Position numbers and translations under genes: made by a program. From contig JAUISW010000001.1 of assembly GCA_030434875.1 (NCBI GenBank), positions 1,685,501 to 1,749,500 of the forward strand: 64,000 nucleotides of DNA. The letters are read 5' to 3'. The notes under the pieces are model-generated. The model was given only the letters and a program-made list of their open reading frames with translations, did not search any database and was not told the origin of the DNA. Positions 1 through 64,000 of the stretch are shown here, in pieces. The stretch's first letter is position 1. Each line of letters starts with the position of its first letter. Source of the stretch: Lachnospiraceae bacterium C1.1 (lineage in GTDB: Bacteria > Bacillota > Clostridia > Lachnospirales > Lachnospiraceae).

Positions 1-39
1 CATTCCCCGCATAATCCACTGTCCATCTTTTACTGCCAT
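1..39 (-). CDS. 5' end of an unidentified gene leaving the window
   Basis: Only 13 codons are visible, reading MAVKDGQWIMRGM, before the gene runs off the left edge. The ATG sits behind a weak AGGTAAAAT ribosome site. A 24-codon ORF (minus strand, 30-104) overlaps its start and may be a leader or chance. Too little remains to assign a family. Confidence 0.35.
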   Translation of the reverse strand, partial: MAVKDGQWIMRGM

Positions 40-94
40 ATTTTACCTATATCATTTACTACAGCTTGATTAGCAATATTATTCGTTTCCACTG

Positions 95-190
95 TTATTG
101 ACATTCGTCTTCTCCACGCATCTCAATACAAATATCATCAAGCTTGTTCTTATGTTTCAGACGCTCAACATTCCATGTTGCAATCCTCAA
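95..190 (-). pseudogene. N-terminal stub of an endonuclease/exonuclease/phosphatase-family protein
   Basis: A TTG start with a well-placed GAGG site opens a 31-codon ORF beginning LRIATWNVERLKHK. This is the characteristic first strand of the endonuclease/exonuclease/phosphatase (DNase I-like) fold, where the Asn is catalytic. After about 20 matching residues it ends at TAA, whereas the family is 200-300 residues long. It is therefore a truncated remnant. It directly follows another truncated gene (200-637), which marks this edge as rearranged DNA. The family call rests on a short motif only. Confidence 0.5.
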
Positions 191-199
191 AACTGCACC

Positions 200-637
200 T
201 CAATCCTTCATTCGATTCAAAATACCATCCACATCAATTCCGGGATGCGTTGTATAAATCTGCAAAATCTCTTCCACCAACTTCTTCTCAACACGGTTAC
301 GCTCAGAGATTATCTCTACCGTTCTGCCTGCATCCATATCCTTTACAATATTCTTTATGAGTTTGTCCATTTCTTTCTGAGGCGGGTACTTCGAGCCTTT
401 CTTCAGAATTGGAGAAAGGTCCTGTTTTTCTATCCGATATGTGCCGTCCGATTCTATTGTCATCAGCATAAAGGTTATCGGCTGTGTAAACCTCCTTAGG
501 CCGCAGCTTCCTGGGTTCAGATAAGTAATCTCTCCATCCTGCCGGTTTTCATATTTGTGAGAGTGACCATATACAACAAAATCAGCGTCTGACAGTTTTT
601 CCTTTATATGCTTGATGTTATGAATAATCGCAAACCA
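200..637 (-). pseudogene. C-terminal half of a YfcE/MJ0936-type metallophosphoesterase
   Basis: The frame reads DADFVVYGHSHKYENRQDGE followed by ITYLNPGSCGLRRF. These are the GHSH metal-binding motif and the conserved NPGS segment of YfcE-like calcineurin phosphodiesterases. The N-terminal half, with the DTHG and GD motifs, is missing. Upstream of about 637 the same frame stays open but no longer resembles the family, and there is no proper start for the whole. A C-terminal extension of about 80 residues rich in charged amino acids follows the motif region. It is a 5'-truncated gene and without half of its metal ligands should be inactive. The exact breakpoint is uncertain. Confidence 0.7.
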
Positions 638-753
638 ACTTACGATGTTTTTTCCAGATACTTTGATTATACAAATCGTATATAATTACTGCAATACAGT
701 AAAACATCTGTGTACGAAAATGAGCAGTCATCTTGACTGCTCAACATTCACAT

Positions 754-1299
754 TTAATCTTCATCATCGTAATTATCGTACCAATAGTCTACAGCTGCAT
801 CGTAGGCCTCGTCTTCATCGTCATAATCATCCTCATAGTCGTAGAATTCTTCGTACTTATCATCTGCAAAGCTATCCGGATCATCATAATCATTAACATC
901 ATAATAGTCGGCTCTGCGTGATTTATTCGACTTATAGCTTCCACTGCTGTTATAGAATTTCTTTGTAGTGCTTGAGGATCTTCTACTTGAAGAGCTGCTC
1001 TTACTATATGTCTTGGTAGTGCTCTTTGTGCTTGGTGTATAGCTCGAAGAATAGTCTGACTTGTTATATTGCTGATAATGAATAGTGCAGTATCTCGTCC
1101 CGCTAGCCTTTATATTGCCACACCCCGGCTCATCACAACAATGCGTAGGGCAGTAATTAGATCCCGGTCGAACCCGCCTGTCGCAGTTAGATATCTTGCA
1201 ATATATAATCTCCGGCTCCTTTTTTCTGCCTGCCAAAGTAACCATTAACACGATACCAACGAGCAACGTAATGATCCAGAAAAACTTCTTTTCGTTCAT
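754..1299 (-). CDS. Membrane-anchored Cys/His protein with Ser-rich linker and acidic tail
   Basis: The start is ATG at 1297-1299 (MNEKKFFW) because a GGGAGGG site lies just upstream; five more codons are open ahead of it. Residues about 4-25 form one hydrophobic helix. A cytosolic or surface Cys-rich stretch follows with two similar units (C-x4-C ... YC-x2-H), which suggests zinc binding. Next come a Ser/Thr/Lys-rich linker and about 50 residues dominated by Asp, Glu and Tyr. I recognise no family. The neighbours are two more envelope-type proteins on the same strand. The acidic tail could bind cations or partner proteins, but that is inference. Confidence 0.7.
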   Translation of the reverse strand: MNEKKFFWIITLLVGIVLMVTLAGRKKEPEIIYCKISNCDRRVRPGSNYCPTHCCDEPGCGNIKASGTRYCTIHYQQYNKSDYSSSYTPSTKSTTKTYSKSSSSSRRSSSTTKKFYNSSGSYKSNKSRRADYYDVNDYDDPDSFADDKYEEFYDYEDDYDDEDEAYDAAVDYWYDNYDDED

Positions 1300-1340
1300 A
1301 GCGAGCCCTCCCATACAACTAACAAATGGCTCTTACCATT

Positions 1341-1733
1341 TCAGAATATCTTTGAAATCTTGGCTGAAAGCATAATTCCTCCAATGAATAAAGCTATAGC
1401 TGGAGAACTGGCGAAAACTATACATGCTACCAAAAAGATTCCTAATGCAATGCGATTTTTCTTTTGCTGCTCTTCTTCTGCACTCTTCTTGATTTCTTCG
1501 ACCATATCATGGATTTCTTTACATTTCTCAGGACTCACATAGCATACATCACTGTCATCGTCATCATCGTCAAAATCAGTATCGGTATATCCGTCGTACT
1601 TACTACTGCCATAGTAATTATCATCAATGTTAAATGTCTCTCGGATGTAGGCTGCTTCGATAGGATCTATGTGACCATCATGGTTCAAATCAAATGGAGT
1701 GTTCGCGAAATTATCATAATAATCAAGTGACAT
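1341..1733 (-). CDS. EF-hand protein with C-terminal membrane helix
   Basis: Near the N-terminus the segment DLNHDGHIDPIE matches a calcium-binding EF-hand loop (D-x-N-x-D-G-x-I-x-x-x-E). It is followed by a Tyr/Gly/Asp-rich linker with a run of aspartates, a basic amphipathic helix and a C-terminal hydrophobic segment (about residues 97-125). The start has a strong GGGGAGG site. The predicted topology is tail-anchored with a calcium-responsive soluble part. It lies 41 bp upstream of the Cys/His membrane protein at 754-1299 on the same strand, so the two may be co-transcribed. Function unknown. Confidence 0.7.
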   Translation of the reverse strand: MSLDYYDNFANTPFDLNHDGHIDPIEAAYIRETFNIDDNYYGSSKYDGYTDTDFDDDDDDSDVCYVSPEKCKEIHDMVEEIKKSAEEEQQKKNRIALGIFLVACIVFASSPAIALFIGGIMLSAKISKIF

Positions 1734-1816
1734 AAGGCACCTCCCCTGAAACCGATATTGCTTGTTTCTTAGCTTAATTATAAATTTTAAGGAGTACTAT
1801 AAAAAAAACCTTCCAA

Positions 1817-1981
1817 GCTGCTATACAAAGCTATACAAAGCTGCTATACAAAGATGGATACCATGAGTATTATAATTTGTGTAAAAGAAAAAGATTGTGT
1901 GAAAGAGGAAAAGATGATGAGCGTTTTCAAAAGTATTTAGATGAGTTTAATCAAATGCTATCGCAAAAAAGATCCCGCTAA
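1817..1981 (+). pseudogene. Degenerate 3' gene end with GCTATACAAAG repeats
   Basis: A plus-strand frame with no start codon reads through 1850-1981 with gene-like residues ending QMLSQKRSR and a TAA. Its upstream part contains three copies of GCTATACAAAG at 1820-1830, 1830-1840 and 1843-1853. A terminator hairpin follows directly. This looks like the tail of a lost gene with a small repeat expansion at its break. Nothing else gene-like is seen between 1734 and 2152. Confidence 0.3.
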
Positions 1982-2000
1982 TTCAAATTTGCACTAATAA

Positions 2001-2035
2001 CCTCTATCCCATGTGAGATAGAGGTTTTGTTTTTA
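2001..2035 (+). terminator. Rho-independent terminator
   Basis: The stem CCTCTATC / GATAGAGG encloses an 8-nt loop and is followed by TTTTGTTTTT on the plus strand. It fits the decayed plus-strand gene end just upstream. Confidence 0.75.
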
Positions 2036-2152
2036 GTCTGAAAACAAGAACGGAATTGATGCTGGCACCGCTTCCGCTGAAAACCTCGAAGGTTTTCGTT
2101 CGTTATTATTAAAGTAAAACACGAATCATAACATGTCAATCATTTTTTTACG

Positions 2153-3235
2153 TTAAAATGACGTAAAATCCAGCTTCTGATATATGTGCTTCTCTAACAA
2201 CTTTTTCCCCTCATCCTCGGTGATCGGATTAGACTCATCTTCATATGGTTCTTTGTCAGAATGAAACCAGTAACCCTGTGCTTTTTCATCGTCGTCTGTA
2301 AAAACAGATTCAATGATATTGAGTTTTCCATCGCTGTAATTATAGTATGCCCAACTGGAATAAGCAGCCCCACTAGAGCCTTCGTTTGCAATCGAACCAT
2401 CATCGCACAGATAATAGCGGTTTCTTTCCCAGCCATCAAAAACATGGACTACTTTTCCATTCTTCATGGTGTATAGATCATATATAATACTGTCCCATCC
2501 CTCATTCGGTCCGCTTCCGTCTGCGGCATTTTCTCCCAGAATCAGTTCTTCTGTTCCGTCTCCATCAAGATCTTTTTTCAGATAACCTAAAATCTCATAT
2601 TCCGGATTATTCATGAAGAAGCATGTAGAAATACCATAAGGAGAGTCCTCGTCTTCATTGAATCCGTTCTTTAGTCCATCTGAAATGGTATCAATAATTT
2701 CATCATATGATTCTGCTGAAACCACATCATCTCCAGTTGCAGCTATTTCTGAGTCTTCGTAGGTAAATCCCGCTGCCTCAGAACTCCAATCGCTATACAC
2801 CCTGTCATTTCCTGTTCCTTTGAATGCCCTGACCTTTATCAGAAAATCAAAATCGTCCTGTGCTGATGCCACGTAAAACGGATCATTTGTTTCAGTTATT
2901 TCCGGTTGGTTGAATTCTTCATCTGAATAATATTTCCCCTGTGAAGAAACTTCATATCCGTCTGCTCCATCAACAGGTGTCCACTCAAAATATACTTCTA
3001 TGCAATCATCACCGGGACGCTTTACTCCATCCTTGACCTCCGGCACCGAAAGCAACGCCTCAGATGATGTTTCTGTGCTGTTGTCTTCTGCTACTGTTGA
3101 CTCAACATTTTCTGCTGTAGACTCAACCGTCTCCACTGTACCTTTTTCTTCAACGTCTTTACTACTACCGCATGCCGATATAATGACTGCTATAACTGCT
3201 GTAATAATCATGGATTTTAATTTCATCAATTTCAT
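2153..3235 (-). CDS. Secreted lipoprotein with a fibronectin-type-III-like segment
   Basis: The N-terminus is a lipoprotein signal: basic residues, a hydrophobic stretch, then IISAC with the lipobox cysteine near residue 22. A Ser/Thr/Glu-rich spacer follows. Residues about 70-165 resemble a fibronectin type III domain (EWTPVDGADGYEV, ending in an SDWSSEA strand). The C-terminal part holds DLDGDGTEELILG, the FG-GAP/VCBS-like calcium motif common in Lachnospiraceae lipoproteins of unknown role. The protein is expected on the outer face of the membrane. It resembles in plan the lipoprotein at 52076-52756. Function unknown, perhaps surface binding. Confidence 0.75.
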   Translation of the reverse strand: MKLMKLKSMIITAVIAVIISACGSSKDVEEKGTVETVESTAENVESTVAEDNSTETSSEALLSVPEVKDGVKRPGDDCIEVYFEWTPVDGADGYEVSSQGKYYSDEEFNQPEITETNDPFYVASAQDDFDFLIKVRAFKGTGNDRVYSDWSSEAAGFTYEDSEIAATGDDVVSAESYDEIIDTISDGLKNGFNEDEDSPYGISTCFFMNNPEYEILGYLKKDLDGDGTEELILGENAADGSGPNEGWDSIIYDLYTMKNGKVVHVFDGWERNRYYLCDDGSIANEGSSGAAYSSWAYYNYSDGKLNIIESVFTDDDEKAQGYWFHSDKEPYEDESNPITEDEGKKLLEKHIYQKLDFTSF

Positions 3236-3350
3236 TTACCCTTTACTCCACAAACATCATTATAGTATAACTCTTATGCTCATCTTATCATAATCCTGCC
3301 ACAAAAGCATACTGTAATTAGTATGTAAAGATACCATGTTATGTTACCTT

Positions 3351-3998
3351 TCACATACCCACTACCAAGTTAGATTTCTCCGCCACCATTTCTGTAACAG
3401 CTCTTTCAAGCAATGCCGATGGATTGCTATTCGGGTTTATCCAATCATCAATGGCATCATAGGGTAATACGAGTGGCATTCTGTCATGAATTTTTCTTAA
3501 CCTTTCTGTCGGTTCTCTTGTCAGGATTGTAAATACAGGGTATTTCAAATCCCTATATTCCTGCATCTGATACAATCCTGCCAGATATGTTACAGACTCA
3601 CCCACAGGCTGTATGGAATACCTGTCACCCGTTACAGACTTTCCCTTTGAATCAATGTAATGCTCCCATTCGTAATACCACGAGGCAGGCACAACACATC
3701 TGTGTGATTTCCATGCTTCCTTAAAGCTTATCTTGTCTTTTGCTGACTCAACCCTTGCATTGACAATAGGATGGTTTATTCCTCTGACATTAAAGCCCCA
3801 CAGCATCGGGAATACTGCCTGATTCCCATCTTTATCCGGTGCTATTACTGCAACCATGTTTGTCGGAAATATCTCACCTTCCGTGATCAGTGATTTTCCA
3901 AGCCGGTCAATCATCATGGTTGTTAGCCTGCTTTTCTTTACTTTTTCTGTATATACCCTCAGTTCCGGGGATAATTCCATAAAATACCTACAACACAT
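3351..3998 (-). CDS. SRAP-domain protein (YedK/HMCES type, abasic-site DNA-protein crosslinker)
   Basis: The protein begins MCCRYFM; after Met removal Cys2 is the residue that SRAP proteins link covalently to abasic sites in single-stranded DNA. The other family signatures are present: NARVES, the WYYEW glutamate near residue 106, and the IHDRMP histidine near 167. Its length (215 aa) is normal. It is the last gene of a leftward cassette after a Y-family polymerase and a small protein, behind LexA boxes, so it probably acts in damage tolerance by shielding abasic sites during error-prone synthesis. Cys3 in place of the more usual Gly is a minor variation. Confidence 0.93.
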   Translation of the reverse strand: MCCRYFMELSPELRVYTEKVKKSRLTTMMIDRLGKSLITEGEIFPTNMVAVIAPDKDGNQAVFPMLWGFNVRGINHPIVNARVESAKDKISFKEAWKSHRCVVPASWYYEWEHYIDSKGKSVTGDRYSIQPVGESVTYLAGLYQMQEYRDLKYPVFTILTREPTERLRKIHDRMPLVLPYDAIDDWINPNSNPSALLERAVTEMVAEKSNLVVGM

Positions 3999-4011
3999 AT
4001 TCCATCACCCA

Positions 4012-4236
4012 CTATTGATTTAACCGCGAAAATTCATCTTCACTGGTCCTAATTTTTTCATCATATCCTGCCAATGCGTCAAAAGGTGCATATATCTTCG
4101 CCCACCTCGAAACCGGCATAGGCGGGTGCTTTATGCTGAAATCATCCCATTCATCATGTTTATTTCTTCCCTTCAGATAAACTTCCCTGTACTTAAAATC
4201 AGACGGCATTTTCATAAATCCTATTTCATCTGCCAT
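4012..4236 (-). CDS. Small protein of the Y-polymerase cassette (YolD-like position)
   Basis: This is a 74-residue protein if started at MADEIGFMKMP, where a GGAG lies eight bases upstream; a GTG at 4260 would add eight residues. The stretch KHPPMPVSRWAKIYAPFDAL resembles the RAKIFAPF motif of small proteins encoded next to UvrX-type polymerases in Firmicutes, often called YolD-like. It sits between the polymerase and the SRAP gene with short gaps, so all three are probably one SOS-regulated transcript. Its biochemical role is not known. Confidence 0.7.
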   Translation of the reverse strand: MADEIGFMKMPSDFKYREVYLKGRNKHDEWDDFSIKHPPMPVSRWAKIYAPFDALAGYDEKIRTSEDEFSRLNQ

Positions 4237-4256
4237 ATCCATATCTCCAATATATA

Positions 4257-5687
4257 TCACGCAAGATGTCCGCCTATCTGCCTGTTTCTTTCAAGCTGAG
4301 TCGCACCTTCAAGCATATTTTTTCCCTTAAAAAGAACATTCGCCCCATACTTTGAACGCAGCTCCATAACGGCACGTTTAAGCCGTCTTTCCCTCTCAAG
4401 CTTTTTATAATCCGTAAGAAAGCTCAGCTGATAATAGCCTTCATCAGACACAACACTCTCAGCACATACTCCAAGTCTCCTATAAAGCAGCCTGTGATCT
4501 GTCTTTGCATCAAACGACTCAAGCAGGCGAGGCAGAATGATAATTCCTGAATTTGTATCCGTCGACATTCTTACCGTACCATTACTGTGCTTAGGGTGCA
4601 GTCTGCCGTAATAATCCTTAACTACCTCTCCGTCATATAAAGGAAACTCCTCTAAAGATTTGTAGTCATACGATACCCACCATGAAAACTTTGGTGCAAC
4701 AACGGCTTTAGCAAACATTTCCTCGCAAAGATTATCAACCATCTCCGAGAACACGTTTCTTGCTTCCCCATACTTATATGGACGTGGCAGCACCTGACCG
4801 TTTGAAAGACTATGATTATCCGTATGATAGTTTTTGATATCATAAATACCAACGGGATCTTCTCCCCATGCGTGGGCAATCATAATTTCACCGTCAATAC
4901 CGAATTTTTTATAAAACCATTCCTCATCCCACTGTGATTTCTCAGCAATATCCCCCATGGTGGTAAGACATGCTTTCTGCAATCTCAAGGCTTTGCCTGC
5001 CCCTATCATCCAAAAATCAGTAATGGGCTCATGATTCCACAATAAAAACTTATAGCTGTCCTCATTAAGCTCGGCAATCCTTACCCCATCTTTATCCGGA
5101 AGTGCCTTCTTTGCAACGATATCCATTGCGACTTTTGCAAGATAAAGATTAGTCCCGATACCAACTGTCGCAGTAATTCCTGTTTTCTTCAGCACCTCCC
5201 TTATCATGTTCATTGCCATAAGATGAGCGGGATGTATTCCCAATTCCTCAGCTTTATCTCGATAAAGGTGCAGATAAGGAGTAGCATCAATAAAACTTTC
5301 GTCAATACTATATACATGCACATCCTCCGGTGCTGCGTAACGGAGGATTATTGAATAAATCTGTGCTGATACGCTTTCATAAAGCGACATGCGTGGAACC
5401 GCTGTTATATAATTCATCTTTGTATTATGCGATTTCTCATATTTTTCTATTGCAGTTTTTGCCTCAAATAGTCTCGGTCTACTTGGTACTCCGATTGCTT
5501 TTAAGCTCGGAGAAACCGCAAGACATATCGTTTTATCTGTTCTTGTGTTATCAGCCACGAGCAGGTTGGTTGTAAGCGGGTTCATTCCTCTGGAAACGCA
5601 TTCCACCGATGCATAAAACGATTTCATGTCAACTGCAATGTAGATCTTGGATTCACTAAATTTTTTGCCGATTATCGCCATAGACAC
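4257..5687 (-). CDS. Y-family translesion DNA polymerase (UmuC/UvrX type)
   Basis: The 476-residue protein has the Y-family palm signatures: IYIAVDMKSFYASVEC with the first catalytic Asp near the N-terminus, and YSIDESFID with the Asp-Glu pair near residue 127. A thumb/HhH region and a little-finger domain follow, with conserved NG/LPRPY segments. Length and motifs fit UvrX/UmuC-like polymerases of Firmicutes rather than short DinB. The start is either GTG at 5687 or ATG six bases further; one GAGGGG site could serve both. Two LexA boxes lie 40-90 bp upstream, and the small protein and SRAP gene follow, which indicates SOS-induced mutagenic repair. Confidence 0.92.
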   Translation of the reverse strand: MSMAIIGKKFSESKIYIAVDMKSFYASVECVSRGMNPLTTNLLVADNTRTDKTICLAVSPSLKAIGVPSRPRLFEAKTAIEKYEKSHNTKMNYITAVPRMSLYESVSAQIYSIILRYAAPEDVHVYSIDESFIDATPYLHLYRDKAEELGIHPAHLMAMNMIREVLKKTGITATVGIGTNLYLAKVAMDIVAKKALPDKDGVRIAELNEDSYKFLLWNHEPITDFWMIGAGKALRLQKACLTTMGDIAEKSQWDEEWFYKKFGIDGEIMIAHAWGEDPVGIYDIKNYHTDNHSLSNGQVLPRPYKYGEARNVFSEMVDNLCEEMFAKAVVAPKFSWWVSYDYKSLEEFPLYDGEVVKDYYGRLHPKHSNGTVRMSTDTNSGIIILPRLLESFDAKTDHRLLYRRLGVCAESVVSDEGYYQLSFLTDYKKLERERRLKRAVMELRSKYGANVLFKGKNMLEGATQLERNRQIGGHLA

Positions 5688-5725
5688 ATCACCCCTCGTT
5701 TGTTACATAATAGATTTTGATAATC

Positions 5726-5737
5726 GAACTATAGTTC
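5726..5737. promoter_or_regulatory. LexA (DinR-type) box, perfect GAAC-N4-GTTC
   Basis: GAACTATAGTTC is a perfect palindrome matching the Gram-positive LexA consensus (GAAC-N4-GTTC), here preceded by C. It lies about 40 bp upstream of the Y-family polymerase start, so LexA should repress the polymerase/SRAP cassette until DNA damage. Confidence 0.8.
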
Positions 5738-5761
5738 TTTTAATCAAATATATCATTATGG

Positions 5762-5773
5762 GAACATATGTGT
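5762..5773. promoter_or_regulatory. Second, imperfect LexA box
   Basis: GAACATATGTGT matches the left half and core of the LexA consensus exactly and differs at two positions of the right half. It lies 36 bp from the perfect box, a spacing that would allow two dimers to bind. A further GAACATG half site lies at about 5779. Confidence 0.55.
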
Positions 5774-5805
5774 CAATCGAACATGGGAAAATTCTTATAA
5801 AGAGA

Positions 5806-5848
5806 ATAAAAAAAGCAGGAGATGTAAGATAATTCCTACATTCCTGCT
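5806..5848 (-). terminator. Rho-independent terminator for the gene at 5894-6556
   Basis: On the minus strand an interrupted stem (AGCAGGA / TCCTGCT extended by TACAT / ATGTA) is followed by a run of seven or more U residues. It sits 45 bp beyond the stop of the 220-residue gene. Confidence 0.75.
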
Positions 5849-5893
5849 TCCATCAACTGCCTCATTATGGACACACACTCAAATTACACATTT

Positions 5894-6556
5894 TCAAATG
5901 CTTTTGTTGGTATCTTTATTATATTCTTCATGTAAATCCACAATCTTTATATTCTCATAGACCGACCATATCACATACTCTTTTCCCAAAACATTCTCTC
6001 CCAATATACTTTTTACACTACTTTGTGCCTCAATATATAAGTCATGATTGAACCAACTCCACTCCTTGTATAAGACACCCGTTTCAAAAAAAAGCCATAA
6101 TAATGTATACTGATCAAAAGGCATATGGCAATCCTCAAACTTGCTGGGATTTAATTCCGCTCCTGTACAACTATATAAGTATTTGAACGCCATGTTCACC
6201 ACTTTTTGTGCCTGTCCGTATCTAGCAGGGTAGTTATAATTCTTTTCAACATCTTTGCGAAATGATTCACACCAAGTGTCATGCTCAAATTTCGCTTCCG
6301 ATTCTATAAAATAACGCTGGATTGCTTTAGCTAAATTATCAAACGCTATTCTATTTTCCGTCCCTTTAATTCCTTTAAATGTCCTATTTGCATCAAGATA
6401 CGCCTGCCATACAGCATCCCTAAATAGTTCTATGTTATTAACATCAAATAACCATTTATCTTTATTTTTAAAAAATGGTCCTCGTTTGACATAATCTCGA
6501 AACTTTATCCTCTGGTATTCAATGTTATCCTTGCAAAAATCAAGAATTCTTTCCAT
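5894..6556 (-). CDS. Unknown 220-residue protein, original copy of a duplicated locus
   Basis: A good GGAGGAAAGGAT site precedes the ATG. The protein is soluble, rich in aromatic and charged residues, with no signal peptide, and carries a central segment PARYGQAQKVVNMAFKYLY. That segment is vaguely like one in the equally unknown protein at 45630-46349 (both predicted mostly helical, with a Cys or Gly-Cys turn), but I do not claim homology. No catalytic motif is visible. Its first 28 codons and upstream region are repeated at 7111-7193 through a tandem duplication, so this intact copy was kept while the other is a stub. Confidence 0.7.
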   Translation of the reverse strand: MERILDFCKDNIEYQRIKFRDYVKRGPFFKNKDKWLFDVNNIELFRDAVWQAYLDANRTFKGIKGTENRIAFDNLAKAIQRYFIESEAKFEHDTWCESFRKDVEKNYNYPARYGQAQKVVNMAFKYLYSCTGAELNPSKFEDCHMPFDQYTLLWLFFETGVLYKEWSWFNHDLYIEAQSSVKSILGENVLGKEYVIWSVYENIKIVDLHEEYNKDTNKSI

Positions 6557-7110
6557 ATCCTTTCCTCCATAATCTCGACAGCTCAGATAATATAGAAAAA
6601 GAGTTTGGCGGCACTTAAGTGTTTTCTAATGCCTAATCCATATAGTATTTAACCGTATTACTTTTTTCTTCATCCGATGCAGACGCTACGTTAACAAGCT
6701 CTTCAAAACTATCTTCTATCAAAACACCATTCTCAATTTCCAATATACAGCTACATCTTTATGATATAGAATTCTACTTATTTTCTATTTGAGTAATTTC
6801 TCAAAAATCCGGGAATTTCCAAATTATTCTTCACGTCACTATTTCTTTTCAATAACGTGATATCATCAGGATCTATTCTTCCAACATTGATACCTGATAC
6901 TGCATTTTGAGTTAACGGCTTAATAGGTGTTATCATCTTTACCGGCTCTGGACTCTTCGCAGATTCTGTTTTCTCAGAAGTAGCTTCAATTTCACCAATT
7001 CCTGTTGCAATAAGAGTTACTACTACCGTACTTTCTTCAACCTGCTTTGCATCTGTAACCGTTCCCCATATTATATTGCTCTCTGTTCCAACTATGCTCT
7101 TAATATATGA
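6474..7110. repeat. Tandem duplication, copy 1 (637 bp)
   Basis: Bases 6474-7110 recur from 7111 with an offset of 637, interrupted only by the insertion sequence at 7217-9073, and then continue at an offset of 2502 up to 9612. The unit runs from inside the 220-residue gene, through the intergenic region, to inside ftsZ. The junction at 7110/7111 joins an ftsZ base to a base of the 220-residue gene with about 1 bp of shared A. As far as I can read, the copies are identical, so the event is recent. The gene-free part, 6557-6777, holds no other feature that I can see. Confidence 0.93.
6778..7110 (-). pseudogene. 3' fragment of ftsZ (duplicate)
   Basis: This segment is the same as bases 9280-9612, encoding the last 110 residues of the FtsZ-like protein, including the IPGFLR C-terminal peptide. 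It lacks the GTPase domain and any start signal because it was created as one edge of the tandem duplication. It should not give a functional product. Confidence 0.92.
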
Positions 7111-7193
7111 AATGGTCCTCGTTTGACATAATCTCGAAACTTTATCCTCTGGTATTCAATGTTATCCTTGCAAAAATCAAGAATTCTTTCCAT
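7111..7193 (-). pseudogene. 5' stub of the 220-residue gene
   Basis: The ribosome site, ATG and first 28 codons (starting MERILDF) are repeated exactly, then run at the duplication junction into ftsZ sequence in another frame and stop within a few codons. The insertion sequence lies just upstream, so the stub is also cut off from its own promoter region. Confidence 0.88.
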
Positions 7194-7346
7194 ATCCTTT
7201 CCTCCATAATCTCGACGGTAGTGTCAAATTTACTACCCGTTTTTAGTTCTAAAACCTTGATTTATCGGGAGGTTAAAATAAAATGAGCATTGACCTCCAT
7301 TTTTGGTATAATGTCAGCGACCAAACCTTCATAAACCAAGGAGACA

Positions 7347-8798
7347 ATGCTCGTGAACATTATACTTTATTTACTACAAATCATTCAACAACTCTATCAA
7401 CAAAACTGCTGGCTGATAAATTTCATCTGCAGATATGTACCGCTTAAGCAATGGGCTTTCGATGACTCCCATTCACCAAAATATCAAAAGTTCAAAGTTG
7501 ATGAACTGCCTAAGATTGTCTATTACCATCATGATTGGGATTGGAAAGATCTCAACAACTACTATACCCAGCGCTATGGTAAACCTGTTAAGCCTATCAA
7601 GAGACGCTCTGAGTGTGACATTCCGGAGGATTGCACATGCCCTTCATGTCATGCACCTCAGCCTTATCTCTACAAAAACAATGGCAAGGCAGGCCAGATA
7701 CTGTGTAAGATCTGCCAGACTGCATTCACTCCTGGTGACAACCGCTTTGATAATCAGATGTCTCTAAAGTGTCCGCACTGTCAGCACACTCTTGTCCGCA
7801 AGAAAGACCGTAAGCATTTCGTCATCCATAAGTGCGTTAATCCCAAGTGTTCTTACTATCTCCGCAATCTAAAGAAAGTTGATAAAGAAGACCTTGATGA
7901 AGACTATGGGAAGAATAAATATAAGCTTCACTACATCTACCGCGAATTCACGATAGATTTCTTTAAGATGGACTTAAATTCTCTTCCGAAGAATGCATCA
8001 TCGCTTAAGTTTAATAAGCACAACGCATATATCATGTCTCTTTGCCTTACATTCCACGTCAATCTTGGATTATCTCTTCGTAAAACAAGGCAGGCATTAT
8101 CTGATCTATATGGCATATCTATATCCCATCAGCAGATCGCCAACTACTGCAAAACAGCAGCCATCTGTGTTAAACCTTTTGTAGATAACTATCCCTACGA
8201 AAAGGGCTCTGCATTTGCTGCTGACGAAACATATATCAAAGTCCGCGGAATCAAAGGTTATGTTTGGCTTATACTCAATGCTGCCACCAGAGCCATCATT
8301 GGTTATCAGATATCTGACAATCGTGGTGTCGGTCCCTGCATTCTTGCCATGCGAATGGCCTTCAAAGGTATCACTGAACTCCCCAAAAACTTTAAGTTCA
8401 TAGCTGATGGTTACAGCGCATATCCTTTAGCTGCACAGCAGTTCTTCCGCCAGTTTGGAGAAAAGTTCAAGTTTGAAATCACCCAGGTAATCGGTCTCCA
8501 AAACAATGACGAAGTATCCAAGGAATATCGTCCATTTAAGCAGATGATAGAACGCCTTAACCGTACTTACAAAGCCTCATATCGCATCACCAATGGATTC
8601 GATAATTACGATGGTGCCAACTATGATCTGACTCTCTGGGTTGCGTATTACAACTTTCTGAGGCCGCACAAACACAATGGCTTCAAGCCTCCAGTTGTAG
8701 ATGACATACTCTCAAAAGCTGAAAACATGCCAGCCAAATGGCAAACAATGATATACTTCGGCCAGAAAAAGATACTGGAGCTTCAGGAAGCCAGCTGA
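7347..8798 (+). CDS. DDE transposase with N-terminal zinc ribbons
   Basis: ATG with an AAGGAGACA site opens a 483-residue protein. Residues about 90-180 contain two or three CxxC zinc-ribbon pairs (CPSCH, CKICQ, CPHC, CVNPKC), followed by a helix-turn-helix stretch around SLRKTRQALSDLYGIS. The catalytic core has AADETYIKVRG (first Asp), FIADGYSAY (second Asp) and KQMIERLNRTY (Glu), then an HNGFKPP tail typical of rve-type transposases. It is intact, so the element may still be active. The family is hedged: IS6-like by catalytic core and 8-bp target duplication. Confidence 0.92.
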   Translation: MLVNIILYLLQIIQQLYQQNCWLINFICRYVPLKQWAFDDSHSPKYQKFKVDELPKIVYYHHDWDWKDLNNYYTQRYGKPVKPIKRRSECDIPEDCTCPSCHAPQPYLYKNNGKAGQILCKICQTAFTPGDNRFDNQMSLKCPHCQHTLVRKKDRKHFVIHKCVNPKCSYYLRNLKKVDKEDLDEDYGKNKYKLHYIYREFTIDFFKMDLNSLPKNASSLKFNKHNAYIMSLCLTFHVNLGLSLRKTRQALSDLYGISISHQQIANYCKTAAICVKPFVDNYPYEKGSAFAADETYIKVRGIKGYVWLILNAATRAIIGYQISDNRGVGPCILAMRMAFKGITELPKNFKFIADGYSAYPLAAQQFFRQFGEKFKFEITQVIGLQNNDEVSKEYRPFKQMIERLNRTYKASYRITNGFDNYDGANYDLTLWVAYYNFLRPHKHNGFKPPVVDDILSKAENMPAKWQTMIYFGQKKILELQEAS

Positions 8799-8854
8799 TT
8801 GTTCTTAGATTCTGAGCCCGAGGTATCAACCTAGCCACCGCGTTAGCGGCATTG

Positions 8855-8975
8855 CCCTTGATGGCACAAAAAATAACTGCTACACTGCTGTAATCGACGG
8901 AGAAAATCTGATTGTTCTTGAGTTCTTCGCCGTCGGTGATTTACCGTCAGCAGTTATTTTTTGTGCTGTCAAGGG
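8855..8975 (+). terminator. Long inverted repeat at the right end of the insertion sequence
   Basis: About 26 bases beginning CCTTGATGGCACAAAAAAT pair with a near-perfect complement ending at 8975, around a loop of roughly 70 bases containing a smaller CGACGG/CCGTCG stem. It lies just after the transposase stop inside the element, where it may end transposase transcription or block read-through into the flanks. Confidence 0.6.
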
Positions 8976-9279
8976 TGGCGTCCGGCTACCTCAACCTATA
9001 TATCTGCAATTTTCAAGGTTCATCTGAGCCTATTTTTTATACCCCGTTTTTTCATAGATCATTTGACACTATCATCTCGACAGCTCAGATAATATAGAAA
9101 AAGAGTTTGGCGGCACTTAAGTGTTTTCTAATGCCTAATCCATATAGTATTTAACCGTATTACTTTTTTCTTCATCCGATGCAGACGCTACGTTAACAAG
9201 CTCTTCAAAACTATCTTCTATCAAAACACCATTCTCAATTTCCAATATACAGCTACATCTTTATGATATAGAATTCTAC

Positions 9280-10449
9280 TTATTTTCTATTTGAGTAATT
9301 TCTCAAAAATCCGGGAATTTCCAAATTATTCTTCACGTCACTATTTCTTTTCAATAACGTGATATCATCAGGATCTATTCTTCCAACATTGATACCTGAT
9401 ACTGCATTTTGAGTTAACGGCTTAATAGGTGTTATCATCTTTACCGGCTCTGGACTCTTCGCAGATTCTGTTTTCTCAGAAGTAGCTTCAATTTCACCAA
9501 TTCCTGTTGCAATAAGAGTTACTACTACCGTACTTTCTTCAACCTGCTTTGCATCTGTAACCGTTCCCCATATTATATTGCTCTCTGTTCCAACTATGCT
9601 CTTAATATATGATACCGCTTCTTTAAGTTCAATAAGATTCACCCTGCCGCTTGTATTGAGCATCATCGTACCCGCTCCCTTTATAGAAGTATCCAGCAGA
9701 GGCGATTCAATTGCCTGCTTTACAGCATCAAGAATAGAACTGCCTTCTTTAGCAATACCTATTCCCAAATGAGCCATTCCCTTATCCTTGAGTATTGTGC
9801 AGAGATCATTGAAGTCCAGATTTATTATTCCCTTGTTAAAAATGATATTTGTGATTCCGCTGATGGTCCATCTAAGGACATTATCTGCTATCTGAAATGC
9901 CTCTTCGAGATAGAAAGGCTTGTCTGAAAGAGTAAGCAGCTTATCATTTGGTATAACAAGTAAAGTATCTACCTGTTTTTTCAGACATTCTATACCTCTC
10001 TGAGCCGCCTGTGTCCTCGGCATACCTTCAAACTCAAAAGGAAGTGTAACAACAGCTACCGTCAGAATCCCCATCTCATGACATATCTTAGCAATGACAG
10101 AAATAGCTCCCGTTCCGGTGCCTCCTCCCAGTCCACACGTGAGAATAACCATGTTGGCATCCTGCAATGCGTTATGAATATCCTCCTCGCTTTCACGTGC
10201 TGCCGCCTCTCCTATCGACGGATTAGCTCCGGCTCCATATCCACCTGTAAGTTTCCGTCCAATCTGCAGCTTCACTTCTGCATTACTATCCTCAAGAACT
10301 TGGATATCAGTATTTACTGAAATAAACTTCACATGTTCAAAGCCAGACTCTATCATTCTGTTTACTGCATTGTTTCCACCGCCACCAATGCCTACAACAA
10401 TAATATTGGGCACCTTTCTCCTTGCTTCTTTTTCCGTTATCTCAATCAT
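9280..10449 (-). CDS. ftsZ: Divergent FtsZ, probably an extra paralogue
   Basis: The tubulin-like GTPase FtsZ forms the division ring. Visible are VVGIGGGGNNAVNRM, the GTP-binding signature CGLGGGTGTGA, the T7 loop INLDFNDL with its catalytic aspartates, and a C-terminal IPGFLR peptide for membrane tethers. The start is ATG at 10447-10449 with an AAGGGGAAT site; upstream in-frame codons lack one. Length (389 aa) is normal, but several segments differ from usual forms (ILTCGLGG for ITAGMGG, ITNIIFNKG for the ISDLI region). It is alone, outside a dcw cluster, next to a divergent XRE/ImmA pair, so it is more likely an accessory FtsZ than the housekeeping gene. Confidence 0.88.
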   Translation of the reverse strand: MIEITEKEARRKVPNIIVVGIGGGGNNAVNRMIESGFEHVKFISVNTDIQVLEDSNAEVKLQIGRKLTGGYGAGANPSIGEAAARESEEDIHNALQDANMVILTCGLGGGTGTGAISVIAKICHEMGILTVAVVTLPFEFEGMPRTQAAQRGIECLKKQVDTLLVIPNDKLLTLSDKPFYLEEAFQIADNVLRWTISGITNIIFNKGIINLDFNDLCTILKDKGMAHLGIGIAKEGSSILDAVKQAIESPLLDTSIKGAGTMMLNTSGRVNLIELKEAVSYIKSIVGTESNIIWGTVTDAKQVEESTVVVTLIATGIGEIEATSEKTESAKSPEPVKMITPIKPLTQNAVSGINVGRIDPDDITLLKRNSDVKNNLEIPGFLRNYSNRK

Positions 10450-10481
10450 ATTATTCCCCTTGTAGCAATTATGCTTTACTT

Positions 10482-10561
10482 TTTTAGCATTTATGCTAAA
10501 ATATGATTTAAGATTATCAAACGTGCAATTACATGTCAATACAAAATTTGCATTTTTGCAA
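10482..10561. promoter_or_regulatory. Two operator-like palindromes between ftsZ and the XRE gene
   Basis: TTTTAGCAT-TT-ATGCTAAAA (10482-10501) is a perfect 9-bp palindrome lying at the expected ftsZ transcription start. TTGCATTTTTGCAA (10548-10561) overlaps a possible -35 of the rightward XRE gene. Both share a GCAT/ATGC-type core. The likely ligand is the XRE protein encoded next door, which would couple ftsZ and regulator expression. Confidence 0.5.
10511..10539 (-). promoter_or_regulatory. Sigma-70-type promoter of the ftsZ-like gene
   Basis: On the minus strand TTGACA (10534-10539) and TAATCT (10511-10516) are separated by 17 bp. Transcription should start near 10504, right at the palindrome 10482-10501, leaving a leader of about 55 bases. 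Confidence 0.75.
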
Positions 10562-10595
10562 TATATTTTCGCATAATCGCATTTAGGAGGTCCGC

Positions 10596-11009
10596 ATGAA
10601 CATAGGCGAAAGAATAAAGAAAATCAGAAAAGAAAGGGGAATGTCTGCCGAAGACGTTGCAGAAAAACTTGGTGTTTCCATCTCTACGCTTTACCGCTAT
10701 GAAAACTCTTCTATATCTAAAATACCGGTAACTGTCATTGACAAGCTATGTGAAATACTAGGCACAACTGCAAAATCTCTTATGGGAAATGATGTATCAC
10801 CGTCTACAGAAGATCTTCCCGATGCATTTGCCAATGCAGCCGAAGCAATGGCATTTATACTAAAAATGCCAGTTCTTGCAGCATATGGTGGATACGACAT
10901 CAATTCTATGGACGAGGATACTATAATACAGTTTGCCAATGAAATACTTGAACAGCTTAAACTTGTAAGCTATAAATATCAATTACGAAGGGAAAAAGGG
11001 GAATTCTGA
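10596..11009 (+). CDS. XRE-family helix-turn-helix regulator
   Basis: The first 65 residues form a Cro/C1-type HTH (IGERIKKIRKERGMSAEDVA, with recognition helix VSISTLYRYE). The remaining 70 residues are an uncharacterised helical effector or dimerisation region. A strong AGGAGG precedes the ATG, and the stop overlaps the start of the ImmA-like gene (ATGA). Such XRE/ImmA pairs control mobile elements and toxin modules, where the peptidase cleaves the repressor. The divergent ftsZ-like gene with palindromes between them is the likely target, in addition to autoregulation. Confidence 0.9.
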   Translation: MNIGERIKKIRKERGMSAEDVAEKLGVSISTLYRYENSSISKIPVTVIDKLCEILGTTAKSLMGNDVSPSTEDLPDAFANAAEAMAFILKMPVLAAYGGYDINSMDEDTIIQFANEILEQLKLVSYKYQLRREKGEF

Positions 11010-11431
11010 TGAAACTTTCAAGAGCAAAGGAGATAATAAAAACTGCTCAGGATATAAAACAGAATTGGGGAGATGATCCATTTAAAATTGCAGATTATCT
11101 TGGAATAAATCTTATGTTTTCACCGGCAAAAGAACCAGCCGGAAAGATATACAAAGTAGGAAACTATCCTGCCGTAATAAGCATCTCTGGGTGTACAACT
11201 GATGCCGGTAAGATAGTCATGTGTGCCCATGAGCTGGGACACTTTTTTCTTCACGATGGAATTAACAACTTCGACGGAACCTATACCTATGATTCCATAA
11301 GTGATGATACCGAACATGAAGCTAATCTTTTTGCAGTTGCACTACTGTTTAACGAAGAGGACTTTAATATGCCAATCATACAAATGCAGAACTATATCCT
11401 TAAAGGGATACTTGACTATAATTTGCCTTAA
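11009..11431 (+). CDS. ImmA/IrrE-family metallopeptidase
   Basis: The 140-residue protein carries the zinc motif CAHELGHFFLHDG (HExxH with a further His) and a downstream EHEANLFAVALLF helix supplying the third ligand, both diagnostic of ImmA/IrrE (COG2856) peptidases. It is translationally coupled to the preceding XRE repressor, its presumed substrate: in ICEBs1-type systems ImmA cleaves the ImmR repressor after a stress signal. It is compact and complete. The downstream hairpin ends the two-gene transcript. Confidence 0.92.
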   Translation: MKLSRAKEIIKTAQDIKQNWGDDPFKIADYLGINLMFSPAKEPAGKIYKVGNYPAVISISGCTTDAGKIVMCAHELGHFFLHDGINNFDGTYTYDSISDDTEHEANLFAVALLFNEEDFNMPIIQMQNYILKGILDYNLP

Positions 11432-11452
11432 AATATGGATGATTTCGTAATA

Positions 11453-11491
11453 ATACAATCGGATTAATTTATAACTTGATCCGATTGTATT
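11453..11491. terminator. Hairpin between convergent transcripts
   Basis: A 12-bp stem (ATACAATCGGAT / ATCCGATTGTAT) encloses a 15-base loop, 22 bases after the ImmA stop. It lacks a long U-run but is well placed to end rightward transcription; the next gene converges from the right. Confidence 0.6.
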
Positions 11492-11606
11492 ATCATACAC
11501 TTGCCAAGCTCATCATATAATCACTTCTTTTTATTAAATCCGTTTCTTTGTGTACACTTAATACAACACATCTGAGGGTACAGCTTTCTTATTTAAGAAC
11601 ACCATC

Positions 11607-12554
11607 TTACTTATTAGCGTGAGCAAAACAATTATATAAACTTTTCGCAAATGAGAACATCCATTTCAAATGAATAATTGGAAATATGTACATATATAGA
11701 ACCGCTTTATGTATTCTCTTCACATCGCCCCATGACAAAATATAGGCTAATAACAACATTAGAGTAATGGTGATGGCATATAATTTGTTCACCAACATAC
11801 ATACTAAAATCCCCCATACTGGAATCCACAAAAAATGATATGCAAATCCATGAACCAACACGTATTTCAATACATTATCTTTCTTGTTATTGAATACTGT
11901 CTCTGCATAACCTTGTGCCCATCTTTTTCTTTGCATATTTAATTCTCTTATATTTTTTTTTGGCATTTCTGTACCCAAATATTCCTTACTCATAAAGTAT
12001 GGAAAATTATATTTCTTCAAAACCACCCCCAATGCAAGATCATCATATACGGTATCTTTTGTTTGCATTCGTCCAGCAAAATATTTTTTATTCAATATAA
12101 ACACTTGTCCAGGAATACTTACACCAATTCCCATTCTCCATAAGCTAGGTCTGATTATATTATGTGAAAGTATTTTATCTATCTCGATTAATGCAGGGAC
12201 AAAACCAGTATTCTCGGTAGTCCCAATTCTCCCCCATGCTAAAGCATAATTACCTTTAGCATACTCTGAAATAAATCTTTTAATTGCTACTTTATCAACA
12301 GTAATATCATTATCAACAAACAATATAGAATCAGATAAAGCCTCCTGTACAAGTCTCATTATTCTAAGATACTTAGTTGTTAAAGGCATATTAATCTGTC
12401 TAATATTCTTTGGTATTTCAGTACTATAGCTATTCGAAAAAATATATGCTTTAACATCATAGGACTCGTTTTCAAGGTACTCTATCAAATCAAGAAAGTC
12501 TTTAGAAAATGTTTCTTTTCCATTGATAAATGTTGCAATACATATATCCATCAT
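11607..12554 (-). CDS. Membrane family-2 glycosyltransferase
   Basis: A GT-A core includes FVDNDI (DxD metal site, about residue 99), TVYDDLALG (acidic catalytic pair region, about 189) and QRKRWAQG (the QxxRW motif of processive GT2 enzymes, about 216). It is followed by three to four hydrophobic segments. This layout matches cellulose/hyaluronan synthase-like or N-glycan transferases, but at 315 residues it is short and lacks N-terminal membrane helices. It is last in a four-gene leftward cassette and overlaps the gene before it by 53 bp. It probably transfers a sugar from a nucleotide donor to a membrane-associated acceptor; the substrate is unknown. Confidence 0.85.
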   Translation of the reverse strand: MMDICIATFINGKETFSKDFLDLIEYLENESYDVKAYIFSNSYSTEIPKNIRQINMPLTTKYLRIMRLVQEALSDSILFVDNDITVDKVAIKRFISEYAKGNYALAWGRIGTTENTGFVPALIEIDKILSHNIIRPSLWRMGIGVSIPGQVFILNKKYFAGRMQTKDTVYDDLALGVVLKKYNFPYFMSKEYLGTEMPKKNIRELNMQRKRWAQGYAETVFNNKKDNVLKYVLVHGFAYHFLWIPVWGILVCMLVNKLYAITITLMLLLAYILSWGDVKRIHKAVLYMYIFPIIHLKWMFSFAKSLYNCFAHANK

Positions 12555-13113
12555 TAATTTTCCCTCTTACATTTCCCATATCATGAAGACATTTAGCCAA
12601 TTCTTTTTGCACTTTTATACAACTAACTCGATGGTCCGCATCTACGAAAATCACATTCTTTGTATCCGCTTTTGCTTTATTAAGTAATTCTATACCATGA
12701 TACATAGAAATCGATTTATCATATACTGAAGTTACCAAATCAATGTGCTTAACATTTATTTCCGCACTTTTAGGAGCAAAATTCCACTGATTTGATAAAT
12801 CGAATCCTTTTTCTATCGAAAGTTGTTTTCTATCCGAAAACGGATTAATTATCGTAATTCGTATTGGTTTAACTGCAGCAAAATTATACAGATAATATAA
12901 AACAGATGCTCCAAGACTTATTCCAATCCACCATTCAGAAGTATTATCCGTGATGCAATTATAAAATTGCGGAGTAAAATCTCCTTCATCATAAATAAAA
13001 TCAATATAATTAAAAATATATCCCCATGATTTTAGTTGTTCACGAAATGCATTAAGGATTACATAATCCTGTCTTAGACCAGGTGCATATAATACATTCT
13101 TTCTTGTCATCAT
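12502..13113 (-). CDS. Alpha/beta-hydrolase-like protein
   Basis: The 203-residue protein has a Rossmann-like start (NVLYAPGLRQDY), a nucleophile-elbow sequence WWIGISLGASVLYYL (G-x-S-x-G, serine about residue 88), a mid-protein Asp and a terminal FVDADHRVSC with a candidate catalytic His. This fits a small alpha/beta hydrolase, possibly a thioesterase or deacylase. Its start overlaps the stop of the radical SAM gene (ATGA) and its end overlaps the glycosyltransferase start by 53 bp, so the three are translationally coupled. No signal peptide is present, so it is cytosolic. Confidence 0.65.
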   Translation of the reverse strand: MMTRKNVLYAPGLRQDYVILNAFREQLKSWGYIFNYIDFIYDEGDFTPQFYNCITDNTSEWWIGISLGASVLYYLYNFAAVKPIRITIINPFSDRKQLSIEKGFDLSNQWNFAPKSAEINVKHIDLVTSVYDKSISMYHGIELLNKAKADTKNVIFVDADHRVSCIKVQKELAKCLHDMGNVRGKINDGYMYCNIYQWKRNIF

Positions 13114-14282
13114 AACAGACCTTCATATATTTCATTAGTTAAACTGTTTCTTAATACACTCGCATCAAAGAATGGCTTATATCCATGCTTATGATACAAT
13201 TCTACTGCATATCCAAAAACACTCAATACAAAGTCTTCATCAAGTTTACCAAGAGAATTTCCCACTACTGAACCAACTTCTGCATGATAAAGATTTGCTC
13301 CTGGTACAATGCCATGTTCTGCCATAAAACGAAATCCATCTTTAATATCTTCCATTGGAACTAAACCTGCAACAAAATTACACCAAACTTTACCTGGTCC
13401 ATAAATATCTTGTAAATAAAGTAGTGAAGAGACTACATGATCAAACCCCACATATTCTTCTTTACCAGGGCAAATTTTTGCAAAATTTGTTGAAGGCCAT
13501 ACCTCAATATTAAAGCTAGGATTCTCTACACCGTAATCATAAAGCAATTTCAATTTCGTCATATTTTTAGGAGGCATCATTGATATATTACCCTTTATAC
13601 ACCCATTCCAACGCAAAGCAGGTCTTATTGCCTTTATCACCTGAATATGCCGTTCAAATTCATAATCTCGATTCAGATAGGAACCGCTTGTAATCAAAAT
13701 ATATTTAACATCATCGTGTTCAACAGCCAATTTGCATGTATCTACGATATCTTGCACATCTTTTTTTATGTCTACCGGATTCTCTCTTTTTACAGTTGAC
13801 ATTACAGAACAGAACTTACATCCTTTCCCGATCTGATGAAATTCACAACCCGAATAGAGATTAAAATTTAAGGCATTTAAGCCATACATCTGTCCGACAT
13901 TCTTAGTAGAGTTCCCTTTACTAGTTTTATAACCCCAAAATTGCGGTCTTTCCAAAAATCTAAACTCCGATAAGAAACTTTGATTATCTCGAATAAATAA
14001 TCGGTTTCCATCCTCCACCAATCTATATGGTGAATCTGGACGAATATGAAGTTTTGACACAATTCCACCTGGTAATAAAACTTCTGAAGGAGTTAGTCGA
14101 TTTTTATCCACGCCCCAATTACCATTATCATATGCATAATGCTCTTCTTTAAATTTTTCTGCATATTTAATGAATAATTCTGGTGCATCTTGCACACCAT
14201 ATACCAGTATCTTCAATTTTGCCAAAGCACTTTGTTTTTTCTCATCCTCACGTCTTATGAAAATATCTTGTTCATTACTCAT
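13110..14282 (-). CDS. Radical SAM enzyme with CX8CX2C cluster motif
   Basis: The iron-sulfur motif YSGCEFHQIGKGCKFCSV (Cys146, 155, 158) is C-x8-C-x2-C, a non-canonical spacing compared with CX3CX2C, though other variants are known in Elp3 and HmdB-like enzymes. Downstream segments (ITSGSYLNRD, NFVAGLVPMEDI) fit the SAM-binding strands of a TIM barrel. About 130 N-terminal residues are unassigned. No twitch/SPASM cysteines are evident at the C-terminus. It overlaps the upstream kinase-like gene by 8 bp. Substrate unknown; the neighbours (sugar transfer, hydrolase, nucleotide kinase-like) point to modification of a nucleotide, sugar or lipid. Confidence 0.88.
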   Translation of the reverse strand: MSNEQDIFIRREDEKKQSALAKLKILVYGVQDAPELFIKYAEKFKEEHYAYDNGNWGVDKNRLTPSEVLLPGGIVSKLHIRPDSPYRLVEDGNRLFIRDNQSFLSEFRFLERPQFWGYKTSKGNSTKNVGQMYGLNALNFNLYSGCEFHQIGKGCKFCSVMSTVKRENPVDIKKDVQDIVDTCKLAVEHDDVKYILITSGSYLNRDYEFERHIQVIKAIRPALRWNGCIKGNISMMPPKNMTKLKLLYDYGVENPSFNIEVWPSTNFAKICPGKEEYVGFDHVVSSLLYLQDIYGPGKVWCNFVAGLVPMEDIKDGFRFMAEHGIVPGANLYHAEVGSVVGNSLGKLDEDFVLSVFGYAVELYHKHGYKPFFDASVLRNSLTNEIYEGLL

Positions 14283-14844
14283 TTAATACTTCCCTATTAA
14301 TATACCCTAATACTTCACTTGTTAATTTTTCTACACTAATACGTGTATTATCAAATTCTCTCCAACGATATCCACTCCTATCTAATATTTCCTTAGATAT
14401 CCATTCGTATCTCCGTGATCTATCAATAGTAACATCATCTGATAGTTCTGGATTATTAATATTTCTTAATGCAATTCTATTTAATCGTGTCTCAGATTCA
14501 ACATTAACACGAATGACAACATTCGGAGCAACCATTGTTTTTTTCATTGCATCTGTCAATTTTAATACCTTATCATATTCATATATATGATCTGCATAGG
14601 CCGCCGCCAGCGTACTAATCCAATATCTTACAACTATACTATGAGAATTGTCCTTTGCCAAATTACCACAATAATTGTTATAATCCAAAAAAGCCCTCGT
14701 TTTATCAACGCTTGTTCGGGCAAGCTTTTCATATTTTTTAACATCAGGTAGGTAACTAATAATACTGTATCCATTCTCACTCAACTTTTCAGCCAATGTA
14801 TCTTTCCCTGTTCCATTATCACCTTCGATTACAATGAATGCCAT
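14275..14844 (-). CDS. Thymidylate-kinase-like P-loop protein
   Basis: Residues 1-20 contain a P-loop, IEGDNGTGKDT, in the position used by thymidylate kinase (GxDGxGKST), followed by a VVRYWIST segment like the kinase DR[YF] region and an Arg-rich lid (RLNRIALRN). Length, 189 aa, is a little short of Tmk. The sequence is too divergent for housekeeping dTMP kinase, and the gene heads a specialised cassette, so it may phosphorylate another nucleoside monophosphate or a small hydroxyl substrate. It overlaps the radical SAM gene by 8 bp. A 12-codon ORF with a strong ribosome site lies 86 bp upstream. Confidence 0.8.
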   Translation of the reverse strand: MAFIVIEGDNGTGKDTLAEKLSENGYSIISYLPDVKKYEKLARTSVDKTRAFLDYNNYCGNLAKDNSHSIVVRYWISTLAAAYADHIYEYDKVLKLTDAMKKTMVAPNVVIRVNVESETRLNRIALRNINNPELSDDVTIDRSRRYEWISKEILDRSGYRWREFDNTRISVEKLTSEVLGYINREVLNE

Positions 14845-14929
14845 AATTTTTTTATAAGTCCTTTCTTCTTAGATTTGTATATAACATCACCATCAGTAAC
14901 AACAACTTATAATAAAATATCCATTTTTT

Positions 14930-14968
14930 TTACGCTACTAAACAAGTATTTCTAAAAGTCTCACCCAT
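14930..14968 (-). CDS. 12-residue ORF, candidate leader or precursor peptide
   Basis: ATG behind a textbook GAGGAGAATA site opens the ORF MGETFRNTCLVA, ended by TAA. It is the only ribosome site in the 198-bp gap between the chaperone operon and the kinase/radical SAM cassette and points the same way. It might be a translated leader, or a minimal peptide substrate like the heptapeptide of microcin C. Nothing in the sequence decides between these, and chance is possible. The rest of the gap shows no other feature. Confidence 0.35.
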   Translation of the reverse strand: MGETFRNTCLVA

Positions 14969-15042
14969 TATTCTCCTCAAAATCAGTTTTTAGGTCATTG
15001 ATTATACTGAACTATTAATCCAAATCATTTTACAACCAAAAA

Positions 15043-18000
15043 CTAAACCTTAAACTTTCTCATAATCTCAATATTAATTGGAGATAACTCTATAACCTGT
15101 TTACTTCGTGACCTCTCATGCATTCCATGAGATATCTGCGTCGTCAGAACTATATTCTTTCCATCAAATTCCGACTTAATTAATGTACTTCTTAGCCTCT
15201 GGCAACAATACGTGCATGCTACGGTAATGATATATGGCACATATTTATTTGTGTCAGGGTTTTCATTTTCAAATAATATGATTCTGCGACTGTGCTTATT
15301 CTTTGTATCTTCTCCATAATCAAATATTTCCAGCGGAATATCTGAACAAATTGGACAGAATACATCGTAACTTCCTCTTGCCGTTAGTAGTCTATACATG
15401 ATTTCCACATCATCGACTCTCGGCACATCATTTCCACATACATCCGCCCAATCCAAGACAAGCTTTTTTCGAATCTTAGCCAAATTTCTGCGTCTAGACA
15501 TATAGTTCATGGTTTTTGTAGTATTGCCGTTATGGATATACCCTTCGAGTAACGCAAGATTCCTTGTGCTTACATCCATCTGCTCCAACACACTGTTAAC
15601 CGCCTTCTGAAAATCATTAGTAATATTATCATAGAAAATATAAATATTCTTATCTTCTGAATTACAGCATGCAACCTCTCTGAATTTCTTCGAGGCATCC
15701 ACTTTTACCGCACATACACCATTGCCAAAAAAGGCAAGGATTTTCCTTCTTGTATTCGACAGGAACCTATAAAGATGAATCTTGTATCCAGTTATTTTGT
15801 AGATAAACTTGATATTTTCAACCGGCATCTCATTATTACTATTTTCGAAAATCTCTTTAATCTGAATATCTTTAGGCCCAAATTCATCAAGTAGATAAGT
15901 TGTCTTTTCACCCTCAGGAATATCAGTGATTACTGGAAGTACCTGCTCCGCCATGTTCCTAGTAGTGATTATATCTTCACAACAGGTTATGTGAATATAG
16001 TTCTTAAGATTCTCCGGAAGATCCATTCTGTATTTAACAGCACTGATAAAATCCGAAAATGATTTCAAACTCATATTTCGGATGCACGACAGCTGTATAA
16101 TCTGCTGCTCATCAATCGTGTAACTCTTAAATTGATAGTCTCTCCTCCACATACCTTTCGCACGTGTCTCAAATAACTTCAGAATGGATCCATTTAACCA
16201 AAGACCTGTAAATTTAGGATCCGTAGCCATTCTTTCCAGAAGCAGTTGTGGCTCAGACAATTCCTCCATTGCATTCTTTGGTTCGGTCATTTTATAATAA
16301 TCATAGGTTCCATCCCATCCAGTTACAGACCTACCACACGGACGGATACACCGAATCATGTAATGGTTTATTTTGTTACCATCATCAATATATCTTTTCT
16401 TAAGAAGCTCCTCCTTAAGCTGAAGATACTTTTCATCGTAGAACTTATTCTGATATTGAGCCAGCAGACCGCTACTTTCTATAAGAGTCCCATTGAATAA
16501 ATAATCTTTAAAGCTAAGATTTATCTGTCTTATACTTCCATCATAGGCAATTGCATCATTCAACTCATATCTACCTACGTACTTTAAGAAAAGCTGTGCA
16601 TTGAAATATTTCCCGGTTTTCTCTTTCATAAGAAATAACCAGTTGTCTATTTCCGCATCAGTTACATTAGCTGTTGTCTTTCGCTCTCCTGAAATAGCGT
16701 ATACTAGAAAATCTTTAACACAGCCAAAGTAATTTACAATCTTCTCTACAGCCTCTCGATTCTCGTCCGGTATCTCAACGTTTGGATCAGAGAGTGCTTG
16801 ATATATCTTTCTTACACCTGAAATGCAATTCTCATTTGTCAAAAGCTGTCTTAAATCATACGCTGACTTCTCTTCAATATATTCAAAATAGGTTTCTCTT
16901 AATTCCCGTGTGATATCACCCTCTTTATATGAAGCTTTATCAAAGGCCTCCTTATCATTATGAACCACCACATATGATTTTGCCTTTTCCCCTATTACCT
17001 TTGGAAGTCTCGCATTGTCATAGTATGCTTCATGCAGTGGTGTCTCCCAATAATCTCCACTGTCAACCAAAAGATATCTGCCTACTATAGAGTGAAACGC
17101 ATCACTTATTTCATTAGCACATGAAAGCATAGCTGCATCTTCTGAGCACATAAACCCATACAGATTCTTCAGATATCCTCGTATCTTATTATAAACAGCA
17201 TTGATTGAATCCTCACTATCACCCACATCATTTCTATGAATGTTTGCATACTTTGTATCAATGAGCATGCCCATTGGAAGAATTTGGTTCTGCATATCAG
17301 CCTTCAGATAATATGTAGCATACATACGATTTGCTTCTGTCAGATGCTCTCCTACCGGAAAAGCTGCCGATATTCCATCATAACTAAAGACTACATATTT
17401 ATTCTCGTATTTCGAAGCATTATCAACACGCATCGTCAGTGCGACTAATCCTGTTCTCCAGTTCTCACCATCGTACTTCACGTCTTTAATTCTTATTTCT
17501 TCTCTACAAGTAATTTCAATATTATGAGCGGATCCATAAAACTTCAAGTTAGAGATGTTTTTATTATTACGTGAATTTATCATCATAAAAATGAGTGAGC
17601 GGATATCAAATACCAGATCTGCATCCGATTCTGTAAGAAAGCATTTTTCTACATCCATATTTTTATATCCACACAAATAATCGATAAGTGCTGTCAACTT
17701 TCCTACGTTAAACGAACTCTCATATTCAGGATTGTAGGTTATAGAAAGGATCGTATTCCTTCCATCCCACTTTGGGTTAATGGTTGTCTTTCCATATACA
17801 TCATTATCATCTCTTTTACGCTGAATCATAAAGTCAAATAAAACATTGCTCTCTATCTTTAAGGTATCGACAAACTTGAAAAATGACTTAATACCAACTC
17901 CAAATTTACCAGTCTGTCCTTCCCCCTCTGACTTATCGGACATTTCTCGATTAAGGAAAGCATATATATTTGAAAGCATAAAGCCTTTATCTTCATACTC

Positions 18001-18336
18001 ACAATTAAGAGAATACTCACCATTATTTCGTGAAACCTTAAATTCTATGAATTCACCACAGTGTAGATCATTTGCATTCTGAACGATTTCATTAAAATAC
18101 CCTTCGCTATATCCTTGCAGCGAAGAAATTCCCTTTGCTGCAGACGTGGCTCTACAAATAGTCTCTACCAGCTTGCACCTATTCGACTCAAAGAACTCTT
18201 CCAACCACGCTGGTTTCTTGCCTTTTCCTTCCACAAGGTACTGATTGGCATGATTGACGGCATCTGCATAATCTGATGGCATGTTTTCAATTTTTACGCC
18301 CTTCGCGAGCATTTCATTTATATTCTGATAATGCAT
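15043..18336 (-). CDS. Hsp90/sacsin-like GHKL ATPase with C-terminal zinc ribbon
   Basis: Residues about 60-260 form an Hsp90-type ATP-binding domain: N-box EIVQNANDL (82-91), G1 box YEDKGFM, and GKFGVGIKSFF (143-153). This resembles sacsin and the ATPases of defence loci rather than HtpG. A long helical body follows, and near the C-terminus a CPIC ... CTYC zinc ribbon is visible in SYDVFCPICSD and VACTYCCQRL. The 1,097-residue protein is the last gene of the operon, 27 bp after the helicase gene, with an AAGGAG site. GHKL proteins paired with helicases are recurrent in anti-phage systems. I infer that it acts together with the helicase as a sensor or remodelling module. Confidence 0.88.
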   Translation of the reverse strand: MHYQNINEMLAKGVKIENMPSDYADAVNHANQYLVEGKGKKPAWLEEFFESNRCKLVETICRATSAAKGISSLQGYSEGYFNEIVQNANDLHCGEFIEFKVSRNNGEYSLNCEYEDKGFMLSNIYAFLNREMSDKSEGEGQTGKFGVGIKSFFKFVDTLKIESNVLFDFMIQRKRDDNDVYGKTTINPKWDGRNTILSITYNPEYESSFNVGKLTALIDYLCGYKNMDVEKCFLTESDADLVFDIRSLIFMMINSRNNKNISNLKFYGSAHNIEITCREEIRIKDVKYDGENWRTGLVALTMRVDNASKYENKYVVFSYDGISAAFPVGEHLTEANRMYATYYLKADMQNQILPMGMLIDTKYANIHRNDVGDSEDSINAVYNKIRGYLKNLYGFMCSEDAAMLSCANEISDAFHSIVGRYLLVDSGDYWETPLHEAYYDNARLPKVIGEKAKSYVVVHNDKEAFDKASYKEGDITRELRETYFEYIEEKSAYDLRQLLTNENCISGVRKIYQALSDPNVEIPDENREAVEKIVNYFGCVKDFLVYAISGERKTTANVTDAEIDNWLFLMKEKTGKYFNAQLFLKYVGRYELNDAIAYDGSIRQINLSFKDYLFNGTLIESSGLLAQYQNKFYDEKYLQLKEELLKKRYIDDGNKINHYMIRCIRPCGRSVTGWDGTYDYYKMTEPKNAMEELSEPQLLLERMATDPKFTGLWLNGSILKLFETRAKGMWRRDYQFKSYTIDEQQIIQLSCIRNMSLKSFSDFISAVKYRMDLPENLKNYIHITCCEDIITTRNMAEQVLPVITDIPEGEKTTYLLDEFGPKDIQIKEIFENSNNEMPVENIKFIYKITGYKIHLYRFLSNTRRKILAFFGNGVCAVKVDASKKFREVACCNSEDKNIYIFYDNITNDFQKAVNSVLEQMDVSTRNLALLEGYIHNGNTTKTMNYMSRRRNLAKIRKKLVLDWADVCGNDVPRVDDVEIMYRLLTARGSYDVFCPICSDIPLEIFDYGEDTKNKHSRRIILFENENPDTNKYVPYIITVACTYCCQRLRSTLIKSEFDGKNIVLTTQISHGMHERSRSKQVIELSPINIEIMRKFKV

Positions 18337-18363
18337 TTCATCAACTCCTTCCTGCCGTCAATT

Positions 18364-21351
18364 CTATCTCCATGCTTTTCCCGCGCGATATTCCTCCACT
18401 GTCGATCTATGAATCATCCCATCTTTGTAGCAGAATATTCCTTCAGATGAGAAGCTCTTTAATTCCTCATCATCAAATACACACTCATCTATCAGATCAA
18501 TTATATCTGCAATCTGCTTTTGGATACTCTTTCTACCGAGTGACACTTTTCGATTAAGCTCTGAATCATCTACATGTATCTTCTGTTCTTCTCCTTCATC
18601 CCAAGATTCAACGCCTACAAACACTTCGCTGTTTTCATCGAGCTTAATGAGTCCCACTATTGCCAACCAGTTATTGGCATTCTTTTTTGCCTCCAAGAAC
18701 GTCCTGTATATCCTCTGATAGGCTGTTCTCTCTGGTCTCGTCTTTTGCCAGTATTCAAGATATTCATTCAGCAACATATAATATTCTTCAGAAATCCGGT
18801 CATTTCTTTCCTGCGACAATGCCTCTACTGCGCTCAATCTCAGGTTTCTTCCAAGTTTTTCGATATACTGCCAAAGTGGATCATTATTTATCTTTTTTTC
18901 ATACTGCCTTATATTTTTCCTTAGTTCTTTCATTCGCTTTTCATTTTCTTCTGAGAGCACATATTCTTTCTTAAAACACTCCAAAGAATCTCGAATCGCT
19001 TTCCCATTTCTTTTTATAAACTCAGGATAATATAGAACAGTATTTCTTATTGGCATAAACTGACATGTAATATCTATCTTAGTGGTGCAGTAATACAACA
19101 TACGATTAATTTCCATGTCATTCTCATCAGATTTGCATTCATTAAGAAGAAAAATCATATCTCTAGCCTTTTCTTCCTTCGTAGTATCTATCCTATCTAT
19201 TCGACCAAAGCGCTGTTCAAGCTCGATACTTGTAAATGGTAATTCGTAATGTATAACCCCATCAAACTCTCCTAGATTCAAACCGGTTCCTCCGGTTTTA
19301 CCCGTTGTAATAAAAACAGTTCTCCTTCCCGACCTCAATGCTTGCATTAATGTATTGATAAGCTGACCATCCTGAACATTCTCAAGTCCGTACTGGTTCT
19401 CAAATTTGCCATACTTTTCCGCGACTACACAATCCGTAAATGAATCCTTAATAACATTGAACAGTCTGTCTACCACAAATTTATGTTCGCAAAAAACAAT
19501 ATATGATTTATTATTTTCAGACAAAAGCGCTATTAATCTCTCTATCTTCCCGTTTTTCTTTACTCCGTGGATATTGACAAAGCCATATTGCTCTGCTGCA
19601 CAGTAAAGATACTCGTCATCTTGGTCGTACTGAAGCGCTGCAAGTGTTCCCTTTTCTTCTTTTATCTGAGAAAAGACATCATCCCGTTCATTCCAACGTT
19701 TGCAGGAAACGAAGCGAATTTTTCTTTCTGCCGACCGCTTATCCATATCTTCTCTAAACCAGTTAACGTATACATCTTTTTCATCCGGTTCAGCTTTGTT
19801 AATAGGATTAATATCATGAAATTCCTGCTTCTGTGTAATCTCAGAGACGAGCCCTATATAATCATCAAAAAGGCGTGTTCCCTTCGCATTCACTACAATA
19901 GGAGTAGCAGTAAGCAGCATTGCCCGCTCTGCTCTGATTCCAAAATAATTATTGAACGAAATATGCGCCTCATCAATCACAACAATATTCCAATATAAGT
20001 CATCCGAATAATCCTCTATTGAACCTTTCAATGCTGAATATGGCCCGTCTTTATCTGATCCCTGTTTTTGTCCTACAATAAAAATTAGGTGTTCATCTTT
20101 CTTAAAAAAGGCTTTCTTTAAAGATCCCTTATACATTGATCCATCGTCACCCTGCTCAACTATATGAGCATACCGGCCCAACTGCCTGCGAATATCGCTT
20201 TGCCAATCCTCCCTTTTGTTGTATGGACACACAATCAGAATTCTTGCCCTTTCGTCAGCCTCTATGCAACGCTGAATATTATTTCTAATCTCATATAAAG
20301 CTGAAACAGTCTTGCCAGTACCAACTTCATCCATGACAATAGAAAAACCGTTTTTTTCCACCTGTTCTGATGCCAGCTTCTGTTTTTCATAGTATATAAC
20401 ATCCAGCATGGGCTGATTACCATTCCAGAAGATATCAAAAACATTATGTCCTTCCAAATCCACATTATCCGTATATTCCATCAGCTCATCAATATGCTCA
20501 ACCTCATCAAGCAAATCAAAAATTCTGGAGCTTATATCAGTCGTGTTCTTATCATCGTATGCTTCCAAATAATTAAGATTCCACTTTGCACAGACTAATG
20601 GAGTGATCCATTCATAGTCCTCCGGACCTGCAAAATGCATTGCTGCCTCTATCTCATCATCTGAAAGAGCATCAAAAATCGCAGAAACAATATCAAATCT
20701 CCGAAATACGAAAGCATAATGAATCAAAGAAAATGGCATACCTTTTGAATAAAGTGCCTGGCACTGCTCATAGCTGCATGGAATCTCTAATCCAGCTGCT
20801 AATCTATATTCCTTAGGCCGTATCAAATCTATACTATAGTTCATATAGATTTTCTGATCAGCATCAAGCGTATTTGTTCTATTCTCTGGAGCCTTTTTTT
20901 CCGGCAGCGCAAGTCTAATCTCATCATATAATTCTTCTTCGATATAAAAATCATGGCATTCTTGACAATAGTAGCCACTAATTTTCTTTTCTACTCCCGC
21001 ATATATAAATAAGCCATTCTTGACATACTCCAATGGCTCCTGGTCTTTATAACATGTATCAGGAATAAAAGGTTCCGTGTAAGACTTTAGTTCTTTAAGC
21101 TCTGTACAAATAATTTCCACAGAGTCATCTTCACAAACAGGTTCGTTCTCTATGTTTACAACTTTCTTTGACCCATAATCAAAAGCCATTCCTGTCTGTA
21201 CAGCATCAGTATGAATATAGTACATACCACATTCTTCACAATAGAATATCGGCTCATTGTTAACAGTTCCATCCTTACTAATGGGTATAGTCTTGTTTGA
21301 ACTAATAATCTTATTATGTTCAGGGCATTTTATCTTCCATCCTGATGTCAT
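18364..21351 (-). CDS. SNF2-like superfamily-2 helicase with N-terminal zinc fingers
   Basis: The N-terminus has Cys/His pairs (KCPEH, YCEECG at 38-41, YCQECH at 129-132) suggesting two zinc modules. About 200 helical residues follow, then the SF2 core: Walker A MDEVGTGKTVSAL (340-352), IDEAH, LLTATPI, motif V TGGTGLNLGEFDGVI and motif VI EQRFGRIDRI, in the SNF2/RapA order. It should translocate on duplex nucleic acid or strip proteins from it. It starts 13 bp after the preceding Hsp70 gene and is followed by the Hsp90-like ATPase gene, so the two are probably partners. No nuclease motif was found within it. Confidence 0.92.
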   Translation of the reverse strand: MTSGWKIKCPEHNKIISSNKTIPISKDGTVNNEPIFYCEECGMYYIHTDAVQTGMAFDYGSKKVVNIENEPVCEDDSVEIICTELKELKSYTEPFIPDTCYKDQEPLEYVKNGLFIYAGVEKKISGYYCQECHDFYIEEELYDEIRLALPEKKAPENRTNTLDADQKIYMNYSIDLIRPKEYRLAAGLEIPCSYEQCQALYSKGMPFSLIHYAFVFRRFDIVSAIFDALSDDEIEAAMHFAGPEDYEWITPLVCAKWNLNYLEAYDDKNTTDISSRIFDLLDEVEHIDELMEYTDNVDLEGHNVFDIFWNGNQPMLDVIYYEKQKLASEQVEKNGFSIVMDEVGTGKTVSALYEIRNNIQRCIEADERARILIVCPYNKREDWQSDIRRQLGRYAHIVEQGDDGSMYKGSLKKAFFKKDEHLIFIVGQKQGSDKDGPYSALKGSIEDYSDDLYWNIVVIDEAHISFNNYFGIRAERAMLLTATPIVVNAKGTRLFDDYIGLVSEITQKQEFHDINPINKAEPDEKDVYVNWFREDMDKRSAERKIRFVSCKRWNERDDVFSQIKEEKGTLAALQYDQDDEYLYCAAEQYGFVNIHGVKKNGKIERLIALLSENNKSYIVFCEHKFVVDRLFNVIKDSFTDCVVAEKYGKFENQYGLENVQDGQLINTLMQALRSGRRTVFITTGKTGGTGLNLGEFDGVIHYELPFTSIELEQRFGRIDRIDTTKEEKARDMIFLLNECKSDENDMEINRMLYYCTTKIDITCQFMPIRNTVLYYPEFIKRNGKAIRDSLECFKKEYVLSEENEKRMKELRKNIRQYEKKINNDPLWQYIEKLGRNLRLSAVEALSQERNDRISEEYYMLLNEYLEYWQKTRPERTAYQRIYRTFLEAKKNANNWLAIVGLIKLDENSEVFVGVESWDEGEEQKIHVDDSELNRKVSLGRKSIQKQIADIIDLIDECVFDDEELKSFSSEGIFCYKDGMIHRSTVEEYRAGKAWR

Positions 21352-21364
21352 TTCAATTCCTCCA

Positions 21365-22828
21365 TTAACGAACCTTTACATCCTTATCATAAGCTGTTCC
21401 GGTTTTTAGATCTCGAGAGCTTACATGGAGTACTCTGTTCTTATCAAAATCAAATGTAATTTCTACCGTTGGTACACCTGCTAGTGCATGTTCAATTCCA
21501 TCATGGCTATACTTATCATAGAAAAAGTCATTTGAGATATCCTCTGTATCCTCCCCCTCATATATTTTTACCATTATCGATTTCTGATAATCGCTTACCG
21601 TCGTATAATCACCACTCAGTTTACACGGATACTCAGTTCCCTTCGGAAGAATAATACTGAATCTATCACCAACAACTTCTACTCCAAATGCATGTGACAA
21701 TATGTTTTTAACAACAATCACTTTATCTTTTATAAGAGTTTTATCGCCAGTTGCCTTAATTGCGGCACCAATAGCTACAAGCTTAGAGAGATCCTTATCT
21801 GAATATGTTTTTTTGTTAAAAATTCTCTGAACCATATCACGAACCGCCAGTATGTTTGAGGACCCTCCAACAAGGATAACCTTATCTATGTCATCAACCC
21901 CACAATCAGCGTCATTCAGGCATCTCTTAATAATACTTTCAATACGATCTAGCAATTCCTCTGCTCTATCAACAAACTCATTTCTGGTAATTGGAAGTCT
22001 AAAATTAACTGCTCCGTTGTCTTTAGGAATAAGTGAAGGTATAATAATCTCTGTTTCTTCCATAGCTGATAATTCAATCTTGGCCTTCTCACACTCAAAC
22101 TTTAGCTTTCTCATAATCTGCTGATATAATTTATTATCCAGACCCGACTTGTCAAGACTTGAAAGATTCATGCCTGTATCTCTTCGAATCTGTCTTAAAC
22201 ATAGTTCAACCATTGCCTTATCAAAGTCATCACCACCAAGTCTACGGTCACCATCAACATTAATCGTCTTAAATTCGTTTCCATCAATACTTAAGATTGA
22301 TACGTCAAACGTACCACCACCAAGATCTATGACAAATATCTTCTGATTCTCATCCGCATCCATACCATAAGCGATAGATGCTGCCATAGGCTCCGGGAGA
22401 ATCTCAATAACTTCAAGACCAGCTGCTTCTGCAGCTCTTTCAGTCTCACGATACTGTTTAGACGTAAAATATGCCGGTACCGTAATTACCGCTGCACACT
22501 CATCAGCGCCATAGGTTTTCTTTGCTTCCTTAACAACTTCTTTAAGAATATTTTCAGCAACTTCTGTGGGGGTAAATGTACGATCCTGAATTTCCCATAC
22601 CTTTTCATCTTCGCCCATATAGGTTTTGGATGAAATAATGACATTTTCCGGATATGTAATCGCCTTTTTTTTTGCAGAATCACCCACCATAATCTTTCCA
22701 TCACGATAATAAAGCACCGACGGAAGAAGATCCTTCCCCTTAAACTTTACAAAATCTAAAGTATTATCAAACCTGCAACAAACCGTATTGGTCGTGCCCA
22801 AATCTATGCCCAGTAAGACTTTTAACAT
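21365..22828 (-). CDS. Hsp70-type chaperone without lid (Hsp70 E)
   Basis: The first 370 residues are a complete Hsp70 ATPase domain: GIDLGTTNT (phosphate 1), VITVPAYFTSKQ, VIDLGGGTFDVSI (phosphate 2) and ILVGGSSNI (adenosine). A short substrate-binding beta domain ends at residue 487, so the helical lid and C-terminal tail of DnaK (about 630 residues) are absent. Of the five Hsp70s in the operon it is the closest to DnaK. It has its own good ribosome site, 4 bp after the helical-repeat gene. Without a lid, substrate capture should be weak or should depend on a partner, perhaps the helical protein just upstream. Confidence 0.93.
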   Translation of the reverse strand: MLKVLLGIDLGTTNTVCCRFDNTLDFVKFKGKDLLPSVLYYRDGKIMVGDSAKKKAITYPENVIISSKTYMGEDEKVWEIQDRTFTPTEVAENILKEVVKEAKKTYGADECAAVITVPAYFTSKQYRETERAAEAAGLEVIEILPEPMAASIAYGMDADENQKIFVIDLGGGTFDVSILSIDGNEFKTINVDGDRRLGGDDFDKAMVELCLRQIRRDTGMNLSSLDKSGLDNKLYQQIMRKLKFECEKAKIELSAMEETEIIIPSLIPKDNGAVNFRLPITRNEFVDRAEELLDRIESIIKRCLNDADCGVDDIDKVILVGGSSNILAVRDMVQRIFNKKTYSDKDLSKLVAIGAAIKATGDKTLIKDKVIVVKNILSHAFGVEVVGDRFSIILPKGTEYPCKLSGDYTTVSDYQKSIMVKIYEGEDTEDISNDFFYDKYSHDGIEHALAGVPTVEITFDFDKNRVLHVSSRDLKTGTAYDKDVKVR

Positions 22829-22832
22829 ATAT

Positions 22833-24254
22833 TCAACTTCTTCCTTTCCATTCTTTTATCCTGTCAAAATGTTTCTCAAACATGTATGCCTCTATCATCT
22901 TACCCTGAAGCTTATACGTTACGACGTAATCAACCCATAACCTGTCTAGAGTATCATAGAAAGCTGATTCCTTGTTCAAGGTGCTAAATTCATGAAGCGG
23001 ATTCGCCAACCTCTCACACATTCTAATCAGTTCTCTCATTTTTGGTTTTCTCGGAATACTATGCTCGAATAACCATCTGTAGACCTCACTCATTGAAGCA
23101 AGGTCCCCTACGCTTAACATAGTAAAAGATTCAAGTATACTATACTCAAATTCCGGAGACTTCATATTTACCCAGTAAAATGAAATATTTTTAGGAATCA
23201 TTTCGTTGTGCAAATCCAAGGTAATATCCGCAAAAGAACTGTACTTATTTGTGTCGGTCTGCTCCGTTCCAGACATGTAATAGTCGATTTTTTCCTTACG
23301 CTCTTCATATAATTCCTTGTTAGACTTTGCTGTTTTCCAAAGTTTCTTATCAATTTCTCTTTTTACATGGCTCTTCATATAAGGTGAGTCATATACCTTG
23401 CCGAGAGTATCAAACATTCTGATAAGAGTCGTTTTATCCTTCTCGCTCCATAGAAGTTTACGGATTGCCTTAATATACTGCTTGTAATTCTCCGGGCTCG
23501 ATGACTTTATCTGACTAACTGCATCATTAAAGGCTTTCTCACCATAAGAAGCATACGCATCTACCAAAATAAATTTATATGCATCCTTATCTATTGAGGG
23601 GGACTGCATCTCTTCAATGAGATATTTAAAGAATTCATTTTCCTCACCTGAAGTTAATGTAGCTTTTAAATAGTTGAAAACATCATTTTTCATTAGATCC
23701 GGATATTTTTCAAATGCATCTTGGATAAAATCAATTTTAAACTTCAGTGTTTTAGACGGATCTTTATGATTTGTTTTTTCAATAATAATCCTAAATAATT
23801 CCTTACGCTCATCAAGATTAAAATTAAAATTGTCTTGTTTCCAATATTTAATGCGAGTTTTCGCTGTAACTCCACTCATATAATACAAAAACAGCACATG
23901 GCGAACCTTCTTCTGCATATAAATATTGCCACTAAGCACATCTTCCATCATGTAGGACAACGTGTTGAAGTTTGCATCTTCAAAAACAGGACTTAGTTCT
24001 CTCTTAAACCTGCCAATATCCTTTACATTCAATACCCCGGCATTTCTCAAGATAACCTTTACAATGATGTCATGTTTTATGCCCTTTGCCTTGGCCATGT
24101 CCACTACACCACCATATGCCTCATTGCAAAGATTTTTCTTTATTTCGTACTCATCCTGCTTTGATATGTATAAATCAGCATCCTGTTCAAATCGTTTATT
24201 AAGAGAAGCATTAATTTTTTGTAATGTATCATTCAATAAAACCTGATTTACCAT
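22833..24254 (-). CDS. All-helical protein between two Hsp70 genes
   Basis: The 473-residue sequence is rich in Lys, Glu, Phe and Tyr with regular helix-length spacing and no recognisable catalytic motif. It resembles HEAT/ARM- or TPR-like solenoids. A strong AGGAGG starts it, 8 bp after the preceding Hsp70 gene. The C-terminal segment (YVVTYKLQGKMIEAYMFEKH) is the most conserved-looking. By position I infer an adaptor or client-recognition subunit for the flanking Hsp70 proteins, possibly substituting for the missing lid or for a J-protein; no HPD motif is present. Confidence 0.6.
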   Translation of the reverse strand: MVNQVLLNDTLQKINASLNKRFEQDADLYISKQDEYEIKKNLCNEAYGGVVDMAKAKGIKHDIIVKVILRNAGVLNVKDIGRFKRELSPVFEDANFNTLSYMMEDVLSGNIYMQKKVRHVLFLYYMSGVTAKTRIKYWKQDNFNFNLDERKELFRIIIEKTNHKDPSKTLKFKIDFIQDAFEKYPDLMKNDVFNYLKATLTSGEENEFFKYLIEEMQSPSIDKDAYKFILVDAYASYGEKAFNDAVSQIKSSSPENYKQYIKAIRKLLWSEKDKTTLIRMFDTLGKVYDSPYMKSHVKREIDKKLWKTAKSNKELYEERKEKIDYYMSGTEQTDTNKYSSFADITLDLHNEMIPKNISFYWVNMKSPEFEYSILESFTMLSVGDLASMSEVYRWLFEHSIPRKPKMRELIRMCERLANPLHEFSTLNKESAFYDTLDRLWVDYVVTYKLQGKMIEAYMFEKHFDRIKEWKGRS

Positions 24255-24262
24255 AACGCCTC

Positions 24263-25942
24263 CTAATTGATTTGAAAGTCATCTATAACTTTCTTCTTTG
24301 CCAATAGTTCCTGATTTTCTCCCTTATTAAGCCTTATCTCTTCACCCAAAGATGCAACTGTAATAACACCATTCTCGTCAATACTCCAAGAAAGTTTGAT
24401 TTCCTCTCCAACCTCATAGCGTCTTGGAAGTTCTACCATCTTTCCAGTAATCTGAGTGAAATCCTCTGGAAAGTTAGGATTTTGTCCATAGAATAAGAAA
24501 ACCGGAATTCTTGACATATTCTTTTCTGGAATTATATATGTGAATTCTCCCTTTTTCTTCGAGCTGATATCATTTTTTGATATCAGCATTTCAAAACCGT
24601 TTGAAGTTCTAAGAAAAATATCCTCAGCTAGACGATCCTCTAACTGCATCTTTTTAAGATGTATATTATCAGGAGAATAATTGTATGCATCTATAGCAGC
24701 ACCCTTTGAAACAGAAGTAATCGTATCTACGGTTATGAACTGTGTCTCATCACCGAAATACTCTCTCAAAATACTTTCCACAGCATAAAAGTTTGACATA
24801 CCTCCAGTAAGTATAATTAAAGAAATATCCTCTTTACTCAGGTTATCTGCAGATTTTATGCTTTCCTTGACCGGACGTAAAATATTCTGTTTGTTTGAAT
24901 CCTGTAGTATTCCAGCATAAACCTCTTCAAGTGTAGCCTTGTCAAGATTAATACCCTGGACAAACTGTCCGTCAATCACTTCAAATTCAGGTGTCATAAT
25001 AATCCTACTGAGCCTTCTTGGATTATCAATATGTTCCTTCAATTTATTATTAAAATCTATCTTATATTTCTCAGCTTGAGAAACAACCCTAGCTATGATT
25101 CTATTCTGATCGGCTACAGGTCTATTACAAATCTTTTCTGTACGATTTTCAAACTCGCTTAAAAAAAATGCGCCAAGATACTGATCGAAATCATTTCCAC
25201 CAAGATTTTCCCTTTTGGATCTAGATGCAATGCTTACTTTCATGCTTTCATATTCATAACTCGTCTCATCTTCCTCAAGCTTAGCTATGCAGATATCAAG
25301 AGTTCCTCCGCCAATATCATAAATCATGATGTACTTACCATTAAGATCAACGCTATTTTGCATCAGACATCCATCGCCATTATTTATAAAATATAGTAAT
25401 GTAGCTGCAGGCTCATCAAGGATATGAAAGTTTTCAAACCCTGCCATCTCAATGGCATCTCTTGTTGCCTGACGCTCATCTGTGTTGAATGCAGCCGGTA
25501 CTGTTACCACCAAATGATCTATATCCTGATTAAACTGTTCCTCTATAGATATTTTAATTGTTTTTAGTAGTAGCGCTGAGCACTGTGTCATATCTAGATG
25601 TAGATCATCATCCTCTATTTTTCCAGGAATAGTCACCATTGACTCTCCGCCTATTCGTGTTTTGATTCCAGTAAAAGTATTCATCGGTTGATTTCCTGTA
25701 GCGTAGATATTCTTTGCCCACTCACCGGTATATACTCTTTTTACATCCGTATCGTTCTTGCAGTAGAAATAGGACGGTAATGTATACTGATCTCTCGTAA
25801 GTTTGAAGTCCTTATCATATTGCAAAATTGGAATTGACCTAAGATGTTCAATCGGATTTCTCAGTCTTCTCTCATCTGTCTGAATTACTGACACGGTACT
25901 GTTTGTCGTGCCAAGATCAATACCCACATATAATTGCGCCAT
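24263..25942 (-). CDS. Divergent Hsp70-type ATPase (Hsp70 D)
   Basis: Hsp70 ATPase signatures are all present: YVGIDLGTTNSTVSVI, LVVTVPAAFNTDE, MIYDIGGGTLDICI and ILTGGMSNFYAVE. Large family-specific insertions occur between them. About 120 residues after the ATPase domain form a beta-rich substrate-like domain (SWSIDENGVITV), with no lid. Length 559. It lies 20 bp downstream of the largest GrpE-like gene, forming the third exchange-factor/Hsp70 pair of the operon. The replacement of the usual GGTFDVS by GGTLDIC is shared with the other divergent paralogues here, which suggests they arose by duplication within such systems. Confidence 0.92.
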   Translation of the reverse strand: MAQLYVGIDLGTTNSTVSVIQTDERRLRNPIEHLRSIPILQYDKDFKLTRDQYTLPSYFYCKNDTDVKRVYTGEWAKNIYATGNQPMNTFTGIKTRIGGESMVTIPGKIEDDDLHLDMTQCSALLLKTIKISIEEQFNQDIDHLVVTVPAAFNTDERQATRDAIEMAGFENFHILDEPAATLLYFINNGDGCLMQNSVDLNGKYIMIYDIGGGTLDICIAKLEEDETSYEYESMKVSIASRSKRENLGGNDFDQYLGAFFLSEFENRTEKICNRPVADQNRIIARVVSQAEKYKIDFNNKLKEHIDNPRRLSRIIMTPEFEVIDGQFVQGINLDKATLEEVYAGILQDSNKQNILRPVKESIKSADNLSKEDISLIILTGGMSNFYAVESILREYFGDETQFITVDTITSVSKGAAIDAYNYSPDNIHLKKMQLEDRLAEDIFLRTSNGFEMLISKNDISSKKKGEFTYIIPEKNMSRIPVFLFYGQNPNFPEDFTQITGKMVELPRRYEVGEEIKLSWSIDENGVITVASLGEEIRLNKGENQELLAKKKVIDDFQIN

Positions 25943-25962
25943 ATAAAACTAACCCCCTTGGC

Positions 25963-27654
25963 TTATTCATTTTCTTCAGTTACAAGTTCCGATTCGCTCA
26001 CATTTTTATTTGCTTCCTCAAAAACTTTCTCCTTTGATATTTCTTCCTCAGGAACTGCTGTTTCTGCTGCTTCAGCTATTCTTTCAAAAATTGCATTGCA
26101 AAGAATCTCACCCTGGAAACATAAGCCGGTTCTTAAAACTCTATATTTGCCTGCACCTTCGAACTTAGAATAAATTCCCATCATTCTCTCAATATCAGAT
26201 TCTGCTAGTTCGATTTCTTTTCCCTTCTCGTAGTAACCCTCACCGTCAATTGAAACGCCTAGTTCAGTAAGAAGAGTCCAGATTGCATGAACATGGTTAT
26301 TGTCAGACTCGCGAAGGGTATCAACATCCTCATACTTTGAAAGTAGATGCTTTATGAAAGCTTTCTTTCCTTCCTCTATACCCTCCGTATGTGCCTTGGC
26401 AATTCTCTGCTCCATAACTAGCTGCTCATTCGCGTTGCTTTTTTCCTGACTCTTGAATACTTCCTGCTTTCTTATAAGATCTCTTGCTGCATAACCAAGC
26501 TGTTCTGTAATCTTCAGCGAATATCTAACCAAATTAATAATATCCTCTTCATCAGCATTTATAGGAGGAATATCTCTGCTCATAGTAAGACCCTTATCAC
26601 TAAGAAGCTCAGTTATTTCATCAAGCTGATTCAGTCGATGCAAATTTCCTTCGATTCCTTCTACAGACTCGCTCAGTTCCGTAACACGTTTTCCTACTGT
26701 ATTAACCTTTGAAAGAATCTTATCCTGTGACTCGCTGATACTTCTACCATTCTCATTTACACGATTTACGATATTTTCAACATGCTTCTGTGTCTTCTGT
26801 GAAATATCTCTAGCAACATCGCTTGCAGTGCGCTTGGTAGTATCACAGATACGCTTTGACCGATCATCGATATATAACCCTATCTTCTCAAAATTCTTAT
26901 CACCATTTTTATTAATAACTTCAATTAAATCTTCAACATTTGCTGTAAGATCTTCGCTTAACTGTTTTGCATTCTTCTCAACACATGAAGTCACTGCAGT
27001 TAGATTGATATTAGACGAGATTTCATTATTATTAGTTTCATTCATTGAAGATTTTTTTACAACCTCATCTGCTTCCTTCTCTCTCCCTGATGATCCTTTT
27101 TCAACAACCTCTACCTGCGAAATTGATGCTTCAGCTTTACAATTCTCTTCCATCTCCTCTTTGCATCCCCTTGGTGCCTCTTGAACTTTAGGATCAATTA
27201 CCTGATCCTTAATGTTCTCATCTTTTTTTTCTAGATTCTGCATTTTTTTTGCTGATATCCTTTCTTCCAACTTTTTCAAAAGCTTGCTCTTTGCATCTTT
27301 TTTTTGCTGTTGCTTTGCTCTTTTCTTAACCTCCTTTGATTGATTACCTTGATCATCTTTTTTTATCTCTTCTCTCAGTTCTTTATCTAATCGTGCATTT
27401 CGCACAACATCTTGAGGCCAGTTTTTTGGCCATTCAGGAGCTGACCCTTCATCCACTGTAATAAAATAAGGATTCCCATTTTTGTCAAAAATAACATCGT
27501 TATCCCTATTAACTACCATGTAACAATATTTCTTTTTTTCTCCTTGAATTGCCACTTCATATTCCTCCACTTTTTCGGATTGTGTATCTATCTGTTCATT
27601 ATCTCCTATTTCTTCAATTACCTTCTTATTCTTAACTATATCAAATATGCCCAT
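25963..27654 (-). CDS. GrpE-like exchange factor with long charged coiled coil (NEF 3)
   Basis: Residues 1-110 form an unusual N-terminal segment (KYCYMVVNRDNDVIFDKNGN, predicted beta). A very long Lys/Glu-rich coiled coil follows to about residue 380. The last 150 residues resemble GrpE: a helix pair around ELGVSIDGEGYYEKG, then GKYRVLRTGLCFQGEILCNA, which mirrors the GrpE beta-domain pattern (VLRxGYxLNGRVLRxA). At 563 residues it is almost three times GrpE length. It sits directly upstream of an Hsp70 gene, as expected for a dedicated nucleotide-exchange factor. The GrpE call is by pattern, not by close identity. Confidence 0.62.
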   Translation of the reverse strand: MGIFDIVKNKKVIEEIGDNEQIDTQSEKVEEYEVAIQGEKKKYCYMVVNRDNDVIFDKNGNPYFITVDEGSAPEWPKNWPQDVVRNARLDKELREEIKKDDQGNQSKEVKKRAKQQQKKDAKSKLLKKLEERISAKKMQNLEKKDENIKDQVIDPKVQEAPRGCKEEMEENCKAEASISQVEVVEKGSSGREKEADEVVKKSSMNETNNNEISSNINLTAVTSCVEKNAKQLSEDLTANVEDLIEVINKNGDKNFEKIGLYIDDRSKRICDTTKRTASDVARDISQKTQKHVENIVNRVNENGRSISESQDKILSKVNTVGKRVTELSESVEGIEGNLHRLNQLDEITELLSDKGLTMSRDIPPINADEEDIINLVRYSLKITEQLGYAARDLIRKQEVFKSQEKSNANEQLVMEQRIAKAHTEGIEEGKKAFIKHLLSKYEDVDTLRESDNNHVHAIWTLLTELGVSIDGEGYYEKGKEIELAESDIERMMGIYSKFEGAGKYRVLRTGLCFQGEILCNAIFERIAEAAETAVPEEEISKEKVFEEANKNVSESELVTEENE

Positions 27655-27668
27655 TATTATCCTATCTC

Positions 27669-29159
27669 CTATTCTAATACACCTTCATAGCATTCCCCGT
27701 TGCTGTACACCTTGTATGCGACCATACCCGATGTCGTCGTACCAAGCGCTATTTCAATGTTTCTATTTTCTCCCAAAACTAAATTTGAAACTGGTATCTT
27801 TCCAATTAAGAAACACTTAGTTATGTCCTTTGAATTTCCCTGATATACTTCTATATCTCTGTTATCTTTGCTTTCTGTAAGGGCATAGCTTCTTGGTTTT
27901 GAGAAAAGTCCATATCTCTGGTTTTTCTCAATTAGCTTGTCGAAATTAGCGCCAATTCTAACACCAATGGAGTAACTAAGTTTCTGAATGATTTTAATTC
28001 TATTACTATTCCGTACCTTCATTCCACAGTATATGCCCGCCCCATTACCAACCATTTTATTGATTTCAATATCATTGCATTCTTTCGGTTCTTTACCAAA
28101 TATCATTTTAAGAGTTTTCTTGACAATAAGCATATTGCTTGAACCGCCTACCAAAAGCACTTTATCAATATCCTCTGGATCTAATCCTTTATCTCCGCAA
28201 TTACATAGGGCGTCATCAACAGAATCTCGAATCTTTTCAAGTACTCTTTCTCCTCGCAGCCATGCTTCAATTTCTTCATTGCACACAGTAGTCTCTATAG
28301 GAATACCACTTATGTTTCCATCAAAATCCTCCTCATAATCCTCTTCCCAATATAATGATTCCTCTTTCATCTGAACGATTCTGCCATTCATGTCAATCTG
28401 AAATAGGAGACGCTGATTTTCATCATTAATCTCATTTATTATGATTCCTGCCTTTGCCGCAACTTTGTTCATTAAAATATCATCAATATATTGTCCACCA
28501 AAATCCTTAATGCCTTCTGTGTTTAGTACCTCAATTGACACTTGACCGTCTGTAGATTTTTCATAAGAGAATATTGTGATATCAAGTGTGCCGCCTCCAA
28601 AATCAAAGACCATTATTTTTTCACTATGTCCCATGGTTGAAGATTTCTGAAACAATCCATAGCTGATAGCAGCTGCCACAGGCTCTTCTATCAGATCCAT
28701 GACATTTAGTCCCGCCCTCTCTGCCGACCGTCTGATTTTCATCCTCTCCTTATTTCCATAAGCATACGGAACACTGATTACCACGCCATCAATATTTGCT
28801 CCACCGTTTTTTTCCGAAACTTTATCCTTAATATAAGTAAAAATATCAGTTGCCACATCTACAGGTGAGTAATTTGCGTTAAGTGCCGGAATATAATATT
28901 CCCAATTATCTCCGACAAACTTACGTTTTACGCCAAGTACACCATTTCTCGGATCAATGGAAGCACACTTTAATGCAGCCTTTCCTACCAGCTTGCTTCC
29001 GTTCTGACCGTAGTATATAACATTCGGAAATACCACCTTTCCCTCGTTGTAAGTCATAGGATCAAGGTATGACACCTCAGTAACTGAACCATCATTCTCA
29101 TTCCATCTGGTTACATAAATAGTACTTGTTCCAAAATCAATTCCCAGATAAATTGCCAT
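27669..29159 (-). CDS. Divergent Hsp70-type ATPase (Hsp70 C)
   Basis: The chosen start is the ATG at 29157-29159 (MAIYLGIDFG), overlapping the stop of the GrpE-like gene (ATGA); six more codons are open upstream. Hsp70 motifs: YLGIDFGTSTIYV, VVISVPYAYGNKE, MVFDFGGGTLDITIF and LLVGGSSNMLIVK. The substrate-binding domain is small and the lid is missing (497 residues in all). An acidic insertion (WEEDYEEDFDG) interrupts the middle of the ATPase domain. Translational coupling with the preceding exchange factor is strong evidence that the two act as a pair. Confidence 0.92.
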   Translation of the reverse strand: MAIYLGIDFGTSTIYVTRWNENDGSVTEVSYLDPMTYNEGKVVFPNVIYYGQNGSKLVGKAALKCASIDPRNGVLGVKRKFVGDNWEYYIPALNANYSPVDVATDIFTYIKDKVSEKNGGANIDGVVISVPYAYGNKERMKIRRSAERAGLNVMDLIEEPVAAAISYGLFQKSSTMGHSEKIMVFDFGGGTLDITIFSYEKSTDGQVSIEVLNTEGIKDFGGQYIDDILMNKVAAKAGIIINEINDENQRLLFQIDMNGRIVQMKEESLYWEEDYEEDFDGNISGIPIETTVCNEEIEAWLRGERVLEKIRDSVDDALCNCGDKGLDPEDIDKVLLVGGSSNMLIVKKTLKMIFGKEPKECNDIEINKMVGNGAGIYCGMKVRNSNRIKIIQKLSYSIGVRIGANFDKLIEKNQRYGLFSKPRSYALTESKDNRDIEVYQGNSKDITKCFLIGKIPVSNLVLGENRNIEIALGTTTSGMVAYKVYSNGECYEGVLE

Positions 29160-29950
29160 CAGTCTTTCCTCCTCCATATTCTGGCACAGCCGTCACAGAT
29201 TTTTACTCCATCGGTAAAAAAATATGGATATCTTCGAATTTCATCTATCTTGTCAAACTTCTGAAAGTCATTTGTGAAGTTTTCCGCTGAATCTGGTGTA
29301 GGTTCCATAAGCTCAGGATCCAAAGCATCTCCTACCCTTACAACTTTAGTCTCTACTCCATTTTCAGCCAGAAACTTATTAATCTCACGAATCACCATTT
29401 CATACACCGGACCCGCATTATTGCCGACGCGTTCATACAGACCATCAAACAGCACGATAATATATTTACCGATGATGTCCGAAAATAGTTGCCTGAGTTC
29501 ATCCTGTATTTCGCCTATTGTCGAAAGTTCTTTAAACTTCGACATTTGCCTCTTTCTTTGCGTCGAATACACATTTAGGCACTTATCAACTGCCATAGCA
29601 TAACCATCCAGGCTTTTCTTTGTCTCATCATCAAGCTCACCGTTTTTATCAAGCAGCTCGTCCATATTCCCGAGCAGTGTAGTCAGCCTTTCATCAAATA
29701 AATCGAGAATACCTGGCAAATCATCATAACAATTACAGTTTTTATAAATAGGTTCTACTTTTTTTTCGATAAAAAAAGCTTCTAACACACCAACCGACGC
29801 TTCATCCGTCGCGACTTCATTCTTAGTAATCCACTCTGGCACAATAATTCTAAGTTTAGATTGAAAAAAATCTCTAACTTCTTTCAGAAGTTTTTTGCTC
29901 TCCTGATGATCATATTCCTTATCCGCCTTAAATATCGTTAAATTCGCCAT
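29159..29950 (-). CDS. GrpE-like exchange factor with Cys pair (NEF 2)
   Basis: The 263-residue protein is mostly helical with a central coiled coil. It ends in NGVETKVVRVGDALDPELME followed by IDEIRRYPYFFTDGVKICDGCARIWR. The pattern (DPEL-ME, then I-EI-R-YPYF-DGVKI) follows the GrpE head (FDPxxHEAV ... TVxEVLRxGYxLNGRVLR). A terminal CDGC could bind a metal. The GGGAGG site and the ATGA overlap with the next Hsp70 gene show tight coupling. An 80-bp gap separates it from the previous gene, the largest inside the operon, without an obvious terminator. Confidence 0.6.
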   Translation of the reverse strand: MANLTIFKADKEYDHQESKKLLKEVRDFFQSKLRIIVPEWITKNEVATDEASVGVLEAFFIEKKVEPIYKNCNCYDDLPGILDLFDERLTTLLGNMDELLDKNGELDDETKKSLDGYAMAVDKCLNVYSTQRKRQMSKFKELSTIGEIQDELRQLFSDIIGKYIIVLFDGLYERVGNNAGPVYEMVIREINKFLAENGVETKVVRVGDALDPELMEPTPDSAENFTNDFQKFDKIDEIRRYPYFFTDGVKICDGCARIWRRKD

Positions 29951-30029
29951 ATCCTGTATCCTCCCTTTTTTATTCTAATGTCTTGTATCATCTACCGCAA
30001 AATGGCAGCTTTACTCTAATTATGTAGTT

Positions 30030-32867
30030 TTACTGTTCAAGCTTTGTCAGCAAAAACTGTTCCTCATCTACATTAAGCAAATCACCGTTAACCATTTTTA
30101 GGGCAATTGCCTTTGTCTTATCCTGCTTCATTGCAACAAGAGTATTGTATATATCGCCCACATCACTAATAGTTTCAAAAACCTCATGAATCAGTTCTGA
30201 AGATAATTCAGAGGCACTTTCTCTCTGATCACAAATCCATCCAAGTGCTAAAAGACAGCATGCAAGCTCTTCGCCACTAAGATTCCCTGACCGAACAACC
30301 TCACACAGCTTGGATACAATCCTACCTTCAGCCGATGCTGACAAAATCTTAATATCGGAGTCTTCTTTTCTAAGCGCTACACCAATTGCATATGAACTAA
30401 ATTGAATATTGTTTCCTAATCCACTAATGGATTTCTTTACATCAGCCTCAAATTCATCCTGTAGCCACTGTATATCTGTTCTGGTCTTGGCATGTGTATA
30501 TAGACAAGCCTGCAAATACCTTGTCGTGCCATGAAGAGAAGCCAATTTGCTCAGCTGATCCATGCTTGCACATATACTTAAAGCATATATTGCCTGAATA
30601 TTAGTTGAAATCTTTGGTCCTCCCCCCATTGAAAATCCGTTAATATCTGCACTTATTTGACTCATGCATGCCATAGCCAAGCGGCGTTTTTCTGATTCAT
30701 TCCAATTCTGTCCTACCTTTCTAGCTATCGTAAAAAGTCTCTGTCTTGGTTCCTCTGACGATACACTTTCAAGTGCTTCTAGGACCACCGAAGCAAATTC
30801 CTCTTTATTTCCAGCATTACATATACTGCTCACGCAAGCTGAAATACGCTTTGCTATATTACTTTTTTCCTGCTTATTACGGCATCGCTCGTAATTCTGA
30901 CAAAGTTGAAGCATATTATTAATTTCCTGCTTAGGCTGTAACATTGCACCATCAGGAGCTAAAATCTTGGTCTTAATCCTTGATTTTTCTCCATTATCTA
31001 TATCTATATCTGCATACCCTTCCTCTATTTTTTCCATTCCAGCATCATCCTTACTTGTCCATGCCTTCATAGTTATAACTTTGTTGCTACCCATATAAAT
31101 CTGAAAAGCAACAAAAGCGCCATTATAATAATGCTGATTGAAAGAAATATTTCCACTAGCAATTGTTCTATATGAACCATCCAAGTTCTGGCTCTTTATA
31201 GGTATTGCAATCATATTCTGACCAGGTTCAACCTTAAATCCTGTCATAATGTTGGACGTATATGGCAGCTCAGCTCCTGTCGGAATAATCTCATGGACAG
31301 CCCCATTTTTTACTCCAAGGTAAAGACAGTCGTTTAATATATTGCTGCCCCACTGTATTGCCATATGTGTAGTTACCGCAGATAAATTTTCCTTTGGAAC
31401 CATTCTTTCTTGAGAAGCATCTGTATTGTATGAATTTACATCAATATCACTACCTGTCTTTCCAAGAAGTTTCATATCATCCTGCATCTCTTCATATTTG
31501 TGAAGATAGTAATGATAAACTGCGGCTCCTCGCGCAACAGCCTGATCAGGATCAAGCGCTACTATAGGTTCAAACCCAAAGAACTCTTTTAACCTATCTG
31601 TAACCATGTAAAATTTTGACATGCCACCATTTACAATTACTGCATCTACGATTGCATCCTCAACGGACAGTTTATTAGCTGCTTTCTTCAAAACGTCCAA
31701 AATCGGATAAATAATATTTCTAGTATCTGTAATCTTTTCAATTTGTTTGTAATCATTATAAGAGAGATCAGGTGCCATAAAGACTGACAAAATTTTTTCT
31801 ACTTCTTCTTTTGTAAAGGTATCATCATATGAATAACCGATGCCGCCCATATTTCCACCTGTAGGAATTTCAATCTCATCTTCCGGATCATCCCAGCCAG
31901 AATTGTAATCATCTCCACATCTTTCGTTCAAATCCAGTTTCAAATGCTCAGCATAAACACGAAGCTGCGGCAGAATAACCTTTTCCTCTTTGCGAAGTTT
32001 TGCTACTACATCAGGATGGCTCGCATACTGTTTTAAGTATCTTTCAAACATTGTTTTGGCTATTTCTTCATCAAAATCATCGCCTCCAAGCAATGTATAT
32101 CTATTTGTAGCAATCTCATCTACTTTTAAGACGTCAGGATTATCTTCACGTCTCTTGATCTCATGCATCGTGATATCCAATGTACCGCCACCAAGGTCAA
32201 ATACTAGGACTCTTTTTTTCTCATTCAGATCCATTATTCTGTCTGGGATTTCACCATTATGAATCTGATTAATAAGGTCATAAATGACTGCATTAGGTTC
32301 TGAAAGAAGTACTGCTCTTTCACTTCCATCGACATTTTTAACCTTTATCCCAGCAAGTTCTGCTGCATCTCTTGTCGCTTTACACATGGCAGAATCAAAG
32401 TTTGCCGGTACGGTAATAACTGCATCTGTAATATCACACCGTTGGGTCTTTGATGCCTCACGAATCATATGTTTTAAAATTCTAGCAGATATTTCTGCAG
32501 GAGTCTTATCTGGTACATCTGTTGATAAGCCCTCAGCTACAGGCTTCCCCATCTGGCTTTTGATAGATTTGGCTACCAAATGAGGTCGCAAGGGATATTG
32601 CATCTTTGCAAAGTCACCAACAAGAGGTTCGTAATTTTTCTCTTGCCTATAATAAACGCAAGATGGTAGCGTTGGCTTTTTCATATTTGTCAGTTTTGCC
32701 TCACCTGACATAAGATTGTACATATCTACAGCACGCTGTATTTCGACAACCTTGCTTACTATATCACCATTTCTTTTTTCATTAATAATAGCAAGCACAG
32801 AGTTTGTTGTACCAAGGTCAATACCTACACAAAGATCATTGTGTCCCTCAAGCTTCAAATCAGCCAT
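30030..32867 (-). CDS. Large Hsp70-type ATPase with C-terminal helical extension (Hsp70 B)
   Basis: Residues 12-450 carry the Hsp70 ATPase motifs (CVGIDLGTTNSVLAII, AVITVPANFDSAM, LVFDLGGGTLDITMHEI, VIVNGGMSKFYMV). A beta-sandwich-like region follows (about 500-640). The last 300 residues are helical and repeat-like, rich in Ala, Cys and Leu (CLLALGWICDQRES), reminiscent of HEAT repeats. At 945 residues it is far larger than DnaK. Its start overlaps the stop of the GrpE-like gene (TAATG) with an AAGGAG site inside that gene. The helical extension may recognise the signal or client; this is inference. Confidence 0.92.
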   Translation of the reverse strand: MADLKLEGHNDLCVGIDLGTTNSVLAIINEKRNGDIVSKVVEIQRAVDMYNLMSGEAKLTNMKKPTLPSCVYYRQEKNYEPLVGDFAKMQYPLRPHLVAKSIKSQMGKPVAEGLSTDVPDKTPAEISARILKHMIREASKTQRCDITDAVITVPANFDSAMCKATRDAAELAGIKVKNVDGSERAVLLSEPNAVIYDLINQIHNGEIPDRIMDLNEKKRVLVFDLGGGTLDITMHEIKRREDNPDVLKVDEIATNRYTLLGGDDFDEEIAKTMFERYLKQYASHPDVVAKLRKEEKVILPQLRVYAEHLKLDLNERCGDDYNSGWDDPEDEIEIPTGGNMGGIGYSYDDTFTKEEVEKILSVFMAPDLSYNDYKQIEKITDTRNIIYPILDVLKKAANKLSVEDAIVDAVIVNGGMSKFYMVTDRLKEFFGFEPIVALDPDQAVARGAAVYHYYLHKYEEMQDDMKLLGKTGSDIDVNSYNTDASQERMVPKENLSAVTTHMAIQWGSNILNDCLYLGVKNGAVHEIIPTGAELPYTSNIMTGFKVEPGQNMIAIPIKSQNLDGSYRTIASGNISFNQHYYNGAFVAFQIYMGSNKVITMKAWTSKDDAGMEKIEEGYADIDIDNGEKSRIKTKILAPDGAMLQPKQEINNMLQLCQNYERCRNKQEKSNIAKRISACVSSICNAGNKEEFASVVLEALESVSSEEPRQRLFTIARKVGQNWNESEKRRLAMACMSQISADINGFSMGGGPKISTNIQAIYALSICASMDQLSKLASLHGTTRYLQACLYTHAKTRTDIQWLQDEFEADVKKSISGLGNNIQFSSYAIGVALRKEDSDIKILSASAEGRIVSKLCEVVRSGNLSGEELACCLLALGWICDQRESASELSSELIHEVFETISDVGDIYNTLVAMKQDKTKAIALKMVNGDLLNVDEEQFLLTKLEQ

Positions 32868-33957
32868 TATTTTTCTCCTTTACCTTAGGTCTTGAAATCT
32901 GTACTTCTTTGTCCTTATATACCCAGCCTGGAGAAACAACCTCAACTGTTTTCTTTTCATCAGGTGAGCTAAATGGAGTTCCCTCATAATTACAAAACTC
33001 CACATCCGATGCAATTACCTCTCTAATCGAGTTAATGCGCATAATTGGCTCTATGTGACTATCTCTTACAAACTGTATCAGTTTCTTTACCATAATCAAC
33101 AGTCCATTAATCTCTATCGGAAGCTCGTAGTTACTTTTTCTAAGTTCGTCTACTCCCTTACGTACTACGAGTAACTCGTCAAGTATACAGCCATATTTTT
33201 CAGAATTAAGTCGTGCAAAAAAGTCTGCAAGTTCCTTTACTTTACTTGCTTCAAGCTGTTCGGCAAACTCATCCTGTAAATCCTGAAGCATCGTATTGGT
33301 TCTATCAAGAGTGTTCTCGAGCTGCTCAACTCTTCTAAGCGCTTGTTCATAAGAAAGCTTACTTACAGTATCTTTTGACTGTTGCCTCTTTTTTGTATCA
33401 TGATACTGCGGAAAACCATACGCATCACATATAGCATCAGCTATATCATAAAAATAATACCTAGCGAGCGTATTACCCAGCAAATGTAATGAATCCACCT
33501 CATTAAAAAGATCGATTTCCGGATACCTTTCGTATATCATGATTGCAGCAATTCTTTCCTGCGAATCATGCCTCTTTCCATTTCTTAAAGCAGGCTCCTT
33601 ACGCTGCTTTTCAAAACAATCAAATGCCTCTCTCTTACCCTGAATTGCGCTGGCAAACTGTTCAACAACCCCATCTGCCCACTGTAACAATTCCTTTCTT
33701 TCATTGGGATTTGCCATTCTTCTGTTTCTAAATATTTGTATCACTTCATCCCCTGTCAAATCACAACCATATGTCTCATTCATAAGTATCGCAGTTTTGG
33801 TGGGTTCTATATCAAAATCTCTGCAAAGAAGAGAAAAAATACGATTCTCTACAACAATATCTTCCTTTATTCGACTCCCCCTTTTTATTTTTCGCTGCAT
33901 AGCCTCATGCATGCTATGAATAACTTCTTTGACCTTTGAATTATCAATGTTAATCAT
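32860..33957 (-). CDS. GrpE-like exchange factor with N-terminal helical domain (NEF 1)
   Basis: About 200 N-terminal residues form an unknown helical domain. A coiled coil (about 205-260, LEQLENTLDRT-type heptads) and a four-helix-like segment come next. The last 50 residues read FCNYEGTPFSSPDEKKTVEV then VSPGWVYKDKEVQISRPKV, which is clearly the GrpE beta-domain pattern (TVxEVLRPGWRYxDRVLRPAxV). This is the most convincing of the three GrpE-like proteins. It overlaps the 945-residue Hsp70 by 8 bp. Known GrpE function is ADP release from Hsp70; I infer the same here for the partner encoded next. Confidence 0.72.
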   Translation of the reverse strand: MINIDNSKVKEVIHSMHEAMQRKIKRGSRIKEDIVVENRIFSLLCRDFDIEPTKTAILMNETYGCDLTGDEVIQIFRNRRMANPNERKELLQWADGVVEQFASAIQGKREAFDCFEKQRKEPALRNGKRHDSQERIAAIMIYERYPEIDLFNEVDSLHLLGNTLARYYFYDIADAICDAYGFPQYHDTKKRQQSKDTVSKLSYEQALRRVEQLENTLDRTNTMLQDLQDEFAEQLEASKVKELADFFARLNSEKYGCILDELLVVRKGVDELRKSNYELPIEINGLLIMVKKLIQFVRDSHIEPIMRINSIREVIASDVEFCNYEGTPFSSPDEKKTVEVVSPGWVYKDKEVQISRPKVKEKNNG

Positions 33958-33993
33958 CTTTATCTATTGCTCCTGTCTTTTGTATGTATCGTA

Positions 33994-35142
33994 CTAAACC
34001 TGGTAAATCTCACTATCCTCTGCGAAAATGAACTGCGTCCTGCAATCACCATCGAGCATCATTTCCTGTTCAATCGTCTGGTCAAAAACAGAATTTTCCT
34101 TTCCGCAATGGACAATAACTGCTAGTTTTGGATTTAACTTTTTAATAAACATACTCATATCCGAAAAGTCCTCATGTAATGAGAAATCCACTCGCAAATT
34201 TCTGTATGCATTTGCATGGTCAGATTTCCTAGAAGTAATATAAATATGCGGTTCTCTCGGTATAAATTCTCCAATGGGTCTGTTATTCTGATTAAGAATA
34301 GGAACAGAAAGCCGTTCCATTTTCTCAATCATAGTCATTACAGACGCATCAAGGTAAATTGGCACCTGAGATGTATTCCACTCATTAAGTGCTTTCAAAA
34401 ACTCAATACCCTTGCTTAATTGTGATACCCGACAACATATTGACTGTCCATCCATTTCCACACACCTCAGTATGTAATTAATCTCCTTATACAAGGTATT
34501 TGATTTTTTTGAATACTCCGGATGTTTCGCATGTAGACCACACATTATCATTGTATCTATATTAAGACCCTCTGGTATGGTACACCCCTGTGTAAGCATC
34601 GTACTGCTTAAAGAATAATCTCCTGTATAAAGTACCTTTCTCTTCCCTATTTCAAACATCATCATCATAGCTCCGGGTATGTGGCCAGCTGGATAGAATG
34701 TTACCTTATATCTTCCGAAATCCATAGTCTGCATAAAACTAACAGGTGCCACTTTTTCAAGAAGGCTTTTTGCTGCCAGACGGGATTCCTCCTGATTGTT
34801 ATTGCTCCCTATAAAAGCTCGATCATACAACTGATAGCCTGCCAAAGCCCTGGTTATTTCTGTCATGTAAACAGATGCATGATCCGCCTCGCACATCAAA
34901 TTTAAGAGACTCCCAATATGATCCATATGAGCATGCGATATGAAAATCTGATTAATCTGACTCATGGACTGTACGAATGGTGATGTTTTCAAGCTATGAA
35001 AATCAGGTTTGAATTCTATATCTCCATCAACTCCCGTACCTGCATCCAATATCACATTTGCACCATTGATGTTCAAATAATAGCAGCTGGCACCAACTCG
35101 TTGACCGCCTCCCAAAGGGATAAATGTGATATTATTATTCAT
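33994..35142 (-). CDS. Metallo-beta-lactamase/beta-CASP nuclease
   Basis: The signature FISHAHMDHIG (HxHxDH, residues 70-75) with GHIPGAMMMM, LYTGDYS and a terminal VIVHCGKE supplies the metal ligands of a metallo-beta-lactamase fold. The segment DFSLHEDFSDMSMFIKKLNP corresponds to beta-CASP motif B (FSAHAD). This places it with CPSF73/RNase J-type RNases and DNA-end nucleases. At 382 residues it is shorter than RNase J and lacks its C-terminal domain. It lies second in the operon, between the PIN-containing Hsp70 and a GrpE-like gene, and is probably one of two nuclease activities in the system. It ends with TAG. Confidence 0.88.
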   Translation of the reverse strand: MNNNITFIPLGGGQRVGASCYYLNINGANVILDAGTGVDGDIEFKPDFHSLKTSPFVQSMSQINQIFISHAHMDHIGSLLNLMCEADHASVYMTEITRALAGYQLYDRAFIGSNNNQEESRLAAKSLLEKVAPVSFMQTMDFGRYKVTFYPAGHIPGAMMMMFEIGKRKVLYTGDYSLSSTMLTQGCTIPEGLNIDTMIMCGLHAKHPEYSKKSNTLYKEINYILRCVEMDGQSICCRVSQLSKGIEFLKALNEWNTSQVPIYLDASVMTMIEKMERLSVPILNQNNRPIGEFIPREPHIYITSRKSDHANAYRNLRVDFSLHEDFSDMSMFIKKLNPKLAVIVHCGKENSVFDQTIEQEMMLDGDCRTQFIFAEDSEIYQV

Positions 35143-35173
35143 GTTCTCCTCCCTATGGTTCTAACAGGTTACA

Positions 35174-37453
35174 TTACATCATACTTTGACGATTGATAGA
35201 CATGTTTCCTTTGTCTACGATGGCTCCGTCTTTCTTGATAAGAGTAACATCCGTCTTCAGTTCATACTGTTTTGTTATTTCAAATCTAACAACAACGTCA
35301 ACTTCGTCAATTTTCATCGGAGGTATATTAGTCATGATTAACTCATCCAAGTATTCCACCCCTGGATCATAAGTCTTCTGTGCTTCCTGTGCCTCACTAT
35401 TACGAGAAAGAACTTTTATGTTAAGTTGCGCCTGCTCATCCTCAACAAGTGAATACTTCTTTTCTGCTGTTGCCGGAAGAGTTGTTCCTGCTGGAATAAT
35501 GCAACTGTAGTTCCACTTCTCAAGAGCTACACCGAAATCCTCGTAGGTCATATCAAATACCTGCGGCTGCATCTTAATCAGATGATTCTCACCAAACATA
35601 TAATCTGCAATTATAGCAGCACCTTCTGCAATAAGTGTTGCTGCATTCTTATCCGCGGATGGCTTTCTTCCAAAATAGCGCTCTACCTGTTCGTTGATGC
35701 ATGGAATTAGAGACGTACCACCGGCAAGAATAATGTTATCTACATCTGAAATCATCATGTCTGCCTTGCTTAAACCATTGTTCATCTCTGCGATAGTCTG
35801 GTTTATAGTCGGCTTAATAATGCTTTCAAACTCCTGACGACTAAGATCAATAAACACCGACTTCTGCTCATCATCCGAAATATAAATATCCATTAACGTC
35901 ATTGTAGTATTCTCACTGGCACTCAGCTCCATCTTACAGTTTTCAGCAGCCCAGTAGATTGTCTTGACATTATAAACATAGTGCTCATTGTTCAGCTCGG
36001 AATCTTCTTCAGAATACATTGACAAATCATAGTGGTCTTCGAGGTAGTCGTATACATATTCTTCAACTTTCTGAGTCAAATCCTCACCACCAAGTTTGGA
36101 ATTACCCGCTGTGGCACAAACCTCAAAGTTTCCCTCTCCATCAGATTTAATAATTGATACATCAAAAGTCCCTCCGCCAAAATCATAAATAAAAGTCGAG
36201 GTTTCATCATTAGCATCAATGTTATAGGCAATTGCCGCTGCTGTAGGTTCCTTCTCAATATGAATTTCTGTAAAGCCTGCGTCCAGCCCTGCTTTCCTTG
36301 TGTTTTCTATTTCTACTATATTAAAGGTCGCAGGAACAGTAATAACAGCTTTGCTGACAGTTTCCTTTATGGATTTCTCTGCTTCCTGCTTCAGATATCT
36401 TAAAAACATAGTAGTTGCCTCTGTACCAGTCAGTTCAAATTCATCATACTTAGATTCATTTAGTCTTTGTGTATTGAATTCTTTTAATGATACTCCATGA
36501 ACCCCAACAAACGAAGCCTTTAGCTTAGCAAGTCTGTTATCAGATGAAATCAAGGTAACATTTTGTTCCTTATACTTAAGAGCTATGCTCAAAATTTTGT
36601 TGTCATTATTTGCGTTGTTAAAGTCTTCCGAAAAATTCTTAAAGAAATCCTCTGGAAGAATAGATATATCAGATTCGACGAACTGGATGACATCGTGATG
36701 ACTTGTGATTTCTTCAAGAGCTCTTTCTGCAGAGTATTTGGTATTAATATCACTTACTCTGTACTCAAGCTCCTGTTCAACAGTAATCGGTAATATTATC
36801 ACATCCGTTTCTGAGAAGCATTCTAATATTTCCGGCTGATCAATAAAAACATTTGTATCAATGACATAATATCTTCTACCATCTTTCCCCACATGTCCAA
36901 CCTTAGGAAGTCGCACTTTTATCCTGTCAGAATCTGTACGAAGATGCTTTTTAAAGAGTGAAATAGCTGCGCCCTGACTCATAGCCTTAGCGTAAGACTT
37001 AGCTTTCTTCCCGTAGAAAACAGTATCCTTGTCTTTAAAAAAGATAAATGAAGGAATGAGAATCTCATTCTTTACTTTTAAAAACTTTACTGCACCATTT
37101 TTATCAATATATGCAATTACGGAGTTCGTTGTACCTAAATCGATACCGATTGCTCGACCTGAAAAATCATTGCCTTCTTCCTCTGACTCAGCTTTTTCAT
37201 TGTCTTCATCATTCTCAGATTCGCTATCAGAAGAATTGGTAGTTCTTGAATCATTTTCTGGCTCTGGTCTTTCAAAATCAAAACCTCCATCCGAATCATA
37301 TTCTTCTTCGGAAAAATCGGACGGTGTCTCTGCATCTTCTTCTGAGTAAGATTCCTGTGAAGAATTATCTTCATCTACTTCAGGATCCACATCAAAAAAT
37401 AGCTCATCATCGTCCTCAAAGTCTTCTGGGTTAAATCCAAATTTATCTTCCAT
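35174..37453 (-). CDS. Hsp70 with a PIN nuclease domain inserted in its ATPase domain (Hsp70 A)
   Basis: The start is ATG at 37451-37453 (MEDKFGFN), seven bases after AAGGAG; seven further codons are open upstream. Residues 1-97 are an acidic, disordered tail. The Hsp70 ATPase begins at IGIDLGTTNSVIAYI (about 102) and pauses after LFKKHLRT (about 172). Residues 195-325 are a PhoH/VapC-type PIN domain: YVIDTNVFI (Asp199), TVEQELE (Glu226), NNDNKILSIA (Asp284) and LISSDNRLAK (Asp305). The ATPase then resumes (ELTGTEATTMF, VITVPATFN, FIYDFGGGTFDVSII, ILAGGTSLIP) and a beta substrate domain ends the protein. All four acidic PIN residues are kept, so RNase activity gated by Hsp70 conformation is plausible. 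Confidence 0.9.
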   Translation of the reverse strand: MEDKFGFNPEDFEDDDELFFDVDPEVDEDNSSQESYSEEDAETPSDFSEEEYDSDGGFDFERPEPENDSRTTNSSDSESENDEDNEKAESEEEGNDFSGRAIGIDLGTTNSVIAYIDKNGAVKFLKVKNEILIPSFIFFKDKDTVFYGKKAKSYAKAMSQGAAISLFKKHLRTDSDRIKVRLPKVGHVGKDGRRYYVIDTNVFIDQPEILECFSETDVIILPITVEQELEYRVSDINTKYSAERALEEITSHHDVIQFVESDISILPEDFFKNFSEDFNNANNDNKILSIALKYKEQNVTLISSDNRLAKLKASFVGVHGVSLKEFNTQRLNESKYDEFELTGTEATTMFLRYLKQEAEKSIKETVSKAVITVPATFNIVEIENTRKAGLDAGFTEIHIEKEPTAAAIAYNIDANDETSTFIYDFGGGTFDVSIIKSDGEGNFEVCATAGNSKLGGEDLTQKVEEYVYDYLEDHYDLSMYSEEDSELNNEHYVYNVKTIYWAAENCKMELSASENTTMTLMDIYISDDEQKSVFIDLSRQEFESIIKPTINQTIAEMNNGLSKADMMISDVDNIILAGGTSLIPCINEQVERYFGRKPSADKNAATLIAEGAAIIADYMFGENHLIKMQPQVFDMTYEDFGVALEKWNYSCIIPAGTTLPATAEKKYSLVEDEQAQLNIKVLSRNSEAQEAQKTYDPGVEYLDELIMTNIPPMKIDEVDVVVRFEITKQYELKTDVTLIKKDGAIVDKGNMSINRQSMM

Positions 37454-37474
37454 ATTTTTTCTCCTTTTATACAA

Positions 37475-37702
37475 AAGGGTATAGTATCCCCTTGGTCAAC
37501 CTAATTTCTCTTAAAAAAGGGTACACTAATCCCTTTATTATTGAGAATATGCTTTGCAATGTGTGTTTCGGCTTTCCACACTTCCCGAATATCTCGAACA
37601 ACCTTGCCCTTAGTCGATATTCGTCGACTGCCAGTACATTCTTGTGAAGAGCTCTATCTGGCGAAGCTCTAACTAAACTACAACTACATGATGTATGTAT
37701 AC
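37475..37702 (-). ncRNA. Structured 5' leader of the chaperone operon
   Basis: Between promoter and first gene the transcript can fold several hairpins: AGAGCT...AGAGCTCT, AGTCGA-CGAATA-TCGACT, then two similar units near the gene, AAGGGATTAGTGTACCCTT followed by a U-run (about 37508-37535), and AAGGGGATACTATACCC (about 37478-37497). The first of the two looks like an intrinsic terminator or attenuator. A nine-codon ORF (MYWQSTNID) lies in the middle. These features suggest control by attenuation or by a repressor binding the GGG-N8/9-CCC palindromes. No known riboswitch class was recognised. Confidence 0.4.
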
Positions 37703-37732
37703 AGTATACGCATATATTTTTTTGGCTGTCAA
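37703..37732 (-). promoter_or_regulatory. Strong sigma-70-type promoter of the 12-gene operon
   Basis: On the minus strand TTGACA (37727-37732) and TATACT (37703-37708) are spaced by 18 bp with an A/T-rich spacer. Transcription should begin near 37696 and run leftward through all genes to 15043. I saw no comparably good promoter inside the operon. Confidence 0.8.
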
Positions 37733-37901
37733 TTCAATATCGTAAATTTATAAAAATTTCACTTTAACGGTTGTAGGCTATATCCCACTAAGATATAAAA
37801 GACATAAATACCACTTAACTTTATTAGCTAAAAATAAACATCTTAATTTCTTGTAAGTGAAAGTTTCAGACATGAACGAATAAAAGTTTATATTTTTTAA
37901 A

Positions 37902-38354
37902 TCAATCTAGAAAATCGTCTTCTTCATATTTATCAAAATTGGATTTCTCCTCACTTTCATTATTGTTTGTTTTCATTCTTCTCTTTTTTAAAGATTCCAT
38001 ACGGTCAAAAACATTTCCTTTTATATTTTTAAGAACTTTATCTACATCTATTTCTTTATTTTCGTCAATACCATTTCTCAATTTATATTTTTCCCACCAG
38101 TCCCACATATCATCATCACTTAGATTACGCCTTTTTTGTTTTCGACTTTGAATACGTCTTTTTTCTCGTTCTCTTTCTTTTTCAACATAAACTTCTATAT
38201 TGGAAATTCTTTTTTCTATTTTGTCTACACGTTCTTCAATGTTCTTAAGCAAATCAATTATTATTTCTAATCTATCCTTTGCTGAATTGTCTTGCTTTTC
38301 ATTTTGTTCTTTCCCTTGTGCATTCTCAAAAACACAATCTTTTATTTCACTCAT
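37902..38354 (-). CDS. Coiled-coil basic/acidic protein of unknown function
   Basis: An AAGGATAAGAAAT site starts a 150-residue, extremely charged protein. A leucine/isoleucine heptad coiled coil (about residues 30-65, DLLKNIEERVDKIEKRISNI) is followed by a strongly basic stretch (RRIQSRKQKRRN) and an acidic C-terminus. There is no cysteine cluster or membrane segment. It lies upstream of the chaperone operon promoter on the same strand, about 170 bp from the -35 box, so it could be a separate regulator or nucleic-acid-binding accessory. That is speculation from position only. Confidence 0.65.
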   Translation of the reverse strand: MSEIKDCVFENAQGKEQNEKQDNSAKDRLEIIIDLLKNIEERVDKIEKRISNIEVYVEKEREREKRRIQSRKQKRRNLSDDDMWDWWEKYKLRNGIDENKEIDVDKVLKNIKGNVFDRMESLKKRRMKTNNNESEEKSNFDKYEEDDFLD

Positions 38355-39295
38355 ATTTCTTATCCTTATTACGAATGCTTACAATATGAATCTTTTCATA
38401 TCACAATCTCAAGCCAGATTAATAACAAATCCTTCAAATGTGCTTATCGATATACTTAATCTATCTCCACTAAATATATCGGCATATTCTAAAGAAAAAT
38501 TCAGCTTTATATAAAAAAGAATATTTGTCCAATGTGATATTCCTTATGAAAAGATAGGTAAAATGGATGGTTTCTTTAGAGGATGTAGTGCCATTTGACT
38601 TTCCGGAGAGCTTGGAATGGTGCAGGCCCAGAACCTTGATGTGTATAATAAGCGAAGGTACACACAACTCTAAATTATGTAGATAAAGATATCCCTTTTC
38701 TTTTCGTATAGAACATATCAAAGGGATATTATTATTTAGGAAAATTGAAATATATATCTCAAGAAGAACCTTAAAAATTTAATCAAAGAATCAGATCTTA
38801 GTATGGAGATATCCACTAATGCACTGTAAAATAGGTACTCTTAGAAAAGCAATAAAATATACTGCTCATTTAAAATTTAACAAATTTGTAAGTTTGGTAT
38901 CACTTCTACCCGTTATAGCTTTCATCATAGCTTATGATTTTTTTGCAATATATTCACCACTTTAAGATAGATGGATTCAAGATAATAAAGTTGGCGGAGG
39001 CAGACATACACACAAAATAAAACTGATAGATATTCCAAATATATTTATCCGCTCCCGCCAAACAAAGTACAACATCGAATATTTAGAGTAAAAATTATTT
39101 TTTACAAGAATTAGTAATAAAAAATCCCTTAGATAGGAATAATAAACCTACCTTACTTGTTATTGAAAAAGTAGTTCCGCTCCTATATACGCTTCTTCTA
39201 TAGCATTAATGCTATTCTCATTCTGAATACATGTCATAATATCCGGCAAATCAATCCAATACTATTACCACGTATTCAGTTTCTATCTACTGGGT
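38355..39295. other. Gene-poor spacer beside the restriction system
   Basis: This AT-rich 940-bp stretch has no convincing long gene. It holds a hairpin at about 38690-38735 (ATATCCCTTT / AAAGGGATAT), an inverted repeat of TTGGCGG at about 38990 and its complement at about 39058, a 39-codon plus-strand ORF near 38560 without recognisable relatives, and a 48-codon ORF listed separately. It separates the chaperone operon and its upstream gene from the type I restriction genes. Confidence 0.5.
38819..38965 (+). CDS. Possible 48-residue single-pass membrane peptide
   Basis: ATG with a GGAG ten bases upstream opens a 48-codon ORF. It has a basic N-terminal half (KIGTLRKAIKYT) and one hydrophobic segment (VSLVSLLPVIAFIIAYDFF). 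The layout resembles small membrane toxins or anchors. It runs opposite to all neighbouring genes. With no homology evidence it could be chance. Confidence 0.3.
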   Translation: MHCKIGTLRKAIKYTAHLKFNKFVSLVSLLPVIAFIIAYDFFAIYSPL

Positions 39296-42200
39296 TCAAT
39301 CTATTGGTTTGACATATATATCTTCAACATACGTTTCTGGCGTTGCCTCTTCAATAACTCCCGAATTAGGATCATAAATCTTAGGATTACGAAGTCTCTC
39401 ATAAAGAACAGATCCAACCGTGTCCATGACCTGCTGCATCATATCCGGATCTGAAAATAGTTTCTTAAAGAACTCATCATTCTGCTCATAACGCTCAGCA
39501 GCCATAGTTGGGAAATCTTTCTCAAACAATAACATAAAAGTGGCTCGGTCATTGTTCTTTGCATAGCTCTGCCATTTTTCCTTGGTGGCATAATCATTTT
39601 CCATCTGAACAAGAACCTTATCCATCTCCGTAAAAGTAGTTCCATAACGCTCATTTATCTTATCAATAATGATTGTTAACGGATCTTTCTTAGGTTCTCT
39701 GTGTCCGGCATCACCAGTAATCGGAACATAACCACCATCAGAGCTTTCAAGTTCTATCTGACCCTCAAAATTCTTTTCCAGCTTGTAATACTCAAGAAGC
39801 ACCTTGTCATCTACAGATACTCTCTCATTGCCTGCTCCTTTTGGAAGCATCTTATAAAGGAATTTTGCGTAAACACTGAACTTATGAATATCCTTATCAA
39901 ACAATCTGCATACCTGTGTGATATAAGCATATATTCTCAAGAACCTTGCCAGAGTTGTTTTGAAAACATTCTGTCTCTCTATCTCAAGGACAACATATCT
40001 ATCTACTGCAGGACGCAGCTGCCCCTGAAGCTTTCCAAGATCACCTGCAGTCTGCTCCTCCGATGAATAGAATATTTCCGCAAATCTCCGGATCTCACTG
40101 TCCTGATATACCCTGAAACCATCAAGTGTATTTTTCATATCATAAATAACGTTAGGATCAGTTTCCTCAAGCAGCACTGTCTCCTCATAGAAAGGCTCAA
40201 ATGATGCTTTGATATCATCCGCAGAATTAACAAAATCGAGGACAAACGTATCAACTTTGCCCGGTGCAGTTCTGTTTAGTCTGGACAACGTCTGAACGGC
40301 CTTTACACCAGACAACTTCTTATCAACAAACATAGTATGAAGAAGCGGTTCATCAAAACCGGTCTGATACTTTTCTGCAACCACAAGTATTCCATAGTCA
40401 TCTGAATGGAAAGCTTCCGGAAGAGCCTTCTCTTTTATAGTCTGACCATTTTTATCCTTGTTCATCTTCTCTTCAGTATAGGAAACCTTGTCATCCTCTA
40501 CCTCTCCTGAAAACGCAACAAGTACATCGAGGTTCTGATAACCCTTATCCTCAATCTGTCTCTTAAACTCTTTTACGTATCTGACAGCATGCAGTCTTGA
40601 AGGCGTAACAACCATAGCCTTAGCCCTTCCATGCATCTTATTTCGAGTGATGTTCATGAAATGCTCAAGCATGATAGTTGTCTTCTGTGAAATATTATGC
40701 GGATGAAGTGTTTCATAATTCAGGATAGCCTTTGCTCCCTGCGTTGTATCAAAGATCGGATCATCATCGATTGTTTTTAATATCTTGTAGTACATTTTAT
40801 ATGTCATGTAGTTCTGTAAGACATCCAAAATGAAATGCTCTTCAATGGCCTGTCTCATAGAATACACATGAAATGGACGATATTTACCCTCTGAATCCTT
40901 GGTTCCAAACATCTGAAGTGTTTTGCCCTTAGGGGTAGCAGTAAAAGCAAAAAATGATAGATTCTTATGTATTCCCTGCGCTGCAAGTTCATCCAAAAGA
41001 CGATCTTCATCATCTTTACGGTTCTTCTCGTCCTCTTCTTCCATCTCGGCGTATTCTTTAAGAATATCCTCAGTATCTGCCAACGCTCTCTTGAGCTTCC
41101 TTGCAGCATCGCCAGTCTGTGACGAATGAGCCTCATCTACAATAACTGCAAACCTCTTGTTTGTAGAATTGATATCTTTGTAAATAACCGGGAATTTCTG
41201 CAGAGTTGTTATTATAATTCCTGCACCGCTATTTATGGCATTCTTAAGCTGCTCAGAGTTTTTATCTATCTTCTGAACTACGCCCTCAACATGATCAAAC
41301 TGGTAAACCGTGTCCTGCAGCTGGTTATCCAGAACTTTTCTATCGGTTACAATGATGACTGACTGGAATATCTTCTCATCCAGACTATTATGAAGTCCCG
41401 AAAGCCTATGTGCTAACCATGCAATAGAGTTAGATTTGCCGGAGCCTGCACTATGCTGGATAAGATAATTCTTACCTGAACCATTCTCCTTCACATCCGC
41501 AAGAAGCTTAGTAACTACATCAAGCTGATGATATCTTGGGAATATCATGCTTTCCTTGATGAGATTACCCTTTTTATCAAATTCCTGCTGAAGATGCATG
41601 TATTTCTGCAGGATCTCAAGAAGGCTCTCCTTACAAAGAACCTTTTCCCACAGATATGACGTGTCATATCCATTTTCATTATTTGGATTACCCTTACCAC
41701 CTACATTTCCTGCACCGTTGCTGCCCTGGTTAAACGGCAGGAAGTATGTATGTGGACCGGCAAGCTTTGTGGTCATATAAACATTTGTCAGATCAACCGC
41801 AAAATGAACAAGGACACGCTCCTTAAAAGCAAAAATAGTATCCTTGCTTGCTCTATCAAACTTATACTGATTTATGGCATTTATAGTGTCCTGCCCGGTA
41901 AACTGACACTTCAGTTCCATGGAAACTACAGGGATACCATTCACGAACAGTACAATATCAATGCTGTTTTCATTCTTTACCGAATAATGGAGCTGTCTTG
42001 TACAGTTAAGAATATTTGCTTCGTACTGTTTCTGGCTTGTCTCATTAAGAGTTGTCTCAGGTTTCCAGAATACAGCCCTAAACTTTATTCCTCTATCCGT
42101 AAAGCCATGACGAAAGACGCTAAGAAGATTTGTCTGCTTAACTTCACGAGAAAAACGCTCTATGATCTGCTTCTCTGCAGATGAATCATAAATTTTGACA

Positions 42201-42379
42201 TATCTATCCCACTGCTTAGGCTGGCTATTCTTGATAAACTCGACAAAGGTGGTTTCGTCAAGACCTGATGTACGATTGAAGACTGTAGGATCTCCCTTCT
42301 CATATCCGCCCTTTGTTATAAGATATTCCTCTATATCCTGTTCAAATCGTTTTTCTTTTACATCAAAATCTTCTGACAC
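39296..42379 (-). CDS. hsdR: Type I restriction enzyme R subunit (HsdR)
   Basis: This is the motor and nuclease subunit of the type I restriction-modification complex. The N-terminal part has the PD-(D/E)XK-like site (IDIVLFVNGIPVVSMELK). The SF2 translocase follows with LIQHSAGSGKSNSIAWL (Walker A), VIVDEAHSS, FFAFTATP and a motif VI region QTLSRLNRT. At 1,027 residues the length is typical. GTG is used as start with an AAGGAGG site, 3 bp after hsdS. It needs HsdM and HsdS for recognition and cuts unmethylated DNA at a distance after translocation. All motifs look intact. Confidence 0.96.
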   Translation of the reverse strand: MSEDFDVKEKRFEQDIEEYLITKGGYEKGDPTVFNRTSGLDETTFVEFIKNSQPKQWDRYVKIYDSSAEKQIIERFSREVKQTNLLSVFRHGFTDRGIKFRAVFWKPETTLNETSQKQYEANILNCTRQLHYSVKNENSIDIVLFVNGIPVVSMELKCQFTGQDTINAINQYKFDRASKDTIFAFKERVLVHFAVDLTNVYMTTKLAGPHTYFLPFNQGSNGAGNVGGKGNPNNENGYDTSYLWEKVLCKESLLEILQKYMHLQQEFDKKGNLIKESMIFPRYHQLDVVTKLLADVKENGSGKNYLIQHSAGSGKSNSIAWLAHRLSGLHNSLDEKIFQSVIIVTDRKVLDNQLQDTVYQFDHVEGVVQKIDKNSEQLKNAINSGAGIIITTLQKFPVIYKDINSTNKRFAVIVDEAHSSQTGDAARKLKRALADTEDILKEYAEMEEEDEKNRKDDEDRLLDELAAQGIHKNLSFFAFTATPKGKTLQMFGTKDSEGKYRPFHVYSMRQAIEEHFILDVLQNYMTYKMYYKILKTIDDDPIFDTTQGAKAILNYETLHPHNISQKTTIMLEHFMNITRNKMHGRAKAMVVTPSRLHAVRYVKEFKRQIEDKGYQNLDVLVAFSGEVEDDKVSYTEEKMNKDKNGQTIKEKALPEAFHSDDYGILVVAEKYQTGFDEPLLHTMFVDKKLSGVKAVQTLSRLNRTAPGKVDTFVLDFVNSADDIKASFEPFYEETVLLEETDPNVIYDMKNTLDGFRVYQDSEIRRFAEIFYSSEEQTAGDLGKLQGQLRPAVDRYVVLEIERQNVFKTTLARFLRIYAYITQVCRLFDKDIHKFSVYAKFLYKMLPKGAGNERVSVDDKVLLEYYKLEKNFEGQIELESSDGGYVPITGDAGHREPKKDPLTIIIDKINERYGTTFTEMDKVLVQMENDYATKEKWQSYAKNNDRATFMLLFEKDFPTMAAERYEQNDEFFKKLFSDPDMMQQVMDTVGSVLYERLRNPKIYDPNSGVIEEATPETYVEDIYVKPID

Positions 42380-42382
42380 AGG

Positions 42383-43663
42383 TTAAACCTCCTTTTTTCC
42401 GGTGACAACCTCGTATATAAGAGATTTCTTGTATGCCTCCATTTTTTCTATCATCTTCTCTCTATCAAAAATCGTCTTTTCAATAGTCTTTATCTTATTA
42501 TCTAAATAGTCTGCTATCTCTATTTGTTCCTGATAAGGTGGCAAACAGAGTCTTATATTTTTAAACTCGGGCCAATACAACCGTAGCCTAAAGTCAGCCA
42601 CTCCATGAGAATAACGATGCATTTCCTCTATGGCTATCGGAGTTCTAAACAAATACTCTATATATCTTGTATCTATTGTATTCTCTTTAAGAGGTCTGCA
42701 GGTAACATATGCTGGGCTAACCATTCCCTCCACTCGCGCTGCTCCAAATGCGCCCTGCCATGCTCTCATCATGTTATAGACCAAATCACCCGGTTGTACT
42801 CTTTTATATTTCGACTTATCTTCACTTCGAACAAAAACTCGCTCTTGTTCATCATCTTCTAATTCTCTATCTGATATTCCAGTATTTATGGACACAGTCA
42901 AAAAAGGAAGATTTTCATTTCCGCTTTCAGATGTCTGTTTATATAGATTTGCAACCCTATATTCTCGCCAACTTTCTGGAATACTACCAATCCAGCCTAT
43001 AGTTGATTCTTTACGTTTATCTTTGCATTTGATTCCATGAGTTACAGCCTCAGTAACAATTGATACTTTGTATTCCTTCAGTTTCTCAATAATCGCCTGT
43101 TGCTTTTCTATGATGGCATCTATCTTGGAGCATTTGTTATCCAAATAGTCCGCTATAGTTTTCTGCTCTACCACATCTGGTTGTGGGAATTGCACATTGC
43201 CAAAGTTTGTTGCAGATATTTCCTTAAATGTTGTACCGCTACTCGCCAATTCAAATTCTTCAGTTGACACACTCATTAAATATCTGTAATACCTTACATC
43301 AGAATCATCGTTAGGAATTGCGGTTAAGCATCCTTGATTTGTACATAGATCCACCAGATTAATTACAACCTGTCCAACAGGCGCTCTTTTTGAGAAAATA
43401 ATGTTCCCTGGTGGAATTAATTCTAGTGAACCATTTTCATACCCTTTTTGCGACAAATTTCGATGACCATTACTTACAAATACATCATCTGTTTTAAAAT
43501 CAGCAGGTGTAATCCAAACTATATCTCCATCCCATAAATCAGAATCATCACTTTTGGGTGTAGTTCCAGAACCAATTTTAAAATGATGCTTTATCTTGCT
43601 TATACTCCAACTTTCCGGTATAACTCCAATCCATTTTATTCCACTATCCTTCATCTCTCTCAT
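42383..43663 (-). CDS. hsdS: Type I restriction specificity subunit (HsdS)
   Basis: Two target-recognition domains are evident, each ending in a conserved helix (QKTIADYLDNKCSKIDAIIEKQ and QIEIADYLDNKIKTIEKTIF). The internal repeat GIKWIGVIPESWS / STIGWIGSIPESWR marks the start of each half, so the bipartite site is read by the two domains. Its start overlaps the hsdM stop. At 426 residues the subunit is complete. I saw no second hsdS copy or inverted recombination repeats nearby, so there is no sign of specificity switching in this window. Confidence 0.95.
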   Translation of the reverse strand: MREMKDSGIKWIGVIPESWSISKIKHHFKIGSGTTPKSDDSDLWDGDIVWITPADFKTDDVFVSNGHRNLSQKGYENGSLELIPPGNIIFSKRAPVGQVVINLVDLCTNQGCLTAIPNDDSDVRYYRYLMSVSTEEFELASSGTTFKEISATNFGNVQFPQPDVVEQKTIADYLDNKCSKIDAIIEKQQAIIEKLKEYKVSIVTEAVTHGIKCKDKRKESTIGWIGSIPESWREYRVANLYKQTSESGNENLPFLTVSINTGISDRELEDDEQERVFVRSEDKSKYKRVQPGDLVYNMMRAWQGAFGAARVEGMVSPAYVTCRPLKENTIDTRYIEYLFRTPIAIEEMHRYSHGVADFRLRLYWPEFKNIRLCLPPYQEQIEIADYLDNKIKTIEKTIFDREKMIEKMEAYKKSLIYEVVTGKKEV

Positions 43664-45393
43664 GATCCAAACACCTCCGCAAGACTACCGGATAATTCTT
43701 TTTCCATTTCCAGTATCTCTGTCTTTATCTCTACCGAAGGCTTCGGTGCTTCATATCTATAGAAATATCTTGTGAATGGAATCTCATATCCAACTTTTGA
43801 TTTCTTTTTATCAATCCAGGCGTCTGAAGCAAACGGAAGAACTTCTCTATTGAAGTATTCCTCAATATCTTCCTTAAGCGGCACATTTTCAGTATCACGA
43901 AGAGATGTATCCGCCTGGAGCTTACCTTTCTTTAAAACTGGATTTCCATCCTCATCACGAAGAGGTCTTTCGACTGTTATCTTTGTATAACCGAAATCTG
44001 CATTGTCATATATTTTGCTTATTTCGTTTTCCTTAAAGTCACCATATATCCTGGTAATCTCTTCTATGTACTCATCAGAAATATCATTCCTTTTATTTCC
44101 AAGAGCCTTTCGACGCTTAACATACAATTCATTTGCATTGATAAGCTGTACTTTACCCTCTCTTTCCGTTCCTGTTTTTTTGTTTGAAAGAACCCAGATA
44201 TAGGTTGCGATGCCAGTGTTATAAAAAATGTCATTTGGAAGAGCAATGATTGCCTCCAGCAGATCATTTTCTAAAATGTACTTTCTAATCTCAGATGGTC
44301 CTGATCCTGCATCTCCAGTGAACAATGGCGAACCATTGTGAATTATTGCTATACGGCTTCCACCCTGAGAAATGTCCTTCATCTTAGAAATTGCAGTCAA
44401 TAAAAATAACATCTGGCCATCACTAGCAGCTGGAAGACCTGCTCCAAATCTTCCACCAAAACCAAGCTTAGCTTCCTTCTCCACTGCAGCTTTTTCGTTT
44501 TTCCACTCACGTCCGAAAGGCGGATTTGAGAGAATATAATCAAAAGTCTGCCCTTTGAACTGATCATCAGACAGTGTATTGCCATCTTTTATGAAATCCG
44601 CATTATTCCCCTTGATAAGCATATCCGCTTTACAGATAGCAAAAGTCTGGTCGTTAATCTCCTGTCCAAAAGACACCAGCTCCGTGGAAGCATTAAGGCT
44701 GTGAAGGTATTCCTCAGCAACAGAAAGCATTCCGCCAGTACCACACGCCGGATCATATATAGTCTTTGCAACATTATTGCCGGAAAGAATATCATTATCG
44801 TCATTGAAAAGAATATTTACCATGAGCTGAATTACTTCTCTTGGGGTATAGTGCTGCCCTGCATCCTCGTTGTGAGCCTCAGAGAATCTTCTGATAATTT
44901 CTTCAAAGATATATCCCATTTCAAGGTTAGAAATCTCATCCGGATGAAGATTTGCTCTTTCTGTAGTAAACTCTTTTAATACAATAAACAGAATGTTCTT
45001 ATTAGCCATAGTTGTGATATGGCCATCAAACTTAAATTTAGTAATAATATCTTGAACGTTCTTGGAAAAGCCATTAAGGTAATCCCTAAAATTATCTTCA
45101 ATATGGTCAGGATCATCGATAAGTCTTTTAAATGTGTATTTGCTTGTGTTATAGAAATCAAAACCTGATGCCTTGCGAAGCAATATATCCTTCATGGGTA
45201 AATCTTTTACTTCATCATACTTTGCAAGCACAGCATCCTTTGTATCTGCAAGAATGCAGTCAAATCTTCTGATTACAGTGAGCGGAAGAATAACCTCACC
45301 ATATTCATGTGGCTTATAAACTCCTGTCAATTTATCTGCAATCGCCCAGATTAAATCTGCCTTCTGGTCAATTTTTGCGCTTCTAGTAGCCAT
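43660..45393 (-). CDS. hsdM: Type I DNA methyltransferase (HsdM)
   Basis: The SAM-binding motif YDPACGTGGML and catalytic DYILSNPPFGREWK (NPPF, adenine N6 methylation) are present, with the helical N-terminal HsdM domain (DLIWAIADKLTGVYKPHEYG). At 577 residues it is complete. Methylation by this subunit with HsdS protects host DNA from HsdR. It is first in the hsdM-hsdS-hsdR operon, overlapping hsdS by four bases, behind a promoter-like sequence 20-50 bp upstream and a CGGAGGATTTTATAA ribosome site. Confidence 0.96.
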   Translation of the reverse strand: MATRSAKIDQKADLIWAIADKLTGVYKPHEYGEVILPLTVIRRFDCILADTKDAVLAKYDEVKDLPMKDILLRKASGFDFYNTSKYTFKRLIDDPDHIEDNFRDYLNGFSKNVQDIITKFKFDGHITTMANKNILFIVLKEFTTERANLHPDEISNLEMGYIFEEIIRRFSEAHNEDAGQHYTPREVIQLMVNILFNDDNDILSGNNVAKTIYDPACGTGGMLSVAEEYLHSLNASTELVSFGQEINDQTFAICKADMLIKGNNADFIKDGNTLSDDQFKGQTFDYILSNPPFGREWKNEKAAVEKEAKLGFGGRFGAGLPAASDGQMLFLLTAISKMKDISQGGSRIAIIHNGSPLFTGDAGSGPSEIRKYILENDLLEAIIALPNDIFYNTGIATYIWVLSNKKTGTEREGKVQLINANELYVKRRKALGNKRNDISDEYIEEITRIYGDFKENEISKIYDNADFGYTKITVERPLRDEDGNPVLKKGKLQADTSLRDTENVPLKEDIEEYFNREVLPFASDAWIDKKKSKVGYEIPFTRYFYRYEAPKPSVEIKTEILEMEKELSGSLAEVFGS

Positions 45394-45412
45394 TTATAAA
45401 ATCCTCCGATTT

Positions 45413-45441
45413 TTTATTCTTAAATAATTACTGATAGTCAA
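45413..45441 (-). promoter_or_regulatory. Promoter-like sequence of the hsdMSR operon
   Basis: TTGACT (45436-45441) and AATAAA (45413-45418) on the minus strand are 17 bp apart, ending 20 bp before the hsdM start. The -10 is imperfect, so strength is uncertain. Confidence 0.5.
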
Positions 45442-45629
45442 AAAAAATTGCCACAGCTATTATTTTAATTACTTTTTCGACATTCTTGATCAAATTGAAC
45501 TTTGCCGATAAATTAATTATATACCTAAACTTATGACAAGTAATCATCAAAATACCGTAGGTATACTGGAGATAGACAATTTGATACTGTTTTATCCCGC
45601 TAAATAAGTCTGATATATCTTCCTATAAA

Positions 45630-46349
45630 TCAATGCGCTACTTTAATTCCCCTTTTTCCATCTTTTTCAAAACCAATCTGCCAAAAACCCATGTCCAACA
45701 ACTTCATCTGCGGATATGGCAGGTCGTAGACTTTAAGTCTCTTTCTTATTTTCTCAAGACGATCTAAATTATTCTCATAAAAATCAGCTAATTTAAGAAG
45801 TGAATTAAGATTGTAATTTCCCGTAGACACGTTCTGATCTTTTATTCCATCAATGAAATATCGATCATATGCTGGCACACATCCAAATGTTCCCATTAGA
45901 ATCTTTGTAATCAATGTCGTAGAAAGCTTATTCTTTACCCTATTTTCCTTCACACTTTTGCGGATATTATTATAATAATCCGCCATAAATTTTTCCAAAT
46001 CCAATAGTTCTTCTTGTACCTCATTATCCCTCAAATTAACACAGTCAATTCCAAAGAGAATGTCATATTGAGATTTGAGCATTTCTTCTACAACAGGAAT
46101 ATGCACCTTATAATCTTTTTGGAGAAGAAACGATGAACCCCTATACATTCCCCAGCTTGCAAGATAAAAAGCAAGTTGCAGACTTAAATAGTCATAATCA
46201 TTAGAAGTATTTTCCCGAGCATCATGAAAACATTTATAGCAATGTTCCCAGGAACGATATCGTCCATTTGCATCTGACTGTAAGTCATTGTAAAAAGATG
46301 TTGCAGATTTTATTATCAATTCAACTGTATCCATGTCGTATTGTCCCAC
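45630..46349 (-). CDS. Unknown 239-residue protein next to the type I system
   Basis: A soluble, helical, aromatic-rich protein starting at GTG (MGQYDMDTVELI) or possibly at the ATG 15 bases further in; neither has a strong ribosome site. A central segment KILMGTFGCVPAYDRYFIDG is the most motif-like part, but I cannot assign a fold or activity. It lies between hsdM and the PD-(D/E)XK-like protein on the same strand, so it may be a restriction-island accessory. No membrane segment or signal peptide. Confidence 0.6.
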   Translation of the reverse strand: MGQYDMDTVELIIKSATSFYNDLQSDANGRYRSWEHCYKCFHDARENTSNDYDYLSLQLAFYLASWGMYRGSSFLLQKDYKVHIPVVEEMLKSQYDILFGIDCVNLRDNEVQEELLDLEKFMADYYNNIRKSVKENRVKNKLSTTLITKILMGTFGCVPAYDRYFIDGIKDQNVSTGNYNLNSLLKLADFYENNLDRLEKIRKRLKVYDLPYPQMKLLDMGFWQIGFEKDGKRGIKVAH

Positions 46350-46396
46350 TATACTTTCTTTACCTAAGCTCGTTTATAAATCGATATGTCAAAAAA

Positions 46397-47176
46397 CTAA
46401 TCCTGCAATACGCGATATTTATTATCTCCTAATGAGTCCAGAAAAAACGGAATCACTTCAACATCTAGCAAATCGATCAATTTTCGTAACTGAGGCCTTT
46501 TCCCTTTACATAATTCATTCCATTCTTCATATTGTTTATCTTCCCTAAATACCAAAGGGGATATCACAATATCATTAACATCATAATCATATAACTCAAA
46601 GTCCCTTAGAAGATCTTCCTTTTTTACTAATTTGTAATATGTATATGCTTCCAGTATGCATTTAAGCATCGTTTCTGGTGAATCGTTTGTGTCTTTTTTA
46701 TTTTTCTTCAACTCCAAAATATAAACTTTTCTTTTTTCATCATTAACAGATAATAAATCAATCTCTCCAAATGAATCTTTTTGCTTTGCTTTTAAAGGAG
46801 TCTGATAATCTACTATTCTTCCAATAAAATCAAACGGTCCCTCTTCCTTGCATTGATTAAACAAATCGATTGCAATTATTTTTTCGTTACTGTGGAATTC
46901 CTTATCAGTTCTTCCTTTCTTATCCGGGTATTCACCACTATGATTCATATTGTATGATTCTTTCGTTTCTTTCCTATTATGTTCCTCTATACCTTTAATT
47001 CGTTTAAGGTTTTTTTCCTCAGAAAGGAACTCTGCTATAACTTCCGTATAATATCTCTTTTTATCTTTATCAACTGTCATTCCTCTATAGTTTACTGGAT
47101 CAATATTGTAAAACTTCTCAGGCTTGTTTATCTCTTCTGCACAGATTTCTCTAATTTTTTTAACTGTATATCCCAT
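46397..47176 (-). CDS. PD-(D/E)XK nuclease-like protein
   Basis: An AAAGAGAGAATTT site starts a 259-residue protein. The stretch KDSFGEIDLLSVNDEKRKVYILELKKNK provides the D-x(n)-ExK active-site pattern of the PD-(D/E)XK superfamily (Asp in EIDLL, then ELK). The N-terminal 110 residues look helical. It could be a solitary restriction or repair nuclease; similar small proteins are frequent orphans in defence islands. A palindrome at 47226-47250 lies in front of it and may bind the WYL regulator encoded upstream. Confidence 0.72.
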   Translation of the reverse strand: MGYTVKKIREICAEEINKPEKFYNIDPVNYRGMTVDKDKKRYYTEVIAEFLSEEKNLKRIKGIEEHNRKETKESYNMNHSGEYPDKKGRTDKEFHSNEKIIAIDLFNQCKEEGPFDFIGRIVDYQTPLKAKQKDSFGEIDLLSVNDEKRKVYILELKKNKKDTNDSPETMLKCILEAYTYYKLVKKEDLLRDFELYDYDVNDIVISPLVFREDKQYEEWNELCKGKRPQLRKLIDLLDVEVIPFFLDSLGDNKYRVLQD

Positions 47177-47225
47177 AAATTCTCTCTTTATTCTCTAATA
47201 TCCATAATTATGAGTAAGACCCTTG

Positions 47226-47250
47226 TATCAGGGACATACTATCCCTGATA
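47226..47250. promoter_or_regulatory. Palindrome TATCAGGGA-N7-TCCCTGATA
   Basis: A perfect 9-bp inverted repeat separated by 7 bp lies 50 bp upstream of the PD-(D/E)XK-like gene and 84 bp downstream of the WYL regulator stop. It may be an operator or, without a clear U-run, a weak terminator. Its GGGATAGTATGTCCC core resembles the GGG-N8/9-CCC palindromes in the chaperone-operon leader (GGGATACTATACCC). Confidence 0.5.
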
Positions 47251-47333
47251 GGCATATTATAAAAAAACAGAATAAACTATCATTTCCACAATATCTTATT
47301 AGTGGTGGTGCACATCCGAATTTCGTTAAAATT

Positions 47334-48317
47334 TCAGTACATATTCAACACTACAGATATATAATTTCTAAACCTATCAACAACCTCCTCCGGTCCCACT
47401 ATCTTCACCTTCGCCCCCAGTCCAAACACCCATCCGAAAAACTGCTCGCTCACTGCAACATCAACAGTAGTTACCGACCAGCCTTCTCTTACAGGCCTTA
47501 TGCTAATATCAGTTCCAAACCTGTCCATAAGTACTCCTACCATCTCATCCTTAAACTCCAGCTTTACCTTTGTTTCCTCGCCGCCAAACATTCCAAAATT
47601 GGTCTTTGCATAAGCTGCTATGTCAGATTTCTTGAAGTACTTACTGCCGTCACGCTTTTCTCCGGTAAGTTCTATGTCACGCATCTTATCAACTCGGTAA
47701 TGCTTTAAGCAGCCGGCTTCAGAATCAAATGCGATGAGATAATAGTTTTCGTCATTCCATGTAAGAGCCCATGGACTTACTTCATAGATTTTATCCTTTT
47801 TCCTGACCATCTGCTTTTTCAGATTCCATTTCAGATACTCAAAACTTATCCGACTGTTCTCTGATATTGCCTTGTGAATTTCATCGACAACATAGTAAAT
47901 GCTCTCGTTCATTGTCTTTACACGACCTTGAACTACCACCTGTCGCTTTAATTGCGATGCTTCATATTCACTTGCAAATGCTGTTAGCTTTTCTATCAGC
48001 TCTCGGGATTTCTTTTCAGTTATAAATTTTGATGACTGTATTGAGTCCACAAGTAGCTTGAGCTCTGCTATCTCAAACTGTTTCTTGCCTACGTGATATA
48101 GATAATTACGCCCGACCTTTTCTCCTATGATATCTATTCCGAGCACCTTAAGTGATTCCAGATCATCATAGACACTTTTTCTGTCTGCTGTCACTCCATA
48201 CTCAAGCAGCATTTTCTGAATCTCCGGCATGGTTATTCCATGCTCATCATCGGTTTTCTTAAGCATGATCTGACTGAGATAATATAGTTTAAGCTTCTGT
48301 TTTGTTCCCTTTGGCAT
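47334..48317 (-). CDS. WYL-domain transcriptional regulator
   Basis: The start is the ATG of MPKGTKQKLKLYYL, behind AGGAGGGG; nine more codons are open upstream. Residues 1-80 form a winged helix (DRKSVYDDLESLKVLGIDI) of the DeoR/YafY type, followed by a WYL domain (SPWALTWNDENYYLIAFD, HYRVDKM) and a C-terminal WCX extension. WYL regulators sense nucleic-acid-like ligands and control defence systems such as BREX and CBASS (BrxR, CapW). Its position beside the restriction genes and near the chaperone operon makes it the best candidate regulator of this island. Confidence 0.93.
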   Translation of the reverse strand: MPKGTKQKLKLYYLSQIMLKKTDDEHGITMPEIQKMLLEYGVTADRKSVYDDLESLKVLGIDIIGEKVGRNYLYHVGKKQFEIAELKLLVDSIQSSKFITEKKSRELIEKLTAFASEYEASQLKRQVVVQGRVKTMNESIYYVVDEIHKAISENSRISFEYLKWNLKKQMVRKKDKIYEVSPWALTWNDENYYLIAFDSEAGCLKHYRVDKMRDIELTGEKRDGSKYFKKSDIAAYAKTNFGMFGGEETKVKLEFKDEMVGVLMDRFGTDISIRPVREGWSVTTVDVAVSEQFFGWVFGLGAKVKIVGPEEVVDRFRNYISVVLNMY

Positions 48318-48407
48318 GTATTCAACCCCTCCTAAATCAACCAATACTCCAAATCATATATCGGCATTTATTAGGAGAAATTTATAAGACATACATTTTA
48401 AATACAA

Positions 48408-48533
48408 TCACTTTTCTATCATGCTGCTGTCGTTACTGCACCTGTCAAAATACTCACACGTCATGCAGATGCATCCGCAAAATTTTCTTTTACTGCTAAA
48501 GCTTTTCTTAAGCCAAAATATAAATTTCTTCAT
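48408..48533 (-). CDS. 41-residue Cys-rich small protein
   Basis: An excellent AGGAGAGAG site lies six bases before the ATG. The protein is basic at the N-terminus (MKKFIFWLKKSFSSKRKF) and then has CGCICMTCEYFDRC, five cysteines in 14 residues, suggesting a metal-binding or redox knuckle. It follows the HIRAN-domain gene by 13 bp on the same strand, so it is probably co-transcribed with it. No family is recognised. Confidence 0.5.
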   Translation of the reverse strand: MKKFIFWLKKSFSSKRKFCGCICMTCEYFDRCSNDSSMIEK

Positions 48534-48546
48534 AGCTAACTCTCTC

Positions 48547-48939
48547 CTAAAAATCTACAAGATATATTCCTATCCTTATCCGTCTGAAGCTGCCTTTCAT
48601 TTCCATTGATTTTATTTTTGCAAACAGTAGCTTCCCTGCATCCATGAGCCTTGCGAATACAATATTATCTTTCTCCGGCACATATCCCAATTTGCGTTTC
48701 TTCTCATCAAGCGTCAGAATGGCATTACTGTCAAAGCGATTATCTTCCCTCTGCAATATGAGTCTGTCACCTATTTTTATATCATCAAGAACGCTTATAT
48801 CTTCCAAATGTGTAGTACCGGCAATGAAAGTATCAAAGAGAAATATCTCCCGGCTCAGCGGCTTTATGATCTCACCAAGTTCCCTATTCTGCATTATTGC
48901 AACAACGCTCTTTTTTCCAATCGTCAATTCATTGTCCAT
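48547..48939 (-). CDS. HIRAN-domain protein
   Basis: Residues about 30-105 (FIAGTTHLEDI, GDRLILQREDNRFDSNAI, KRKLGYVPEKDN) match the HIRAN domain, a small beta-barrel that binds single-stranded DNA 3' ends in proteins such as HLTF and occurs alone in many bacteria. At 130 residues it is a stand-alone domain. A GGAGG site starts it inside the end of the J-domain-like gene (16-bp overlap), so the two are coupled. The likely role is in DNA damage or stalled-fork recognition. Confidence 0.88.
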   Translation of the reverse strand: MDNELTIGKKSVVAIMQNRELGEIIKPLSREIFLFDTFIAGTTHLEDISVLDDIKIGDRLILQREDNRFDSNAILTLDEKKRKLGYVPEKDNIVFARLMDAGKLLFAKIKSMEMKGSFRRIRIGIYLVDF

Positions 48940-49718
48940 AATACGCTTGCACCTCCGTCCGTAAGAAGGCTTTCAAGTACGCCCGTAAGCTCATTAAGGT
49001 AATCCTGATACTCACGGCATTCTGCTTCAAGTTCCTGCTTTTTCGCTGTCACTTTTTCTTCATCACATAACAACTCTCTGTAAATATACGGTTCCGTTGT
49101 GATTATTTCTCCTATCTGACGTTCAATCCTTGCAATACGCTCATCAATGTCAGTAACAGCAATTTCAAATCCATCATCTCCCATTTCATCAAGAGCAATC
49201 CTTGTAAGTGCTTCAAGATCTTCCAGTTCATCAACGTCACTTTTCTGATATGCAGTGACTATACGTTCCCACAATTCCCGCGGTCTTTCGTATATCATAG
49301 TTTTGCTGTTTATATCGGGATGTAGTTTTTTGGCGAGTCTCCTGTATATTTTCTTTGTCCTCTCGATTCTGAACCCATCTACCTTTTCTGCTGATTTTGC
49401 AGCATCGTTCTCTTCCATAAGATCCCGGAGCCTGAGATAATAGTCTTGCATCTCAATATCTATCTGAGCGCTCATAAGGTCTGCATCAATAGAATCTCCA
49501 CCATTAAGCTGCTTCTGGCAAAACGTTATCATCTTCTTTTTCTTGATGCATTCTACCTTGAGTTCAAAATTCTTCGTAATAAGGTCTCTAAACTCCCTTG
49601 TATATGCTATCAGAATAGATACACATTCTTTATTCAGCTGGTCACGTCTGCAGAGCAGTTCGCTGTATTCATCATATTTCTCATCATTCTTATTGTCAGT
49701 GAGTATAAGATCATTCAT
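48924..49718 (-). CDS. J-domain-like protein with flanking coiled coils
   Basis: In the middle of the 264-residue chain the sequence TKKIYRRLAKKLHPDINS carries the HPD tripeptide after a basic helix, followed by a helix with LWERIVTAYQKSD, the pattern of a J-domain (helix II, HPD, helix III). Coiled coils lie on both sides. J-domains stimulate Hsp70 ATPases, so this could be a partner for DnaK or for the island's Hsp70s, but the gene belongs to a different transcription unit with a HIRAN and an unknown gene. The start overlaps the previous stop (ATGA). Confidence 0.72.
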   Translation of the reverse strand: MNDLILTDNKNDEKYDEYSELLCRRDQLNKECVSILIAYTREFRDLITKNFELKVECIKKKKMITFCQKQLNGGDSIDADLMSAQIDIEMQDYYLRLRDLMEENDAAKSAEKVDGFRIERTKKIYRRLAKKLHPDINSKTMIYERPRELWERIVTAYQKSDVDELEDLEALTRIALDEMGDDGFEIAVTDIDERIARIERQIGEIITTEPYIYRELLCDEEKVTAKKQELEAECREYQDYLNELTGVLESLLTDGGASVLWTMN

Positions 49719-50248
49719 CAGACCACCTCCCAGCCGTAAAGTTCATCATAGCATTTTGTTATCTTCTCATCGTCAATTATTGCCTTCTCGCAGAATTCCG
49801 AGAAGTTTCTGTACCAATTACCCTCAAATCCTATAGCATGGTCATCTGCGGTTATTTCTATTTCATATGTCTTTCCGTCACGCTTAAATCTGATAGTTCC
49901 TGCAGTTTCTTCAAGATAAAAGAGGTCATAAAAATCAAGCTTTTCCTTGTTGAATGGTGTCAGTTTGTATAGATACCTCACTATCCTGCCCATGACTTCT
50001 ATATGTCCCCAGAAAGCTTCCAGGCTAAGTCTCTCTGCCATAAACCGCTTTGCACTTTTCAGAAGAGTTATAGCTTCCTTCTGTTTTCCGTCTTCAACTC
50101 GTATACCTGCTAGTCTGTATAGTATCTCAGGATAAGGTGTATTTAGATGTGTTGGATTCTTTACCTTTTCATAAGCATCTTCTATTATTTCACGGTATTT
50201 CTGCTCGTCAGCTTCGACGTAATATCCGTTATGATACATATCCGCCAA
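49718..50248 (-). CDS. Sel1/TPR-like protein, possibly N-terminally truncated
   Basis: The first residues (LADMYHNGYYVEADEQKY) look like the middle of a Sel1-type repeat rather than a protein start. TPR-like helices and a C-terminal beta-rich domain (TIRFKRDGKTYEIEITADD) follow. Only a TTG with a weak site, or an ATG three codons later, is available, and the in-frame stop lies about 20 codons upstream. I suspect loss of the N-terminal part. It is coupled to the J-domain-like gene by ATGA. Confidence 0.55.
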   Translation of the reverse strand: MADMYHNGYYVEADEQKYREIIEDAYEKVKNPTHLNTPYPEILYRLAGIRVEDGKQKEAITLLKSAKRFMAERLSLEAFWGHIEVMGRIVRYLYKLTPFNKEKLDFYDLFYLEETAGTIRFKRDGKTYEIEITADDHAIGFEGNWYRNFSEFCEKAIIDDEKITKCYDELYGWEVV

Positions 50249-50292
50249 CTTATTCCACTTTATAAATCTTATATTTAGTGAGGAATCTTGTT

Positions 50293-50766
50293 ATGGCAAA
50301 GAAAACCACAAAAACAACAAAGAAAGAAACAAAGACAACTGCAGCAACTCCTGAAACAAAGGTAGCCGCTGAAGCTAAAACTTAGGAAGTTGTTAAAGAA
50401 GATGTTAAAAAGACCGCGACAGCTTCCAAGAAGAAAACTGCTCCGAAGAAAGAGACAACTGCCAAAAAGAAGGCAGCTTCTAAACCTGCCAAGCCATCAA
50501 AAGCTGATGCCAAGCAAACAAAGCCTGCTGCAAAGGCTTCAAATGCAAAGAAAACTGAAGCAGCTTCCAGCATTTCTCATTTCTTTGAAATTGATGGTGA
50601 GCAGATCAGTACTTCTGATATAGAAGACAAGATTCGTGAGGCTTATAAAGCCGACGGTCATAGAATTGGAAATCTGAAAGATGTTTCCGTTTATTACAAC
50701 TTTGCTGAGCGCAGGGCTTATTACGTTGTAAACGGAAAAGCTGAAGATAAATTTATAGAATTTTAA
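50293..50766 (+). pseudogene. DUF6465-like lysine/alanine-rich protein with in-frame amber codon
   Basis: From ATG at 50293 (MAKKTTKTTKKE) a Lys/Ala/Thr-rich tail is read for 30 codons to a TAG at 50383-50385. The same frame then continues for 127 codons through more Lys/Ala repeats into a folded domain (SHFFEIDGEQIST ... AYYVVNGKAEDKFIEF) ending in TAA. The domain resembles DUF6465 proteins of Lachnospiraceae. The single TAG probably inactivates the gene; TAG serves as an ordinary stop elsewhere in the window. Re-initiation downstream is possible but no ribosome site is seen. Confidence 0.8.
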
Positions 50767-50772
50767 GGTTAA

Positions 50773-50800
50773 CGTGCAGAAGTTTCTATTCTTCTGCACG
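50773..50800. terminator. Bidirectional terminator
   Basis: CGTGCAGAAG pairs with CTTCTGCACG around an 8-base loop, followed by TTTAATTATT on the plus strand. It lies between the convergent DUF6465-like gene and the thymidine kinase gene. Confidence 0.8.
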
Positions 50801-50808
50801 TTTAATTA

Positions 50809-51393
50809 TTATTGAGTATCCCCCACTGACAACATTCCCAGCTTAAAATGCTTTCTACAGATTGCTATGTAACTTTCGTTACCACCCATCATAACCTGTT
50901 CACCGTCTCTGACAATTTTTCCATCATGGATGCGGGCATTGATTTCAGCCTTGCGTCCGCACCAGCATACTGTCTTAATCTCCTCAATTTTATCTGCAAT
51001 CTCCATAAGCCGCTTTGAGCCCGGGAAGAATTTACTTTGAAAATCAGTACGAAGACCATAGCAGATAACAGGAATCTCTGCATAATCTACAAGATCTGAA
51101 AGCCAGTCCACCTGCTCAGAACTGAGAAATTGACACTCATCAACAATTACAGCATCATACTTTTTAGCTGCTTCCCAATCAGTTCCTATCTCTGATATGA
51201 AATCCTCAACATATCTGCATTCAGCCTGTAATCCTATTCTTGATTTGATGACCGTGTCACCATCCCGGTTTTCAAGCTTTGGCTTTAAGAGTATGGAATT
51301 GCTCCCACGTTCATGATAATTATAATTAACCATCAGTGCATTGGCAGTCTTTGAAGATCCCATTGCACCATATCTAAAATATAGTTTTGCCAT
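50809..51393 (-). CDS. tdk: Thymidine kinase (type II)
   Basis: This enzyme phosphorylates thymidine with ATP in pyrimidine salvage. It starts at MAKLYFRYGAMGSSKTA (P-loop MGSSKT), chosen because AAGGAGAAGCTG precedes that ATG; 14 more codons are open upstream. VIVDECQFL is the DExQ (Walker B-like) segment, and CWCGRKAEINAR with a later Cys/His pair (CRKH) forms the structural zinc site and lasso region. Its length of 194 residues is normal. It is a core metabolic gene, suggesting this part of the window is closer to the chromosomal backbone. Confidence 0.95.
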   Translation of the reverse strand: MAKLYFRYGAMGSSKTANALMVNYNYHERGSNSILLKPKLENRDGDTVIKSRIGLQAECRYVEDFISEIGTDWEAAKKYDAVIVDECQFLSSEQVDWLSDLVDYAEIPVICYGLRTDFQSKFFPGSKRLMEIADKIEEIKTVCWCGRKAEINARIHDGKIVRDGEQVMMGGNESYIAICRKHFKLGMLSVGDTQ

Positions 51394-51506
51394 CAGCTTC
51401 TCCTTGATTTTTTTTATATTTTCCAAGCGTGTCACAATACCTGCGAAGATACTATATTTATATATGTATGACTGTTCCCGACAAATAAAATCTTCATTCC
51501 TATCCC

Positions 51507-52049
51507 CTAAAAATCATATCTCCTGACTTCACAGTTTCGTATTCCAAAAGATGAAAATTCTTCATTATCCATTTCTCTAAAATATGACTCAACAATCCGG
51601 GCAATACCATTATGAGCCACAAGTATATATGCCTTATCATCTTTTTTGATATCATCTAAAAGGTTATATATTCTCTGAGCCACCTGCATCATAGATTCAC
51701 CGGTTCCAAATCTACTTGCAAGATGTTTCTTTGCTTCATGGAATTCACTTCCATCTCTGGCAGTAGTCTCGTATCGTCCAAAATTCTGCTCTATTAGTCT
51801 GGGCTCTATTCTCACCGGAATATGTGTTATCTCTGAAATATGTCTTGCAGTTTCAGAAGCCCTCACAAGTGGGGATGTCAGGATTTCATCCGCTGTTATC
51901 CCTTCTTCTAAGAGTTTATATCCAATTTCAATTGCCTGTTTATGGCCTTTATCTGTCAGTTCTATATCTGTTGCTCCACAGATTTTATTCTCAACATTCC
52001 ATACAGTTTCACCATGCCTGACGAAATAAAAATATCTATTAGTTTCCAA
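51507..52049 (-). CDS. Histidine phosphatase family protein (phosphoglycerate-mutase-like)
   Basis: FYFVRHGETVWN carries the RHG catalytic motif near the N-terminus. CGATDIELTDKGHKQA, TSPLVRASETA and LVAHNGIARIV (second catalytic His) complete the signature. The best start is a TTG (METNRYFYF) ten bases after AGGAGG, since an ATG frame 15 codons upstream overlaps that site. Substrates may include small phosphate esters such as alpha-ribazole phosphate or sugar phosphates; the sequence does not decide. It overlaps no neighbour and lies just after a lipoprotein gene on the same strand. Confidence 0.9.
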   Translation of the reverse strand: METNRYFYFVRHGETVWNVENKICGATDIELTDKGHKQAIEIGYKLLEEGITADEILTSPLVRASETARHISEITHIPVRIEPRLIEQNFGRYETTARDGSEFHEAKKHLASRFGTGESMMQVAQRIYNLLDDIKKDDKAYILVAHNGIARIVESYFREMDNEEFSSFGIRNCEVRRYDF

Positions 52050-52075
52050 TAATAATAGTCCTCCTCTCATTATCC

Positions 52076-52756
52076 CTAATCCATCTTTATCCATTCAATC
52101 GTTGTATTTTCCTTCGAATATTCTTCTACGAGAGCTTCATATTCCGCCTCAGTAATTGTGTCGAATTTATCAATATTCTCAAGATAATCCTGTGAAGGAT
52201 TCTCTTTCTTATAAAACTCCGGAGAGCCTGACTCTGCCCAATCGTCCCAGTATTTTACAAACGACATTACAATATCAGCTTTTCCCTGGTCATTGATTTC
52301 AGATACAACATATATAGCACGCCCTTCATGACCGGTATCTCCACTGACAAATTGATTCTTGTCGTTTATAAATGTAACTCCTGAAGAGCCAAGGTTCTCC
52401 ACGTTTGCCGACTGAATTTTGTTATCTTTGAATTCCATGATATCGCAAATCCAGGAACCATACGAACGAACTATTAGTTCATTTATACCATCGCCATTCA
52501 TATCGTAAAGGGCATATTCCATATCCAGTTCTCCGACAGCCCAGAACGTATCACCATTTGCGTCAGTTTCATTTCCCTTTATATATTCAAGGAAGTGTTT
52601 ATCTGCATTAGTTTCCTTACTCACCGTTGATGGTAAAGTAATAGACGTAGGCTCATCTGCACCGCCAATTATTTCTGTATTGTTTATTTTTTTAGTACCG
52701 CATGCTGTTATACCAATAGCAATTATCAACGCTGTCATTACAAGTATTTTCTTCAT
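52076..52756 (-). CDS. Secreted lipoprotein with FG-GAP/VCBS-like motif
   Basis: A lipoprotein signal peptide (MKKILVMTALIIAIGITAC, lipobox ITAC) is followed by a short linker with GGADEPTS. A mature domain holds YDMNGDGINELIV, a calcium-binding FG-GAP-like motif also seen in the lipoprotein at 2153-3235. About 226 residues. It is expected to be exported and lipid-anchored. The family is common in Lachnospiraceae genomes without known role. Confidence 0.8.
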   Translation of the reverse strand: MKKILVMTALIIAIGITACGTKKINNTEIIGGADEPTSITLPSTVSKETNADKHFLEYIKGNETDANGDTFWAVGELDMEYALYDMNGDGINELIVRSYGSWICDIMEFKDNKIQSANVENLGSSGVTFINDKNQFVSGDTGHEGRAIYVVSEINDQGKADIVMSFVKYWDDWAESGSPEFYKKENPSQDYLENIDKFDTITEAEYEALVEEYSKENTTIEWIKMD

Positions 52757-52894
52757 AATAAATATTTTCCTTCCACCTATTTGTCATTGTTCTAACTCAC
52801 CTCTGAATTGTATCACAATCGCTAAAACTTTTTAAATTAAAAAGAGAGAGCTGATACACCGCAGTGTAACTAACTCTCCACTTCTATTTGTCTA

Positions 52895-52993
52895 CTTTTT
52901 CTGTTGTCCGATCAACCCTCCGGTTCACGCCCGACATTGTTCCCCCTTTTTCTGCTGTGGGGCCAGCCCTCCGGTCCATTGCCCGGCATTGTT
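52895..52993. repeat. Two imperfect 48-bp direct repeats, 51-bp period
   Basis: Bases 52895-52942 and 52946-52993 align with about ten differences: both begin CTTTTTCTG, share CCCTCCGGT and end with CATTGTT. They are more GC-rich than the surroundings and lie next to integrative-element debris. The repeat may be a collapsed minisatellite or part of the lost element. No other function is apparent in the 276-bp gap 52757-53032. Confidence 0.6.
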
Positions 52994-53032
52994 TCGGATT
53001 GGACCTATCTCCCAGCTACTCAGCCTGATAAG

Positions 53033-53375
53033 TCAGGTGTTAGACCACCCCGTGTTGCACGCAACACGCTCCGCCACTGTATATGTAACAATGATTTCGG
53101 AAGCCTTAGGAAATTCCACGACATTGCTCTGTTCGGCTTCAATGATATTCTGCGCCGCTTTTTCTGCAAGGTATGCTTCCACAGTTTTCAGATATTCTGA
53201 AAGGCTTCCTGTCTTTTCCTGCGATATGGGATTTATATCAAGAGCTACTCCGCCCATGATGATACCTTCCTCATGCAAAATATTGAAAAAATCATCTTCC
53301 CGCTCTGAACCGCTGAAATATACCACAACATCAAGGTCTGAGCCTTCTGTTTCAAGTCCCCGGCTTCTTTTCTGT
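53033..53375 (-). pseudogene. Nucleotidyltransferase-domain fragment from an integrative element
   Basis: The frame reads EGSDLDVVVYFSG followed by REDDFFNILHEEGIIMGG and VALDINPISQEKTG. This matches the MNT-type nucleotidyltransferase segment found in large accessory proteins of conjugative elements. It lacks both a start and an N-terminal half and is joined out of frame to helicase debris at about 53360. It is dead remnant DNA. Confidence 0.65.
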
Positions 53376-54027
53376 CATCATAGGTTTTTCCGGAAACAGT
53401 CATATTGAAAAAGTCTTTATCCGAAGGCTTATTTGCATCATAAGTTGCTATATCTGCTTTCATTCCGCTTATACTCTCCTTCAATGCAGATATCTGTTGC
53501 GGATAGTTCTTGGCTATGTTATCCTCAAGTCGATACTTCTGACTCGTATGATTTGCCTTCAGTAGTTTAAGTTTGCTGACCTGTATATCGAGATCCATCT
53601 TTTGTTTTATATATGGATTGCCGGTTGCAAGAGCCTTAACTTCAGCATGGTTAAGGGCAGCCTCGTCAATATCCTCACAACTACGCACCGGAGATTTACT
53701 GGTCATTATCTGTCCGATAAATTTCTGTTTATTCTCAATTAGCTGCCAGGAGTACGCGTCGAAGGTTCCTTCAGTTACATACCTGAATATCTTTACTTTA
53801 GGGTTCATATTGCCCTGTCGGAGTATCCTGACTTCCTGCTGTTCAATGTCTGCGGAAATCCAAGTTGCGAATTCCAATGCTATATCAGAATGCGCATATG
53901 TGACACCATATCTTCCTGCTTTAGAAACTATTCCTATCGCATCTACTCCTTCAATCCATTTAGTTGGTGACATAGTAAAAGCATGGAGTCCCGCTTCACT
54001 CTTAAACAGGTCGAATTCGACCTGTTT
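53345..54027 (-). pseudogene. KilA-N fragment fused to the end of an element-encoded helicase
   Basis: Reading leftward, FDLFKSEAGLHAFTMSPTKW and IGIVSKAGRYGVTYAHSDIA form part of a KilA-N domain. At about residue ISADIEQQEVRILRQGN the text switches in frame to the C-terminal part of the giant SNF2 helicase/methylase typical of Firmicutes conjugative elements (RYVTEGTFDAYSWQ, GQIMTSKSPVRSCEDID). The piece ends in a frameshift near 53360. The upstream frame is closed by a TAA. Thus two unrelated genes were joined by deletion inside a former mobile element. Confidence 0.75.
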
Positions 54028-54110
54028 AAATTATTCCTTATTATCCTCATCTTTTTTGCAATCTCGGTCATAACAAGACAAAATGAGACATTTCATTTAC
54101 ACTAAAATGA

Positions 54111-54659
54111 TTACACCTTCACATCCACATTTTTCCCTGCCGGTTCTGATACTGATCCTGTACTCACAGTAATGCCGGAAGATACAATATCAATCGAAGC
54201 ACCGTCAAGTACTGTGCCTTCTGTAGATACAGCTTCGCCCTCATCAGATACTTCACCGCTCTCAGATGTAGATACTTTAGCCTTTTCGATTCTTTCTTCT
54301 GCGGCCTCTTTTTCGGCTTTCTTCTTCTCGGCAGCTTTCTTTGCTTTCTTCTTTTCAGCAGCCTTCTCTGCTCTCTGAGCCTCCAGATCTTCCTTGGATG
54401 CTTTCTTCAGGTCTTCGTTCGCTGTAGCCAGCGTGTTTATTGTTGTTTCAGCTAGTTCTGCCGCTTTCTTTTGTGTTTCTTCAAGCTCTTCTTTCTTCTT
54501 CGTCACATCTCCGCCGCGTGCTGAATCCAGTTTTATTTCCGCATCAAGAACACCGGCATGACCATCCATCTGTTTCTTGGTGGCATACTGAACATGCGCG
54601 ATCTGCCTTGATGTATTCGCTGACAAAAGTGCTCCTGTCATAATACTCGATAATGCCAT
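54111..54659 (-). CDS. Coiled-coil Ala/Lys/Glu-rich protein (third gene of LytTR-linked unit)
   Basis: AAAGGAGGGCGTAAAC precedes the ATG. The N-terminus (SSIMTGALLSANTSRQIAHV) is mildly hydrophobic, but not a standard signal peptide. Residues 45-130 form a long Lys/Glu/Ala coiled coil, then a Ser/Thr/Gly-rich tail. It is downstream of two similar coiled-coil genes on the same strand, and the promoter region of the trio carries LytTR boxes. Such trios are frequent in Lachnospiraceae; I infer cell-envelope or export-associated roles, without direct evidence. Confidence 0.65.
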   Translation of the reverse strand: MALSSIMTGALLSANTSRQIAHVQYATKKQMDGHAGVLDAEIKLDSARGGDVTKKKEELEETQKKAAELAETTINTLATANEDLKKASKEDLEAQRAEKAAEKKKAKKAAEKKKAEKEAAEERIEKAKVSTSESGEVSDEGEAVSTEGTVLDGASIDIVSSGITVSTGSVSEPAGKNVDVKV

Positions 54660-54708
54660 GTTTACGCCCTCCTTTAGCTTGGATGATAGGAAATCCGTTT
54701 CCTATAAT

Positions 54709-55479
54709 TTATGCTTTCACATCAAATCCAATAGATGTGATTCCATCCAGCATTTTTTCTGATACGACATCAGCTTCCCCTTTACCAAATTTAGAAAGCG
54801 CAGCTTCTACAGAATCCCCCTTGGACATCAACAGTTCCATTCGATCTTTTTCTTCTGCTCTCCGCTCAGCCTGCTTTTCTTCGAATTTTTCCTGTTCCTT
54901 CAGTTTTTCTTTTCTCGCAGCCTCGGCCTTTTCCTGTTTCTTTTTCTCGACCCTTTTTTCTTCCAGCATCTTCTGCATCTTTTCCTTGGTGCCGGGACCT
55001 TCTCCAGATTTACCTCCGACTATCCAATATGTTACTTTACCGTCTTTATCAATTTTCACGCCAGATGCGTATACTTTACAGCCAGGTTCAGATTCTATTT
55101 TCTCTTTGACTTCTTTTCCGTGATTCGGAATGTCTGCAATAATTTTCTCGTATTTAGCTGCTACAACAGGATCATTTGCCATCTTTGCAATAACACTGGA
55201 TGAAATCGCAACATTATTTCCACCACTACTTCCGAGCATATAGGAAAGTTCCTGCTTCTCACTCTTGAAATCCACAACTGTGATGTTTACATCAGAATAC
55301 TTCTTGCGCAGATTGTTCAAATAATCCTGAGTGGTCTGAGCTGTAGATTCTGATTGCCCTGCTTCACTTGCCTTAGTTATTTCGCCAGCAGACTTTGTAT
55401 CCTTTGTCTGTTTTGCTTCTTTTGAATTCGTATAGGTACTTGTATAATTACCATATACACTGTTAATTTCCATCGCCAT
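54709..55479 (-). CDS. DUF6033-like protein
   Basis: The start is MAMEINSVYGNYTSTY, placed by an AAGGAGGACGAGAAT site; seven more codons are open upstream. The middle part (NITVVDFKSEKQELSYMLG, then VVAAKYEKIIADIPNHGKEV and VTYWIVGGKSG) matches the DUF6033 family, ending in a highly charged coiled coil. Function unknown. It is second in a three-gene unit that begins at 56104. Its N-terminus is like that of flagellin-associated or type-III-exported Lachnospiraceae proteins (Ser/Thr/Tyr-rich), which is only suggestive. Confidence 0.7.
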   Translation of the reverse strand: MAMEINSVYGNYTSTYTNSKEAKQTKDTKSAGEITKASEAGQSESTAQTTQDYLNNLRKKYSDVNITVVDFKSEKQELSYMLGSSGGNNVAISSSVIAKMANDPVVAAKYEKIIADIPNHGKEVKEKIESEPGCKVYASGVKIDKDGKVTYWIVGGKSGEGPGTKEKMQKMLEEKRVEKKKQEKAEAARKEKLKEQEKFEEKQAERRAEEKDRMELLMSKGDSVEAALSKFGKGEADVVSEKMLDGITSIGFDVKA

Positions 55480-55528
55480 ATTCTCGTCCTCCTTTGACAT
55501 ATAGATTTGAAATCCATTTCACATTATA

Positions 55529-56104
55529 TTATATGCGGTAGTCAATCCTTTTATATTTCTCCGGCAGATCACCGGTTGAAACCTTACTTGCAGCTTCCAT
55601 CTCAGCTTGTGCTTTATCAGTGTTTTCTACTTCTTCTAACTCTTCTGACATTTCATCGAATTCTTCTGCCGATTCCTCCACCATTTCTTCAGCAATTTCT
55701 TCCAGTTCATCCATTGCCTCCGCAGGCATTCCTGCATCCTTATCAACACCGGTTGCCTCTTCGATCATATCTTCAAGTCGTTCTTCCGGAGTTTTCGGAG
55801 CATACTTTTCAGCCTCTTCAGCAATCTTTTCTGCACGCTCCCTTGCCTCATCAAGTATATGGAACATCTGTGAGTTATTGTACTCTGCCTTTGCTGCCGT
55901 AATCTGATCATCGTAACCATGCAACAGATCAAGTTTTCTCGATATATCCTCAATCGAATCCGCTTTCATATTTTTAAGGTTTTCCTTTTGCTGCTCAAAA
56001 AAGGCAATCCGGTTATCTCGTTTTGCTTGTCTATCCAAGCGATTCTGGATGCTCTTTAGCCCATTGTTACTGAACAGATTTAAACTCTGTATTTTTATAT
56101 TCAT
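55529..56104 (-). CDS. Coiled-coil acidic protein (first gene of LytTR-linked unit)
   Basis: AGGAGGGGTTGT precedes the ATG. The N-terminal 60 residues are basic (NNGLKSIQNRLDRQAKRDN), the rest forms long acidic helices rich in Glu, Met and Ala (EEIAEEMVEESAEEFDEM). There is no signal peptide and no cysteine. It heads the three-gene unit 56104-54111. About 90-120 bp upstream lie two GTGAACGG-type direct repeats with a 21-bp period, matching LytTR regulator sites, so the response regulator at 57674-58387 probably controls it. Confidence 0.65.
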   Translation of the reverse strand: MNIKIQSLNLFSNNGLKSIQNRLDRQAKRDNRIAFFEQQKENLKNMKADSIEDISRKLDLLHGYDDQITAAKAEYNNSQMFHILDEARERAEKIAEEAEKYAPKTPEERLEDMIEEATGVDKDAGMPAEAMDELEEIAEEMVEESAEEFDEMSEELEEVENTDKAQAEMEAASKVSTGDLPEKYKRIDYRI

Positions 56105-56191
56105 ACAACCCCTCCTGCACTCCAGGCGCTATATTTATAATCATCTAATTTCTCTTTCGGAAAAAGCAAATCACATATAAACCCTTATGAA

Positions 56192-56221
56192 GTGAACGGC
56201 AATTTTGTCGATGTGAACGGT
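56192..56221 (-). promoter_or_regulatory. LytTR-type direct repeat upstream of the coiled-coil trio
   Basis: On the minus strand ACCGTTCAC and GCCGTTCAC start 21 bp apart (9-bp sites, 12-bp spacer), the geometry bound by LytTR response regulators such as AgrA. The sequence CCGTTCACTTCAT is repeated in front of the two-component operon at 58534-58563. Confidence 0.7.
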
Positions 56222-56225
56222 AAAA

Positions 56226-56270
56226 AATGCCTGTGGTAATCTATTTTCATTAGACCACCACAGGCATTTT
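56226..56270 (-). terminator. Terminator of the two-component operon
   Basis: ATGCCTGTGGT / ACCACAGGCAT pair around a 19-base loop. On the minus strand the stem is followed by six U residues, 30 bp after the histidine-kinase stop. It insulates the LytTR boxes of the next unit. Confidence 0.8.
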
Positions 56271-56300
56271 CTTCAACTATATTTCTATATTTTTAGATTC

Positions 56301-57677
56301 TTATTCCGGTATCATAAGCATTGCAGTAAAAATAATCTTCCCATCCTCCTGTTCTAGCTGTATGGTTCCATAATACTTTTCTGCAATTCTCTTTATATTC
56401 AATAATCCATAGCCATGATTTTCCTTATCCGACTTTGTTGTTTGAGGAAGGCCCGTCGCATGATTTATTGTCAGTTCTTCTGCATAGCTATTCTTTACCT
56501 GAATTAGATACGCATTGTTATTTTTCCACGACATAATTTCGATTTTGGGATTATCGCATTTTTCTGCATCCCTGATTGCATTAGACAAAGCATTATTTAG
56601 AATAATTCCTATGTCTATAGATTCTACCTTTCCACTGACCGGATAACAAAAATTCTGCGTAAACTCTATTCCACTTCTTTCGGCCTCACTTTTCTTTTCA
56701 GATATTACGATATCTGTAACCAGATTTCCTGTCTTTACATTGATCTCCGGCATTGGAAAACCTTTTTTCCATTCTTTAAGATAAGCTACAGCCTCATCAT
56801 GTTCTTTTTTATCAATCAGATTTCCCAAAACCATGAGGTGATCATTCATGTCATGCCTGATACTGCGAAACTCAGAATACATATTTTCCATTGTGCTGAT
56901 ATGCTCTGATAGCTCCTCTACCTGCTTTGAAATAAGTAAATTTTGCATTGCTTCTTCTTGAGATTTCTTAATCTGCTGATAAGAGTATATTACAGTAATT
57001 ACCGCAATAAATGCGATTATCCCAAACAGAGTCCTTATACCATCATAGATTGGATAGTCATTCCAAACATAAACACCGGATTTATCCACATACACTTCCG
57101 AAAGAAAGGACGAAATCCAATATCCTGACATGATAGCTATAAACGGTGCAACAAGAATAATCAATTCCCGCCACTCCATCTGCTCACCTTTTCTCACATA
57201 TACTTTTTCAGATATTATTATTTCCAAGAACAGCAACACTTTTTCTATGATAGTCATTAAAGCCAAAGCAACAATAAACCAGATAAATTGATTCTTTGCG
57301 TCATCCATACCTTCCCTTGCATAAGTTATGCTGCTTATCAGTTTCCAAGGTAAAGATGTGATTCCTTGTGCTATCCAAGTAAAAAGATAAATTGTCATTG
57401 CAAGAAAAATCTTCTGCGCAATATTTCTTTTTTCCAAAATCACCGTCGTCACACATACAGTTGTAATCCCAATAATATACGCAACTACACCTGACATAGT
57501 AAACGGTACGAAATAAAGAACAGTCATCACTAAAAAGAAAACAATACCTGTTATGTATGCCTTTTTTCTTTTAAGTACATAGGGAATATAAAATTTGACA
57601 ACTAAGAAGGCGCTAATCACTAATCCTAATATGGCAGATATCATACTGGCTACTTCCCACATTCTCTCCATACTCAT
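56301..57677 (-). CDS. AgrC-like sensor histidine kinase (GHKL type)
   Basis: About six hydrophobic segments occupy residues 1-220, followed by a linker and the kinase: FRSIRHDMNDHLMVLGNL (phospho-acceptor His of the AgrC/HPK10 class), IGIILNNALSNAIRDAE (N box) and NHGYGLLNIKRI (G box). AGGAGGTTGAATTC starts it, and the first codons overlap the response-regulator stop (ATGA). In this class the membrane part senses a peptide or envelope signal. No peptide precursor or AgrB-like processing gene is visible nearby, so the ligand is unknown. Confidence 0.93.
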   Translation of the reverse strand: MSMERMWEVASMISAILGLVISAFLVVKFYIPYVLKRKKAYITGIVFFLVMTVLYFVPFTMSGVVAYIIGITTVCVTTVILEKRNIAQKIFLAMTIYLFTWIAQGITSLPWKLISSITYAREGMDDAKNQFIWFIVALALMTIIEKVLLFLEIIISEKVYVRKGEQMEWRELIILVAPFIAIMSGYWISSFLSEVYVDKSGVYVWNDYPIYDGIRTLFGIIAFIAVITVIYSYQQIKKSQEEAMQNLLISKQVEELSEHISTMENMYSEFRSIRHDMNDHLMVLGNLIDKKEHDEAVAYLKEWKKGFPMPEINVKTGNLVTDIVISEKKSEAERSGIEFTQNFCYPVSGKVESIDIGIILNNALSNAIRDAEKCDNPKIEIMSWKNNNAYLIQVKNSYAEELTINHATGLPQTTKSDKENHGYGLLNIKRIAEKYYGTIQLEQEDGKIIFTAMLMIPE

Positions 57678-58387
57678 GAATTCAACCTCCTACAACTATA
57701 GGCCATGTAAGCCTTTATAAAGCCATCATATTCCCTTCTGGCTATTGGAATGCTGTCACCGCTTTGTACTGTTATAGATGTTCTGTCATACCGTTCCACA
57801 TATTTCAGATTGACCAGATAGGCTCTGTGAACTCGATAGAAATTTGTATCCAACATCTTTTCCAATGCTGACAATTGACCATAATATTCTATATTTTCAT
57901 CATCCATGTGTAGAATTGTTTTGCGGTCATACACCTCTGCGTATAAAAGCTTAGACAAGTTCACCTTAATATGTGAACTCCCGGATTGCACTTCGATAAA
58001 CTTATCTCGTCTGGCAGATTCTTTCTCAAATCGCATCAGTTCTTCTCTTGCTTTTTCAAGTACTTCCTCTAATTTCTCATCCTCTACCGGTTTTACAAGA
58101 TAATGAAATGCCTGCAGATCAAACGCATGAAATACCTGATTTTCTTCTCCCGTGACAAAAATCAAAATTTTTCTCCAGTTTCTATCACGTAACAACTGCG
58201 CTACTTTCATTCCATCCATGTCCGGCATTTTAATGTCCAAAAGTATAATATCCGGATATACACTCTCGCTAAGAAGCTCTTTTCCCGAAGTATAAGTCAT
58301 TACCTCTGCATCAGGGCAAAATTTCTCCACCTTCTCGCCAAGGATAGCACATATTCTTTTTTCATCATCACATATAGCTATTCTCAC
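57674..58387 (-). CDS. LytTR-family response regulator
   Basis: The start is a GTG giving MRIAICDDEKRICAI, five bases after GGAGGG. The receiver domain has DD near the N-terminus, DIILLDIKMPDMDG (phospho-Asp), a conserved Thr (FVTGEE) and KPVED. Residues about 140-237 form a LytTR DNA-binding domain (SHIKVNLSKLLYAEVYDRKT, FYRVHRAYLVNLKYVERYD). It acts with the adjacent AgrC-like kinase. Matching 21-bp-spaced direct repeats lie upstream of its own gene and of the coiled-coil trio, indicating autoregulation and one clear target unit. Confidence 0.94.
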   Translation of the reverse strand: MRIAICDDEKRICAILGEKVEKFCPDAEVMTYTSGKELLSESVYPDIILLDIKMPDMDGMKVAQLLRDRNWRKILIFVTGEENQVFHAFDLQAFHYLVKPVEDEKLEEVLEKAREELMRFEKESARRDKFIEVQSGSSHIKVNLSKLLYAEVYDRKTILHMDDENIEYYGQLSALEKMLDTNFYRVHRAYLVNLKYVERYDRTSITVQSGDSIPIARREYDGFIKAYMAYSCRRLNS

Positions 58388-58416
58388 AAAATCCCTCCAA
58401 TGCAAGGTATATAATA

Positions 58417-58495
58417 GCAAACGTCATTGACGTTTGCGAATTGCACCGGGTGCATCACTTTATAGTAAATGCAATTATTTATTGCGTTTACTATA
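58417..58495 (-). ncRNA. Three consecutive hairpins in the two-component leader
   Basis: A perfect 21-base palindrome GCAAACGTCA-T-TGACGTTTGC (58417-58437), TGCACC-G-GGTGCA (58442-58454) and TATAGTAAATGC...GCGTTTACTATA (58461-58495, one mismatch) lie between the LytTR boxes and the regulator start. They could be RNA structures controlling translation or extra operator sites; the sequence does not distinguish. Confidence 0.45.
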
Positions 58496-58533
58496 ATTAT
58501 CGGCAATTCACCTACAATTTGTCTCATAATGAA

Positions 58534-58563
58534 GTGAACGGTCATTTTTTTGCAGCAAACGGT
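58534..58563 (-). promoter_or_regulatory. LytTR-type direct repeat upstream of the two-component operon
   Basis: On the minus strand ACCGTTTGC and ACCGTTCAC start 21 bp apart. The second site and its downstream flank (CCGTTCACTTCAT) match the pair at 56192-56221 almost exactly, so one regulator probably binds both. Confidence 0.7.
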
Positions 58564-58568
58564 AGCAA

Positions 58569-58611
58569 AAGACCGTGCTATCTATTCATTCTAAGTAGCT
58601 AACCACGGTCT
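58569..58611 (-). terminator. Hairpin terminator upstream of the LytTR boxes
   Basis: AGACCGTG pairs with CACGGTCT, followed on the minus strand by TTTTGC. It lies just after the stop of the chimeric pseudogene at 58616 and would stop read-through into the regulator operon. Confidence 0.6.
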
Positions 58612-58615
58612 CTAT

Positions 58616-58987
58616 TTAAATCATATTAAAATGCTTCAAAGCTTCTTCAATCGCTTTTACCTTTTCTTCCGGGCATCCCGGCTGTCTGCTGTTTTCAGAT
58701 TTTGGCTTATTATAATTCTCTCTTTCTATAATTCCATGCTTCTGCTTAACCTTCGCAATATTTAAGTTACTCACATGAAATCCGTACTTATCCTGAACCC
58801 ATTTCGTGATTTCATCATAGGTTGCTCCATCCAGTTTTGTTTCTGAAACTTGCTTTCGATAATCGCATTTATGCCCTCTGGTCATATTGCGGTGCTTGCA
58901 GCCATAGTAAAAGTAATCACTGTACTTCGTGCCATCTTTTCTATACTTAATACTTTTATTCCCATACATGCCTGCACCACCGCTCAT
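58616..58987 (-). pseudogene. Chimera of recombinase zinc ribbon and RlmD-type C-terminal extension
   Basis: The first half (GAGMYGNKSIKYRKDGTKYS, then YFYYGCKHRNMTRGHKCDYR) is the zinc-ribbon segment of a large serine recombinase without its catalytic domain. From TYDEITKWVQDKYGFHVSNL on, the text is the helical C-terminal extension that some Firmicutes 23S rRNA uracil methyltransferases carry (IAKVKQKHGIIERENYN, PEEKVKAIEEALKHF). The two join in frame and give a 123-residue ORF, but each domain is only a fragment. It records a deletion that removed the gene bodies and is unlikely to be functional. Confidence 0.65.
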
Positions 58988-59126
58988 TTATATATCCTAC
59001 TGAATTTATTTTATTGAATATTTACGAAATAAACAATGAGGGGGCATTTTCCACTAGTTTCTGCATCTCTTCCTGAGTATTCTTAGTTGGATCAAAGCTC
59101 TTCATTGTGCCTGATGCAGCATCATA

Positions 59127-60557
59127 CTATAGCGCAGTAATCTGAGGGCTCATATTTCTGGCCGCTTCTGCACGTTCCTTTGCAGCCTGCGATGAGGCCT
59201 TTGCAGCAGCAACCAACTTATCAAGCCAGTCTCTTACCTGTTCCCCAGTGTCTGCCGGTGATGTTATGATTTCTGAGAGTTCATCAAATGGCGTTTCAAA
59301 TATGATCTCATCAGATACTACCAGATCTATTCCTGCCTTTTCAAACTGCTTCCTAAGTGCATTTACATATTTGTCAGTCGAAAAATCCTGTGTCAGATCA
59401 ATGATAAATTTCCCACTCTGACATGTCATATTGAGCACAAGACCGTTTGAACAGTTTGAATACAGGTGTACCTCATCCACAAGTTCACCCGGCATATCAA
59501 ACTGACCTATGTAACTTATAAGATAAGTGTCCAGCGCAAGATTTTCCATGAACCCAAGGAGTTTCTGTCTTCCTGCAAATGAATGAAAATGTCCTATGAC
59601 ACTCAGAAGCATATTGATATTATTAAATTCCTTTGCACAGTAATCATGCTCTTTCTGGGCATTGAGAAGCCTTTTATATTTCGCAGCTATTTCACTGTCT
59701 GAAAGGTTCTCCTCTTCTCTTCCGTAAGGCAGAGTCATACTCTTAACACAGTTTTTGAAGGTGTCATCACAACCTAATATATGTCTTGCGTCCATAGGAA
59801 AATTACTTACTATAGTCTTATCACAGTCTAAAGAAATCTCTTTTATCCCTCTGCTCATCAGTATGCTCAGATATGTGATCGGAGATGCGCCGATGCTCTT
59901 GCAGGCATCCATAAACTGCTTCTGTGAAAAACTGATCTCATAACGCCTATGATCATCTTTATTCTTTGTTTCAGGAAGCTTATATCCCTTGTCGGACAGG
60001 CTTTCAATCTTCATGCTTTTTCCATTTAGCTTGTACTTCTTTTCACACGGATCAGTAAGTTCGGCTACCGATAGTTCAGATGCCAACAAGTGGTGTTCTT
60101 CTCTTATCTGCTCATATTCACTCATGTCAGCATTTTTATAATCACTGTAGAATCTGAGCAATGTCTCGAGAAATGTCTTTGCACCTCTTCCATCTGTAAG
60201 TCCGTGATGAAAAGAGAGTTTAAGGCTCTTTTCCCAATATGTAACTCCCATGAGATGATAGTTGTTACTATGTCCGCCCAGTGGGATAAATCCATCTTTG
60301 TGATGTGCCTCAAGCTTCATTTCATTCCTTACCGCATAGAAATCTCCATCTTTTTCTATGAATCTGACGCCAAAGTAAGGGTATCTGATGACAGTGTCTG
60401 CTATCGCCAGTTTCAGAAGTTCACCATTTATTCCTTTCCTCATCCTGACATCATAAACCTCACTTGGAAGGCCCTTGGATCTGTATAAATAAGACATTCC
60501 AGACAAAGCCTTGTCACCATTCTTAAGTATTGTTTCTACATTCTTATTTTCCGTCAT
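59127..60557 (-). CDS. Condensation/alcohol-acetyltransferase-like acyltransferase
   Basis: The 476-residue protein has LSFHHGLTDGRGAKTFLETL, the HHxxxDG catalytic motif of CoA-dependent acyltransferases and NRPS condensation domains (His118, Asp122), and a second domain with the SNFPMDARHI (DFGW-like) region. It starts after GGAGAAGAATA, overlapping the stop of the small membrane protein gene (TAATG). The frame ends in TAG at 59127 but continues open for 34 sensible codons to TAA at 59022, so the C-terminus was probably longer before a nonsense mutation. It likely acylates an alcohol, lipid or peptide; the substrate is unknown. Confidence 0.75.
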   Translation of the reverse strand: MTENKNVETILKNGDKALSGMSYLYRSKGLPSEVYDVRMRKGINGELLKLAIADTVIRYPYFGVRFIEKDGDFYAVRNEMKLEAHHKDGFIPLGGHSNNYHLMGVTYWEKSLKLSFHHGLTDGRGAKTFLETLLRFYSDYKNADMSEYEQIREEHHLLASELSVAELTDPCEKKYKLNGKSMKIESLSDKGYKLPETKNKDDHRRYEISFSQKQFMDACKSIGASPITYLSILMSRGIKEISLDCDKTIVSNFPMDARHILGCDDTFKNCVKSMTLPYGREEENLSDSEIAAKYKRLLNAQKEHDYCAKEFNNINMLLSVIGHFHSFAGRQKLLGFMENLALDTYLISYIGQFDMPGELVDEVHLYSNCSNGLVLNMTCQSGKFIIDLTQDFSTDKYVNALRKQFEKAGIDLVVSDEIIFETPFDELSEIITSPADTGEQVRDWLDKLVAAAKASSQAAKERAEAARNMSPQITAL

Positions 60558-60913
60558 TATTCTTCTCCTGTTATCTCTTTAGCAAGTTCCAGAATTTCAA
60601 AGGCATATTTTTCCTTGCCCTTTTTCAGAAGCTTCTTGTATAAAGGATAGTTAGTGATGCAGATTGCAGCACCTGCCAGTCCCAACAGTACTCCGACAAT
60701 CATGAAAACTGCTCCTGTTCCAAAGACGCCCAGCCCAAAGCACATTCCTGTGCCAAAAATCAGAGTTCCTATGATTCCCAGTGTCATTGCCGAAATGAAA
60801 GCTGGGAGCTTTGCTCTCTCATCAAGCTTTTTAAGCTGCCTGACCTTGTTTGTCTCTCTGGGCATATATTCCTTTGCTACACTCTCCGCATAAATCTTAT
60901 CTAAATCGTTCAT
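60557..60913 (-). CDS. Small two-helix membrane protein
   Basis: The start is MNDLDKIYAESVAKEYMPRE, chosen for its AGGAGAACAATGAG site. The 118-residue protein has two hydrophobic helices (FISAMTLGIIGTLIFGTGMCF and AVFMIVGVLLGLAGAAICI) and short polar ends. It overlaps the acyltransferase gene by the TAATG arrangement, so the two are co-expressed. Similar small proteins of unknown function lie next to acyltransferases of this type in Lachnospiraceae. Confidence 0.75.
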   Translation of the reverse strand: MNDLDKIYAESVAKEYMPRETNKVRQLKKLDERAKLPAFISAMTLGIIGTLIFGTGMCFGLGVFGTGAVFMIVGVLLGLAGAAICITNYPLYKKLLKKGKEKYAFEILELAKEITGEE

Positions 60914-60982
60914 CTCATTGTTCTCCTGTCTTTTCTTTCTATAAATAATTATAGATTTTTGCAGCAAAGCTCCAAAAATCCC

Positions 60983-61026
60983 GCAAACAAGCCATTTAAA
61001 TGCAGCTTCGCTGCGGGCTTGTTTGC
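60983..61026. terminator. Nested hairpin
   Basis: GCAAACAAGCC pairs with GGCTTGTTTGC around a smaller GCAGC-TTC-GCTGC hairpin. A second hairpin (CCGCA-N5-TGCGG) lies at about 61045-61062. They separate the epimerase remnant from the membrane-protein gene and may end transcription, though no long U-run is present. Confidence 0.5.
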
Positions 61027-61042
61027 CACATGTTTTACTTCA

Positions 61043-61396
61043 TCACACGGAACCCGCAGTAAATGCGGATTCCTGCAATTTAATCATAAGAATACATGCT
61101 ATTTTTCCTGTTTCTTTGAGCCATCTGATCTCGTCACGTATGGTCTCTCTGTATGATCTTGTAGTATAACCAAGTTCCTTACTTGCTTTACTTGAATCAA
61201 ATCTCTCCAGGTCATCTTTATTACAAAGATCTCCGTATACGATTTCTACTTCTTCCGGAAGATATGCGGCTGACTTATCACCTTCAAGGACAAATGCCCT
61301 TACTTTTTCGTTTCTATCAACAAGCTTTCTGCAGACTGTGCTTCCAAGAAATCCTGCTGCTCCTGTTACCAGATACATTTTATTTGTTTGGCTCAT
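61043..61396 (-). pseudogene. NAD-dependent epimerase/dehydratase with large internal deletion
   Basis: The first 70 residues are a Rossmann start (YLVTGAAGFLGSTVCRKLVD, ending IVYGDLCNKDDLERF) with a good ribosome site. At that point the sequence jumps in frame to DSSKASKELGYTTRSYRETI, the C-terminal end of the same family. Roughly 200 residues, including the catalytic YxxxK, are gone, leaving 117. It is therefore a deletion derivative and should be inactive. Confidence 0.82.
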
Positions 61397-61584
61397 TTAT
61401 CTTTTCCTCTCTTATTTTCAATTTGTTTTCTTGCTCTCTGTTTTGAGCTTGAAGTCATTATAGAAAAATGAGCCTGCAAAAAGAACAACACTTTTTGCAA
61501 AATGTGTTGATTTAAGGAGCACAGGTCCCGACACGTTTTGTAAAAAGTGTTGATTTGTAAGTCCTATATACTGCTTTTACTGCT

Positions 61585-62163
61585 CTATGGCTTGATGATA
61601 CACTTCTGTATAACGCTTATGATCTCGTCTTTGGACTCGGCGCATCCCCCTCGTACCCACTCAGTGACAACTCCGATAATACCCTTAAGATAAAAGACCA
61701 TTATAAGCGGCTGCTCATTTTCCGGAACTCCGAACCTTGTAAGTATGGGCCCAAATATGTTCTTAAACCATGTCTCATAGGTTTTTTCGGCGCCCATCAT
61801 CTCATTCTTTTCATACATCAGGTAAAAGAGTTTCCTGTTCTCTTCTACAAAATTCAGATATGGCATCAGATATTCCGGGGTAACAAGAAACAGTTTCTCA
61901 TCGTCTTTATCATCTATATCAATGCTTTCAGCACCCTCGGCACCGAAGCGGCCAAAGAAATCTTTATATACGGCTTCCACAGTTTCCTGCAGAAGATCAT
62001 TTACATTATCATAGTGAAGATAGAATGTTGATCTGTTTACTCCTGCAGTCTCACATATTTCCTTAATGGTAATATACTCAAAGCCCTTACTATCAAGGAG
62101 TGTTATCAACGCATTATGCATCTTCTCTGCTGATTTAAAATATTTGCTCTCATTCTTATTCAT
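61585..62163 (-). CDS. TetR-family regulator
   Basis: An N-terminal TetR helix-turn-helix (FEYITIKEICETAGVNRSTF, then YLHYDNVNDLLQET) is followed by a ligand-binding helical domain. Length 192 residues, normal. The ribosome site is weak (AGAAAAAT). It converges on nothing and lies upstream of the epimerase remnant and acyltransferase unit on the same strand, so it may have regulated that formerly larger operon. The ligand is unknown. Confidence 0.9.
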   Translation of the reverse strand: MNKNESKYFKSAEKMHNALITLLDSKGFEYITIKEICETAGVNRSTFYLHYDNVNDLLQETVEAVYKDFFGRFGAEGAESIDIDDKDDEKLFLVTPEYLMPYLNFVEENRKLFYLMYEKNEMMGAEKTYETWFKNIFGPILTRFGVPENEQPLIMVFYLKGIIGVVTEWVRGGCAESKDEIISVIQKCIIKP

Positions 62164-62267
62164 ATTTTTCTATAACAATCTCCACATCTCTGTTGCCGAG
62201 AAGTTTTGTCAGCTTCTCTTTCATAATCTGTTTCCTGCGCATTTACAAATCTCGAAAGATCAGACAT
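62160..62267 (-). pseudogene. DUF1810-like N-terminal stub
   Basis: ATG opens MSDLSRFVNAQETDYE, the exact style of the DUF1810 family N-terminus, but the family pattern is lost after 16 residues and the ORF ends after 35. The other frame in the same bases (KEKLTKLLGNRDVEIVIEKY) looks like the tail of a different gene. A junction of two gene fragments in front of the TetR gene is likely. Confidence 0.55.
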
Positions 62268-62302
62268 ACGTTCATGATATAGATTAAAAACTCCTCTTTC
62301 AT

Positions 62303-62711
62303 TTAAGTATCAGTATTTTTCTTAATTCTGGCAAAATCTATTGATCCATTTTCAAGTTTCTTTATATAGGAACCAATTTCTCTATCCATATTTGAAGAGC
62401 ATTTCTTCATAAATTTAATATGTTCCGTTACTGTTCACACGCTTTCAGCGTGCTCCAGTAACGGGTTTTGCCATTTAAGATTGCCTAAGGCAATGGGCAA
62501 AACCCAGTGTTCAGTCAAAGTTATTGTGACATAACTGCGCACACATATTTCACTTAGTGCTTCAGCACTTAGTGAAATAGCGTACAGAGTAGCGGAGTGC
62601 GCAGTTTGCCTGTGAACAGTAACTATGTTCCAACACTCTAAATGAGTTCTTCGCATTGTCAATAGCATCTGCTAATTCGTATAGTGAATTGTACACCCTT
62701 GTCAAGGACAT
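62303..62711 (-). pseudogene. Small ORF interrupted by a MITE
   Basis: Removing the 197-bp element and one copy of its 8-bp target duplication restores an uninterrupted 67-codon ORF: MSLTRVYNSLYELADAIDNA, then KNSFRVLEH joined to IKFMKKCSSN and ending ...ARIKKNTDT. The frame is also open for about 17 codons upstream of this ATG, so the gene may have been longer. No family is recognised. The insertion splits it between His29 and Ile30. Confidence 0.7.
62427..62623. mobile_element. 197-bp MITE with 13-bp terminal repeats and 8-bp target duplication
   Basis: Perfect 13-bp inverted ends GTTACTGTTCACA / TGTGAACAGTAAC are flanked by direct repeats TATGTTCC (62419-62426 and 62624-62631). Inside, almost every base pairs: CACGCT/AGCGTG, GGGTTTTGCC/GGCAAAACCC around ATTGCC/GGCAAT, and AACTGCGCAC/GTGCGCAGTT around a 14-bp stem with one mismatch. 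The left end can alternatively pair with CAGTAACGG at 62456-62464. It encodes no protein, so a transposase must act from elsewhere. Confidence 0.88.
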
Positions 62712-62795
62712 TTTTAAATGCTTGTGCTGTTCTGCAAACCTACGACACTTTTTGCAATCCCTAAAAAGGCTCTATCACCTATTGGGATTTCGCAT

Positions 62796-64000
62796 TCAGC
62801 TATACAAATCATCTAATGTTAGCAATGATACCTTCTCAGCATCAGCGTTCTCAACAACCCACTTAGAAAAGCCTGACAAAGAAAAATACATATACTGAAC
62901 TTCCTCGAATTTTCTATCAATGAGCCCCTTTCTGTTCATCAGGTCTTCATAAACTGGCTTATCTATCTGTTCATTTTTGAACTTGCACTCTCCAAGAATT
63001 GCCTTCTTTCCAATTTCATCAATTCCAACAACATCAATATCCATTGGAATACGATCATGTCCCATCCCCCACCATTTTCCTACATTTGTAGTCATGCATT
63101 TCAGCTTTCCATCTAGCCCGTGTGAAAGAACGTAATATCTACACATATCTTCAAAAATATCACCCATGAAATCATGCAAATTGTTCTTCACGTACGTATT
63201 ATAGTAAACTTCTCCGCGGTTCATCTCGATGGCCGCACGCCCCTTAGGTATGAATTTATACCAAAACCGATACATGCCATCAACGATTTCATAGTTAACC
63301 TTCTTTTTGTTCTTTTCATCTGTTATGGCGGAAACTTTTGCCAAAACTCCAACTGCAGTAAGATTCTTTATAGTATATGAAACCGCAGCGGTCGACTCAT
63401 GTACTTTGTCAGCAATTTCATTTACTTTATTTGCTCCACCTGAGCACGCCTCAATCACTGTATTATATGTGTTAACCGTTCGAAACTCTTGCATAAGCAA
63501 ATTGTATGGTTCTTCATAGAGGTAACCGGATGTTTTAAAAAAATTATTAATTAGATTATCATCTAACGAAACAGAGTCATCAAAAAGTGTTAAGTATTTT
63601 GCGACTCCTCCAGTTACACCAAATACAACAGCCTTTTCCTCATTATTGTATTTAGGCACGAATTTAGCAGAATCTAGATAATCAAATGGTTTTAAAAAAA
63701 TTTGATTATCACGTCTGCCAAACATTGGGCTCTTTTCACTCAAGATCTTTTTTTCCATAAAACTAATTGCAGAGCCACTAATAATAAGATATATATTTTT
63801 CTTACTAAGAATTGAATCAATCGCACCTTGAAATCTTGATAGAAAAGACTCGTCCACTTCGGCAATATATGGTATTTCATCCAAAGCGATTACAGTTTTT
63901 TCATCCTTACAACTATTACCTACAAACTTAAAGAAACCTTCCAAATCCGAAAACTCTACACCTTCCATCTCTGGTACGATATCAGAAATGAATTGTGCAC
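62796..64000 (-). CDS. Archaeal-type AAA ATPase with DUF234 C-terminus, partial
   Basis: The 5' end lies outside the window; the frame is open through 64000 (AQFISDIVPEMEGVEF). Visible are Walker B VIALDEIPYIAEVD, the sensor region YLIISGSAISFM, a winged helix (NKVNEIADKVHESTAAVSYT) and the C-terminal DUF234 domain (RFWYKFIPKGR, FEDMCRYYVLSHG) with VDVVGIDEIGKKAILGECKF, a PD-(D/E)XK-like Asp...ExK pattern. The Walker A motif must lie upstream. These ATPases are widespread, of unknown function, and often inferred to have defence or selfish roles. Confidence 0.9.
   Translation of the reverse strand, partial: AQFISDIVPEMEGVEFSDLEGFFKFVGNSCKDEKTVIALDEIPYIAEVDESFLSRFQGAIDSILSKKNIYLIISGSAISFMEKKILSEKSPMFGRRDNQIFLKPFDYLDSAKFVPKYNNEEKAVVFGVTGGVAKYLTLFDDSVSLDDNLINNFFKTSGYLYEEPYNLLMQEFRTVNTYNTVIEACSGGANKVNEIADKVHESTAAVSYTIKNLTAVGVLAKVSAITDEKNKKKVNYEIVDGMYRFWYKFIPKGRAAIEMNRGEVYYNTYVKNNLHDFMGDIFEDMCRYYVLSHGLDGKLKCMTTNVGKWWGMGHDRIPMDIDVVGIDEIGKKAILGECKFKNEQIDKPVYEDLMNRKGLIDRKFEEVQYMYFSLSGFSKWVVENADAEKVSLLTLDDLYS

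Follow-up and report, generated by a model that had tools for sequence, protein, structure and literature searches.

Background

In type III toxin-antitoxin systems (ToxIN, CptIN) a pseudoknotted RNA precedes the nuclease gene, and the toxin family is of the ToxN/AbiQ type. Hsp70 genes are found in other predicted conflict systems. CoCoNuTs, which are type IV restriction systems reported to co-occur with type I restriction-modification (RM), bring together an Hsp70-like ATPase, HEAT-like helical parts, coiled coils and RNases in a predicted RNA-targeting system, as given in the sections of PMC11090510 used here. According to the consulted sections of Kaur 2020 (PMC7159879), GTPase-centred conflict systems are predicted operons with Hsp70 and GrpE genes, a subset of which has a second, short Hsp70.

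Here we analysed an operon of Lachnospiraceae bacterium C1.1 that shares features with each of these, within a window of 64,000 nt (the whole stretch of DNA analysed). The original prediction knew of no named system with such a gene set, and we found no description of one in the open-licence literature. Our preferred reading is an undescribed mobile machine whose PIN ribonuclease would be gated by the Hsp70 ATP cycle, probably a conflict system.

Results

The twelve genes at 15043-37453 all lie on the minus strand and five of them score above the gathering threshold of Pfam HSP70 (PF00012), which confirms the predicted single-strand operon with five Hsp70s (Table 1). The adjoining type I restriction system and WYL regulator are also present as predicted. 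Intergenic gaps had been given as -8 to 80 bp; we found -19 to +79 bp, the -19 bp gap becoming -1 when the second Met is taken as the HspC start. For the PIN-Hsp70, the ORF list starts at TTG 37474 (766 aa), and the ATG at 37453 is preferable (759 aa, matching database entry P0001).

Table 1. Coordinates of the operon genes, upstream elements and neighbouring systems in the window.
Feature	Position	Strand	Remarks
Hsp90-like (GHKL/sacsin-type) ATPase, 1097 aa	15043..18336	-	add-on, four Lachnospiraceae loci
SNF2-family helicase, 995 aa	18364..21351	-	add-on, four Lachnospiraceae loci
HspE, lidless Hsp70, 487 aa	21365..22828	-	core
HelB, predicted all-alpha HEAT-like, 473 aa	22833..24254	-	core
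HspD, lidless Hsp70, 559 aa	24263..25942	-	core
GrpL2, long coiled coil and C-terminal domain, 563 aa	25963..27654	-	core by position and weak similarity
HspC, lidless Hsp70, 496-502 aa depending on start	27669..29177	-	core
GrpL1, probable divergent GrpE-like, 263 aa	29159..29950	-	core
HspB, Hsp70 with long C-terminal extension, 945 aa	30030..32867	-	optional module
HelA, coiled-coil/helical, 365 aa	32860..33957	-	optional module; possible exchange factor
Beta-CASP-like metallo-beta-lactamase (MBL) nuclease, 382 aa	33994..35142	-	optional module; present in L033 too
PIN-Hsp70, 759 aa	35174..37453	-	Hsp70 ATPase domain with inserted PIN; acidic N-terminal tail
GGG(G)A..TACCC-T-run motif, two copies	37473..37534	-	weak terminator-like hairpins, RNA-to-start-codon interval
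Leader RNA, ~116 nt	37557-37672	-	three hairpins and two predicted loop-to-downstream pseudoknots
Promoter TTGACA-18-TATACT	37703-37732	-	11/12 consensus match
Type I RM	39296-45393
WYL	47334-48344

The PIN-containing Hsp70 was borne out: in addition to the HSP70 match, PIN_4 scores 59 bits at residues 203-329 (766-aa reading), nested in the Hsp70 domain. The insertion spans residues ~183-340 and replaces the tip of subdomain IB, which in DnaK is part of the surface gripped by GrpE. Some PIN domains are structural or inactive; here the catalytic residues are intact in all seven aligned loci. The nearest named PIN family by sequence is PhoH2, with 39 bits of the 680 needed. The window Hsp70s carry the phosphate-1, phosphate-2, catalytic Lys and Glu-Pro motifs, and these ATPase motifs are mostly intact across the seven loci, one relative deviating (HspC of GMC2, which has lost motif residues). 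After the ATPase domain the Hsp70s retain a C-terminal region that aligns to the DnaK beta-domain. The alpha-helical lid is absent from the PIN-Hsp70, HspC, HspD and HspE, HspB having a C-terminal extension of its own, and a DVLLLD-type linker could be recognised in none of the five. A canonical DnaK-type identity was rejected on these two features. HspE scores highest of the five against HSP70/DnaK models. Housekeeping DnaK and GrpE are encoded elsewhere in the same genome.

Three of the helical proteins had been taken for GrpE-like exchange factors. No operon gene matches Pfam GrpE (PF01025), even at E<=10. Support was found for one of the three: GrpL1 (263 aa) has a modest GrpE likeness by fold and profile and is probably a divergent GrpE-like partner. 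For HelA and GrpL2 neither fold nor profile supported the likeness. HelB is modelled as a HEAT-like scaffold.

The predicted beta-CASP MBL nuclease reaches 51 bits for Lactamase_B, and in NCBIfam 101 bits for the aCPSF1 beta-CASP RNase and 72 bits for Cas14, both well below the equivalog cut-offs (580 and 800). The SNF2-like helicase exceeds the cut-offs of Helicase_C and SNF2-rel_dom; membership in DISARM or Dpd was rejected, since the protein stays below the curated equivalog scores of DpdE (65/500 bits) and DrmD (42/610 bits). For the Hsp90-like ATPase the matches are weak yet consistent, 41.9 bits for the sacsin N-terminal ATP-binding domain (cut-off 50) and 32.8 bits for PADLOC TmtA. The latter covers only profile positions 80-168 of 1486, short of full length, and a Tiamat TmtA assignment was rejected.

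In order to see which genes travel together, as the original prediction had asked, a neighbourhood survey was made. Core genes accompany the PIN-Hsp70 at 8/8 of its loci, in Lachnospiraceae, Peribacillus, Desulfobacterales and Thiovulum, as compared to 0/13 other loci of the same survey. The seven-gene core consists of the PIN-Hsp70, a GrpE-like protein, an Hsp70, a coiled-coil protein, an Hsp70, a HEAT-like protein and an Hsp70, and its architecture is conserved across three phyla. The survey does not support the twelve genes as one unit: the SNF2 and Hsp90-like pair is present at 4/8 loci (the four Lachnospiraceae ones) and the set of MBL, HelA and HspB at 2/8 (window, L033). In the Peribacillus locus, dynamin-type GTPases follow the core. 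Among HelB contigs of at least 10 kb, 23 of 46 equal in size a PIN-Hsp70 or GrpL1 contig; the other 23 are unpaired because only the longest contig per cluster is listed.

The locus is sporadic, found in 2/195 relatives and in 1/398 and effectively 1/397 genomes of further sets, and does not belong to the core genome. The predicted association with defence genes held in part. Restriction or defence neighbours occur at two of the seven loci with flanks read, and a mobile-element relaxase at a third; the remaining four are surrounded by genes of transport, sugar, redox or housekeeping functions, with no defence neighbour among the genes searched at B67_67, SIG304 (downstream side), Thiovulum and Desulfonema. 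The PIN-Hsp70 was not found in viral contigs, and a search of 72,556 plasmid and 50,697 phage records gave no hit for HelB.

The predicted strong promoter was confirmed as the only 11/12 site in its 12-kb stretch, where sites of at least 9/12 number 42 as compared to a shuffle mean of 45. Its -10 element overlaps the palindrome GTATACTGTATAC (37697-37709). Between promoter and operon lies a leader RNA that the original prediction had overlooked. It was found at all four Lachnospiraceae loci, in six copies altogether, and not in the four non-Lachnospiraceae loci; no convincing copy apart from the operon was found, and none of the 18 Rfam 15 matches listed reached the gathering score. The E-values of the search models (R1, R2) are rough. 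Covariation in the six copies from four loci backs the two pseudoknots, 14 of 28 pairs having changed on both sides with 97% paired. The model behind the alignment (A9) contained the three hairpins and left out the two pseudoknot helices, which had, however, initially been recognised in two of the six sequences. When those two are considered, all 28 pairs were retained in 4/200,000 random placements. In the window and L033 the order is promoter, pseudoknotted RNA, T-run hairpin motifs and nuclease gene. The hairpins before T-runs, present at 3/4 loci, are weak (-2.6 to -7.4 kcal/mol). Further copies precede RNase T-like, radical-SAM (NrdG-like) and HTH genes. Because copies stand directly before different cluster genes, we read the RNA as most likely a cis-acting element tying expression of the operon to the state of the machine itself.

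Discussion

We infer a defence role for the operon. The reading we prefer, held at slightly below an even chance, is that the seven-gene core with its four Hsp70-family ATPases is an ATP-switched RNA-cutting machine, likely directed against phages or mobile elements. Since the PIN domain sits in subdomain IB, it would be shifted or exposed whenever ATP, ADP and the exchange factor open or close the nucleotide cleft. The lidless partner Hsp70s together with the HEAT-like and coiled-coil proteins may form a standing complex that keeps PIN silent. A foreign or damaged RNA-protein complex would shift the ATP cycle and release PIN, which would then cut cellular or phage RNA, and the SNF2 and Hsp90-like and the beta-CASP nuclease and HspB modules may widen the target range. 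It is improbable that the pseudoknotted RNA is itself a working part of the complex, a guard or RNA antitoxin that phage enzymes would cut, displace or titrate so that the Hsp70 ATP cycle opens PIN.

The largely intact ATPase motifs would also suit a machine for quality control of RNA and RNA-protein complexes under stress, in which the Hsp70s dissolve stalled or aggregated complexes, PIN trims the RNA and defence plays no part. The PIN, beta-CASP-like and RNase T-like nucleases are of RNA-processing types, and the four loci free of defence neighbours point the same way. Against it count the rarity and sporadic occurrence of a locus whose genes nonetheless spread in step over three phyla, and the housekeeping DnaK and GrpE elsewhere in the genome. 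We consider this explanation less likely, while still a serious one. The chaperone relay at protein level of the original prediction, with Hsp70s sensing foreign protein and passing on the signal and the nuclease only executing, draws on the retained beta-domain-like region. It appears improbable: with the lid missing in four of the five Hsp70s and no recognisable linker in any, classical client trapping is doubtful, and no J-domain match was found among the operon proteins (Pfam).

The gene order in the window and L033, and an RNA found only together with the operon, would fit a module akin to toxin-antitoxin pairs, in which excess pseudoknotted RNA would bind and silence the PIN nuclease in type III fashion. 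By this analogy one would expect a toxin of the ToxN/AbiQ family, while the nuclease is a PIN_4 domain and no ToxN-type toxin was matched in the operon (Pfam). The leader RNA is also without short tandem repeats, precedes the RNase T-like, radical-SAM and HTH genes as well, and was not found at the four other loci. We regard such a module as improbable.

If the Hsp70-gated reading is true, a nuclease inside the Hsp70 ATPase domain would make the best-studied chaperone clock an RNA-cutting switch, and a nuclease gated by the chaperone cycle would be a new principle for prokaryotic conflict biology. The machine would have four to five dedicated Hsp70s with a GrpE-like partner of their own, distributed in step over three phyla. 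The leader RNA is an immediate handle, predicting an RNA to seek in the complex and possible control of the operon. Should the nuclease prove both RNA-guarded and chaperone-clocked, it would be a type of immunity for which the open-licence literature yielded no description.

Comparison with known systems

The likeness to type III toxin-antitoxin systems, computational only, ends at the pseudoknotted RNA before a nuclease gene: their RNAs are short tandem repeats, whereas here a single 116-nt element (1-2 copies) precedes a PIN nuclease in a multi-gene ATPase operon, as far as those systems are covered by our sources. The MBL nuclease is similar in sequence to the beta-CASP nucleases aCPSF1 and Cas14 (type VII CRISPR), far under their curated cut-offs, and no CRISPR genes were among the window proteins searched. 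PhoH2 joins PIN to a PhoH ATPase, whereas here PIN is inserted in an Hsp70. In GTPase-centred conflict systems, as presented in the consulted sections of PMC7159879, Hsp70 is an accessory; the window operon has no GTPase match (Pfam) and Hsp70 is its core. In comparison to CoCoNuTs, as described in those parts of PMC11090510 used here, the McrB-like GTPase and McrC/DUF2357 are unmatched among the twelve genes (Pfam), the Hsp70 ATPase motifs are mostly intact where those of CnuD are partly degenerate, and the window operon has several Hsp70 paralogues with PIN inside an Hsp70.

Gene content of the operon

The twelve genes of the operon lie on the minus strand with small gaps, in agreement with the original prediction of a one-strand run (positions of features are collected in the Table). 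Profile searches in Pfam, PADLOC, and NCBIfam recovered five Hsp70s, a beta-CASP-like MBL protein, an SNF2 helicase, and an Hsp90-like (GHKL) protein, and placed the PIN domain within the first Hsp70, as had been claimed. HelB (predicted HEAT-like) and the 263-aa, probably GrpE-like protein GrpL1 were without any match in these three collections. Over the whole 4.2-Mb genome, the HSP70 model matched dnaK and the five operon genes along most of its length, with three further partial matches (21-58 bits) elsewhere; dnaK and grpE are located at 203-206 kb.

When PIN-Hsp70 is aligned to DnaK, the match is lost beyond DnaK residue ~67 and picked up again at ~108. The PIN insert between the aligned parts is about 158 residues long and lies at the tip of subdomain IB. 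Both domains were present in all 96 database relatives among the matches listed. The domain list of one relative, P0096, contains a protein-kinase domain (PF00069). Seven loci were aligned (Desulfonema left out), and the four acidic PIN positions are conserved in all of them. A phosphate-1 variant of PIN-Hsp70 occurs once, in Desulfobacterales GMC2. The phosphate loops, Lys70 equivalent, and Glu-Pro motif of HspD and HspE are conserved in 7/7, bar one phosphate-1 position of Thiovulum HspD; HspC has a clear exception in GMC2, where phosphate-2 is altered and Arg replaces Lys. Compared with DnaK, the helical lid is absent in four of the five operon Hsp70s and the DVLLLD-type linker is missing in all five, which disfavours a classical chaperone role.

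Conservation of the gene neighbourhood

In order to survey the gene neighbourhood, as the original prediction had proposed, we used a PIN profile search that returned 20 loci. Seven contain a true PIN-Hsp70, namely those of three Lachnospiraceae (SIG304, B67_67, and MA2020), GMC2, Desulfonema magnum, Peribacillus kribbensis, and Candidatus Thiovulum stygium, spanning Bacillota, Thermodesulfobacteriota, and Campylobacterota. The core genes are absent from the 13 others, which carry other PIN-like proteins. With the window added, PIN-Hsp70, GrpL1, and HspC occur in that order in 8/8 loci, the Thiovulum GrpL1 ORF being short (158 aa, 32 bits). HspD and HelB occur at seven loci and HspE at all eight, shortened in Desulfonema. 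Two ISAzo13-type transposase genes, in opposite orientation and with equal best scores, lie within the Desulfonema operon, which argues that this locus is in decay. An IS110-type transposase gene separates GrpL2 (coiled-coil) from HspD in SIG304, and Peribacillus has a second HspC-like Hsp70 inserted ahead of HspE.

The remaining genes are more restricted. Only in the four Lachnospiraceae loci is HspE followed by SNF2 and GHKL (GMC2 is not counted, as its contig ends there), and MBL, HelA (helical), and HspB (Hsp70) are found only in the window and SIG304, interposed between PIN-Hsp70 and GrpL1. Thiovulum has the seven core genes and no add-ons, and an aminotransferase gene comes next. Among protein clusters, the PIN-Hsp70 and HelB rows have 19 longest contigs of equal size in common, the window's own included, versus 0.2 expected by chance. 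This is a further sign that the two genes travel together. Counting the window's own genome each time, HelB matches were found in 2 of 195 relatives, in 1 of 398 phylum genomes, and in 2 of 397 family genomes, one of the latter being a 19-bit partial match.

Leader RNA

In the window and SIG304, the stretch that separates the promoter from the start of PIN-Hsp70 contains a shared element of ~116 nt. A covariance model (R1) built from these two copies found four more, two each in B67_67 and MA2020 (E 1.6e-9 to 3.6e-18), all upstream of PIN-Hsp70 and on its strand. The predicted structure of the six copies consists of three hairpins and two pseudoknots, joining the loop of hairpin 1 to columns 40-44 and that of hairpin 2 to columns 85-90. 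Pairing is seen in 97% of 168 cells, falls to 31-42% when partners are slid, and was attained by 0/500 shuffles. Both sides changed in 14 of the 28 pairs; as to the number of further pair types, the structure is unexceptional (52/500 shuffles). The pseudoknots covary in 3/5 and 5/6 pairs, which is stronger evidence because their helices are outside the model.

No Rfam family fits the RNA. No convincing copy was found outside operon carriers in 195 relatives and 392 family genomes (fast filters), and full scoring did not find the RNA at the four loci from outside the Lachnospiraceae. A non-significant match, ranked second of 19 listed at 9.1 bits and E 1.3, lies exactly upstream of the GMC2 PIN-Hsp70 and may be a diverged copy.

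Promoters of 11-12/12 end 33-35 nt ahead of the AGCYTCGC of the element in the window, SIG304, and the first MA2020 copy; none of this strength was found for the B67_67 copies or the second MA2020 copy. The palindrome GTATACwGTATAC, seen at two of these promoters, is possibly the operator of a putative repressor. A GGGA...TACCC-T-run motif with weak hairpins occurs twice 3' of the element in the window and SIG304; each B67_67 copy is followed by a single variant of it, and the MA2020 copies by none. The gene that follows the RNA is PIN-Hsp70 in the window and SIG304, and a radical-SAM NrdG-like gene in B67_67; in MA2020 the genes that follow encode an RNase T-like protein and a small protein that weakly matches an HTH domain. 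Since the RNA precedes different genes, an effect on expression in cis is most likely; less probably, the RNA may be a part of the complex.

Flanking genes

The neighbouring type I restriction system and WYL regulator of the original prediction were both found. Both lie upstream of the promoter: the restriction system stops 1.6 kb short of it, and the WYL regulator is further away. Upstream of the MA2020 locus are genes for a MobA relaxase and for a large helicase that weakly matches a methylase, and upstream of the Peribacillus locus an McrB-like AAA protein (PDC-M26A, 168 bits) and DUF2357/PDDEXK_7. B67_67 is flanked by histidine kinase, IS66, radical-SAM (NrdG-like), and NrdD genes upstream and transporters downstream, SIG304 by sugar-nucleotide and glycan genes downstream (upstream the contig ends), Thiovulum by aminotransferase and other genes, and Desulfonema by methyltransferase and NAD-binding genes. 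A conflict or mobile setting is thus supported in three of the seven loci with flanks read and unsupported in four. Within the window, the product with a weak DnaJ-domain match 11 kb upstream of the operon could be a J-protein. Pairs of HTH_3 regulator and ImmA/IrrE-type peptidase are frequent on mobile elements.

Table. Positions of features in the window and related loci
Feature	Sequence	Position	Strand	Remarks
UmuC-type polymerase	window	4257-5687	-	IMS, 95 bits; near window's start
DDE transposase	window	7347-8798	+	near window's start
Tubulin/FtsZ_C protein	window	9280-10539	-	159.6 and 60.5 bits; about 4.5 kb downstream of operon
HTH_3 regulator, ImmA/IrrE-type peptidase	window	10596-11431	+	pair
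Operon	window	37453-15043	-	
Leader RNA	window	37557-37672	-	
GTATACwGTATAC	window	37697-37709		overlaps -10 of leader promoter
Charged coiled-coil protein	window	37902-38354	-	just upstream of leader, between promoter and type I system
Weak DnaJ-domain match	window	48924-49718	-	20.8 bits, under cut-off; has HPDI
Protein weakly similar to charged coiled-coil protein	MA2020 (L053)	9219-9707		29 bits; directly downstream of GHKL
GTATACwGTATAC	MA2020 (L035)	7677-7689		14 bp behind leader promoter -10
Small glycine-rich, zipper-like protein gene	MA2020 (L035)	9045-9257		by eye; between second RNA copy and PIN-Hsp70
Non-significant leader-RNA match	GMC2 (L036)	276-377	+	
Two ISAzo13-type transposase genes	Desulfonema (L039)	13821-16789		
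HNH-SUKH pair (colicin-DNase/WHH, SUKH-type), three dynamin-like GTPases, TPR/Sel1 protein	Peribacillus (L064)	8453-17609		after Hsp70 core

Possible mechanism and known systems

GrpE grips the ATPase domain of DnaK and opens its cleft. Such a cycle would move or uncover the PIN domain at the IB tip. Partner Hsp70s that lack the lid, together with a GrpE-like protein and helical scaffolds, are more in keeping with a fixed assembly than with a client-folding chaperone. RNA is indicated by the types of nuclease present (PIN, beta-CASP-like, and RNase T-like). A putative role in conflict is consistent with the patchy distribution across phyla and with some of the neighbouring genes.

Going by titles and the beginnings of abstracts, we found no description of this Hsp70 operon system in the open-licence papers searched. 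CoCoNuTs resemble the operon in their Hsp70-like and HEAT-like parts and predicted RNA target, although they are built on McrB/McrC, for which the operon has no match. The likeness to type III toxin-antitoxin systems is limited to the order of RNA before nuclease. In GTPase-centred systems, HSP70/GrpE are accessory components.
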